A DNA stretch of 38,019 bases, from NCBI GenBank assembly GCA_029907515.1, contig JARYLT010000017.1, positions 1 through 38,019 of the forward strand. Reading direction: 5' to 3'. This DNA is from Spirochaetota bacterium. Lineage in GTDB: Bacteria > Spirochaetota > UBA4802 > UB4802. Below are positions 1 through 38,019 of this stretch, piece by piece. Position 1 is the first letter of the stretch, and the number at the start of each line of letters is the position of its first letter. The notes under the pieces are model-generated. The model did not search any database, was not told the origin of the DNA, and was given only the letters and a program-made list of their open reading frames with translations. The position numbers and the translations under genes were made by a program.

Positions 1-152
1 CTGGAGCAAAGTATATTAATGTTTTTCAACTGAAATCCAGCGGTCGGTACAGCAAACCATTGCATTACCGTGTGGATGAAACTTTTGAAAGCAGTGTGCT
101 TCCCGGTTTTGTGGTTGACTGCGCGCGAATTTTTAAAGGCGCTGATGTATGA
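1..152 (+). CDS. Uma2-family (DUF820) putative endonuclease, C-terminal fragment
   Basis: The reading frame is open from the window edge and stops with TGA at 150-152. It encodes about 49 residues of a C-terminus. The segment VLPGFVVD followed by ARIF resembles the end of Uma2/DUF820 proteins, a PD-(D/E)XK-fold family in which a VLPGF-type motif precedes a short final helix. The catalytic part lies outside the window, so activity cannot be judged. The assignment rests on this one motif; any other protein with a similar tail is possible. Confidence 0.5.
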   Translation, partial: GAKYINVFQLKSSGRYSKPLHYRVDETFESSVLPGFVVDCARIFKGADV

Positions 153-224
153 ATGCATCTTCCAGACTACGTTATTACAATTTTTTCCTGTCTAGTTAAA
201 AGAATATATCATGCAGAAAATACA

Positions 225-1292
225 TTACAATTTATCTTGTTTTCTTGCCTTTTTATAATTCTTTAGCATTTTACCAAATTCTCTATCCTTTTGTCTGCGC
301 TCTGCAACCGTTGATTCAAAAAAGGCTTTTTCCTTTGTCATCTTTAAATAATTTTCATAGGATTCTCTGCTGATCTGTCCATGTTCAACTGCATGGATGA
401 CAGCACACCCAACTTCGCTGGTATGGGTGCAATCGTTGAATTTACAGTGTGCTGCAAGGCGGTAAATATCATCAAACGTTGTTTCAAGGCCTTCTGATGC
501 ATCAGCTATCCCCACTTCCCGCATACCGGGATTGTCAATTAATATGCCGCCATTTTCAAGAATTATCAGTTGCCTGTGGCTTGTGACGTGCCGGCCCTTA
601 TGGGTGCTCTGGCTGATTGTATCTGTCTTCATGATATCTTTGCCGCAAAGATTGTTTACAAGTGTTGATTTCCCAACACCGGATGATCCCAGCAGGCAAT
701 ATGTTTTGCCCTTTTCGATAATCTGTACCAGCGCTTTGTATCCATTCTGTGTTTTGTTGCTGATTGCACACACGGGAACATTATCAATCCGCTGCTTTAT
801 ATTCTCGATAATTTCCAACGTATATTTTCCATTTATTAAATCGGTTCTGGTCAATACAATTACAGGTTGTACTTTTGATGCGCTGCAAATGGTGAGATAT
901 CGTTCGATTCTGTTTATGTTAAAGTCTCTGTCAACTGCCAGAACTATAAAAGCAAAATCAACATTCGCAGCAATAATCTGCTTCTGGCCGAGTTTACCAA
1001 CGGCCTGCCGCTCTATCGTAGAAAATCGTGGAAGTATTGCATGAATTATTGCAAAATCAGAATCGACAATTGTTAGTGCAACCCAATCACCAACCGCGGG
1101 GAAATCCTCTCTACCTGTGGCTGTAAAACGCAGTTTGCCGGTTATTTCAGCGTCATATTCACCATGTGCTGTGTTCACCACATAGCGTTCTTTATGTTCT
1201 GCGATGATTCTTCCTATCTCAAAATGTTGCAGGTTGTGTTCAATCCGCAGTTGTTCTAATGTTTCATTGTAGCCTAAATCTTCAAGATTCAT
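225..1292 (-). CDS. rsgA: Ribosome small subunit biogenesis GTPase RsgA
   Basis: RsgA is a circularly permuted GTPase that binds the nearly mature 30S subunit in the cytoplasm and helps complete its decoding site. The 355-residue product has an N-terminal OB-fold (about 25-95). The GTPase motifs come in permuted order: G4 TRTD at 148-151, G1 GSSGVGKST at 202-210, a threonine-containing switch near 229-237 and G3 DNPG at 253-256. A zinc-binding segment follows with C283, C288, H290 and C296. Length and domain order are normal for the family. TRTD replaces the usual NKxD, a common RsgA variant. Its ATG directly abuts the stop codon of the truncated panE-like frame upstream, so the two are probably cotranscribed. 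Confidence 0.96.
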   Translation of the reverse strand: MNLEDLGYNETLEQLRIEHNLQHFEIGRIIAEHKERYVVNTAHGEYDAEITGKLRFTATGREDFPAVGDWVALTIVDSDFAIIHAILPRFSTIERQAVGKLGQKQIIAANVDFAFIVLAVDRDFNINRIERYLTICSASKVQPVIVLTRTDLINGKYTLEIIENIKQRIDNVPVCAISNKTQNGYKALVQIIEKGKTYCLLGSSGVGKSTLVNNLCGKDIMKTDTISQSTHKGRHVTSHRQLIILENGGILIDNPGMREVGIADASEGLETTFDDIYRLAAHCKFNDCTHTSEVGCAVIHAVEHGQISRESYENYLKMTKEKAFFESTVAERRQKDREFGKMLKNYKKARKQDKL

Positions 1293-1430
1293 TTATGTAT
1301 TTCCGTTGGATTTGTGTTCGTTATACCTTTCATTTCGTGCCAGTACTGTAACAGTAAATCCTGCTTTAATAAGTTTACCAGCAAAAATACTACCTATAGC
1401 TCCGGCTCCATACACTAACATTTTCATCAT
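1293..1430 (-). pseudogene. Truncated ketopantoate reductase (PanE/ApbA) N-terminus
   Basis: A 45-residue frame starts at the ATG ending at 1430, preceded by an AAGGAGACA ribosome-binding site. It begins MMKMLVYGAGAIGSIFAGKL, a textbook Rossmann glycine motif of the ketopantoate reductase family, and runs through TVTVLARNERY before a short unrelated tail. The rest of the NADP domain and the whole C-terminal helical domain are absent, so it cannot reduce ketopantoate. The TAA stop touches the rsgA ATG. This looks like a deletion that kept the promoter and ribosome-binding site of panE and placed rsgA behind them. The frame can be extended to an upstream ATG near 1586, but the strong ribosome-binding site favours the shorter start. 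Confidence 0.65.
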
Positions 1431-1652
1431 TGTCTCCTTGATGTTATTTACCATATTGCAAGGTCTTAATTCAATATAGCACATGATTGAAATTGATATA
1501 CAATTTTGTACAAAAACAAAATTGACGAATTCTTGTTCAATACTTTCCCAATTTTTATTTGACACAATCTCAGCTGAGTTAACCATACTACATTACCAGC
1601 ACATACAGTTTGTTATTGTGAAATTACAGTAAAATGTGATAGATAAGTAACT

Positions 1653-2549
1653 ATGATAAAAATAGGAACACGGGGTAGTGCACTGGCGTTGTGGCAGGCT
1701 CATTTTGTGGCAGGCCAGCTCACACAGGAACATACAATAGTCACCATAAAAACAAAGGGTGATCGCATACAAAATGTGTCCTTTGATAAAATTGAAGGCA
1801 AAGGTTTTTTTACCAAGGAGCTGGAAGAGGCCCTGTTATCAGGAACTATCGACATGGCTGTGCATTCCATGAAGGACCTGCCAACCGATGACACGCCTGG
1901 ACTTGCCATTGCAGCGGTTACAAAACGTGAGGACCCATCCGATGTAATCATTATACGGCCTGAAGCATATAGGGCAAACCACTGGTTTCCGCTAAAGGAA
2001 AATACAAAAGTTGGGACAAGCTCACTGCGAAGGGTGGCACAGCTGAAACGAATTTTGTCGTCAGCGGAAGCCATGCCACTTAGAGGCAATGTGCCCACAC
2101 GCATCCGTCGCCTGCGCGAAGCTAAGTTTGATGCCATCATACTGGCTAAAGCGGGATTAAAACGGTTGGGTGTTGATCTGTCGGGGTTTTACAGTATGGT
2201 GCTGCCATTCAGCTACTTTTTGCCTTCACCAGGACAGGGTGCGCTAGCCATACAGGTGCGCAGTGATGACAAAACAGCAATTGAAGCAGTAACGCATCTT
2301 CATGATGAAGCAACAGCAAAATCAGTTCAGGCTGAGCGACAGTTCCTGAAAGCGTTTGGTGCAGGCTGTCACGTACCATTAGGCGCATTTGCACATTGTG
2401 TTGATGAAACAATTATACTTACCGGTGTCATTCTTTCAGTTGACGGAACTCGGTATTTTCGCCATACTGTTGAAGATACTGACCCACAACGAGCAGGCGA
2501 CAGGTTAGCACGCTTTATGATTGAGCAGGGAGCAGAAAAACTACTATGA
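1653..2549 (+). CDS. hemC: Hydroxymethylbilane synthase (porphobilinogen deaminase)
   Basis: The enzyme polymerises four porphobilinogen molecules into hydroxymethylbilane in tetrapyrrole synthesis. The 298-residue product carries the full set of family motifs: GTRGSALALWQA near the start, HSMKD with catalytic Asp75, GTSSLRR at 121-127, LRGNVPTR at 143-150, PSPGQGALAIQ at 191-201, and the dipyrromethane-cofactor cysteine C239 in FGAGCHVPLG. Its length is normal. It is the first gene of the heme cluster, and its stop overlaps the next start in an ATGA arrangement, which implies translational coupling. The ribosome-binding site before the ATG is weak. Confidence 0.98.
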   Translation: MIKIGTRGSALALWQAHFVAGQLTQEHTIVTIKTKGDRIQNVSFDKIEGKGFFTKELEEALLSGTIDMAVHSMKDLPTDDTPGLAIAAVTKREDPSDVIIIRPEAYRANHWFPLKENTKVGTSSLRRVAQLKRILSSAEAMPLRGNVPTRIRRLREAKFDAIILAKAGLKRLGVDLSGFYSMVLPFSYFLPSPGQGALAIQVRSDDKTAIEAVTHLHDEATAKSVQAERQFLKAFGAGCHVPLGAFAHCVDETIILTGVILSVDGTRYFRHTVEDTDPQRAGDRLARFMIEQGAEKLL

Positions 2550-4027
2550 AACAACATGGATTTGTGTATTTAGTAGGAGCAGGTCCCGGTGATCCGGGAC
2601 TCATTTCGGTTAAGGGGAAAGAGTGCATTGAAAAAGCTGATTGCATTATCTACGACTATTTAGCAAATCCGGTATTGTTGCAACACACCCGCGCCGAGCT
2701 TATCTATGTGGGTAAGCAGGGAAGCCAGCACACGCTGTCACAGGAAGAGATTAACAGACTCATTGTGCAAAAGGCGCGCGAAGGTAAAGTGGTGGTGCGA
2801 TTAAAGGGTGGTGATCCATTTATCTTTGGCAGGGGCGGTGAAGAAGCAGAAGAATTAATAGCAGCAGGTATAGCCTATGCGATAGTTCCCGGTATATCGT
2901 CCTTTTATTCGGCACTGGCTTATGCCGGCATCCCTATAACTCACCGTGATTATGCAGCAAGCTTTGAAGTAATCACCGGACACAGGCGAGCTGATGGTAC
3001 GGAAGATATAACATTGCCCGATTATAGTCCGCAGAAAACGTACACATTTCTTATGGGAATGAAAAACCTGGATACTATCTGCAAGCGATTGATACAGGAA
3101 AAAAATTTCCCGGCGCAAACACCAATCGCAGTGGTTACCTGGGGAACCTTGCCAAAACAAAAGGTGGCAACCGGCACACTGGAAACTATTGCCACAGAAG
3201 TAGAAAAGGCTGGATTAACGCCACCAGCTATTATTGCAATAGGCAGGGTAGTGAGCTTGCGAAACACGTTGCGCTGGTATGACACCTTACCGCTATTTGG
3301 CAAAAAAGTGGTGGTGACGCGCACGCGTGAGCAGGCAAGCGTTCTTTCCAGACGCTTGTATGAGTTAGGTGCTGATGTGGTGGAGTTTCCTACCATAGCA
3401 ATAAAAAAATTGCCGGAACTATCGCCACTCCATAATGCTTTGAACAGATTGCATGATTATGACTGGATTGTATTCACATCACAGAATGCGGTGAGCATTT
3501 TCTTTGAGGAAATGTTTGCATTAGGGTTTGATGCGCGCTCATTGCGGTGTAAGGTGGCAGCAATTGGTCCTGCAACACGTGATGCGTTACGGGCATATGC
3601 AGTAGTTGCCGATCTGGTGCCACAGGAGTATGTGGCCGAAAGCCTGGTGGATGCGTTTAAGGGTGTGGATATTGCAGGCAAAAAAATTCTTGTTCCCTGT
3701 TCGATAAAAGCACGGGCTGCATTGACTCAAGGCCTGCAGCAGGCAGGAGCGCAGGTGGAAAGAGTGCATATCTATGATGCTACCAGGCCTGAAGTAACAC
3801 CTGCAATGCTACAGCAAGTGCAGAATGCTGACATCATTACATTTACCAGTTCATCAACGGTGCGCAATTTTGTGGAGCTTGCAGGAACCACTACAGCAGC
3901 AGTTGCCTGCATAGGTCCAATCACAGCAGACGAGTGCATAAAACAGGGACTATCGCCACATATTGTTGCTAAAGAATATACAATAGAAGGATTGGTGCAG
4001 GCTATACTGGAGTATTTTACAGGATAG
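2546..4027 (+). CDS. cobA/hemD: Fused uroporphyrinogen-III C-methyltransferase / uroporphyrinogen-III synthase
   Basis: The 493-residue bifunctional protein closes hydroxymethylbilane to uroporphyrinogen III and methylates it twice with SAM toward precorrin-2 (siroheme, cobalamin or heme d1 branches). Residues 1 to about 245 are the methyltransferase: VGAGPGDPGLI at 10-20, LKGGDPFIFGRGGEE at 86-100 and PGISS with ITHRDYA near 115-137. Residues from about 250 form the HemD part, with VVVTRTREQ, VFTSQNAV and TFTSSSTVRNF. Such fusions are common in anaerobes. The start overlaps the hemC stop by four bases. The gene carries three copies of the octamer ACTATCGC (at 2879, 3418 and 3949). Confidence 0.97.
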   Translation: MKQHGFVYLVGAGPGDPGLISVKGKECIEKADCIIYDYLANPVLLQHTRAELIYVGKQGSQHTLSQEEINRLIVQKAREGKVVVRLKGGDPFIFGRGGEEAEELIAAGIAYAIVPGISSFYSALAYAGIPITHRDYAASFEVITGHRRADGTEDITLPDYSPQKTYTFLMGMKNLDTICKRLIQEKNFPAQTPIAVVTWGTLPKQKVATGTLETIATEVEKAGLTPPAIIAIGRVVSLRNTLRWYDTLPLFGKKVVVTRTREQASVLSRRLYELGADVVEFPTIAIKKLPELSPLHNALNRLHDYDWIVFTSQNAVSIFFEEMFALGFDARSLRCKVAAIGPATRDALRAYAVVADLVPQEYVAESLVDAFKGVDIAGKKILVPCSIKARAALTQGLQQAGAQVERVHIYDATRPEVTPAMLQQVQNADIITFTSSSTVRNFVELAGTTTAAVACIGPITADECIKQGLSPHIVAKEYTIEGLVQAILEYFTG

Positions 4028-4060
4028 TTTTTTACATTTCATTATTATAGGAGTAATACT

Positions 4061-5035
4061 ATGCATCCCTATTACAGGCCACGGCGTTTACGTGAAACAG
4101 AAGTAATACGAAATCTTTGTGCTGAAACAGTTCTTGATTACAATAAACTCATCATGCCCTATTTTGTGATTGAAGGTAGCAATATTGCCCAGCCCATTGA
4201 GTCAATGCCAGGAGTAAGCCGCCTATCAATTGATAATCTTTTGAAAACATTGGAAGCTGATGTTGCGTCGGGTGTACAGTCTATTATACTCTTTGGCATT
4301 CCGTATGAAAAAGATGAAAAAGCCAGTGGTGCGTATGATGATAATGGTATAGTACAGAAAGCCTGCAGGGAAATAAAAAAACATTTTAAACACATAACTA
4401 TTATTACTGATGTGTGCCTGTGTGAATACACAAGCCATGGCCATTGTGGCATGGTAGTTAATGGTAGGGTAGATAATGACAGTACATTGGAACTGCTGGC
4501 CAAAACAGCTGTTTCGCATGCACAGGCAGGTGCTGATGTGGTAGCACCATCGGATATGATGGATGGCCGCATTGAAGCAATACGAACAGCACTTGATGAA
4601 GCAGGATTATTTCATATTCCCATTTTATCATATGCTGCAAAATATGCTTCGGCTTTCTATGGCCCATTCAGGGATGCAGCAGGGAGCGCACCGCAATTTG
4701 GTGATAGGCGTAGCTATCAGATGGATTTCAGAAATGCACGTGAAGCGTTGAAAGAGGTGTATCTTGATATTGAAGAAGGTGCTGATATTGTCATGGTAAA
4801 ACCTGCACTTGCATACTTAGATATACTATACCGTGTTAAACAGGCGGTAGATGTTCCCGTATGCGCCTACAATGTGAGTGGTGAGTATTCAATGGTAAAA
4901 GCTGCAGCCACATTAGGGTTTGGTGATGAGGCACGCCTGGTACGTGAAATTATGACAGCAATTTTTAGGGCTGGAACCGATATGGTGATTTCATATCATA
5001 CAGTTGATATCCTGAAAAACAGGTGGTTTGATTAG
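4061..5035 (+). CDS. hemB: Delta-aminolevulinic acid dehydratase (porphobilinogen synthase)
   Basis: It condenses two 5-aminolevulinate molecules into porphobilinogen. The 324-residue protein has the two Schiff-base lysines, K194 in YAAKYASAFYGPFR and K247 in MVKP. It also has a cysteine-rich metal site, C119, C121 and C129 in DVCLCEYTSHGHCG, which indicates the zinc-dependent class rather than the aspartate-rich magnesium class. The motif APSDMMDGR and the final SGEYSM segment are intact. An AGGAG ribosome-binding site lies about ten bases before the ATG. The 33-base gap to cobA/hemD supports one operon. Confidence 0.98.
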   Translation: MHPYYRPRRLRETEVIRNLCAETVLDYNKLIMPYFVIEGSNIAQPIESMPGVSRLSIDNLLKTLEADVASGVQSIILFGIPYEKDEKASGAYDDNGIVQKACREIKKHFKHITIITDVCLCEYTSHGHCGMVVNGRVDNDSTLELLAKTAVSHAQAGADVVAPSDMMDGRIEAIRTALDEAGLFHIPILSYAAKYASAFYGPFRDAAGSAPQFGDRRSYQMDFRNAREALKEVYLDIEEGADIVMVKPALAYLDILYRVKQAVDVPVCAYNVSGEYSMVKAAATLGFGDEARLVREIMTAIFRAGTDMVISYHTVDILKNRWFD

Positions 5036-5053
5036 TTTATGTAAGGGGGGATT

Positions 5054-6346
5054 ATGGCATTGCATACATCACGGTCAAAAGAACTTTATGAAGAGGCATG
5101 TAAATATATGCCTGGCGGTGTTAACTCACCAGTGCGTGCATTTCGTTCGGTTGGTGGGCATCCACTGTATTTTAAATTAGGCAAGGGTAGTCATATCATT
5201 GATGAAGATGGTAATGATTTTATTGATTACTGCATGTCATGGGGACCGCTTATTTTAGGGCATGCTGATAATGATGTTGTTAAAGCTATACAGAAAGTAG
5301 CTGAAAATGGCACAAGCTTTGGTGCACCACATGAAGGGGAGATAAGCATCGCGCGAATGGTGGTTGAATCATTCCCTGGTATTGAAAAAGTTCGCTTTGT
5401 TAACTCAGGTACTGAAGCAACCATGAGTGCTATCAGACTTGCACGCGGGTATACTGGCAAAAGCAAGATAATAAAATTTGATGGTTGCTACCATGGCCAT
5501 GCTGATCATCTGCTGGTTGCTGCAGGTTCAGGGCTTGCAACCTTTGGTATGCCCGATTCAGCTGGTGTCACAAAGGATAATGCCAGAGACACCATAGTGG
5601 TGAAATATAATGACATAGATGCCTTGCATCAGGTACTATCGCACAACGATGATGTTGCGTGCTGTATCATGGAGCCGGTATGTTGTAACTACGGGCTTAT
5701 TCTTCCAAAAAAAGATTACCTGAAACAGGTGCGAGAGCTATGTACAAAACATAAAGTTCTTTTGATATTTGATGAGGTTATTACTGGTTTCAGGCTTGCC
5801 CGCGGTGGTGCACAGGAGCGTTTTGCTGTACAGGCTGACATCACAACGCTTGGTAAAATTATTGGCGGGGGACTACCTGTTGGTGCTTATGGGGCATCGT
5901 CTGAAATTATGGCTAAGGTTGCCCCCGATGGGCCTGTGTATCAGGCAGGAACACTTTCAGGTAATCCTATTGCTGTTGCAGCAGGCATTGCAACGTTGCA
6001 AAAATTGGTGCCATCAGCATATCAAAAGCTTGAGGAACTGGGCACATATTTTGAAGAACAGATGAAACCGATTATATCGCGTTTTAAAAATAAAGTGCTG
6101 TTTATGCGCTTTGCTTCAATATTTGCATTGTACTTTACCAATGAAGATATCATTACAAGTGTTGATCAGGTTAAAGAGTGCAATATGCAGCAGTTTGCAC
6201 GCTTTCATAGGTTAATGCTTGAGCGCGGTATATATCTTTCGCCATCGGGTTATGAGGTTGGCTTTTTATCCTTATCGCACTCAAAAGATGATATTGACAA
6301 AACCGTAAAAGCAATTGGTGAATCGTTAGAAATAGTATTACGTTAA
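5054..6346 (+). CDS. hemL: Glutamate-1-semialdehyde 2,1-aminomutase
   Basis: This PLP enzyme converts glutamate-1-semialdehyde to 5-aminolevulinate, the last step of the C5 (tRNA-Glu) pathway. The 430-residue product has MPGGVNSPVRAF near 19-30, the FNSGTEA-like segment VNSGTEATM, a DEVITGFR motif at 240-247, and the PLP lysine K268 in LGKIIGGGLPVGAYG. A purine-rich AAGGGGGGA ribosome-binding site precedes the ATG. Presence of hemL means the C5 route is used, yet glutamyl-tRNA reductase (hemA) is not in this window and must lie elsewhere. The gene ends convergently with the histidine kinase, overlapping it by nine bases. Confidence 0.98.
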   Translation: MALHTSRSKELYEEACKYMPGGVNSPVRAFRSVGGHPLYFKLGKGSHIIDEDGNDFIDYCMSWGPLILGHADNDVVKAIQKVAENGTSFGAPHEGEISIARMVVESFPGIEKVRFVNSGTEATMSAIRLARGYTGKSKIIKFDGCYHGHADHLLVAAGSGLATFGMPDSAGVTKDNARDTIVVKYNDIDALHQVLSHNDDVACCIMEPVCCNYGLILPKKDYLKQVRELCTKHKVLLIFDEVITGFRLARGGAQERFAVQADITTLGKIIGGGLPVGAYGASSEIMAKVAPDGPVYQAGTLSGNPIAVAAGIATLQKLVPSAYQKLEELGTYFEEQMKPIISRFKNKVLFMRFASIFALYFTNEDIITSVDQVKECNMQQFARFHRLMLERGIYLSPSGYEVGFLSLSHSKDDIDKTVKAIGESLEIVLR

Positions 6347-7390
6347 CCGCTTGTCCTGTGGCAGGGCAATTTTGAATATAATGGAGTTTTTCTTAAGTTC
6401 GGGAGTAATGATTCCACCGTGCAGCATAATGATACGCTGGGCAATACAGAGGTTAAATGTTTCAATATTTGATCGAGTTGTGTAAAATGGATCAAAAATA
6501 TAGGGTAAATCTTCTTCGGCAAGTATGTCCGTAGAAAACGAGATGGTGATAATAAATTCATAAACACTATCATGACAGTGCATACGTATTGTGTCCTTTT
6601 TTGCATGCTGAGCAATAAATTCAATGATGCGGATAAAAGCAAAACGTAAGCGGTCATAATCTATATACATGTGATAATGATTTTCGGTTTCAATAGTTAT
6701 ATGTAAATCTTTATTAAATTGTTTTGCAGCTGCACTTAACGTTGTTTTTTGTTCTTGTAAAAATTTTACAATATCGTATGCAGATAGTTGAACTCTTTTT
6801 AGGTCGCCCATCTCTTCAATTTGCTGCGTCAGGTAGTTCAGTCGTTCAGCATTTTCAACAATATAGGATAAAAATTTTTTTGCCTCGGAGTGATCTATCC
6901 CTTCTTCACATTTTCGCATAAGGAGATTGGCATATCCACCTATGGAAACAAGGGGATTTCGTACCTCATGAGCTATTGAGTCTGCTAACTGTTTCAGTGA
7001 TTCAAAACGGTCAAAATAATTTTTCCGTATCTGGGCAATGAGTTGCTGCTGCTTACGATGGAGTTTAAATAAACGGGTAGTATCAGTTAATACAAATGCA
7101 ATCAGGTAAGACTCTTCATCTTTAATTGCTAATATGTTAACCTTATAGTGATGAATTTTATTATTTATTTTTAAGCTGATATGTTCTGCATGAGTTTTAT
7201 CAGGTTGTAGCGAACGTAAAATATTTTTTATTTTTTCATCTTCCAGGATACTGATTGCACCATCTTTTGTAACAAACTTTTCTGCCCTGTCATTGTTAAA
7301 AAGTACATTGTAATTATTACCGTCAATGATGAGTATCCCGTCATTCACCAGGTCAAAAAGATTGATGAGTTGTAAAGAAGATTTCAGCAT
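6338..7390 (-). CDS. PAS-type histidine kinase with degenerate ATP-binding domain
   Basis: The 350-residue protein has no membrane segment. Residues 1-105 look like a PAS sensor domain. A HisKA helix follows with the phospho-acceptor H141 in SIAHEVRNPL. The C-terminal HATPase region (about 225-345) keeps an F-box-like IFDPFYTTR at 298-306. The N-box asparagines are missing (IIEFIAQHA at 255-263), the G1 DxGxG is replaced by ISFSTD, and the G2 glycines by TFNLCIA. ATP binding is therefore doubtful. No response regulator is next to it. Leptospira carries a heme-linked two-component pair near its heme genes, so a role in heme sensing is possible, but this is inference. Confidence 0.85.
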   Translation of the reverse strand: MLKSSLQLINLFDLVNDGILIIDGNNYNVLFNNDRAEKFVTKDGAISILEDEKIKNILRSLQPDKTHAEHISLKINNKIHHYKVNILAIKDEESYLIAFVLTDTTRLFKLHRKQQQLIAQIRKNYFDRFESLKQLADSIAHEVRNPLVSIGGYANLLMRKCEEGIDHSEAKKFLSYIVENAERLNYLTQQIEEMGDLKRVQLSAYDIVKFLQEQKTTLSAAAKQFNKDLHITIETENHYHMYIDYDRLRFAFIRIIEFIAQHAKKDTIRMHCHDSVYEFIITISFSTDILAEEDLPYIFDPFYTTRSNIETFNLCIAQRIIMLHGGIITPELKKNSIIFKIALPQDKRLT

Positions 7391-7437
7391 GGGTATAGTA
7401 TATATGTAAAAAAAATTGAGGTCAATAAAAAATAATG

Positions 7438-8334
7438 TTATCTATCAAACCTGTATAATCCTGATTGTTTTGCCCACAAGTAAGCCTGATCATATTCCTG
7501 TATGGTAATACGCCTTCCCAGGCTTTTATGGGTATGTGCCCTGTATTCAGGACGGTACTGAGCCATAATATTTACATATGTGTGAGGTGAAATAGCAGAT
7601 AGTTCCTTAAAAATAAGGTCACTGCGGACAATGTTCTCAGGCATGACTAAATGACGTACCAGCAAACCTCTTTTTGCAATGCCCGTTTCAATGACAAGGT
7701 CTCCAACCTGACGATGCATCTCTCTTAGGGCGGCAATAGCTTTTTGCGGATAATCACGGGCACCACTTAATTCCATTGCAACTGTAGTGTCCATATATTT
7801 GAAATCGGGCATGTAAATATCAAATATACCATCTGACAATTGTATTGTTTCTACCGAATCATAACCACCTGAATTGTATACCAGAGGAATAGTAAGGCCA
7901 CGTTCAATGGCAAAAGGGAGTGCCTCTATAATTGCATGGACCACATGTGTTGGGCTTACAAAATTTATGTTATGGCAGCCCTTTTGCTGCAGCCGTATCA
8001 TCATATCAGCCAGTTCTTCAGGGGTAACTTCGTGGCCGTTTGGCATTTGTGATATATCCCAGTTCTGGCAGAATATGCAGGCAAGGTTACAATTGGCAAA
8101 AAAGATTGTCCCTGAGCCATATGTACCAACAAGACATGATTCTTCACCAAAGTGTGCATGATATGAAGCTACGAGTGCTTGCAAACCAGTTCTGCATTTA
8201 CCGGTTGCAGAACGCCTGTCAACTTTGCATGCGTGAGGGCAGAGCGTACAGTGGGTAACGATAGTGTTCAGCGCTTCAATGCGTTTATGAAGCTCTCCAC
8301 GTTCATATAAAGCTATGTATGATGGATAACTCAT
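7438..8334 (-). CDS. PflA-like radical SAM protein (COG1313 type)
   Basis: The protein is a radical-SAM enzyme of the pyruvate-formate-lyase-activating-like group. The cluster motif is CNLACIFC (C88, C92, C95 when numbered from the upstream TTG). An additional cysteine set, C35, C38, C42 and C53 in CTLCPHAC..CR, precedes the barrel, as in COG1313 proteins whose substrate is unknown. The frame can start at a TTG at 8352, but the ATG at 8334 (MSYPSYIALY) is preferred because a purine-rich AAAAGAG lies upstream of it and the TTG has none. It stands alone between the kinase and the divergent Rpn-like gene, so context gives no substrate clue. Confidence 0.85.
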   Translation of the reverse strand: MSYPSYIALYERGELHKRIEALNTIVTHCTLCPHACKVDRRSATGKCRTGLQALVASYHAHFGEESCLVGTYGSGTIFFANCNLACIFCQNWDISQMPNGHEVTPEELADMMIRLQQKGCHNINFVSPTHVVHAIIEALPFAIERGLTIPLVYNSGGYDSVETIQLSDGIFDIYMPDFKYMDTTVAMELSGARDYPQKAIAALREMHRQVGDLVIETGIAKRGLLVRHLVMPENIVRSDLIFKELSAISPHTYVNIMAQYRPEYRAHTHKSLGRRITIQEYDQAYLWAKQSGLYRFDR

Positions 8335-8512
8335 GAGTGCTACTCTTTTCAAGAAGTATTATGTTTATTGATACCAGGCAATTTAATAAACAAAATAATT
8401 AAATTAGTACATCATGCTTTCTTTTCATTATATGCGTATAACAATTTTAAGGATTCATTAAAAAAACTCAAAAATTTTTATCATAATTTTTCAAATTTTT
8501 TATCCTGAAGCG

Positions 8513-8528
8513 TATTTATATATAAATA
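8513..8528. repeat. Perfect 16-bp AT palindrome upstream of the Rpn-like gene
   Basis: TATTTATATATAAATA reads the same on both strands and lies 27 bases before the start of the Rpn-like nuclease gene. It could be an operator or simply an AT-rich promoter element. Nothing else supports a specific role. Confidence 0.35.
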
Positions 8529-8554
8529 CAATAGATTTCTACCATGAGGTATCT

Positions 8555-9526
8555 ATGGCTGAAAATATCCATGATAAAGGGTATAAGTATTTATTTTCCA
8601 ATCCATTAATGGTGAAAGAACTGTTGGAATCATTTGTCTACATGGATTGGGTTAAAGAAGTTGATTTTACTCAGGCTGAAACTATCGATAAAACGTATGT
8701 AAATGATTACTATAGAGAATATGAAGCAGATATTATCTATAAATTGCGTTTTAAAAATACTGATATGTATATCTATCTATTGATTGAATTCCAATCCACT
8801 GTAGACAAATTTATAGCATTCAGGATGTTACAATATATTGTAGAATTATACCGGGAATTGATATATTCTCACAATGTTAAAAAATTGCCTGTTGTATTCC
8901 CTATTATGATATATAATGGTGATAAAGTATGGAAAGCACCACTAACACTTGAAGAATTGATTGATATTCCAGAAATATTACATGAATGCTTACAGTATGT
9001 CCCCAGGTTCAGGTATTATCCATTAATTGAAAATGAACTTGATCCTGTAATTCTTCAAAAGATGATGAATGTGATATCTACTGTGTTTTTGTTGGAAACA
9101 GGTGATGATGCAATATTTTATAAAACTATTGACAGGATTAAAGATTTGGTGCAAATTTATACAGAGAAAGGCGAATTTTTGCTTATACGTTCATTATTAT
9201 ACTGGTTATTACATTATTTGCAATCACACGGTATTGTAGATGGTGATGAGAAAATATCTGAAAATTTGATAAAAACTCCTCAGGAGGCAACCTCAATGTT
9301 AGCACAAACATTAAAAAAGATAAAATCAGATTTAATAAAAGAAGGATTTAATAAAGGGATTGAAAAAGGAATTCAAAAAGGAATTAAACAGGGCAAGTTG
9401 ATAGGAAAGCATGAAGAAAGAATTGCTATTGCACGCAATTTATTGAAAAGCGGAATCGATGATAAAACAATTATCAAAATAACTAAATTAACAAAAGACC
9501 AGTTGAAAGAGCTAAAAAATAGGTAA
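8555..9526 (+). CDS. Rpn-family recombination-promoting nuclease / putative transposase (PD-(D/E)XK)
   Basis: The 323-residue protein begins with HDKGYKYLFSNP, the usual opening of the Rpn/PDDEXK-2 family. A PD-(D/E)XK core is visible: D59 in EYEADIIYKL and the ExQ pair E78 and Q80 in LIEFQS. The C-terminus has the family's glycine-lysine repeat (GIEKGIQKGIKQGKLIGK) and a short helical tail with a DDKTI-type motif. Rpn proteins of E. coli are DNA endonucleases that raise RecA-independent recombination. No terminal inverted repeats are visible, so it is not a demonstrable insertion sequence. A GAGGT ribosome-binding site precedes the ATG. Its stop lies three bases from the convergent dus stop. 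Confidence 0.85.
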   Translation: MAENIHDKGYKYLFSNPLMVKELLESFVYMDWVKEVDFTQAETIDKTYVNDYYREYEADIIYKLRFKNTDMYIYLLIEFQSTVDKFIAFRMLQYIVELYRELIYSHNVKKLPVVFPIMIYNGDKVWKAPLTLEELIDIPEILHECLQYVPRFRYYPLIENELDPVILQKMMNVISTVFLLETGDDAIFYKTIDRIKDLVQIYTEKGEFLLIRSLLYWLLHYLQSHGIVDGDEKISENLIKTPQEATSMLAQTLKKIKSDLIKEGFNKGIEKGIQKGIKQGKLIGKHEERIAIARNLLKSGIDDKTIIKITKLTKDQLKELKNR

Positions 9527-9529
9527 CCA

Positions 9530-10507
9530 TTATACAATGTTTATTCTTTCTTCCTCATTTCGTTTAAAATAATTTCTTATAAGTACAATCATATCGTTTA
9601 TTTCGTTACATTGTCGTATTGATGAAAACAATGTGTGGCCAAATTTTACATTTTTGTGATAATATGCACAAAAACGGTGTGCCCTGCTTTTGTGAAGCTT
9701 CTGCGGAAGCATTACCTGTATATTTTGTAATACGTCTATCCACATTTCTTCAATATTAAGCGATAGCGACAGCGATTGTTGCCGCAATGCAGCTTCACAC
9801 TGTGCAAATATCCATGGTTTCTGTACCGCTGCTCTGCCAATCATGATGCCATCACAATGGGTTTGCTGTAAACGATGTAGTGCTGATGCTGGTTCACTGA
9901 TATCGCCATTGCCAATAACAGGGATGTTTACCTCAGTTACTATCGCCTCAATGATATCCCAGCGAGCTTTGCGTGTAAATCCCCATTTTGCAGCACGTGG
10001 ATGAATAATGACTGCATCCACACCTTCATCCTGCAGCATACTAACAAATTGACGTAAGAATTGAAGGTTAACATCATGAAAGCCAGCACGCATCTTAACA
10101 GTAAGAAGGCCGTAAACGTTTTTTCTGCAAGCGACAATAACTGACTTTGCCAGGTGGAAATTGCAAAGAAGACTGGCACCAGCGCCAGTTTTAAGAATAT
10201 GCGGTGCAGAGCATGCCATGTTTATATTAATGCCATCACATCCGTAATCCTGTAAAATTGTTGCAGCGTTGGCCATAATGTCAGGATTATTCCCAACCAG
10301 CTGGTAAAAAAAAGGATTGTCAAAATCATAGCGCTGTATTAAAGGCTCGTTATGGGGTGCTTTTGCATGTATAGCACCACTTGCAAGCATCTCAGAATAC
10401 AGAACAACGTTATCAGTAAAATTTTTGACAACCTTACGCAGCGCTGGTGTGGTAAGCTCTGCCATGGGCGCTAAATGCAGTGTGTGATGTGTGCCATTAA
10501 TAACCAT
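9530..10507 (-). CDS. dus: tRNA-dihydrouridine synthase
   Basis: The FMN enzyme reduces specific uridines in the tRNA D-loop. The 325-residue product has LAPMAELTTPALRK at the start of the TIM barrel, the catalytic cysteine C99 in NINMACSAPHI, the VKMRAGF segment with K138, IIHPRAAKWGF, IGNGDI and IMIGRAAVQKPWIF, which bind flavin and substrate. NMACS replaces the common NMGCP, but the cysteine is kept. The subclass (A, B or C) cannot be set with certainty. One copy of ACTATCGC lies inside at 9939. Confidence 0.93.
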   Translation of the reverse strand: MVINGTHHTLHLAPMAELTTPALRKVVKNFTDNVVLYSEMLASGAIHAKAPHNEPLIQRYDFDNPFFYQLVGNNPDIMANAATILQDYGCDGININMACSAPHILKTGAGASLLCNFHLAKSVIVACRKNVYGLLTVKMRAGFHDVNLQFLRQFVSMLQDEGVDAVIIHPRAAKWGFTRKARWDIIEAIVTEVNIPVIGNGDISEPASALHRLQQTHCDGIMIGRAAVQKPWIFAQCEAALRQQSLSLSLNIEEMWIDVLQNIQVMLPQKLHKSRAHRFCAYYHKNVKFGHTLFSSIRQCNEINDMIVLIRNYFKRNEEERINIV

Positions 10508-10528
10508 AGTATATAAAGCATGTTGTTT

Positions 10529-11455
10529 TTATCTTCGCCAGCGTTCGTCGTATTTGTTTAGTAGCAAGCTTAACAACAAACTAACGAACATAATTAAAAT
10601 TGCGAAAAACCCATATGAGATGTACCACGGTATCCCCTGGGTCATCATTGAGTATTCTGACATGCCAAAAATACCAGCTATTAAATTTAAAGGTAGAAAT
10701 ATTACATTTATCTTTGTTAGATTTTTAATAAGAATATTCATGTTGTTGTTCACAATGCTTCCACGGGCATCCATAAGACCAGCAAAAACTTCTGTATAAA
10801 TTTCTGCCTGCTTTTTTGCCTGGTGGTGGTCAATGATAATATCATTTAAGAAATCAAAATTAACACGCTGATTATTAGTAATAAGATATGACCGTAATTT
10901 TTCAAGGGAAGTAATGTTGGTATCTATTGCATGCAGGTAGTATATTAACTTTTCGCTGAGATTAAACATTTGCACTAAATGTTTTGTTTCAATGGATTTA
11001 TTAATTTTATTCTGAATTTCCTTTGAAATCATTTTAATGATTTTTAGATGTTCAGTAAAATGTTTTATTGTATGGTGTTGAAAATGAAACAGTACATCAA
11101 AAAGTGATTCGATCTGATTGTGTACTTTTTCGTGAATATATGTTAAAGTTTCAGGACTGATGATAATCATTGTACTGTCTTTTATGAAGAAGCCTATAGT
11201 TATAACGTTAAGGGATGAAAGTTCATTTATTGTCATAGATGTTGGAATTTTCCAGATTAAAACAAGATAATCTTTTTCAATTTCAAATCGTGACAGCTCT
11301 TCAGTATCCAGAGCTGAATAGAGTGAATGAATATCTATTGAGTAATTAAGGGCTATAGTATTTATTTCTTCATCATCGGGGTTTGAATATATTAATATAG
11401 TACCATCAAATTTCTTTACCAATGAATCTTTAGTAAATTCATATTGTTCTAACAT
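10529..11455 (-). CDS. corA: CorA-family divalent metal ion transporter with variant GMN motif
   Basis: The 308-residue protein has a large cytoplasmic alpha/beta N-domain (1 to about 245), long helices, and two C-terminal membrane segments (about 248-268 and 278-299) ending in a basic tail, the CorA topology. The pore signature normally reads GMN, but here it is G264-M265-S266 in FGMSEYSM. The asparagine is central to hydrated Mg selectivity in CorA, so substrate or selectivity may differ, as in divergent CorA-like or ZntB-like proteins. A strong AGGAGGT ribosome-binding site precedes the ATG. The dus start is 21 bases downstream of its stop, so the two may share a transcript. Confidence 0.88.
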   Translation of the reverse strand: MLEQYEFTKDSLVKKFDGTILIYSNPDDEEINTIALNYSIDIHSLYSALDTEELSRFEIEKDYLVLIWKIPTSMTINELSSLNVITIGFFIKDSTMIIISPETLTYIHEKVHNQIESLFDVLFHFQHHTIKHFTEHLKIIKMISKEIQNKINKSIETKHLVQMFNLSEKLIYYLHAIDTNITSLEKLRSYLITNNQRVNFDFLNDIIIDHHQAKKQAEIYTEVFAGLMDARGSIVNNNMNILIKNLTKINVIFLPLNLIAGIFGMSEYSMMTQGIPWYISYGFFAILIMFVSLLLSLLLNKYDERWRR

Positions 11456-11834
11456 ATTGGTTACCTCCTACAATAGTATTTTATCAACAGTATTTTATAA
11501 ACATAATCCCAGGTTTTTCCTGAAATCTATTATTAACATTATATCCTGAATCACGTTCAGGATGGCTTTAAAATGATGTAATTCTGGAATTGACACGAAT
11601 CATTTCATTCATTAAATGTAAAATTCTGAATCATTTTTAAAACTCGATACAGGTTACTATTCAGAATCACTCTGTCTCTGCAATTACAAAATTCTTGACT
11701 TGCCATTATTGATGGTGGCTATAGTAATAGCTTATGATAATGTGTAAATATATAGTGATATGTCAAATGAATAATGATTTGTATTTTAGCCACGACTACA
11801 TGGAATTATTAGTCATACACAGAGTTATACTTGC
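11456..11834. other. Intergenic region with short hairpins and a possible promoter
   Basis: These 379 bases between divergent genes hold no convincing frame. TCCTGAA and TTCAGGA at 11544-11562 form a perfect 7-bp stem around a 5-base loop. Further CTGAATCA or TTCAGAATCA fragments at about 11625-11670 look like decayed copies of the same palindrome. A TTGACT at 11695 followed 19 bases later by TATAGT at 11720 is a candidate promoter for the THEP1 gene; the spacing is longer than ideal. Confidence 0.4.
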
Positions 11835-12371
11835 ATGAATATGAAGAAGAATATATTTTTAACTGGTGCGCCTTCATCAGGCAAAACAACTGTGATAAAA
11901 AAAGTTATAGCAATGCTGCCGTATTCAGCCAATGGTTTTTATACTGAAGAAGAAAGAGTGGAAGGCAGGCGCACTGGTTTTGTATTGCATACGCTTGATG
12001 GCAAAACAGGGTATTTAGCACATCAGGATATTGCCTCACCATATCATATACGGCGGTATGGTGTGGATATACATAATGTTGAGACAATTGCTGTCCCGTC
12101 AATCATTCCAAAAGGCAATACAATTATTATACTGGACGAAATTGGTAAGATGGAATGTTTTTCAGAAACATTTAAAGAAACAGCACTAAAAGCACTTGAT
12201 AGCCCAAATATTGTTATTGGTACCATAACATTGGGTGGGGACGAATTCATTCAAGCTATAAAGCAGCGTGATGATATGGAAATACATGAAGTAACATTGG
12301 AAAACAGAGACATATTGCCTGATATCATTGTTCAAAAGGTTAAAAATCTTATGATAAATAGTGATGAATAA
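11835..12371 (+). CDS. THEP1-type nucleoside-triphosphatase
   Basis: The 178-residue P-loop protein matches the THEP1 (COG1618) family of small NTPases with low, broad NTP hydrolysis in vitro; the cellular role is unknown. Walker A is GAPSSGKT at 11-18. The family's Walker B reads IIILDEIGKMEC with D101 and E102. FYTEE and RRTGFVL in between are also typical. A start two codons later (MKKN) is equally plausible. It stands alone, and a hairpin at 12441-12467 may end its transcript. Confidence 0.9.
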   Translation: MNMKKNIFLTGAPSSGKTTVIKKVIAMLPYSANGFYTEEERVEGRRTGFVLHTLDGKTGYLAHQDIASPYHIRRYGVDIHNVETIAVPSIIPKGNTIIILDEIGKMECFSETFKETALKALDSPNIVIGTITLGGDEFIQAIKQRDDMEIHEVTLENRDILPDIIVQKVKNLMINSDE

Positions 12372-12440
12372 TCTTTTATCACTTCATATTAATTTTAATG
12401 TAAATTTATTGATTATGTAAAATTCGTAAATAAAAATTTC

Positions 12441-12467
12441 AATCCTGTTGCTTAATAAAGCAGGATT
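12441..12467 (+). terminator. Possible rho-independent terminator after the THEP1 gene
   Basis: AATCCTG and CAGGATT form a 7-bp stem, extendable with a bulge through TTGCTT/AAG, followed by a short mixed TTTTATA run rather than a clean T-tract. It is a weak candidate. Confidence 0.4.
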
Positions 12468-12543
12468 TTATAGGACTTTGTTTCTAATATTTTTTCAAAT
12501 AATTGTTTACAAATTCTATTATAGTAATGTAATTATATGATCA

Positions 12544-13488
12544 ATGGTTCGTAAAAAAGATAACAACTTCCCCAACCCTGAAGGCAAGATCAACGTATTG
12601 AAGCGCTACCTTCATATACTGGCGCTTCTGCAATCACCACCTGGAACCAACGAAACCTGGAATGCAGCAAGACTTGCACAGTTACTATCGCTTGAAGAAG
12701 ATGAAAAAGACATTAGCGACAGCCATGTCCGAAAATACATCAAAGACCATATAGAAAATGAGTTAGGAATAAGTGTTGACCGTACACAGGGCGGACTCAT
12801 AACAGCACTTGCAGAAGACCTTGATCCTGACATGCAGCTTGAAATTGCGCGGGTATATAGCGACTTTGTGGTAAAGGACTCAACGCGTGATATGATATTG
12901 CAAAAATTTATTGCAGCAAATCCTGATCGGGCACTATGGACATTGGCACGCATCTATTTTGCAGCGCTTGAGAAACGCATGATACAATGTAGCTACAAAA
13001 CCAATGAAGGGCAGTTACTAACTGGCTGGAAACTGTGTCCCTGTTATTTTATATTTCGTAACAACAATCTGTATCTTATAGTGTATGATGTAGATATGAA
13101 AAAATACCTTCCGCTTGTTGCTGAGCGCATACAGAATATTGTGGTATGTGATAAAAAACATGATATTAGCTGGGAAGTCCCTGATGTTGATGAGTTATTT
13201 GCAACGTCACTGAGCGCATTTATTGATAACACCAATATAGTGGAAGTTACCATTCGCTATTCACAGGTTGTAAAAACAATCATTGAAAATATTATTGCCT
13301 CGTTACAGCCTGCAATACAAAAGGAGCCCAATAACTGGCACAGAGCAACATTTACCATAAGCGATTATCTTTACCTGTGCAAACAGCTTGTGCTGTATGG
13401 AAGAGAAGTAGAGATAGTAAGCCCACACAAGGTACGACAGGCCATGATACACATGCTTAAGGAAAGCTTAAGCGTGTATGAACAATAA
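12544..13488 (+). CDS. WYL-domain transcriptional regulator
   Basis: The 314-residue protein has an N-terminal winged-helix-like region (about 17-88), a WYL domain (about 135-205) and a C-terminal WCX-like extension (about 232-312, with VEIVSPHKVRQAMIHML). The WYL core is recognisable from RMIQCSYK, GWKLCPCYFIFRNNN and LYLIVYD; the eponymous W-Y-L becomes L-Y-L. WYL regulators sense nucleic acids or nucleotides and often control defence genes (BrxR, CapW). There is no clear Shine-Dalgarno sequence before the ATG, and an AT-rich TATAGT lies about 20 bases upstream, so a very short leader is possible. It precedes the double-AAA+ gene by 168 bases on the same strand and probably controls it. Confidence 0.85.
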   Translation: MVRKKDNNFPNPEGKINVLKRYLHILALLQSPPGTNETWNAARLAQLLSLEEDEKDISDSHVRKYIKDHIENELGISVDRTQGGLITALAEDLDPDMQLEIARVYSDFVVKDSTRDMILQKFIAANPDRALWTLARIYFAALEKRMIQCSYKTNEGQLLTGWKLCPCYFIFRNNNLYLIVYDVDMKKYLPLVAERIQNIVVCDKKHDISWEVPDVDELFATSLSAFIDNTNIVEVTIRYSQVVKTIIENIIASLQPAIQKEPNNWHRATFTISDYLYLCKQLVLYGREVEIVSPHKVRQAMIHMLKESLSVYEQ

Positions 13489-13656
13489 ACATCGCAAGTC
13501 AGTTGCTACCTTTTTTACTATGCTTATAGTATTTTACCAATAAATAACCTGCCATACGTAGTCTAAATGTAGTAGCGATAGTTACTCATAAAGGATCTAT
13601 CTTCAACAACCACGGTGTTAACAAAGTACCCTATATTACCATTACAGGAGGTAGCT

Positions 13657-15894
13657 ATGCCTTTACCAAAATCATATCGACGTCACCATAGACTTTTTCA
13701 CAGAGCACCACAGCCAGGACTGGATGCTTCAATACGTAAAGAGATAATGGAATACACAATGAATTTGCTGCAGCATTTAGAACCAAACGAACGCTTGCTA
13801 ACACTGTGTATGGAATGTTTAAGTATTACAAGCCGTAGAGAGATAGTAGAATCACTGTTTTCTGAAAAAGAAAAGAAAAACCGTAATGAATTTGGTCCAA
13901 ATTATTATGAAGATGCATTAGGGAGCTTGCATAATCCTTCAGACTTAGCTTCTACAATTATGCGGATTGTACTGAGTACTGTGCAAAAGAAAAAATGGGA
14001 TACAGTACGTTACAAGATTTTTATGTTAATAAAAAAAGAATATGAAACTATTGCACAGTATAAACATGAATTAGATGAGCGCTTATCTAAATTGGCGGCA
14101 TTTTTTTCACTCACTGGCATTGATTGCACTATTATGAAGCTATGGGCTATAGCTATTTCAATACCAAACAGCCCGTTAAAAGAACTGTTGTCTGAAGTTA
14201 ATTACAGTGAATTGCAAAAACGCATTGCTATTGCTACAGGATTGCCGCTTGCTGCTGTTAGAATGTCCCTATCAAAAAAAGGGCTTTTATATACCTCTCG
14301 CATCATTGAGTCTATAAATCCTGATGGTTATGAACATATAGTGCTGTCGGATGAAATAATTGAATTTTTGAATGATGTTGCAAGTGAAGATTTGCTTGAG
14401 AAATATGTTAAATTAGATACTGAGCCGACTATACCATTACAGGACTTCAGTGTATCAGATGATGATACATCTATAGTAACGAGTTTATTAAAAAGCAAAC
14501 AACCCTGCAATATCCTTTTATATGGATTCCCGGGAACAGGTAAAACCCAGTTTGCACGGAGCATAGCTACGCATAGTGGCCGTAAAGTCTTTATGCTTGT
14601 CTATAGCAGTGGACGCGAAAGTACCAGGCATGAAAGCATAAGTTCGCGTCTTATGGCTGTAACCATTGCTATGAAGATAGCTGAAAAAAATGATGCAATT
14701 CTGATTATAGATGAAGCAGATGAGCTTCTTAATACACAATCGTTTTTTCCACTTTTTTCTTTTGATTCAGGCAATAAAGGCAGGATTAATGATTTGCTTG
14801 ATACCAGTAATGCGCAGTGTATCTGGATAACTAATTCTATATATGGAATATCATCGTCAACATTGCGCCGTTTCAACTACAGCATAACGTTTAAGCACTT
14901 CACTTCTGCACAGCGTATTGTCCTATGGCAAAGAATACTTAAACACAGTGAGCTTGAAAAATATTTCACCAGTGAGATAATCCATGAACTATCGCATAAA
15001 TATGCCGTTAATGCTGCGGGAATTGCAAGTAGCATCAAAGCAGTTGAAACAATGTTTACACACAAGACTATATCGGAAGACAAAATAGTTCCCGTGATTG
15101 AAAAGCTATTACAACGTCACCTTAAGCTTTCTGGCAACATGAATATAGAAAAGCTTAATCCATTAACCCCACAGTATGATCTGACATTCTGCAATACTGA
15201 TACCAATCTTGATGGAGTTGTAAAGGCTGTCAGGCGATATTATTCTGGGCAATGCAATGTTACAAACATTTCTATTCTGCTATGGGGACCATCAGGTACA
15301 GGAAAGACTGAGTTTGTCAAATATCTTGCAAAGGAGGTAGGAAAAGAGCTTATCATAAAGCGTGCATCAGATTTAATAGACAAGTATGTGGGGGAAACCG
15401 AAAAACTTATGCGCCAGGCCTTTGAAGAAGCGCACGAAAAAAATGCACTGCTATTTATTGATGAGGCTGACACATTTTTTGCAAGCCGCGAGCATGCACA
15501 GCGTTCCTGGGAAATTTCTTTTGTCAATGAGATGTTAGTTCAAATGGAAAATTTTACAGGGGTTTTTATTTGTTCAACTAATATGCTTGAGCTTTTAGAC
15601 AGTGCTGTTATGCGTCGTTTTTCATTTAAAATTAAGTTTAACCCTGTAAAAGCTGACATGCGTGTTAAAATGTATGAGCGTTATTTTGTAGGCGATAGCA
15701 ACCAGCTGTCTTTGCCGCAAAAGAAAAGAATTGCAGGCCTTGAAGGGTTAACGCCAGGACATGTCAAAGCCGTGCATCAGAAAATCGTGATGATGGATGA
15801 GTTAAACAACCACGATGTCATCATAGATGCCCTTGAAAAAGAAGTACAGTATATGATGAAAAATAAAAACTCCAAAACAGGCTTTTCTATATAA
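13657..15894 (+). CDS. Double AAA+ domain ATPase (COG0464/Cdc48-like architecture)
   Basis: The 745-residue protein starts at the ATG at 13657, which has a perfect AGGAGGT site; the frame opens earlier at a GTG (13615) with no such site. About 270 N-terminal helical residues match nothing I recognise. The first AAA+ module has Walker A GFPGTGKT (290-297), Walker B IIDEAD (about 350-355) and an LRRF sensor or finger segment. The second has GPSGTGKT (544-551), pore-loop-like KYVGETEKL, Walker B FIDEAD (600-605) and RRF near 653-655. Both sites look competent. Tandem AAA+ rings unfold or remodel proteins. No protease or transmembrane domain is present. It is followed after 28 bases by the HTH-coiled-coil gene, so the two form an operon. 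Confidence 0.88.
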   Translation: MPLPKSYRRHHRLFHRAPQPGLDASIRKEIMEYTMNLLQHLEPNERLLTLCMECLSITSRREIVESLFSEKEKKNRNEFGPNYYEDALGSLHNPSDLASTIMRIVLSTVQKKKWDTVRYKIFMLIKKEYETIAQYKHELDERLSKLAAFFSLTGIDCTIMKLWAIAISIPNSPLKELLSEVNYSELQKRIAIATGLPLAAVRMSLSKKGLLYTSRIIESINPDGYEHIVLSDEIIEFLNDVASEDLLEKYVKLDTEPTIPLQDFSVSDDDTSIVTSLLKSKQPCNILLYGFPGTGKTQFARSIATHSGRKVFMLVYSSGRESTRHESISSRLMAVTIAMKIAEKNDAILIIDEADELLNTQSFFPLFSFDSGNKGRINDLLDTSNAQCIWITNSIYGISSSTLRRFNYSITFKHFTSAQRIVLWQRILKHSELEKYFTSEIIHELSHKYAVNAAGIASSIKAVETMFTHKTISEDKIVPVIEKLLQRHLKLSGNMNIEKLNPLTPQYDLTFCNTDTNLDGVVKAVRRYYSGQCNVTNISILLWGPSGTGKTEFVKYLAKEVGKELIIKRASDLIDKYVGETEKLMRQAFEEAHEKNALLFIDEADTFFASREHAQRSWEISFVNEMLVQMENFTGVFICSTNMLELLDSAVMRRFSFKIKFNPVKADMRVKMYERYFVGDSNQLSLPQKKRIAGLEGLTPGHVKAVHQKIVMMDELNNHDVIIDALEKEVQYMMKNKNSKTGFSI

Positions 15895-15922
15895 GGAAAT
15901 TTTATATCAAAAGGAGAAAACC

Positions 15923-16642
15923 ATGTACGCAATACATAGATTTTTACAGGAAACAATGAAACAAAAGAAAATATCCAAAAAAGAATTAGCGCAGCGTTTA
16001 GGATATAACAATATATCAAAAGGTATAAGACGCATTGATGAATTTTTAGAGAAGGCAACACTCAATGAATATATCGTATCTAATCTACATAGTGCACTTG
16101 ATGAACCAAAGGAAAAGATACTTGAAAAGTTAGAAGAAACAAAAGAAGAGATTGTACGTGAAATACAAAAGCAGGAAGAGGAAAAAAGGCAAAAACAAGA
16201 AGAAGAGCGCAAAAACTTTAAACCTTTTTTATACTGTGTAACAGAAGATCCAAAACCTTCGCCAATTTTTATTTGTGCAATTACACAATCATTTTTGTTG
16301 AAAAAGGTTGACCTGCCCATCACTTTCAATGAGCTATCGATAGAAGCAAAACAAAAAGCTATAAAGGATGCAATAAAAGAGCATCATAGTTTTGTAGAGC
16401 AAAGATGGCATGGGAGGATTCCTGCCTATGGGAAGATTTTAGCCTATACACTTGTTGTAGAGTATGATTATAATGAAGAAGATTTGCCAGTATATGCCAT
16501 TGATGGAAGTATTATAGAAAATCCCCCACGCTTTTATCAGGACATTGAATTAGGAGTGGCGTATATTGGAATACAGAAGAAGAAAGATATAACATGGTTT
16601 TTTAAAAATGTTGAAATTGTTATAGAAAAAATTCAGCGATAA
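15923..16642 (+). CDS. HTH / coiled-coil protein of unknown function, partner of the AAA+ ATPase
   Basis: The 239-residue product begins with a Cro/CI-like helix-turn-helix (about 1-58; KKISKKELAQRLGY). A highly charged Glu/Lys/Gln coiled coil follows (about 62-98), then a compact C-terminal domain of about 140 residues (RWHGRIPAYGK, LVVEYDYNEEDLP) that I do not recognise. An AAAGGAG site precedes the ATG. It lies 28 bases after the AAA+ gene and is almost certainly cotranscribed. The layout suggests a DNA- or target-recognising adaptor that oligomerises through the coiled coil and feeds the ATPase, but this is inference from architecture only. Confidence 0.75.
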   Translation: MYAIHRFLQETMKQKKISKKELAQRLGYNNISKGIRRIDEFLEKATLNEYIVSNLHSALDEPKEKILEKLEETKEEIVREIQKQEEEKRQKQEEERKNFKPFLYCVTEDPKPSPIFICAITQSFLLKKVDLPITFNELSIEAKQKAIKDAIKEHHSFVEQRWHGRIPAYGKILAYTLVVEYDYNEEDLPVYAIDGSIIENPPRFYQDIELGVAYIGIQKKKDITWFFKNVEIVIEKIQR

Positions 16643-16754
16643 ATACCAAAACACACTAAATTACTTATTTTATTAAATCTACCTTTCTACATTTTACTTG
16701 ACTAAATCTGTACAATAGGACAATAACGGCACAATATATATTGGCGAGGTACTA

Positions 16755-17216
16755 ATGATAAAATACATAATCCCGCTATTACTTGTTGTATGTGCTGGCT
16801 GCACACAGTATGTTGATGTGGGTGATGTTGAGTTTTCAGTACAGGTGGTTTTCCAGCAAAATGTACCTGTATTTGCCACTACCTATACCATAACCCTATT
16901 AAACACCAGTATAAATAAAGTTGTAAAAAACTACACGGCAACAGTGGCGATAGTTACTGAAGATAAGCATACTCTTAAGCAATTAACAGTTGCTGCTGAT
17001 AAACTTTTGCCAAAGCAAGTACAACAGATAACCATTACACAGAATGAATCTGAAGAAGCAATTAAACCACTATTCAATGAATTGGAGATAGATATTAATG
17101 AAGTAATAAAGCAGCAGGAAGCAGCTTTGGTATTGCCCGAGGGTATGGTAAAAGTGGAAAAAGCACACTATGAAACCGTTGATATCGTAACATATTTACA
17201 AGAGGTTGGACAATGA
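16755..17216 (+). CDS. Putative lipoprotein
   Basis: The 153-residue protein has a signal sequence with a lipobox-like VCAGC, predicting lipidation at C16 and export to the cell envelope. The remainder alternates beta strands (FSVQVVF, YTITLLNTS, TATVAIVT) like an immunoglobulin-type or FxLYD-like domain, with no recognised family. A GCGAGGT site precedes the ATG. The stop overlaps the next start by four bases (ATGA), so the two products are coupled and probably work together. Confidence 0.65.
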   Translation: MIKYIIPLLLVVCAGCTQYVDVGDVEFSVQVVFQQNVPVFATTYTITLLNTSINKVVKNYTATVAIVTEDKHTLKQLTVAADKLLPKQVQQITITQNESEEAIKPLFNELEIDINEVIKQQEAALVLPEGMVKVEKAHYETVDIVTYLQEVGQ

Positions 17217-17644
17217 AATTTGATGATAGCAAAATATATTTTTATTTTTCAATAGCAGTACTGGTTGCAGGAATTTTGTTTGGATTACCGGGTATCTATT
17301 CAAAAATGGTAACTGAACCAGCAATAGAAAAGCTTTTAGTACAGAATACCGATAGCCAGAAATTAAAACAGGCTTATATTATGCTGCGCAATCCACACAT
17401 TTTTGCAGGATATGACCGTTATGATGAAGCAGGAGCAGGCATTGAGTATATTTTGAAAGAGTTTGATAACCGCGTAGCCCAGCAAAAAGAATTTACTTCT
17501 AATGATGCCATGTATCTTGAACTGTTGCTTTTACGTCGTCAGCAGGGAAGTGATCTTTCTATAAAAACCATGATATATTTTATATTGCTTTCATTATTGG
17601 GTGTTACAGCACTTGCTATAGAAAAACATGTAAATAAAAAATAA
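17213..17644 (+). CDS. Small protein with two membrane segments, unknown function
   Basis: The 143-residue product has a hydrophobic segment at about 8-30 and another at about 118-137. Between them lies a soluble stretch of some 85 residues, presumably extracytoplasmic if the N-terminus is inside. It is coupled to the lipoprotein gene by a four-base overlap, suggesting a membrane-anchored lipoprotein complex. I do not recognise the family. Its stop lies three bases from the convergent sufB stop. Confidence 0.6.
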   Translation: MKFDDSKIYFYFSIAVLVAGILFGLPGIYSKMVTEPAIEKLLVQNTDSQKLKQAYIMLRNPHIFAGYDRYDEAGAGIEYILKEFDNRVAQQKEFTSNDAMYLELLLLRRQQGSDLSIKTMIYFILLSLLGVTALAIEKHVNKK

Positions 17645-17647
17645 CTA

Positions 17648-18586
17648 TTACGACAACAATCCCTGAATAATCAAATCCACCGCTTCATCTTCATCAAGAC
17701 CTCGTGCCATAAGCGTTTGCAATTGCTTATCGTCAACACTGCCAATGGCTGCTTCATGGGTAACATGCGCTTTGGGATGATACACCTCAACAATGGGAAT
17801 GGCTTTTGCAACACCATTATCCTGAATGATTTCTTTGCAATCAACATGTCCCCGTGCAAATGCTGCATGTGCGGTTAATGTATTGTACACAGTAGCTTTT
17901 GCATTATCTCTAACGGCAATGCGTGTGGTTAGTACACCAACGGCACCCTGGCCTTTCAGATGTCCTGTTTCCCGTATGGTGATATCATCATTATCAATAC
18001 CGTTTACCTTGGCATTCATCTCTAGAAGGCTTCCTTCGTAGCAGGTTGTCTCATAATTAATATCAATAATACCAGCTTTTCCCCGTAAAAGCTCAAAATC
18101 AGTTTTAAACGTGGCATTCTTTTCAACAGTAACTATCGCATGCGGAACTACAGTAATTAAACCTCCTGGTGCATGGACATGGCGCTCTACATATGAGTAA
18201 TACGCTCCCTCTTTAATAACAATATTTGCCTGCATTTTGTGTGTAATATTTTTTGCATTGGGGAATGTGCAGTGTGCAAGTATAGAAACTTTTGCATGCT
18301 CTTCTATGGTAACATCCATGATAATTTCTTGAAGGCCATCTTCAGGAAGCATGCCAAAACAAAGATGCACTGGCTTTTGGATAATGCTACCTGCTAACAC
18401 CTTCATGGTAACAGTAACACCGTTTGGAGTTTCATGTGGCTCAACAACAAGCCCTGGCACTAAATGTGCCCCAACCACCATATTGCCGTTTATAACCAGA
18501 TGTGCAATATCCGGGTCATTTAAGGCAGCGTCAGTAAGCCCCATTGTTTTATATAATGTTTTTGCAATTTCGCGCTTATCATCCAT
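17648..18586 (-). CDS. sufB: SufB/SufD-family Fe-S cluster scaffold (minimal SmsB-like form)
   Basis: The 312-residue product is a short SufBD-type beta-helix protein, lacking the long N-terminal region of classical SufB (about 470 residues). Diagnostic features include the right-handed repeat region, YSYVERHVH, and the C-terminal HVDCKEIIQDNGVAKA..PIVEVYHPKAHVTHEAAIGSVDD part, where the VTHEAAIG motif provides the histidine and glutamate of the SufBD core. It is coupled to sufC by TAATG. Such two-gene SufCB pairs (also called SMS) are typical of anaerobic bacteria and archaea and build Fe-S clusters with SufC ATPase. No sufS, sufU or sufD is present here. Confidence 0.9.
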   Translation of the reverse strand: MDDKREIAKTLYKTMGLTDAALNDPDIAHLVINGNMVVGAHLVPGLVVEPHETPNGVTVTMKVLAGSIIQKPVHLCFGMLPEDGLQEIIMDVTIEEHAKVSILAHCTFPNAKNITHKMQANIVIKEGAYYSYVERHVHAPGGLITVVPHAIVTVEKNATFKTDFELLRGKAGIIDINYETTCYEGSLLEMNAKVNGIDNDDITIRETGHLKGQGAVGVLTTRIAVRDNAKATVYNTLTAHAAFARGHVDCKEIIQDNGVAKAIPIVEVYHPKAHVTHEAAIGSVDDKQLQTLMARGLDEDEAVDLIIQGLLS

Positions 18587-19317
18587 TACTGTACTTCTCC
18601 TAACACAGGAATATTTTTATGATCACAGGGGATACATTTATTTTCAAAATATCCTGAAATTTTATCAATGCTTCCCTTATCAATAATGTCACCATGACAC
18701 ATTAAAAACGCATGCTCAGCTTTTTTCAGTACTGCCATACTATGGGTGATAGTTATTACCGTAGAACCTCTTTCCTTTAAAATATTTATTGCATCAAAGA
18801 TACGTTCCAGCGCTTCCACATCAATGCCTGAATCAGGTTCATCAAGCAGCACAAGCTCAGGTTGCATCACTAAAAGTGAAGCTAATTCAATGCGTTTTCG
18901 TTCGCCGCCACTTAAGGTTTTGTCACATGCACGCTGCAGGTATTCCTGTGGTGATAGTCCCACAACGTCCATTGCTTCTTCAATGGACATGCCTTTATCT
19001 TTTTTTGATGCTTTCAGGTATTGTGCAACGGTAAGTCCTTCAAATCGGGCAGGTTCCTGCCATCCCAGGCTTATGCCCAGCCGGGCGCGTTCATACACAG
19101 TGAGATTGTTTATTGCCTGCCCTTTAAAATAAATAGTACCAGTAATATTTCTATAACCACTAAGGCCCATAACAACATATGAAAATGTTGATTTACCTGC
19201 ACCATTAGGGCCAACAATTGCATGGATATGCCCTTCCCAGAAGTCAACAGAAAGGTTATTAAGTATAGGCTTTTCATCTAATGATAATGAAACATTTTCC
19301 AGTTTCAGAATAGTCAT
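18586..19317 (-). CDS. sufC: Fe-S cluster assembly ATPase SufC
   Basis: This 243-residue ABC-type ATPase drives the SufB scaffold. Walker A is GPNGAGKST (36-44), the signature is LSGGERKR (135-142), Walker B is LVLLDEPDSGID (155-166), and the switch histidine is H192 in TITHSM. The segment EPARFEGLTV matches the SufC Q-loop region rather than a transporter ATPase. AGGAG precedes the ATG with suitable spacing. Its stop shares one base with the sufB start, so it is the first gene of the pair. Confidence 0.94.
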   Translation of the reverse strand: MTILKLENVSLSLDEKPILNNLSVDFWEGHIHAIVGPNGAGKSTFSYVVMGLSGYRNITGTIYFKGQAINNLTVYERARLGISLGWQEPARFEGLTVAQYLKASKKDKGMSIEEAMDVVGLSPQEYLQRACDKTLSGGERKRIELASLLVMQPELVLLDEPDSGIDVEALERIFDAINILKERGSTVITITHSMAVLKKAEHAFLMCHGDIIDKGSIDKISGYFENKCIPCDHKNIPVLGEVQ

Positions 19318-19778
19318 TGTAGTTGTTCTCCTATCAAAATAAAATTTATAACACTGTCGTCCTGAATCCCGAATTTTTTAAACATAGCAATCCATTATGC
19401 TGAGCGTCATACTGTAATTCTTCCATTGGATACGAACAAGAAATCGCCAGTTGCATCATGAATGACCACTTGCTATTTGAGTAACGTAAATATAAAAAGA
19501 ACGTATAAAACTTTCATCATGGTAATTATAGATTGTATCATCGTCAAGAGAGAATTTAAAAAAACTCAATAATTGGTATTGAAAGAATGAAAAACCAAAA
19601 AAATGGTTATTTTTCAATTTAGGGCTATATTTTCAGTGAACTGGTGATGGAACTATCGCCAATCTATGCATAATTTGTATAGGTACTGGTAATAATTTTG
19701 TATATTTCAGCAAAAGTACTTGATTAATTTAATTATATTTACTTTTGTGTAACAAGATGTCCTCCAACCTTATGATGA
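19318..19778. other. Divergent intergenic region between sufC and the decarboxylase gene
   Basis: These 461 bases contain no convincing gene. On the minus side a TTATAA at 19346-19351 could be the sufC -10 box, just before its ribosome-binding site. The segment from about 19358 (GTCCTGAATCCC) to 19415 resembles a decayed copy of the CCTGAAT-type palindromes seen at 11544. One intergenic copy of ACTATCGC is at 19652. I see no FeS-responsive operator that I can name. Confidence 0.4.
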
Positions 19779-21500
19779 GTGGTTACCACAATGAGATTGG
19801 CTGAGCCCACAATAGATCATACCCCTGGCAAGATACCCACCGATTTAGAGCATCTACGCAAGCTATTCATCATGCCCGATTCACCTGATAAGTTTATGCA
19901 ATTTGGGTATGAGCTTCTTGACCTTATTCATTCATTTTTTAAGGAAAAGGGTGGTATTCATAGTGAGATATCATTGCCTGAGCTGGCATGCCTGTTTAAC
20001 AATATTGATATTCCTCGTGATCCAAAGCTTTTAAAAGATATACTCCTTGAAATAAAACAAAAGGTTATCAAGCACTCCGTAAAGGTTGGCAATCCCTATT
20101 ATATAGGGCACATGACAAGTGCTATTCCATATTTTATGATTTTGCTTGAGATGATCATTGCTGCACTCAATCAAAATCAGGTAAAGATAGAAACAGCAAA
20201 AGCGTCAACATTTGTAGAACGCGAATTTATTTCCTGGATACACAGGCTTATTTTTCAAAAGCCAGCGTCGTTTTATAAACGAAATATTCAGAATCACAGA
20301 ATTGCACTGGGAAATGTAACGCTTGATGGAACACTGGCAAACCTTACAGCAATGCTGGTGGCACGCAATAAGGCATTTCCTGCTGATGAACACTTTCCCG
20401 GTATACGCAAAGCAGGTGTGGCCGAAGCATTCAGGTATTATAATATACATAGAGCAGTGTATATTGTATCGCAGCGTGGACATTATTCAATTGATAAGGT
20501 TGCCCGTATCACCGGTATTGGTGATAATAACGTAATCAAAATACCGGTGGATAGTAATAATAAAATAGATATCAACGCTTTGCGACGTGAGTTAAAAGCA
20601 ATAGCTGAGTACAACAGCACCCATGCTGATACAATTAAAGTTATTGCTTTGATTGGCATTGCCGGCACAACTGAGACAGGCAATATTGATGACCTGTACA
20701 CCTTACGAAAAATTGCAGATGAATACAATATTTTCTTCCATGTTGATGCAGCGTGGGGTGGGTCGGTGCTTCTGGTTAACAAATACCGCGATTTATTCAA
20801 AGGGATAGAAAAGGCTGATTCAGTTACGTTTGATGCTCATAAACTGTTGTATTCACCATTGTCCATGGGACTGATTTTGTTTAAAAATCCCTATGACCTT
20901 ACCAACATCATGCATACATCCAATTACATTATTCGCCCTGATTCAGTTGATCAGGGAAGGTTTACTGTGGAAGGTTCGCGCCCATTTTCTTGCTTAAAGC
21001 CCTGGGTAACGCTGAAGATATTTGGCACATCAGGTTTTGAGATTTTATTTGATCATGCCTTTATGCTGACTGATACATTAAAGGATCTTTTAATTAAGCA
21101 TGAAAACTTTGAGTTACTCAATACTCCGGAATTATTTATAACCAATTACCGCTTTGTTCCTGAGAGTGTACAGGCAAAAATTGAACATATTTACCAGCGA
21201 TTGCAAAATGCCAGCCCACAGGATGCTATACGACTTAAAAAACGGTTAACAAAAATCAATGACATTCTAAACGAAATGACTATAGAACTTCACCGTGCAA
21301 TCCGTCAGGAAGATAACAGCTTTGTTTCACGAACCATGCTGGAATCAACACGCTATCGCGACCAGCGAATTGTAGTTCTCAGGGCTATCACCATAAATCC
21401 TTTAACAACTCCGGCAATCTTGCAAGAAATAATTGACGAACAGAATAAGCTTGGTTTAAAGATATATAATGATTTCAAAAACCGGTTATCACGTGTATAG
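19779..21500 (+). CDS. panP: PLP-dependent group II decarboxylase, PanP-type aspartate 1-decarboxylase
   Basis: The 573-residue enzyme (start GTG 19779; ATG 19791 is also possible, and neither has a strong ribosome-binding site) belongs to the glutamate/aspartate decarboxylase fold. The PLP lysine is K355 in TFDAHKLLYSP; D323 in HVDAAWGG and H235 in RGHYS bind the cofactor. Segments such as TLDGTLANLTAMLVARN, GVAEAFRYY and GIAGTTETGNIDD resemble the PanP family, which makes beta-alanine from aspartate for pantothenate. Glutamate or tyrosine as substrate cannot be excluded. The 3' end overlaps the next frame by about 30 bases. Confidence 0.8.
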   Translation: MVTTMRLAEPTIDHTPGKIPTDLEHLRKLFIMPDSPDKFMQFGYELLDLIHSFFKEKGGIHSEISLPELACLFNNIDIPRDPKLLKDILLEIKQKVIKHSVKVGNPYYIGHMTSAIPYFMILLEMIIAALNQNQVKIETAKASTFVEREFISWIHRLIFQKPASFYKRNIQNHRIALGNVTLDGTLANLTAMLVARNKAFPADEHFPGIRKAGVAEAFRYYNIHRAVYIVSQRGHYSIDKVARITGIGDNNVIKIPVDSNNKIDINALRRELKAIAEYNSTHADTIKVIALIGIAGTTETGNIDDLYTLRKIADEYNIFFHVDAAWGGSVLLVNKYRDLFKGIEKADSVTFDAHKLLYSPLSMGLILFKNPYDLTNIMHTSNYIIRPDSVDQGRFTVEGSRPFSCLKPWVTLKIFGTSGFEILFDHAFMLTDTLKDLLIKHENFELLNTPELFITNYRFVPESVQAKIEHIYQRLQNASPQDAIRLKKRLTKINDILNEMTIELHRAIRQEDNSFVSRTMLESTRYRDQRIVVLRAITINPLTTPAILQEIIDEQNKLGLKIYNDFKNRLSRV

Positions 21501-22470
21501 GATTGCCTTCTTTAGTATACTATTCTTTTTGTTATTTCATTTTTCCTTTTATAGCCTGGCGATAGGCACTGCATTTCCAACATTAGATAATGGAACATTA
21601 TATACTGAGCCTTCAGTGACCGTGCCTGTTCAAGGCGTTGTTCTTGATTATGCCGTCAGGGATACTGCAATCCTTTTTGTTGCAAAAAATGAAAAAGAGA
21701 TAGTTGCGGGAGTTTATACTATACAGGATAAAAACATTACTCAATTCCCTGTTACAACGCATTCTGAAAACACACAAATAAAACGCATAGCTTTTGAATC
21801 AGGTGCCATATATATCTGTATTCATGAAAGTGATAGTGTATTATACAGGGCTGATGTGAATACAGGCATGGTGGAGCAGGTTAAGGGGGTTAGTGATTTT
21901 TTAATATTGAAAGATAGCCTGGTTATCCTTAAAAGCGATAATACCCTTGTGTACAATGATTTTGTATTGCCATTATATTTTACAGGCAAGCCGTTATTGA
22001 AAGGGCATGTGGATGATCGCATAGTCTTTATAACCGATGACAGTGATACTGAAGTTATTGATATTAAAGAAAAGAAAGTAGTATATCGCTATAGTAACAA
22101 CGTACAATATGCTGTAAGCAGCGATTATACTGTTGAGGTTACTATCAATGATCTTCCAACCGGTGAAAAATCCCCAAGAGTTTTTTATAAAATATACTGT
22201 AATGGCCAGGATTATGGGCGTACAGAGCCTGTACTTGCAATTAATCAATCTAAGATTCAGCTTAACCTTGCACCTGAGCAGTATCATGAAATCGTGATTG
22301 AACGCTGGCGTCTTGATGAAAATTCAGAACAGTATATACGGGATAATAATATTCGGCAGCCAAAACCAGTCATAGTATTTGTTTACCATGGCCGAATCAT
22401 CGAAGTCAAACTTACCTATACTGGATTGGAATATAAGGTGTTTACTGGTTTCAAGGTGATGGAAAAATAA
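21469..22470 (+). CDS. Secreted protein of unknown function, probable beta-rich fold
   Basis: The 333-residue product has a strongly hydrophobic N-terminus (about 12-31, FFSILFFLLFHFSF) ending in SLAIG, consistent with a signal peptide or anchor. The rest is rich in short beta strands and aspartates (VLDYAVRDTAILFVAK, KSDNTLVYND, DRIVFITDDSD), suggestive of a propeller or repeat fold. The ATG at 21469 overlaps the decarboxylase gene by 32 bases; a GTG at 21493 would overlap by eight. I do not recognise the family. A strong terminator follows directly. Confidence 0.6.
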   Translation: MISKTGYHVYRIAFFSILFFLLFHFSFYSLAIGTAFPTLDNGTLYTEPSVTVPVQGVVLDYAVRDTAILFVAKNEKEIVAGVYTIQDKNITQFPVTTHSENTQIKRIAFESGAIYICIHESDSVLYRADVNTGMVEQVKGVSDFLILKDSLVILKSDNTLVYNDFVLPLYFTGKPLLKGHVDDRIVFITDDSDTEVIDIKEKKVVYRYSNNVQYAVSSDYTVEVTINDLPTGEKSPRVFYKIYCNGQDYGRTEPVLAINQSKIQLNLAPEQYHEIVIERWRLDENSEQYIRDNNIRQPKPVIVFVYHGRIIEVKLTYTGLEYKVFTGFKVMEK

Positions 22471-22497
22471 AACCCCGTACTGTAACGGGGTTTTTTA
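22471..22497 (+). terminator. Rho-independent terminator
   Basis: AACCCCGT (22471-22478) pairs perfectly with ACGGGGTT (22485-22492) around a six-base loop and is followed by T residues (TTTTTT begins inside the stem end). It ends the panP / secreted-protein transcript. It lies just past the TAA. Confidence 0.9.
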
Positions 22498-22544
22498 TTG
22501 ATAGTGAAACAATTCCTGCTTAAAGTAGCGTTAACGTAATATTC

Positions 22545-23384
22545 TTATTTGAACTCGTTTATTTTTTCACTCTTCTTTTCGTCTTTTGATACTATTTCGC
22601 GCAAATGTTTATACTGAGGTGAATCAATACCATACTGCAGTTCAGCTGCTCTCAGCATATACATGTTCTTTTTCTGCTTGTACTGCAACTGTTCCTGCTC
22701 TGTTCCCTGTTTGTATTTAAGCAACACACCTTCCATATAGCCATAACAGCTTGACAGGTACTTGTAAGCCCATACATCGTTTTTAGTCTGGTCATTAATT
22801 TCAATATAACGCTCCAGAATTGGAATACATGGCTTCAGATTATACAGGTCATACTGAGTTGAAACATATGCCTGATACAATCGTATCTGGAAGTTGACAA
22901 ACTTGGGGTCTTTTCGTACTTCTTCAAAGGTTATTTCATCCATATGGTTGATAGCTCTGGTAAAATATGTCACTGCTTTTGTTTTTGCTTCAAATTTCAT
23001 CATTGCAATCTGGCGTTTTTCCTGTTCACGGCGGTCAATTTCCTGCCAGTACCACTGTTCCTGAAGGTTTTTATTCTTCTGGTTGGTTTCAATGAGCTTA
23101 TTGACATCATTGTCCATATCTTCAAGTATATCTATACCAGTTGAATATTCATCAATTGCCAGTTTTAAAAGATTGTCTGAATATTCTTTGCTGAGTTTTT
23201 CCAGTTCCTGTATTGCTTTTACATAGGGTTTGAAGTCTTTTATTCGCCATCCAGTCACTTCTTCTTTTATAGCTTCTTTTTGCTGATCCCCTTTTGGCGC
23301 CTGTTGCTGTGCATTTGCAACCAGACATAATGATAGTGCTAAAAGTGCAACGATAGCGTACAGTAAAAATCTTGTTGATTTCAT
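22545..23384 (-). CDS. Secreted alpha-helical (TPR-like) protein, candidate FcpA-like flagellar coiling protein
   Basis: The 279-residue protein has a clear signal peptide (hydrophobic core ending in VANA before QQQ) and then an almost entirely helical, charged sequence with tryptophan and tyrosine anchors (QEQWYWQEIDRREQEKRQ, YQAYVSTQYDLYNL, YLSSCYGYMEG). Residues about 120-240 look like TPR-type helical hairpins. Size, export and all-helical TPR-like make-up recall FcpA of Leptospira, which sheaths the periplasmic flagellum; this comparison is from memory of fold, not alignment. AGAGGG precedes the ATG. It has no operon partner. Confidence 0.55.
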   Translation of the reverse strand: MKSTRFLLYAIVALLALSLCLVANAQQQAPKGDQQKEAIKEEVTGWRIKDFKPYVKAIQELEKLSKEYSDNLLKLAIDEYSTGIDILEDMDNDVNKLIETNQKNKNLQEQWYWQEIDRREQEKRQIAMMKFEAKTKAVTYFTRAINHMDEITFEEVRKDPKFVNFQIRLYQAYVSTQYDLYNLKPCIPILERYIEINDQTKNDVWAYKYLSSCYGYMEGVLLKYKQGTEQEQLQYKQKKNMYMLRAAELQYGIDSPQYKHLREIVSKDEKKSEKINEFK

Positions 23385-23739
23385 AGTTAATACCCTCTTA
23401 TGATATTATGCGCTATATGCTTAGTAATTATGCTATTACACTTTTTTATCGGATATAGTAAATCAAATATTAAATATTTTTCACATTGTAACAATTTGTT
23501 GTAATTTTGCAATGTTAATTTTGTTTATTTATGGTACCATACTATCAAACAGTTGAACGGTTGCAAATACTGGTAATAAAAAAAGATTGGACAACAACCA
23601 TAAACTGCTGTACATTAGTATAAAATTTCAGTTGTTATTAACGATATTGTATATAATTATATTTTCCAGACCGCTAAAGGCGGGACAAAATATATTAATT
23701 TATTAATAAAAAATTAATAGAACAAATTGGAGATAGTAT
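23385..23739. other. Divergent intergenic region with promoter-like sequence
   Basis: This AT-rich stretch of 355 bases has no supportable gene. TATGGTACCATA at 23530-23541 is a perfect 12-bp palindrome and a possible operator. An exact TATAAT at 23652-23657 with CAGTTG 17 bases upstream is a candidate promoter for the protease gene. CCGC/GCGG at about 23672-23684 makes a short hairpin. Confidence 0.4.
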
Positions 23740-24912
23740 ATGAAAAAGTATTTTATCATTTGTATTATGATGTGTGTGGCCATTGCTCCAATTGCTTTTT
23801 CCCAGTCAACGATGAAGAGCTCATTTAAAGCTGATGTGGAAGCTCAAAGAATAAAGAATAAAAAAAGTATTACTGAAGTAAAACAGCAATTAGAAGCTAT
23901 ACGCAAAGATATTAAAGAGCGCAACCTGAAATTCAAAGTTGATATGACTGAAGCGTTAAAGCGCCAGATTGAGGAAATAACCGGCACCGTACCACCAAAG
24001 GATCTTGAAAAAGAAGCTGAAATACAATCCAGCAAGGGTTTCCAGTTATTTCTTGAATTTTTGCAGCGGTTGGCTGAAGCTCAGGCTGCAAAGCGACAGG
24101 CTGAGTTACAACCTGAGAAAAAAGAACCTGTAAAACCTAAAGAAGAAGTAGTAAAAAAGGAAGATCAAAAAGAAGAAAAGCCTGAAGCAGTTACCCCAGC
24201 AAAACCAGAAGAAACATTGCCCGAATCATTCATGCTAGCTGATCCTTCACAACCAGTGCTTGACTGGTTTGCGCTGGGAATGATGACAGCTGTTAAAGAT
24301 CAGGGACTGTGTGGAAGCTGCTGGTCATTTACCGCAATGGGTGTGGTGGAAGGTTGTTACAAGATAAATAAAAAAACTGATATTAATCTTTCAGAACAAT
24401 ATATGATTGATTGTGCCCGTGATAAATATGGACGGGATGCAGGTAGCTGTAATGGTGGATGGTATGGCAATGTATTTGATTTTATGATGACCAACTATCC
24501 TGTTGAAGAAAAGATTGCCCCATACCGGGGATATGAATATGGATGCACTCCTAAAAAACAGATACCCATAAAGCTTGTAGCATGGGGGTATGTCCGCAAA
24601 GATGGAGGTATCCCTTCAGTTGATGAAATGAAAAAGGCATTGTGTACCTATGGACCAATTGCTGCCACTGTAAAGGTTACCCCGGCTTTTCAGGCATATG
24701 TTGGTGGTATATTTGATGAATTTACACCGGTGAGCAGCCCCAAAGATGTCAATCATGGAATAATTATTGTAGGCTGGGATGATAGTAAAAAAGCTTACAG
24801 GATAAAGAACTCCTGGGGTGAGCGTTGGGGCGAAAAAGGCTACATGTGGATAGAATATGGATGCAATAACATTGGTTATGGGGCAGCGTGGGTTGTCCTT
24901 GACAAAGAATAA
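23740..24912 (+). CDS. Secreted papain-family (C1A) cysteine protease
   Basis: The 390-residue product has a signal peptide (1 to about 21, ending in AFSQ). A charged coiled-coil pro-like region follows (about 27-125), then a Lys/Glu/Pro linker (about 126-160) and a papain domain (about 170-388). The catalytic set is complete: Q188 and C194 in QGLCGSCWSF, H339 in VNHGIIIVGW and N357 in KNSWGERWG. Extra cysteines (C206, C225, C237, C269) suggest disulfides, consistent with export. A GGAG site lies before the ATG. The next gene, 20 bases on, encodes a chagasin-type inhibitor of exactly this protease class, so they probably form one unit. Confidence 0.92.
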   Translation: MKKYFIICIMMCVAIAPIAFSQSTMKSSFKADVEAQRIKNKKSITEVKQQLEAIRKDIKERNLKFKVDMTEALKRQIEEITGTVPPKDLEKEAEIQSSKGFQLFLEFLQRLAEAQAAKRQAELQPEKKEPVKPKEEVVKKEDQKEEKPEAVTPAKPEETLPESFMLADPSQPVLDWFALGMMTAVKDQGLCGSCWSFTAMGVVEGCYKINKKTDINLSEQYMIDCARDKYGRDAGSCNGGWYGNVFDFMMTNYPVEEKIAPYRGYEYGCTPKKQIPIKLVAWGYVRKDGGIPSVDEMKKALCTYGPIAATVKVTPAFQAYVGGIFDEFTPVSSPKDVNHGIIIVGWDDSKKAYRIKNSWGERWGEKGYMWIEYGCNNIGYGAAWVVLDKE

Positions 24913-24932
24913 TGAAAATTCATGGAGGTTTT

Positions 24933-25343
24933 ATGAAATCATATATATTAAGAATCCTGATAGTATGTATGGTACTATCAACAGGAATAGGTTGTTCAAA
25001 ACTTATGAATAATACATGTACAACGGTAGATGCACAGAAGTATGCAGGACAGGAAATTGTTATTAAAAACGATGGCTGTATCACAATTGAAATTGAATCA
25101 CAATTGAGTACAGGATACCGATGGCGCTTTGCTATTAAGGAAAATCCTGGAATGCTTATTAACAGTGATTATAAAGTGCAGACATGTGAGGGGCAAACCG
25201 TTGGTGGAATAGATAAAGAAATATTTACATTTAAGGCGGTTAAGGCCGGCAAAGCTACTGTTGTATTTGATTATGTGCGTCCGTTTGATAAGAATCCAAA
25301 ACCTGTAAAAACAAAAGAATTCACTATAACAATTACAGAATAA
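24933..25343 (+). CDS. Chagasin-family (I42) cysteine protease inhibitor, lipoprotein
   Basis: The ATG at 24933 is chosen because GGAGG (24924-24928) lies just before it; the frame also reaches an ATG at 24912 touching the protease stop. The 136-residue product has a signal with lipobox GIGC (C21) and a beta-sandwich domain carrying the three inhibitor loops: STGY in QLSTGYRW (59-62, the NPTTGY loop), VGG at 90-92, and YVRPF at 114-118 (the RPW loop). Chagasin-like proteins plug the active site of papain-type proteases. Placement directly behind such a protease implies self-protection in the periplasm or outer membrane. Confidence 0.85.
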   Translation: MKSYILRILIVCMVLSTGIGCSKLMNNTCTTVDAQKYAGQEIVIKNDGCITIEIESQLSTGYRWRFAIKENPGMLINSDYKVQTCEGQTVGGIDKEIFTFKAVKAGKATVVFDYVRPFDKNPKPVKTKEFTITITE

Positions 25344-25377
25344 AAAAATGCCCCATCTTCTGTTAACGATGGGGCAT
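25342..25377 (-). terminator. Rho-independent terminator of the hsp20 operon, possibly bidirectional
   Basis: ATGCCCCATC (25349-25358) pairs with GATGGGGCAT (25368-25377) around a nine-base loop. Read on the minus strand it is followed by a seven-T run, giving a strong terminator four bases after the last hsp20 stop. On the plus strand the downstream sequence is only weakly T-rich, but the hairpin sits right behind the inhibitor gene and could serve both. Confidence 0.88.
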
Positions 25378-25381
25378 GATA

Positions 25382-25771
25382 TTATTCAGCTTTTATTTCT
25401 ATCTTCTTTGGTTTTGCTTCTTCACGTTTAGGAAGTGTAACAGTGAGTACACCGTTTTCAAGTGTAGCAGTAATGCCTTCAACATTAATCTTGTCAGAAA
25501 CCAGGAATTTACGGTTGTAATTGCACAGTGTAAATTCACGGTATGTCAGATTGTCACTTGAGGTATAAGCTTCATCAATCTTACCGTTGATTTCCAGTTC
25601 ATTGTTATTGAAGGTTATTTCAATATTTTCCTTTGGAACTCCGGGCATATCTGCTTTCAGGACATATTCATTATCGGTTTCATAGATATCAACCGGAGGT
25701 ACCAGGCAATAATCCTTCTTATCAAGATTTCTATCAGTGCGTTTTGCTACCTGTGTTGCCATAACTATCAC
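25382..25771 (-). CDS. Small heat shock protein (Hsp20), third gene
   Basis: The 129-residue protein is almost entirely an alpha-crystallin domain (about 25-125), ATP-independent holdase for unfolding proteins. It contains VDIYETDNEYVLKADMPGV and the LENGVLTVTLPK signature (GxL motif). The usual R-x-F-G loop is replaced by YREFTLCNYNRKF, so it is the most divergent of the three. A very strong AAAGGAGGTGAT site, almost fully complementary to 16S rRNA, precedes the ATG. It is last in the operon, six bases after the middle gene. Confidence 0.92.
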   Translation of the reverse strand: MIVMATQVAKRTDRNLDKKDYCLVPPVDIYETDNEYVLKADMPGVPKENIEITFNNNELEINGKIDEAYTSSDNLTYREFTLCNYNRKFLVSDKINVEGITATLENGVLTVTLPKREEAKPKKIEIKAE

Positions 25772-25777
25772 CTCCTT

Positions 25778-26188
25778 TTAGTTAATGGTTATCTTGCGGG
25801 GTTTCACTGACTCATGTTTGGTCAGCTTAATGGTTAAAATACCATTGTTCATTGTTGCTTCAACCCTGTCGGGGTCCACATAGTATGGCAACTTGATGGA
25901 TTTCTTGTAGCTGCCAAACTCACGTTCTTTGCGCAAATACGGTTTGTCAGCATAATCTTCCTTACGGTTCATTTCGATAGTTAATGTATTATCAGCAAGT
26001 TGTACATTGACATCGCTGGATGAAACTCCCGGAGCTATCGCCCGTATAACGATATCATCATCTTTTTCATAGACATTGATATAAGGGAATTCCACGCGTC
26101 GACGGGTGGTGGATACTTCATCAAAGAAGCGGTCCACCATGTCCCTGAGTGTTAAAACGTCATCAAGAAGATCATATGTTGTGAACAT
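25778..26188 (-). CDS. Small heat shock protein (Hsp20), second gene
   Basis: The 136-residue product has a short N-terminal arm and an alpha-crystallin domain (about 30-136) with NVYEKDDDIVIRAIAPGV, the REFGSYKKSIKLP loop and NNGILTIKL. It lacks the C-terminal IxI extension beyond KITIN, so oligomerisation may depend on its partners. AGGAGG precedes the ATG. It lies 13 bases after the first hsp20 gene. The three proteins are clearly different from each other, so this is not a recent duplication. Confidence 0.93.
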   Translation of the reverse strand: MFTTYDLLDDVLTLRDMVDRFFDEVSTTRRRVEFPYINVYEKDDDIVIRAIAPGVSSSDVNVQLADNTLTIEMNRKEDYADKPYLRKEREFGSYKKSIKLPYYVDPDRVEATMNNGILTIKLTKHESVKPRKITIN

Positions 26189-26201
26189 AGTCCACCTCCT
26201 G

Positions 26202-26654
26202 TTATTTTACGTTGATAGTTATTCGTTTGGGCTGTGACACTTCCTTCTTTTCAAAGTCAACAGTCAAAACACCCTTTTTGAAGGAGGCTTTAACATTATC
26301 AGCCTTTACTTCAGCAGGCAATGCAATGCTACGTTTGAATGAACCAAATCGGCGTTCTGCAAGTACATACCGTTTGTTTTCTTCTTTGCGTTCTTCTTTC
26401 TTTTCGCCACTGATGGTCAGTACATTATCTTCAAGAGTAACATTGAGGTCCTTTTCATCAATTCCGGGGATTTCAGCCCGTACATGAATAGATTTTTCAT
26501 CTTCTTCAACATCAATTGAAGGTACCCATGCAGAATCAAAAAGATCTACTGGTTCCAGTGTAAAGAAATCATCAAAAATCCTTTTTACATCGCGTTCAAA
26601 AGCTTCAAAAGGATTTAATTTGGTTTCATTCCGTTTTGTTAACCCCCATTTCAT
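26202..26654 (-). CDS. Small heat shock protein (Hsp20), first gene under CIRCE control
   Basis: The 150-residue protein has an N-terminal arm (FEAFERDVKRIFDDFF), an alpha-crystallin domain (about 45-145) with IDVEEDEKSIHVRAEIPGI, the classical ERRFGSFKRSIALP and KKGVLTVDFEK, and a terminal IxI-like ITINV. It is the most canonical of the three. AGGAGGTGCAC precedes the ATG. A perfect CIRCE operator lies in its leader, so HrcA repression and heat induction of the operon are expected. Confidence 0.95.
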   Translation of the reverse strand: MKWGLTKRNETKLNPFEAFERDVKRIFDDFFTLEPVDLFDSAWVPSIDVEEDEKSIHVRAEIPGIDEKDLNVTLEDNVLTISGEKKEERKEENKRYVLAERRFGSFKRSIALPAEVKADNVKASFKKGVLTVDFEKKEVSQPKRITINVK

Positions 26655-26687
26655 AGTGCACCTCCTATGAATATAAGGTTGTTATTG

Positions 26688-26714
26688 TTAGCACTCTATA
26701 CTAATGAGTGCTAA
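26688..26714 (-). promoter_or_regulatory. CIRCE operator (HrcA-binding site)
   Basis: TTAGCACTC (26688-26696), a nine-base spacer and GAGTGCTAA (26706-26714) match the CIRCE consensus with no mismatch. It sits between the likely promoter and the first hsp20 start, the standard position for repression by HrcA. Confidence 0.97.
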
Positions 26715-26725
26715 TTTCTGATAAT

Positions 26726-26754
26726 AAATTAATAACAGATTTTAAAATCGTCAA
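26726..26754 (-). promoter_or_regulatory. Putative sigma-70-type promoter of the hsp20 operon
   Basis: On the minus strand TTGACG (26749-26754) is followed after 17 bases by TAATTT (26726-26731). The start point would fall just upstream of the CIRCE element, which agrees with the usual geometry. Confidence 0.5.
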
Positions 26755-26918
26755 CTGGGGCAGGAGAAAAATTTTTTAAAAAGATTATTTTTTTTACCAT
26801 ATTTAATTTTTTAATTGCAATATTTAATTCAATTTGTTGATTTTATATATAAGGTTCCCATTTTACAAAAATAGAATATTTCAATATTACAAATAAAATG
26901 ATTAAGGAGGATTGGTAT

Positions 26919-27287
26919 ATGCTATTTCCATTATTTGACAAAGATTGTGACCATGTTGGATGGATTGAACCCGGCAAGTTCATCTATGATACGGATATCA
27001 ATTGTATTGCATTTATTATAAACAATAACGCATGGTCGGTGGAGTCCGGAAACTGGCTTGGGCCGGTGCAGGGGCTTTTGTGTTTTGATACCAATGGTAA
27101 GCTTGTTTTCTGGAATCCAAAAGAAAAAATAACAGGTACAGTAAATGCTCCACGACCAAGCAGGCAGATTCTTACCACAAAACCACCTCAACCGGCAAAA
27201 CCGTCTGATCCAGCTAAACCGCCAAAGCCAAAGGTTAGCAAGGATATATGGTCAGATTTGTCATTTTTTAGCTGGCTGTCGCAGTAG
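26919..27287 (+). CDS. Small protein with 4-fold beta flower-like repeats and proline-rich tail
   Basis: The ATG at 26919 is chosen because AAGGAGG lies just before it; the frame opens 21 bases earlier. The 122-residue product starts with four short repeats of the pattern aspartate-glycine-like turn plus VGWI/VAFI strand (DHVGWIEPGKFIYD, INCIAFIINNNAWS, GNWLGPVQGLLCFD, GKLVFWN), which fits the 4-fold beta flower fold. A proline/lysine linker (about 78-105) and an aromatic tail (SDLSFFSWLSQ) follow. Its function is unknown. No signal peptide is present. Confidence 0.65.
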   Translation: MLFPLFDKDCDHVGWIEPGKFIYDTDINCIAFIINNNAWSVESGNWLGPVQGLLCFDTNGKLVFWNPKEKITGTVNAPRPSRQILTTKPPQPAKPSDPAKPPKPKVSKDIWSDLSFFSWLSQ

Positions 27288-27304
27288 GTTATGTAGGACG
27301 CGTA

Positions 27305-27748
27305 TTACGCTTTTACTGCTAATTCCTCTGAATCCACATCTATGGATATGCCGCTCATTGCCTTGACGGGGCATGCCAGTTTGCATAAACCGCATGCTAC
27401 ACAACGGTCGGGATGAAATTCCACCATCATGGTTTCACGGTTTATAACAAGGGCATCGGTGCGGCACACAGCGGTGCAGGCGCCACAGTGCACACAGCGA
27501 TCTTCGTCACGTTGAATTTTATCGGCAAGGATGTCTACAACAACTTCCTCATCTTTAAGGTAGGTTATGCAGGCATCCAGGTCCTGTTTTTCGCCTGATA
27601 GCTGCAATATAAGCCTTCCTTCCTGCTTGGGTAATATTTTGGCTTCAAGCACGTTGAAGATTACATTAAAATCTTTTGCAATACGATATATGATTGGTTT
27701 GTACATAATGTGCTGATTAAAAATTAACAGTACATTTCGTGATTCCAT
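27305..27748 (-). CDS. NIL-domain / 2[4Fe-4S] ferredoxin of the homocysteine module
   Basis: The 147-residue protein has an NIL domain (about 1-75), as found in methionine-related transport ATPases, followed by two 4Fe-4S motifs: C85, C88, C91, C95 in CVHCGACTAVC and C116, C119, C122, C126 in CVACGLCKLAC. The same domain pair occurs in methanogens (MA1822 of Methanosarcina), where it assists the DUF39 protein in making homocysteine from aspartate semialdehyde and sulfide. Here it is the last gene of the three-gene cluster with UPF0280 and DUF39. It probably supplies electrons. Confidence 0.92.
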   Translation of the reverse strand: MESRNVLLIFNQHIMYKPIIYRIAKDFNVIFNVLEAKILPKQEGRLILQLSGEKQDLDACITYLKDEEVVVDILADKIQRDEDRCVHCGACTAVCRTDALVINRETMMVEFHPDRCVACGLCKLACPVKAMSGISIDVDSEELAVKA

Positions 27749-27760
27749 GGTTAACCTCGT

Positions 27761-28483
27761 TTATTCAATTTCAGTAAGTTCAATGCTACCTTTGACTGCC
27801 ATTGTATCCCAGTATATCACCAGTGCGCCTTTTACTCCAGATATACTGGTTGCAAACGATACAGCTTGTGTACAGTCACTATCGCTCTGTACCATGTTGC
27901 AGGTGGCGGTGGCTACAGCATCGGCCAGTGCGGCTGTATCAGCAATGATTGTGGCAATATCGGCTTTGCCAAAGCTAAATGAGCGGCCAAACCTGCCCGA
28001 TGATGAGCAGACACCGCAGGGCGTCATATCAGGGGTCAGAGCAATACCTAAATGTTTTGAAAACGCTGAGCGCCCTGCAAACACGCTAATTTTAGCTGGT
28101 TCACGCACATGCGCCCATATATCGCCGCCGTTTTCCACAATGACCTCAGAGCTATAGTGCAGCAAGTCTTCTCCCACCATCTGGGCGATAGCGCCCGCGA
28201 CTGCTGCCATGGGACCAACCCCTGCCAGCAACGAAGCTTTGCACATGCGTTGCACAACCTCAGGCGCTAATGCCTCAGGCTCAAGCGGGGTCAGAGCATG
28301 AAGAAACTGTGGATGTTTTTCACAATAGCGCTCAATATCTTCCCGAAGTCTTTTGACAAGAACTATCGCCCTATCATATACGTTGGAATGAGCGCATATA
28401 TAAAGATTGGTTGTTTCAACACGTACCTCAAAGGTGGTGAACCGTGTGGCAAGCTTTGTTCGGTAGGGCAATGTGTTACTCAT
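27761..28483 (-). CDS. UPF0280 (COG2122) protein, sulfide-assimilation partner
   Basis: The protein of about 240 residues (starting MSNTLPYR; an ATG four codons earlier at 28495 is possible) has the ApbE-like UPF0280 signatures: GVGPMAAVAGAIAQ, VENGGDIW and CGVCSSSGRFGRSFSFGKAD. A COG2122 protein in Methanosarcina (MA1715) is required for efficient use of sulfide in sulfur-amino-acid synthesis. The preferred start overlaps the DUF39 stop by eight bases (ATGAGTAA), implying coupling. Two ACTATCGC copies lie inside, at 27878 and 28362. Confidence 0.9.
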   Translation of the reverse strand: MSNTLPYRTKLATRFTTFEVRVETTNLYICAHSNVYDRAIVLVKRLREDIERYCEKHPQFLHALTPLEPEALAPEVVQRMCKASLLAGVGPMAAVAGAIAQMVGEDLLHYSSEVIVENGGDIWAHVREPAKISVFAGRSAFSKHLGIALTPDMTPCGVCSSSGRFGRSFSFGKADIATIIADTAALADAVATATCNMVQSDSDCTQAVSFATSISGVKGALVIYWDTMAVKGSIELTEIE

Positions 28484-29666
28484 GGCGTTTATCATACGGT
28501 ACCGATGGCAGAAGTATTTGTGGCTGACCTAAGGTAAACTGGCTTGCTTTTATCCAATCTTTAAGAATTGTAGCAATCTTTTTTGCCATGGGGTAGCTTG
28601 AAAGTGGTGCGGTTGGAATACGTTTGCCGCCAATTTCAATAAACCCTGATTTTAGCTGTGCGTAACTTACCTCGGCTATGACTCGTCCTATTGCGTTGGG
28701 GTAATCGTAGCCATAGTCCACAACCTGGCAAAATATCTGGTCATCGGACACGCCGGTAAAAAATGCAAGGTCCTCGTTTAAAATTGGAATGGGGATCCCA
28801 AGTCCAACCATAAGCGAGCAGCCATACCCGGTAATTGACGCACCTTTAATAAATTGCGCTGACATCTGTTTCATATCGCCGGTTACAGCAATGGTGCCTG
28901 CACCTGATCGCACCACACCATTATCGCCGCGGGGTGCATTGGGGTCATGCTGAGTACCGCGCCATGTTACAGCACCAACAGTACCGCCTAAAAATATCTT
29001 GGTACCTACACCAATTGTCCAGTAATACGGGTCATTGAGCAGGGGGCTTAGCTGGCCAGCACTTGAGTAAGTTGCATTCCCCATATTGGGGCGCAGTATC
29101 CCCATGTACGTGTAGATAGTTTTTTTGGACTGGTTAACTGCACAGTTATAGTTTTGATAGGCATTGCGGGGATTGTATAAAAATGCATCACGCAGATCAT
29201 GTATGGTTACTGTTGCTTCATATTCGCGTAAGGGATAACAATCTGTACCATAGCTTTTTGCTTTAAGCTTTACGGGTTTGCCGGTAATTAAATCCTCAAT
29301 GACATGTCCACCACCATATTTAAAGCGTCCTGGATGTACTTTATTGAGTGGGTCATCTTCCTGTACCTGTGTTGCGCCAATGTAAATATCCACTGCGGCA
29401 AGGCCAGCATACGCCTCAACATCGTTAAGCCACACCCTTGATGCTTTAATCTTGGGACGGGTGTGGCCAAAATTAATAAACGCACCGGAAGAACACATGG
29501 TGCCAAAGGTACCGGTTGTTACCACATCAACTTTTTTAAATGCTGATTTATATCCTTCAGATTTAACTATACCTGCCATTTCTTCAGCAGTGACAACAAC
29601 TGCATCACCTTTTTTTATCTTTGCGTTTATTTCTTCATAGCTTTTCTTTATGACAATATCACTCAT
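28476..29666 (-). CDS. DUF39 homocysteine biosynthesis protein
   Basis: The 396-residue protein belongs to the DUF39 (COG1900) family that forms homocysteine from aspartate semialdehyde and sulfide in methanogens. Two cysteines in conserved-looking glycine-rich contexts, C58 in TFGTMCSSGAF and C143 in GTDCYPLRE, are candidates for persulfide chemistry. GGGHVIEDL, GGTVGAVTWRGTQHDP and SGAGTIAVTGDM are further family segments. The C-terminal CBS pair found in some archaeal versions is absent. An AGGAAATCCACC leader precedes the ATG. It is first in the cluster and should provide a route to methionine that bypasses O-acyl-homoserine. Confidence 0.92.
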   Translation of the reverse strand: MSDIVIKKSYEEINAKIKKGDAVVVTAEEMAGIVKSEGYKSAFKKVDVVTTGTFGTMCSSGAFINFGHTRPKIKASRVWLNDVEAYAGLAAVDIYIGATQVQEDDPLNKVHPGRFKYGGGHVIEDLITGKPVKLKAKSYGTDCYPLREYEATVTIHDLRDAFLYNPRNAYQNYNCAVNQSKKTIYTYMGILRPNMGNATYSSAGQLSPLLNDPYYWTIGVGTKIFLGGTVGAVTWRGTQHDPNAPRGDNGVVRSGAGTIAVTGDMKQMSAQFIKGASITGYGCSLMVGLGIPIPILNEDLAFFTGVSDDQIFCQVVDYGYDYPNAIGRVIAEVSYAQLKSGFIEIGGKRIPTAPLSSYPMAKKIATILKDWIKASQFTLGQPQILLPSVPYDKRHE

Positions 29667-29932
29667 GGTGGATTTCCTTATGTGTTATAATGTGTGGGAT
29701 ACCATTATGGAGTCAGAGCTTGAAAACTGGCAAGTAAAAATTTATGATTGAAAAGCTGTGGAGCTTGCATGTTCAATAAAAATTAAAAAAGGCTTGAAAA
29801 AAAGAAAATATAGTAAAAATTTTATATTTAACGACATAGAAATTGCAGATATATGAAAATTTGTGTTTATGTACAAATGGTGAAACTTAACAAGATGAAT
29901 TCAATTATGATATATTGTAAAAGATCTTTGTG

Positions 29933-32473
29933 ATGGCAGAAAAAGAAGCAAAAGCAAGAATAAAAATAAATAAATTGCTGGAAGAGGCAGGCTGGAGGTT
30001 TTTTGACACTGAAGAAGGCAAAGCTAATGTTTTATTAGAAAATAACGTTAAAATAAACAAACAAAACCTTAACGAGTTTGGTGAAAATTTTGAACATACC
30101 ACAAATGGGTATGTTGATTTTTTGCTTCTTGATGAAAAAGGTTTTCCTTTTGTTGTACTGGAAGCAAAGTCAGAGGATAAAAACCCACTATTTGGGAAAG
30201 AACAGGCCCGTAAATATGCTCTTGCTCAGAATTGTCGTTTTGTTATACTTTCCAATGGGAATATACATTATTTCTGGGATCTGGAAAGGGGAAATCCTCA
30301 TATCATAAGCAAATTTCCTTCTTTAGAAACCATCCGGGGATATGCAGAATTTAAGCCCGATAAAAATCGTCTTGTAGAAGAAATTGTCAATGAGGACTAT
30401 ATTGTCCTGACACAGAAACCTGATTATAAAGATGATCCATCCTTTAAAAATGAGGAAACCAGACAGAGATATATTGTAGAGAATAAATTACGTTTCCTGA
30501 GAAATTATCAATTACGGGCAGTGAAATCTATTCAAAATGCTGTACAGGAAGGCAGGGACAGGTTTCTTTTTGAAATGGCAACGGGTACTGGTAAAACCCT
30601 TGTTGCTGCTGCCCTGATTAAATTATTTTTAAGAACAGGCAATGCTCGCCGTGTATTATTCCTGGTAGATCGTCTTGAACTTGAAAACCAGGCAGACAGG
30701 GCTTTCAGGGATTATCTTAAAAATGACTATAAGACAGTTATTTATAAAGAAAATCGAGACGATTGGCGAAAAGCCGAAATTGTAGTTTCTACTATTCAAA
30801 CCTTCCTTTCAAAGAATCGGTATAAACGAGTATTTTCACCTGATGATTTTGACCTTGTGATTTCTGATGAAGCCCATAGAAGTATTGGTGGAAATAGTCG
30901 TGCGGTGTTTGAGTATTTTATTGGTTATAAACTGGGGCTTACAGCTACGCCCAAAAACTATCTGAAAAATATAGATATATCTAAACTTGGCGAGAATGAC
31001 CCGCGTCAGCTTGAAAGAAGACTGCTTCTTGACACATACAAGACTTTTGGTTGTGAAAATGGGGAACCAACGTTCAGGTATTCTCTTGTCGATGGTGTCA
31101 AAGATGGTTTTCTGGTAAACCCCATAGTGGTGGATGCGCGAACTGAAATAACCACGCAGTTGCTTTCAGACGAAGGCTATGCGATTACCATCCAGGATGA
31201 GGAAGAGAAAGATGTAGAAGAGGTATTTGACCACAGAGACTTTGAAAAAAGGTTTTTCTCCGAAAATACGAATAAGGTATTCTGCAAAGCGTTTATGGAA
31301 AATGCCCTGAGAGACCCTGTAACCGGCGAAATAGGAAAGACAATTATTTTTTGTGTATCGCAGAATCATGCGGCAAAAATTACCCAGATTCTAAATGAAA
31401 TGGCACATCAAATGTTTCCGGGTAAATATAATTCCGATTTTGCAATTCAGGTTACATCAAGCATTCCAGATGCACAGCAATTTACCATTAATTTTACCAA
31501 CAACAACCTTTCCGGCTCGGGTAATTTTGACCCGGCATACAGGACAAGCAAGACCCGTGTATGTGTAACGGTAGGAATGATGACTACTGGATATGATTGT
31601 CAGGATATTCTTAATCTCTGTTTGATGAGACCTATTTTTTCACCCACAGAGTTTATCCAGATAAAAGGAAGGGGCACAAGAAAATATAATTTTACCAACG
31701 ATCTTACTGATTTACAAAGGAAAAAGCAGATAGGCGATAAACACAAAGAACATTTTAAACTCTTTGATTTCTTCGCTAACTGTGAGTACTTTGAGGAAAA
31801 ATTTAATTACGATGAAGTACTGGAGATTCCTCGAACAGGTGGAAAAGATTATTCTTCAAGTGATCTTGCATCAGTGGTGAATGACCTTAATGAAAGTGGT
31901 GAGTATCATAGTACCAGAGATGATCATATAACTGCACTGGATCATACCGTGATTGGCCCTGATGGCATGAAAATTGATCGAATGTACTTTGAAAAATTTG
32001 AAAGAAAGATTATTGAACATCCTGTAATCAAAGAAAAAGCAGAAGCAGGGGAATGGGACGAACTACTGAATTATATAGAAAATAATATACTTAACAAACC
32101 AGAAGATTATTTTACACTGGAAAAATTACGCAAATCCATCAACATTGATCGCCGGATTACGATGAGAGAAATCATAGAGAAAATTCTTGGGATTATTCCT
32201 TATTTCAAGACAAAGGATGAACTACTGGAAGAAGAGTTTGATAAATTTGATAGCCGGTATTTGCCAAAAGAAGAGTATTTTACTTATGCTAAAACTGTGT
32301 TTAAGGCATACATCCTTGATGCTGAATTCAGGGCTATAATAGACAATAAGCATTTTGCGCTTCTCAATATTTCGCCCTATGGCGAAGCATTCAAAAAATT
32401 ACCGCCCGAACTTCGGAGCGCAATTCCGGAGTATATTAAAGATTTTGTAACACTTAACAATTTTGCAGCTTGA
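29933..32473 (+). CDS. hsdR: Type I restriction endonuclease, R subunit
   Basis: The 846-residue subunit (ATG at 29933; a GTG three bases earlier also fits) carries an N-terminal PD-(D/E)XK nuclease (D63 in GYVDFLLL, E78 and K80 in VLEAKSE), an SF2 translocase with Walker A EMATGTGKT (216-223 from the GTG), DEAH (313-316), LTATP (337-341) and the motif VI IKGRGTRKY. Its C-terminal part (about 600-830) resembles the helical partner-binding region. It cleaves DNA that lacks methylation by the MS fusion. There is no strong ribosome-binding site. The gene is separated from the modification genes by a repeat array and the GxxExxY gene. Confidence 0.94.
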   Translation: MAEKEAKARIKINKLLEEAGWRFFDTEEGKANVLLENNVKINKQNLNEFGENFEHTTNGYVDFLLLDEKGFPFVVLEAKSEDKNPLFGKEQARKYALAQNCRFVILSNGNIHYFWDLERGNPHIISKFPSLETIRGYAEFKPDKNRLVEEIVNEDYIVLTQKPDYKDDPSFKNEETRQRYIVENKLRFLRNYQLRAVKSIQNAVQEGRDRFLFEMATGTGKTLVAAALIKLFLRTGNARRVLFLVDRLELENQADRAFRDYLKNDYKTVIYKENRDDWRKAEIVVSTIQTFLSKNRYKRVFSPDDFDLVISDEAHRSIGGNSRAVFEYFIGYKLGLTATPKNYLKNIDISKLGENDPRQLERRLLLDTYKTFGCENGEPTFRYSLVDGVKDGFLVNPIVVDARTEITTQLLSDEGYAITIQDEEEKDVEEVFDHRDFEKRFFSENTNKVFCKAFMENALRDPVTGEIGKTIIFCVSQNHAAKITQILNEMAHQMFPGKYNSDFAIQVTSSIPDAQQFTINFTNNNLSGSGNFDPAYRTSKTRVCVTVGMMTTGYDCQDILNLCLMRPIFSPTEFIQIKGRGTRKYNFTNDLTDLQRKKQIGDKHKEHFKLFDFFANCEYFEEKFNYDEVLEIPRTGGKDYSSSDLASVVNDLNESGEYHSTRDDHITALDHTVIGPDGMKIDRMYFEKFERKIIEHPVIKEKAEAGEWDELLNYIENNILNKPEDYFTLEKLRKSINIDRRITMREIIEKILGIIPYFKTKDELLEEEFDKFDSRYLPKEEYFTYAKTVFKAYILDAEFRAIIDNKHFALLNISPYGEAFKKLPPELRSAIPEYIKDFVTLNNFAA

Positions 32474-32516
32474 GTTAAACTGGATTAACAAGATTTATAA
32501 GATTAACAGGATATTC

Positions 32517-32624
32517 AGGATGAACAAGATGAACAGGATAAATAGGATGAACAAGATGAACAGGATAAATAGGATGAACAGGATGAACAGGATAAATAGG
32601 ATGAACAGGATGAACATGATGATT
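32517..32624. repeat. 27-bp tandem repeat array, four copies
   Basis: The unit consists of three 9-mers, AGGATGAAC, AAGATGAAC and AGGATAAAT. Copies start at 32517, 32544, 32571 and 32598. The first two are identical, the third has one change (A to G in the second 9-mer), and the fourth decays at its end. The flanks, 32481-32516 and 32630-32706, hold further scattered GATTAACAGGAT and GGATATTCAGGAT words, so the whole 233-base gap between hsdR and the GxxExxY gene is built from one motif. No spacers exist, so it is not CRISPR. Confidence 0.95.
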
Positions 32625-32706
32625 TGATTAACAGTATATTCAGGGTTAACAGGATTAATAGTATAACAGATAACATGATTAACAGGATTAAGAGGATATT
32701 CAGGAT

Positions 32707-33132
32707 ATGAAATATGAAAGTTTAACAGAACAGATTTTGGGATGCGCTTTTGAGGTTATTAATGAGCTTGGTTCAGGATTTCTTGAGTCTGTTTACGAAA
32801 AAGCAATGCTAATTGTATTAAAAGAGAAAGGGTTGTCTGTTGTGAATCAGTTTCCTGTGCATGTTTATTTCAGAAATAATATGGTTGGAGTGTTTTACGC
32901 AGACTTATTTGTAGAAAATAAAGTAATTGTTGAACTGAAAGCCGTAAAGTCAATTTTACCTGAACATAAAGCACAGGTTATTAATTATTTAAAAGGTACT
33001 GGCATTGAAGTCGGATTATTATTAAACTTTGGCAGTCAGAAGCTCGAATTTAACCGTCTTTATTTGCCTGAAAGTACAAATCCTGATAATTCTGATAATC
33101 TTGTAAATCCTGATAATCCTGTTAAAGTATGA
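32707..33132 (+). CDS. GxxExxY protein (PD-(D/E)XK-like fold)
   Basis: The 141-residue protein has the name-giving motif GSGFLESVYEKAM (22-34), then YADLFVENKVIVELKAVKSI with D86, E95 and K97 as a nuclease-like triad, and the LLNFG segment near 104-108. The family's function is unknown; members are frequent in defence and repeat-rich regions. The last 20 residues (PDNSDNLVNPDNPV) are encoded by the reverse-complement form of the GGATNAACAGGAT repeat that also forms the upstream array, so the tail is repeat-derived. The ribosome-binding region (CAGGAT) is itself repeat sequence. The hsdMS start follows 13 bases later. Confidence 0.88.
   Translation: MKYESLTEQILGCAFEVINELGSGFLESVYEKAMLIVLKEKGLSVVNQFPVHVYFRNNMVGVFYADLFVENKVIVELKAVKSILPEHKAQVINYLKGTGIEVGLLLNFGSQKLEFNRLYLPESTNPDNSDNLVNPDNPVKV
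33079..33126 (-). repeat. Repeat-derived 3' end of the GxxExxY gene
   Basis: The stretch consists of AATCCTGATAAT, TCTGATAATC and AATCCTGATAATCCTGTT words, the complement of the ATTAACAGGAT motif in the array at 32517-32624. It encodes the Asn-Pro-Asp-rich C-terminal tail. Confidence 0.8.
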
Positions 33133-33145
33133 GGGGAAGGCTATA

Positions 33146-35782
33146 ATGCTTGATAATGAAACCAAACGAAGAATCGATACTGCCCGCGATATCTTAGTCG
33201 GCAAAGTGCCCGACCCAAAGAGCCAGGTGGAGCAGATTACCATTGCTCTTGTTTATAAGTTCATGGATGACATGGACATGGAAGCGGTTGAACTTGGAGG
33301 CAAACCAAGCTTTTTTACCGGCGATTATGAGCGATACGCATGGCACAGGATTTTTGACCCCCGTATCGGCGGCTATGAGATGCTGAATCTCTATGCAGAT
33401 GCCATCACACGGATGAGCCAGAACCCAAACCTTCCCGAGCTATTCCGCAATATCTTCAAAAATGCTTATCTTCCATACCGAGATCCTGAAACTCTTAAGC
33501 TTTTTCTAAAAACCATCAATGAATTCACCTACGACCATTCCGAACGCCTGGGCGATGCCTTTGAGTATCTGCTTTCAGTGCTGGGCAGTCAGGGCGATGC
33601 CGGGCAATTCCGCACCCCGCGTCATATCATTGATTTTATGGTGGCGATAGTTAGCCCTCAAAAAAACGAACTCATCCTTGACCCTGCCTGTGGTACTGCC
33701 GGATTTTTGATTTCGGCATATAAACATATCATGCGCGAAAACACCTCCGAAAAATACCGCTCCAGCAATGGCAATGGTAGAGGGGACCTGCTTACTACGG
33801 AGGAACGAAAAAAACTGCTTACCAATTTCAAAGGCTATGACATTTCGCCCGACATGGTGCGGCTTTCGCTTGTCAATATGTATCTGCACGGCTTTGTAAA
33901 CCCTCAAATATACGAATACGACACCCTGACGAGCGAAGACCGATGGAACGAATATGCCGACGTCATCCTTGCCAATCCGCCCTTTATGACCCCGAAGGGA
34001 GGCATCAAGCCGCACAAACGATTCAGCGTGCAGAGCAACCGTAGCGAGGTACTTTTTGTCGACTACATCGTCGAGCATCTCACTCCCACCGGAAGGGCTG
34101 CGGTGATTGTCCCCGAAGGGATCATCTTTCAGAGTGCCAATGCCTATAAGCAGCTTCGCAGGATGCTGGTTGAAAATTATCTGTATGCGGTGGTCTCACT
34201 ACCCGCTGGAGTGTTTCAGCCCTACTCAGGTGTAAAGACTTCAATCCTGCTTATGGATAAGGTGCTTTCTAAAAAGACCGATAGCATTCTGTTTGTAAAG
34301 ATTGAAAACGATGGATTTGACCTTGGAGCTCAGCGCCGCCCCATTGACAGAAACGACCTGCCCGATGCTCTGCAGGTGATCCGTGAATATATTGACAAGG
34401 TAAGAAATGGCAAAGCAGATGAATTTAATGCCGACGAAAAACCCTGCTCCGCCCTGCTGGTGAAGAAAGAAAAACTTGCCGAAAACGGCGAATACAACCT
34501 CACCAGCGATAGATACCGCGTAGTAGAAAAACGCAAACACCAGAAATGGCCCATGGTGAGACTGGGGGAAATTGCAGAATATATAAATGGTTTCCCATTC
34601 AAACCAACAGATTGGAAGTCTTCAGGGAAAAAGATTATTAGAATCCAAAATCTTACAGGAACAAGTGATACTTATAATTACACTGACAAAAAAGATATTC
34701 CTAATAAATATTTGATAAAGCGAGGTGATCTTCTTATTTCATGGTCAGCAACAATTGGATTTTATTTTTGGAACGATGAGGAAGCTTACCTAAATCAGCA
34801 TATTTTTAAAGTTGTTCCTTCTGAAAAGGTTTTGAAAGAATATCTCTATGTCTTACGCTTTAAAATAATAGAAGAAATTACTGGAAATGTTCATGGTAAT
34901 ACAATGAAGCATATTACAAAAGATCGTTTTGATAATATTATAATCCCCCTTCCACCGCTTGAAGTACAGCAAGAGATAGTGGCAGAGATAGAGGGCTACC
35001 AGAAGATCATCGACGGCTGCAGGCAGGTGATAGACGCCTGGAAGCCCGATGTAGAATGGTATTTGGATGAAGCGCTACAGGAATATAATCAGAAAATTGA
35101 ACAGGATAAACAGGATAGACAGGATAAAAAAGATAAAGATTCAGTAAATCGAGATTATCCTATTCATCCTGAACATCCTGTTCAAACTCTTTCTGCATGG
35201 CCAATGGTGAAGCTGGGGGAGGTGTGTGAGAAAATTACAAAAGGTTCATCTCCAAATTGGCAAGGAATTAATTATACTGATCATCCTGGAATTCTTTTTA
35301 TTACTAGTGAAAACATTGGATTTGGTGAATTATTATTAAATAATAAAAAATATGTAGAACATAAGTTTAATGAAATAGAAAAAAAATCAATCCTAAAAAA
35401 GGGGGATGTATTAACTAACATTGTTGGAGCATCAATTGGAAGGACATGTTTATTTTATCTTGAGGAAATTTCAAATATTAATCAAGCAGTTTGTTTAATA
35501 AGATGCAAGAAAAATTTTTTAAATAATTATTATCTTATGTATTTGTTAAATTCTACATTCTACTTAAAAATATTACATTCAAACAAAGTTGAAAATGTTA
35601 GAGCAAATTTGAGTCTTAGCTTTTTTGAAAATTTGGGCATCCCACTCCCTCCCCTTGAAGTCCAGAACCGTATTGTCGATAAAATCGAATCCGAGCGGAA
35701 GGTAATCAACAACCTGCGGGAGATGGTGAAAACCTATGAGGGGAAAATTAAGCGGGTGATTGACAGGGTGTGGGGGGAGTGA
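33146..35782 (+). CDS. hsdM-hsdS: Fused type I methyltransferase-specificity subunit (HsdM-HsdS)
   Basis: This 878-residue protein joins both modification functions. Residues 1 to about 460 are HsdM, an N6-adenine methyltransferase with the SAM motif LDPACGTAGFL (178-188) and the catalytic NPPF (277-280). Residues about 468-615 and 685-850 are two HsdS target-recognition domains, each opening with WPMV.LGE and closing with PLPPLEVQ. The linker (about 648-680) is encoded by a GGATAAACAGGAT-type repeat and its inverted copy, giving an Asp-Lys-Gln run. The TRDs look more AT-rich than the conserved HsdM parts, pointing to exchange of specificity modules. A GAGGGGAAGG site precedes the ATG. Confidence 0.93.
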   Translation: MLDNETKRRIDTARDILVGKVPDPKSQVEQITIALVYKFMDDMDMEAVELGGKPSFFTGDYERYAWHRIFDPRIGGYEMLNLYADAITRMSQNPNLPELFRNIFKNAYLPYRDPETLKLFLKTINEFTYDHSERLGDAFEYLLSVLGSQGDAGQFRTPRHIIDFMVAIVSPQKNELILDPACGTAGFLISAYKHIMRENTSEKYRSSNGNGRGDLLTTEERKKLLTNFKGYDISPDMVRLSLVNMYLHGFVNPQIYEYDTLTSEDRWNEYADVILANPPFMTPKGGIKPHKRFSVQSNRSEVLFVDYIVEHLTPTGRAAVIVPEGIIFQSANAYKQLRRMLVENYLYAVVSLPAGVFQPYSGVKTSILLMDKVLSKKTDSILFVKIENDGFDLGAQRRPIDRNDLPDALQVIREYIDKVRNGKADEFNADEKPCSALLVKKEKLAENGEYNLTSDRYRVVEKRKHQKWPMVRLGEIAEYINGFPFKPTDWKSSGKKIIRIQNLTGTSDTYNYTDKKDIPNKYLIKRGDLLISWSATIGFYFWNDEEAYLNQHIFKVVPSEKVLKEYLYVLRFKIIEEITGNVHGNTMKHITKDRFDNIIIPLPPLEVQQEIVAEIEGYQKIIDGCRQVIDAWKPDVEWYLDEALQEYNQKIEQDKQDRQDKKDKDSVNRDYPIHPEHPVQTLSAWPMVKLGEVCEKITKGSSPNWQGINYTDHPGILFITSENIGFGELLLNNKKYVEHKFNEIEKKSILKKGDVLTNIVGASIGRTCLFYLEEISNINQAVCLIRCKKNFLNNYYLMYLLNSTFYLKILHSNKVENVRANLSLSFFENLGIPLPPLEVQNRIVDKIESERKVINNLREMVKTYEGKIKRVIDRVWGE
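35099..35182. repeat. Inverted repeat inside hsdS coding the inter-TRD linker
   Basis: GAACAGGATAAACAGGAT and following words (35099-35128) are the reverse complement, with mismatches, of the arm at 35152-35182 that ends ATCCTGAACATCCTGTTC. The loop is about 23 bases. The same motif makes the array upstream of the GxxExxY gene. The frame stays open through it and encodes a hydrophilic linker. Confidence 0.8.
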
Positions 35783-35784
35783 AA

Positions 35785-35853
35785 CTCTGTGCTTCTCTGT
35801 GCCCTCTGTGGTTAAAATTTTTCTCACCACAGAGAACACGGAGGGACACGGAG
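35785..35853. repeat. Long palindromic repeat (CTCTGTG/CACAGAG type)
   Basis: A 28-base left arm ending CCCTCTGTGGT (35785-35812) is complementary, with several mismatches that are mostly G-U compatible in RNA, to the right arm starting ACCACAGAGAACACGG (35826-35853). The loop is 13 bases. From general knowledge, elements of this kind recur in many environmental genomes and give spurious peptides such as NHRGHRE. It starts two bases after the hsdMS stop. Confidence 0.85.
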
Positions 35854-35905
35854 GGGAAAATCAAAGAGATGAGAGAGGAAAAAACAAAAAATTTTTTAAC
35901 TTGGT

Positions 35906-35951
35906 TTGACAAAACTGCTTTATTTGACATATATTTATTAATATATATAAA
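35906..35951 (+). promoter_or_regulatory. Two overlapping sigma-70-type promoters for the AIPR gene
   Basis: TTGACA at 35906-35911 has TATATT at 35930-35935 after 18 bases. A second TTGACA at 35924-35929 has TATAAA at 35946-35951 after 16 bases. Both lie just ahead of the AIPR start at 35980, so that gene has its own promoter and is not dependent on hsd transcription. Confidence 0.6.
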
Positions 35952-35979
35952 AGATTGAAATTGAAAAAGGGTATAAACT

Positions 35980-37742
35980 ATGAAAGAACAAGATTTTTTT
36001 GACAGGTTTATTAAGTTACTCGAAAATACAAAAGAAAATTATGAATTAGAGACATTACATGATGCTCTTATTGTGTGGTTTGGAGAAAATTATTTGTCTT
36101 TAGATCCTGAAGAAGTAAAAGAAAGAATCGTATGTGACAGACATGCGGAAGGAGTCGATGCCATTTTGATAGACCAAACAAACTTCAATCTTTTCTTTAT
36201 TCAAGCAAAAAGTGTAGATAATTTTAATAATACAAAAAATAATTTCCCTGAGAATGATGTAAAGTCAACGTTAGATGGTATACGGTTACTTTTACGAGGT
36301 GATTATAAAGGGAAAATAACTCCAGAACTAGAAAACTTAGTTAATGAGTATCATGAATTGGATAGAAGTGGTGATTATAAAACGATAATTTTATTCTTAA
36401 CTTTAAAAAAGAAACCTCTTGATTATAAGTTTATAGAAAATTTCAAAAAAGATTTTAATCAAATAGAAGTTGAATTTTATGACTTTGATCGGCTATTTGA
36501 TTTTTATAAAAATGAATATTTAATTTCAAGGGCATCTCCACCAGAAAAAATTTCTTTTGAGGTATTAACCAATTTACTTTCTAAAGATAACCCTTATAAA
36601 TCAAGAGTATTTATTTGTAAAGGGAAAGAACTTGCCAGAATTTACAATGATTATAAAGAAAGGATCTTCCAACAAAATGTTAGATACTCTTTGGGGATTA
36701 GGTCAAAGAGTATAAACAGGCAAATATTGGAAACCGCCATTAATACAATAGAAGTAAAGTTTTTTGGTATTTTAATAATGGAATAACTATAATTTGTAAT
36801 GAAATAAATGAAGCTAATTCTCTAAAAGTGATTAACCTTCATAATGCTCAAATTATAAATGGAGCCCAGACAACTTATGCATTGTATGAAGCATATAAAG
36901 ATGGAAAACTAAAAGATGATGTAGAGGTTTTAATTAAGGCTATAGAAACTGATAACAAAGATTTTATTGAAAATGTTACACTTTATACTAATTCGCAAAA
37001 TGCTATTAGGTTAAGGGATTTATGCTCTAATGATGAAATTCAACGTAAAATACAAAAAATATTGTTAGATTCTTATAAATATTTCTACGAAAGAAAAAGA
37101 GGAGAATTTGATTCATTGTATCCAACTATTGAAGAAAAAAGAAAATTGATGGGAGATAATTACAAGGTTAAAGTAATATGCAATGAAAATGCTGCACAAT
37201 CATTTTTGGCAATGTTCTTGGATAAACCTGCTCAAGCTAAAAACGAAAAAGGAAGAATTTTTATGAAGGACAAGGCAGGTTTTTATGATGAAATTTTCAA
37301 TAATAACGATGAAATTCTTGCAGAAAAAATTTTAATGTCATGGAAGTTGTTAAAATATATTGAAAAGCATAAAAAAGATTACAAGGATAACTATAAGTCG
37401 GCTCAAAAGTTACCGGATGAAGAGAGGAATGAAATTTATAAGTACGTTTTTTTACTTCATAGCGAATATTTTATATTAAATATTTTTAAAGATTTCTTAA
37501 AAAGAGACGGGTATGACATAAATAAAAAGGATGATTTAATAAATATAATTTCTAAAATTGATAGTAATGACAGACAAATACTTGAATATTATAAAACTAT
37601 TAAGAAAGGGTTGGTAGAGTACATAGATATTCTCAGAAAACAACCAGGGTACTATGATAATAAATTTTTCAAAAGTGAAAATAGTATTAGCCTTATTAGA
37701 AATTTTTTAAATCAAAAATACAGTTTTATAGAAATTATCTAA
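35980..37742 (+). pseudogene. AIPR-family abortive infection protein, split by a frameshift
   Basis: Two consecutive frames encode one AIPR-family (abortive infection phage resistance) protein. The first (35980-36786) runs through NVRYSLGIRSKSINRQILET and ends in an out-of-frame KFFGILIME. The second frame restores WYFNNGITIIC directly, then HNAQIINGAQTTYALYE (from about 36840), both hallmark AIPR segments. Adding one T to the six-T run at 36760-36765 joins them as KFFWYFNNGIT and gives a protein of about 587 residues, the family's normal size. AIPR genes often neighbour type I restriction loci. The gene is noticeably AT-rich compared with the core genes. A sequencing error, phase variation and true decay are all possible. 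Confidence 0.85.
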
Positions 37743-37882
37743 TGAATCAACTTCGCTTGACACAGCATAAAGAACTATATCTTAAGACATTTGCCTAGGC
37801 TTTTTTCTCAACAAAAATTTTTTATATGCTGAAATTTTTATCTGATTGAATTTTTGAAAATCTTTTTGTACCAGATAAGTTA

Positions 37883-37996
37883 ATGAAAAATCAAATCCAA
37901 ACAGAATGGAAGGCAACAATAGACAGCCTGCGGGAGATGGTGAAGACTTACGAGGAGAAGATAAAGCGGGTGATTGACAGGGTGTGGGGGGAGTGA
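37883..37996 (+). pseudogene. Remnant second copy of the HsdS C-terminus
   Basis: The frame from ATG 37883 gives 37 residues ending SLREMVKTYEEKIKRVIDRV and WGE. This matches the last residues of the hsdMS product (NLREMVKTYEGKIKRVIDRV, WGE). At DNA level about 67 of the final 74 bases agree, and the last 30 or so are identical, including the stop. No TRD precedes it. It is either a relic of another hsdS gene or a duplicated end left when the AIPR segment entered the locus. Confidence 0.85.
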
Positions 37997-38005
37997 GGTA
38001 ATAAT

Positions 38006-38019
38006 ATGAAAATAAATTT
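38006..38019 (+). CDS. Possible start of a further gene, cut by the window edge
   Basis: ATG AAA ATA AAT follows a GGAG/GAGG ribosome-binding site that overlaps the end of the hsdS remnant. Only four codons are visible, so no function can be given. The arrangement suggests it originally followed hsdS directly in an operon. Confidence 0.35.

Follow-up and report, generated by a model that had tools for sequence, protein, structure and literature searches.

A genome-wide octamer enriched in one Spirochaetota genus: putative core of an uptake-type sequence with species dialects

The window analysed here, a 38-kb stretch of DNA from an uncultured member of the Spirochaetia, carries 14 exact copies of the octamer GCGATAGT, each found where the first-pass annotation had placed it, and five copies of a sister word, GCGATAGC. 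The copies occur on both strands, in open reading frames (ORFs) as well as between them, and one lies in a type I restriction-modification gene:

2879..2886, plus strand, GCGATAGT, ORF 2546-4027, AIV frame
3418..3425, minus strand, GCGATAGT, ORF 2546-4027, antisense, ELS frame
3949..3956, minus strand, GCGATAGT, ORF 2546-4027, antisense, GLS frame
5635..5642, minus strand, GCGATAGT, ORF 5054-6346, antisense, VLS frame
9939..9946, minus strand, GCGATAGT, ORF 9530-10507, AIV frame
12684..12691, minus strand, GCGATAGT, ORF 12544-13488, antisense, LLS frame
13575..13582, plus strand, GCGATAGT, intergenic
14988..14995, minus strand, GCGATAGT, ORF 13615-15894, antisense, ELS frame
16947..16954, plus strand, GCGATAGT, ORF 16755-17216, AIV frame
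18132..18139, minus strand, GCGATAGT, ORF 17648-18586, AIV frame
19652..19659, minus strand, GCGATAGT, intergenic
27878..27885, minus strand, GCGATAGT, ORF 27761-28495, SDS frame
28362..28369, minus strand, GCGATAGT, ORF 27761-28495, AIV frame
33644..33651, plus strand, GCGATAGT, ORF 33146-35782 (type I restriction-modification M/S gene), AIV frame
9760..9767, plus strand, second word GCGATAGC
15692..15699, plus strand, second word GCGATAGC
21352..21359, minus strand, second word GCGATAGC, within the stretch first called empty
26034..26041, minus strand, second word GCGATAGC, followed by TCC, within the stretch first called empty
28185..28192, plus strand, second word GCGATAGC

As that annotation had stated, six copies of GCGATAGT are read as Ala-Ile-Val, five as x-Leu-Ser and two are intergenic; the remaining one is read as Ser-Asp-Ser. 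Its description of 19,660-27,877 as empty holds for GCGATAGT but not for the sister word, two copies of which lie there. By z-score GCGATAGT is the top-ranked octamer of the window. The chance expectation is 0.46 copies in dinucleotide shuffles (14 was reached in 0 of 100) and 0.34 under a second-order Markov model. The excess first noticed is thus real, and larger than was implied by an expectation of 1.2.

The whole genome (3.49 Mb) holds 1151 copies of GCGATAGT (579 forward, 572 reverse), or 330 per Mb, against 83 of the reversed word used as a control (43 and 40). Together with the window shuffles, this count rules out chance as the source of the excess. A genome-wide count had been called for at the outset, and neither of the results then held to speak against the word, a count near expectation or an enrichment due to codon-pair bias alone, came about. 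A sample of 795,517 of the 3,490,099 bases was also drawn, made up of contigs picked by number, to which long contigs and the loci for ComEC and secretion were added; five of its small contigs read as N, and ORFs were called by length only. Perfect copies number 276 and one-off copies 635, a ratio of 0.43, whereas that of the reversed word is 0.05. Words with one deviation are in excess when it falls at the outer positions 1, 2, 3 or 8 and occur at about expectation when it falls at positions 4-7. A search of the same genome for a spaced pair of words gave no match, and the 14-base motif has one match per contig among the matches listed for viral contigs.

The octamer sits at the core of an asymmetric motif that extends beyond it, approximately TGGGCGATAGTT(A/C)CTG. 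A/T-rich segments sit about 12 bases either side of the motif centre: the A/T fraction is 0.81 and 0.79 at positions -8/-7 and 0.83 and 0.80 at +16/+17, against a background of 0.62 (n=555). Neither the word nor its conserved extension is palindromic. Since the flank consensus returns in the five frames, two cells excepted that stand at background, and occurs in intergenic DNA too, it is the DNA itself that is recognised. The flanks vary with the form of the word, GCGATAGT being followed by T-A/C-C and GCGATAGC by T-C.

A search of 392 Spirochaetota genomes found the enrichment in all five of the organism's own genus and in none of the 387 others, an even draw from a larger group. This rejects a property common to the phylum or the order. 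Contamination of the organism's own bin is rejected as well, since the word is enriched in five separate genomes. The sister genus has 30 copies against 46 of the reversed word. In samples of 24-80 kb from G005, G006, G007, G037, G048 and G052, no word is as strongly enriched, with the exception of AGAGGATGC in G052, most copies of which lie within a local repeat.

Within the genus, the summed counts of GCGATAGY are alike (1522, 1294, 1420, 1600 and 1466 copies in genomes of 3.0-3.6 Mb each) despite a T:C ratio that runs from 1327:273 to 651:815. The latter value belongs to G004, where GCGATAGC is the majority word (815 versus 651); the other four genomes are T-majority. Pairwise alignments show T in G000 opposite C in G004 at eight sites and the opposite direction at none. 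This suggests that one species has shifted site by site to GCGATAGC, as a dialect, by a T-to-C change on the G004 branch. About 125-457 kb of each of the other genus members was sampled, and one G004 contig in the sample had no readable base; the T word of G004 is present in 7 copies in its first 100-kb sample, 79 in 457 kb and 651 in the whole genome.

The same alignments bear on how copies arise. Opposite 118 of the organism's own words that align contiguously there is no gap, which excludes insertion of a small element as their origin, and distances are mostly 0-1; with a gap-tolerant count, one gap or more is added, in the pair with G001. Of these words, some of which may be counted in more than one alignment pair, 58% are identical in the partner, as against 16% of background 8-mers. 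Judging from these comparisons, point mutation is almost the only source of copies, and different species conserve them.

We propose that GCGATAGT is the core of a genus-specific, genome-wide uptake-type sequence, part of an independent uptake-sequence-like system. This is the best reading of the data, with a probability of about 0.5. Of the four candidates named by the first-pass annotation, among them a methylation target, an uptake sequence fits best, given the degenerate A/T-flanked motif, the origin by point mutation and the species dialects; the function is putative. In this proposal, a DNA-binding component in the import route of the genus, located at the cell surface or in the periplasm, would favour DNA bearing a motif of about 25 bp (an A/T tract, GGCGATAGTT(A/C)CTG and an A tract). 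DNA of kin would be preferentially imported and then recombined into the chromosome. Every cycle would favour motif-matching alleles, and point mutations would build up to about one copy per 2-3 kb. Should the preference of the binder shift, the genome would follow site by site, giving rise to dialects such as GCGATAGC in one species. Uptake would thus be the process that selects the word, acting through a putative specific receptor.

In favour of the uptake proposal we count the restriction to one genus, the similar GCGATAGY sums maintained through the T:C shift with its 8:0 sites, the asymmetric A/T-flanked motif, the lack of strand bias (see below), the gap-free conserved words, the perfect to one-off ratio set against that of the reversed word, and the presence of ComEC and DprA. 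Several observations count against it. The density of GCGATAGT is about one third of that of the 10-base uptake signal sequence (USS) of Haemophilus influenzae, given as 1014 per Mb (PMC7811141). One-off copies outnumber perfect ones, whereas in genomes with the Hin-type USS perfect ones are described as the more numerous (PMC1626085). Copies within genes show no lean toward gene ends, unlike the bias described for the Pasteurellaceae USS (PMC2346458). Outward-facing inverted pairs within 60 bp are scarce, 7 among 514 CGATAGY sites, 5 of them inside ORFs. Finally, long word-free stretches hold housekeeping genes (metabolic and ATP synthase genes) and so are no sign that foreign DNA lacks the word. 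On whether newly acquired DNA is poorer in words the data point both ways: besides these stretches, the enrichment by ORF GC content is 4.6-fold in the lowest fifth and 6.7- to 9.3-fold in the others.

DprA and ComEC are present in all five genus genomes, the latter in G004 as a C-terminal piece only, at the edge of the locus, where the cut flank indicates that the contig ends. Both proteins are widespread (ComEC in 55 of 58 genomes, DprA in 13 of 13), so that neither explains the genus specificity. A PilT-family match over the cut-off was found in 0 of 13 genomes. The T2SSE cut-off is passed by at most one ATPase per genome, which in the genus lies within a type II secretion cluster. In G001, neither a T2SSE ATPase over the cut-off nor a prepilin-type N-terminus was found, yet its words are enriched (1294 versus 189). 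These findings on the motor, on G001 and on the wide spread of ComEC and DprA also count against the uptake proposal. A short basic type II secretion pseudopilin (pI 9.0-9.3) occurs in G002, G003 and G004; the search pattern caught no counterpart in relatives of the order, so that no pseudopilin can be named as receptor. Helix-hairpin-helix (ComEA-type) domains give weak matches in the genus, with one over the cut-off, in G004. Without the motor, DNA might for example reach ComEC through the pseudopilus of the type II secretion system or by way of a different surface binder.

Sequence-specific uptake has been described in two proteobacterial families (PMC5031613, PMC7811141). Like the Pasteurellaceae USS as described in PMC1626085, the present motif has a short asymmetric core with AT-rich conserved segments beyond it, occurs genome-wide in both orientations, originates by point mutation and comes in two types, which in the USS are clade-specific. 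The differences are the phylum, an unrelated sequence, A/T segments on both sides (only 3' in the USS) and the lack of a detected PilT-type motor. The DNA uptake sequences of Neisseriaceae resemble it in having species dialects a few bases apart and a conserved core within a variable word, and Simonsiella muelleri is an earlier example of a genome that holds two dialects (PMC3630211). In contrast to that family, no type IV pilus motor was found and no ComP-like receptor identified in our case, in which five genomes were compared. We put forward more tentatively, as a possibility, that in this Spirochaetota genus sequence-specific DNA uptake arose independently, for a third time among bacteria, and that it works with no motor for type IV pilus retraction and with a dialect change half-way in one species.

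The main rival, which we regard as unlikely, is a HIP1-like word, made and maintained as a mutational ratchet by a methyltransferase and methylation-directed repair, with no role in uptake. HIP1 (GCGATCGC, of cyanobacteria) is likewise a genome-wide octamer, it shares its first five bases, GCGAT, with the present word, and its deviations are described as falling mainly at outer positions, a pattern that our one-off words resemble (PMC4390886). In some relatives alternate HIPs supplant HIP1, along with their methyltransferases (PMC4390886), which could mimic a dialect, and no pilus motor is needed. However, HIP1 and its extensions are described there as palindromic, whereas the present word is not and its extension is asymmetric, spans about 25 bp and includes A/T tracts. 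Moreover, flanks that depend on the dialect are not what one would predict for a methylase with a short target. The earlier comparison with HIP1 thus fails in the strict sense, and a HIP-like origin stays on as a rival.

It is rather improbable that the word is the binding site of a genus-specific, non-polar protein that organises or repairs the chromosome, nucleoid-associated or similar. The length and asymmetry of the motif, with A/T tracts some 12 bases away from the centre, point to a DNA-bending protein, and such a role would agree with a density outside ORFs twice that inside and with the Poisson-like spacing of copies. Against this, hundreds of coding sites that fix short peptides would each need a strong benefit, or a drive, and the switch of the majority word in G004 is harder to account for unless a process that reinforces itself, as uptake would, is at work.

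The present word, a non-palindromic octamer at about 1000 copies per genome, is similar to Chi and KOPS in length and copy number, and the first-pass annotation had named them as models. A polar word of this kind, serving recombination or chromosome segregation, is nevertheless contradicted by the lack of strand polarity, and we hold it to be highly improbable. Indeed, apart from the balanced genome totals, orientation shows no difference across those 30 contigs of the sample that hold four or more copies (chi-square 17.0, 30 d.f.). In 240 kb where GC skew is negative in 12 of 12 bins, GCGATAGY occurs 46 times on the plus and 51 times on the minus strand, and in the listed stretches of at least 15 kb with a skew of at least 0.03 there are 306 copies on the G-rich and 314 on the C-rich strand.

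With 12 of 14 copies genic and 11 in two frames, the window might suggest a bias in the choice of codons or codon pairs (Ala-Ile-Val, Leu-Ser), or else a protein motif that recurs. The counts refute this: 671 ORFs hold 224 copies against a mean of 22.1 (maximum 34) over 60 synonymous shuffles, a tenfold difference, all five frames without an in-frame stop are used, intergenic sites occur as well, and non-ORF DNA is richer in copies than ORFs. The first-pass annotation, which saw no family motif in the word, is thereby supported.

A literature search on uptake signal sequences and natural transformation in spirochaetes found no paper. The matches for DNA uptake sequences in spirochaetes were, by title and abstract, on other subjects, and those listed for the word strings themselves appeared unrelated. 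Why sequence-specific uptake evolved is debated, and the origin of HIP1 is unsolved. If the uptake proposal is true, the genus would add an example from a distant phylum. With a word-less sister genus and a species in mid-dialect, it would allow a test of whether such words stem from drive by a biased receptor, and it would indicate that a different kind of machine can take up DNA. Should the word prove to be of the HIP kind, it would add a non-palindromic case outside the cyanobacteria, equally useful for the question of HIP1 origin.

The window contains 14 copies of the octamer GCGATAGT, at all the positions listed in the first-pass annotation, which also read the frames of these copies correctly. 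Dinucleotide-keeping shuffles yield a mean of 0.46 and a maximum of 3 copies, and a second-order model 0.34. Its sister octamer GCGATAGC (the C word, as opposed to the T word GCGATAGT; GCGATAGY denotes both) is present five times. Two of these five fall inside a stretch described as word-free, a description that holds for the T word. The excess extends to the whole genome, a 3.49-Mb assembly in 193 contigs whose contig C88 supplies the window (bases 1-38019), with 579 + 572 copies of GCGATAGT against 43 + 40 of the reversed-word control (the same letters reversed). This is about 15-fold over base composition, a random genome of this size and 36% GC being expected by hand calculation to hold ~77. 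A table in PMC1626085 gives 16X (H. ducreyi) up to 63X for Pasteurellaceae 8-mers of the USS type, USS and DUS being the uptake sequences of Pasteurellaceae and Neisseriaceae.

GCGATAGT is a word of DNA. Among its 276 copies in a sample of the genome (795,517 bases, 42 contigs, 671 ORFs), 102 are sense and 122 antisense, and the other 52 lie beyond ORFs or straddle an ORF edge, with densities of 0.315 per kb in ORFs and 0.621 elsewhere. Synonymous shuffling within genes leaves a mean of 22.1 copies (maximum 34 in 60 shuffles) versus 224 observed, and all frames are used save the one that puts TAG in frame. In the own genome (G000) a flank consensus (T+8, A/C+9, C+10, T+11, G+12, A+15, A+16) recurs in each of the five frames and also between genes, apart from two cells at background, A+15 (0.35) and A+16 (0.33), in two different antisense frames. 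Sampled over five genomes (555 copies), the motif reads T-G-G-GCGATAGT-T-A/C-C-T-G, and A/T content peaks at -8/-7 and +16/+17, ~12 bases to each side of the central ATA. In G000, single-base neighbours of the word exceed expectation 1.3- to 14-fold at positions 1, 2, 3 and 8 and lie near it at positions 4-7, except for C at position 5 (10 vs 3.3). Perfect and one-off copies stand in a ratio of 0.43, compared with 0.05 for the reversed word. The main rival to an uptake sequence is a putative HIP-like methylation ratchet as the source of the word (HIP1 is a cyanobacterial octamer); the non-palindromic motif of ~25 bp speaks against it.

The 30 contigs that have four or more copies show homogeneous orientation of GCGATAGT (chi-square 17.0), and no clustering is seen in 71 bins of 10 kb (mean 3.37, variance 3.58). 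Along 240 kb of a contig of the congener G001, where GC skew is negative in 12/12 bins, GCGATAGY occurs 46 times on the plus and 51 on the minus strand; over listed stretches of at least 15 kb with skew of at least 0.03, the G-rich strand has 306 copies and the C-rich strand 314. Since the word has no polarity, the suggested Chi- and KOPS-like readings are ruled out.

The word is conserved among relatives, as the first-pass annotation had proposed to check. In pairwise alignments of sampled stretches, 58% of 118 own GCGATAGY words that align contiguously face an identical 8-mer, as against 16% of background 8-mers of the same GC. No gap faces any of the 118; a gap-tolerant count finds one, in the G001 pair. 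GCGATAGT exceeds background in each pair of the own genome (G000) with a congener:

Conservation of GCGATAGT between G000 and four genomes of its genus
G000-G003 pair: conserved 11/13; background 0.39
G000-G002 pair: conserved 9/15; background 0.17
G000-G004 pair: conserved 21/48; background 0.14
G000-G001 pair: conserved 7/15; background 0.09

Control 8-mers GCNATHGT / ACNATHGC stay near background (11/27, 7/44, 17/146 and 1/20, in the same order).

All five genus genomes contain GCGATAGC (271-815 copies vs 56-74 for the control), mostly with TC directly after it. In G000-G003 it is the rarer of the two words (371 vs 1151 in G000), in G004 the commoner one (815 vs 651). Eight own T words read C in G004, and none of 14 own C words reads T there; each of the other three G000 pairs likewise has a single own T word that the relative reads as C, with a reverse count of 0. 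As every relative has such sites and none has the reverse, the own genome is also T-leaning. Compared with G004 in the same way, G003 gives 4 and 0. Because the most distant genome, G001 (72% identity), is T-majority, a T-to-C shift would most simply be placed on the G004 branch, judging from identities rather than a tree.

The closest named relatives, found through one window protein, are Spirochaetia MAGs, with UBA2205 on top (90% identity). In a set of 59 genomes that counts the own one, GCGATAGT is enriched in the five members of the genus (1151, 1023, 1118, 1327 and 651 copies vs 83-125 for the control). It is not in G005, which alone represents another genus of the family (30 vs 46), nor in any of the remaining 53. 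Across 392 Spirochaetota genomes, an even draw from a larger group, the same five alone stand out for GCGATAGY (ratios 6.8 to 11); the top ratio outside the genus, judged by eye from the table, is 103:32 in G072.

Several other features were observed. The window has type I restriction-modification genes at 29930-35782, whose products are an HsdR-like protein of 847 aa and an 878-aa fusion of M and S that has two specificity domains; an AIPR-family protein lies beyond them at 36828-37742. At 23740-25343 a papain-family cysteine peptidase adjoins a chagasin-family (I42) peptidase inhibitor, likely as a pair. A second dispersed word, GCTCTGACCC, lies at 28033-28042 and 28288-28297 (-). The scanned samples of the genus yield 75 copies of it (28 loci in four genus genomes, window included), often several per stretch and often with a C directly after the word and A/T-rich DNA beyond; possibly, as a guess, it marks the ends of a small mobile element. 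Own contig C3 carries, from 57 of locus L086, a CRISPR-like array of 18 repeat copies containing GCCCCGCTAATAGGGGATTGCGAC, the first six 76-78 bases apart. A possibly CRISPR-like repeat with GTTTGAGCTTCCAATAGTGGGAT begins at 13755 of a UBA2205 locus (L001), its core occurring 16 times, some spaced 65-66 bases. In G052, of another family, repeated units containing AGAGGATGC, several of them between 10865 and 12816 of locus L164 (15 copies in the locus), are probably a repeat-rich protein gene. Neither GCGATAGT nor GCGATAGC occurs over 19.4 kb of own contig C116 (2493-21887; a group of genes, fatty-acid oxidation enzymes among them) or over at least 16.3 kb of own contig C104 (L124, 3668-20000; polysaccharide, transposase and ATP synthase genes).

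The proposal of an uptake sequence fits in anatomy and evolution and not in the machine. By family search ComEC is found in 4/5 genus genomes; the fifth, G004, has a C-terminal piece of it at the locus edge. DprA is found in 5/5. The own ComEC matches the core Competence domain only, the usual 'C profile' of Spirochaetes according to a passage of PMC6299819. Prepilin N-termini, four each in G000, G002, G003 and G004, sit within a type II secretion cluster. In G000 this cluster includes a secretin with a GspD N0 domain; in G004 it includes GspK, and also a protein that has a PilM-type domain. Neither prepilin N-termini nor a T2SSE ATPase over cut-off is found in G001 or G005, where completeness of 93% and 71% makes an assembly gap possible. 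PilT exceeds the cut-off in 0/13 genomes and a T2SSE ATPase does so once in each of 11/13, so that evidence for a canonical pilus-driven uptake machine is lacking. None of the ComEC, DprA, prepilin and T2SSE genes is specific to the genus; this, together with the lack of evidence for the machine, weakens the uptake reading most.

The word is not filed with DUS/USS, because the machine of those families was searched for in its genus and not found. Like them, it is a long asymmetric motif with A/T tracts and no polarity, with an apparent point-mutation origin, conservation, dialects and confinement to one clade. Its anatomy and evolution resemble those of a DUS or USS.

Follow-up and report, generated by a model that had tools for sequence, protein, structure and literature searches.

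Protein-threading AAA machines, Cdc48 and Vps4 among them, are recognised by an aromatic-hydrophobic-Gly pore loop, and two tandem active AAA modules with an N-terminal domain make up the double AAA+ unfoldases, among them Cdc48/p97, Rix7 and the VAT-like ATPases. IetAS, in turn, consists of an ATPase, IetA, and a protease, IetS. The described WYL-WCX regulators that concern us here are of two kinds, one of them the repressors CapW and BrxR, which are linked to defence and have a wHTH-WYL-WCX architecture. For CapW and BrxR, an inverted repeat in the upstream promoter is a criterion, one that is not universal in the family (PMC9122601). DriD and PafBC are activators that are themselves activated by ssDNA, and ssDNA binding by PafBC needs an RxxR pair of arginines in the WYL domain (PMC11804915).

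The window, that is, the whole stretch of DNA analysed here (38,019 nucleotides of contig JARYLT010000017.1, from a Spirochaetota bacterium), has a locus in which proteins of these two sorts meet. Three codirectional ORFs lie on the + strand, at 12544-13488, 13615-15894 and 15923-16642, and encode a WYL regulator, a double AAA+ ATPase and a protein with an HTH and a coiled coil, called here the partner. All three are under purifying selection, with dN/dS values, against the closest sister genome (G016), of 0.15, 0.19 and 0.20, respectively; therefore, they are genuine genes, as the preliminary description of this DNA had supposed. That description saw no nuclease, protease or membrane part in the three products, and neither did we; it also suggested that they might form one undescribed system. 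We propose that the unit is smaller, a mobile two-gene module in which a WYL-WCX regulator would control a hexameric two-ring AAA+ remodelling ATPase, probably in conflicts with phages or plasmids. We give this proposal about an even chance of being correct.

The ATPase gene is better started at the ATG at 13657 than at the GTG at 13615, since an AGGAGG box lies just 5′ of the former and is conserved in the sister species G016 and G015. The protein encoded from 13657 to 15894 (+ strand) has 745 residues, with an N-terminal helical domain, residues 1-284 (13657-14508, + strand), followed by AAA modules 1 and 2, which account for two Pfam AAA matches. Thus, the tandem AAA+ architecture and the helical N-domain read from the sequence earlier hold, whereas the start moves and the domain is about 284 residues long, not about 270. 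The 55 homologues share this layout, their N-domains having mostly 240-330 residues. Both Walker lysines, both sensor-1 Asn residues, the twin Arg of both modules and the DE of the module-1 Walker B are invariant (55/55); in the Walker B of module 2, Glu is found in 55/55 and Asp in 52/55, with Asn in three copies. Module 2 has an aromatic-V-G pore loop, whose aromatic residue (Y, F or W) is present in 52 of the 55 homologues and whose Gly and following Glu are present in every one (55/55 each). No aromatic pore-loop motif was found in module 1 of these homologues. The best PDB matches of module 2 are Rix7, VAT-like ATPases and Cdc48. Judged from these residues, the ATPase is an enzyme with two catalytically intact AAA modules, the second with a Vps4/Cdc48-type pore loop, and it probably unfolds or remodels proteins.

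The N-domain is modelled by AlphaFold2 (pLDDT 83.7, pTM 0.75) as mostly helical with a winged-helix-like end. A PDB fold search with this model gave no solved fold at E ≤ 0.001; MarR-type winged helices are among the weak fold matches. Weak PDB profile matches of the domain to mTERF and TIC110 were put down to helical chance.

The WYL regulator (12544-13488, + strand; 314 residues) has a helical, HTH-like N-terminal part, with a sub-threshold Pfam match to HTH_32, followed by WYL (PF13280) and WCX (PF25583) domains that score above the cut-off. By profile, it is nearest to DriD/PafBC (1e-20), ahead of BrxR (5e-5) and CapW (0.002). The RxxR pair is, however, incomplete: the first Arg is Ile or Val in the WYL subfamily of the window, and the aligned LVAER keeps the second Arg alone.

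Neither 12360-12560 nor 13480-13680 contains a near-perfect short-gap dyad of the BrxR/CapW kind. The 168-bp gap between the WYL and ATPase genes (13489-13656, + strand) is unusually conserved, in blocks, among G000, G016 and G015, and is the best candidate for an operator, with the promoter, of the ATPase gene. The first ~75 bp of the gap are also found 3′ of a lone WYL gene, 89% identical to that of the window, in G040, which is of another family. The shared segment suggests horizontal transfer of the WYL gene; at the same time, a near-identical regulator without any ATPase in the genome speaks against a two-gene module. We also asked whether the gap might encode a leader RNA or a riboswitch, but dismissed the idea, as its fold is not better than that of shuffled sequences (z = −0.28), Rfam gives no match and there is little covariation. 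Likewise, we decided against reading the conserved block behind the WYL gene as the end of a mobile element, as close copies of the block occur solely behind this WYL gene.

What speaks for a pair is the distribution of the two genes. The ATPase occurs in 8 of the 46 genomes of the window's order and in 43 of the 393 of its phylum; the WYL family is broader (23 of the 46 genomes of the order), and its members often stand alone. In 28 of 55 loci, the ATPase has a WYL gene at a distance of no more than 7 kb. For the loci in genomes, one is near the ATPase in 21 of 47, versus 1 of 20 control regions (Fisher p = 0.001, related loci not being independent), and for annotated plasmid loci, which range from Desulfosarcina to Pantoea, in 11 of 14. 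It is because of this linkage in both genomes and plasmids, well over the control level and in lineages unrelated to one another, that we take WYL and ATPase to be a real, mobile and uncharacterised pair. The conserved co-occurrence that the preliminary description proposed to look for in three genes holds for these two, and the pair has no assignment to a housekeeping complex. The orientation of the genes varies among the loci (codirectional, divergent or convergent), and the WYL proteins of loci from other lineages (L112, L122 and L129) are of a different subfamily, with 14-18% identity; therefore, the pairing has been kept or rebuilt repeatedly. Further, the ATPase is cleanly absent from G004, which is of another genus and where the WYL gene is cut to ~85 nt plus its tail and the neighbours align at 75-83% to those in G005 (L067 versus L065). 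The joint loss of WYL and ATPase there counts as evidence for a module. Against a module stand roughly half of the ATPase loci, in which no WYL gene was detected within 7 kb, and one distant ATPase clade whose neighbourhood is fixed and metabolic (a cation efflux transporter and PanB).

Among viral contigs, neither the ATPase nor the partner has a close relative. Phage matches to the ATPase are mostly single generic AAA modules, and a match over 52% of the protein comes from one faecal phage scaffold that has no annotation. Loci of the WYL-AAA type may figure in the RNA-repair survey of Burroughs and Aravind (NAR 2016), and it is possible that WYL-AAA-RtcB plasmid loci have been described before.

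Is the pair a defence system? The three genes lie, with CorA and a THEP1-type NTPase, in a variable segment (10472-16687, no strand assigned), a 6.2-kb block that is replaced in the sister species G014. The flanks there align at 66.7-78% and nothing between them does; the same site (L168, 1044-8365) holds a C5 methyltransferase, an HATPase-type restriction gene, an unknown 421-aa gene and an HhH-GPD nickase-like gene, that is, a type II restriction-modification set. A type III methyltransferase follows the WYL-ATPase module in G015. On plasmids, the ATPase loci are found beside BREX, HEPN, HipA, Sir2 and nuclease genes, often RecB-like nucleases, and 9 of the 14 annotated plasmid loci have a DUF2779, TM0106 or PD-(D/E)XK gene. 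In contrast to this local association with restriction systems in G014 and G015, which agrees with the link to defence first suspected, the enrichment in defence islands that it led one to expect is not seen in the phylum: 47 ATPase loci show no excess of PADLOC matches over 20 control regions (115 neighbours versus 115 control proteins). Going by gene content and context, the WYL-ATPase pair is a candidate for which a defence role is likely.

Some neighbouring genes of the window deserve mention. The lipoprotein gene at 16755-17216 and a 143-aa gene were considered as members of the system and rejected, as they stay by the SUF genes in G014, which does not have the system. At 23740-24912 lies a gene for a cysteine protease of the papain family (C1), whose start resembles a signal peptide and whose pro-region is charged and coiled. 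The stretch 29930-37742 encodes a type I restriction-modification system, made up of HsdR and an 878-aa fusion of HsdM with HsdS, and, after it, an AIPR/AbiU gene that appears to be divided between two ORFs (35980-36786 and 36828-37742); the presence of these genes counts in favour of a conflict-related role of the pair.

The partner (15923-16642, + strand; 239 residues) had been read as an HTH, a long coiled coil and an unrecognised C-terminal domain, and the AlphaFold2 model (pLDDT 84.6) agrees, with an XRE-type HTH, a 35-residue coiled-coil helix (residues 63-97) and a C-terminal α/β part. Residues ~1-70 have fold matches to restriction-modification controller proteins and other XRE regulators with a probability of 0.9-1.0 but E > 0.1. 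The C-terminal domain, with an invariant PSPIF motif, has no fold match, and the partner matches nothing significantly in Pfam. A weak PDB profile match of the coiled coil to PA28 was put down to coiled-coil chance. None of the residues that are invariant in the family is an Asp, Glu, His or Cys; therefore, a catalytic output is improbable. The partner would fit better as a lineage-specific accessory, whether an adaptor, a local regulator or a substrate.

Could the partner be the third component of a dedicated defence system, with the WYL protein as sensor-repressor, the AAA+ protein as motor and the partner as DNA-binding adaptor or effector? Besides the selection acting on it, the partner adjoins the ATPase in four loci (G000, G016, G015 and G042, the last truncated and divergent; two are intact) and lies ~5 kb (4-6 kb) from it in two more (G005 and G285). 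The family is found in 12 of the 393 genomes, and 8 of these 12 have the ATPase, versus 43 of 393 (p = 4e-6); outside the genus the count is 5 of 9 (p = 8e-4), both p-values ignoring relatedness. Nevertheless, 35 of the 43 ATPase genomes have no partner homologue, an outcome that the preliminary description had named in advance as counting against its proposal, and the partner is separable both ways. In G015 it is broken (start codon ATA, then a frameshift and a stop) while WYL and ATPase are intact, and in G004 it is intact although the ATPase is deleted and WYL is a stump; it also persists without the ATPase in G007 and others. The 28-bp spacing to the ATPase, true of the window, is ~190 bp at an 84%-identical sister locus. 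We thus consider the three-gene system improbable: the partner is an optional add-on, not an obligate third part. It may even belong to an unrelated small system, as an XRE regulator on its own or an antitoxin-like gene, and have no more in common with the ATPase than the variable sites that both occupy. Copies that stand alone among unrelated genes (G004, G007, G316, G105 and G129) and repeated disruption (G015, G316 and G285) argue for this reading, against which stands the co-occurrence above expectation, outside the genus too; we regard it as an appreciable possibility, somewhat short of an even one. The partner family is absent from plasmids. Another conserved small gene (31% identity, E = 5e-20) is found beside the ATPase in G043 and G009. 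Separately, a small unknown protein directly 3′ of the ATPase in G009 (L063, 14477-14824) is 59% identical to one in G037 (L051, 6585-6944), where it is near a lone WYL gene with a metallo-β-lactamase-fold gene.

With regard to the pair itself, a stress or housekeeping chaperone of the Cdc48/Vps4 type, WYL-controlled and unrelated to phages, might clear, for example, DNA-bound or aggregated proteins after damage. The PDB matches of module 2, the closeness of the WYL profile to the DNA-damage activators DriD and PafBC and the lack of defence enrichment around genome loci are all consistent with this; yet it is unlikely, given that the ATPase is patchy, occurs on plasmids and occupies a variable chromosomal site, and that the PafBC-type Arg pair for ssDNA is incomplete in the regulator. 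A divergent IetAS-type system, with an IetA-like ATPase and a different effector, is highly improbable. IetA is the best match of module 2 in PADLOC (138 bits, E = 1e-40) and in NCBIfam, but in the latter the score is 128 bits against a cut-off of 510 (NF042959), the IetA model spans ~370 aa with one AAA module, the match is limited to the generic AAA fold, and no subtilisin-like IetS or other protease is found among the ORFs flanking the module.

For the mobile WYL-ATPase module that we prefer, the following scheme can be drawn. The ATPase would hexamerise, its helical N-domain, with the winged-helix-like end, would select a protein or nucleoprotein target, and module 2 would thread and disassemble it. 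The WYL regulator may keep expression at a low level as long as no ligand reports infection or stress. The partner would be one of several interchangeable accessories, and the most likely role would be in conflicts with phages or plasmids, alone or alongside neighbouring nucleases. It is tempting, though tentative, to go further and see here an undescribed anti-phage or anti-plasmid class, widespread in bacteria and plasmids, in which a WYL-gated two-ring unfoldase with a new recognition domain disassembles nucleoprotein complexes of the invader, with HTH-coiled-coil proteins as accessories here and RecB-like nucleases elsewhere. If so, the bacterial conflict systems would gain an AAA+ machine that unfolds proteins and is switched by a WYL regulator of its own, and the pair would test whether immunity can pull apart the complexes of an invader instead of cutting its nucleic acid. 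As the pair is freed from the third gene, experiments may begin with two genes.

In comparison with described systems, the locus is like CapW and BrxR in having a WYL-WCX regulator beside a possible defence gene, but its WYL protein matches DriD and PafBC better and its upstream region has no palindrome of their kind. With DriD and PafBC it shares the WYL-WCX region, and it departs from them at the first Arg of the essential RxxR. IetA is the nearest match of module 2 in PADLOC and NCBIfam, and the ATPase differs from it in its two AAA modules, its score far under the cut-off and its lack of a protease partner. The closest likeness in architecture is to Cdc48/p97, Rix7 and the VAT-like unfoldases, with which it has in common the two tandem active modules, the aromatic pore loop and an N-terminal domain. 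Unlike in these, the N-domain of ~284 residues matches that of Cdc48 in neither sequence nor fold, the pore-loop aromatic is confined to module 2, and the ATPase is paired with a WYL regulator.
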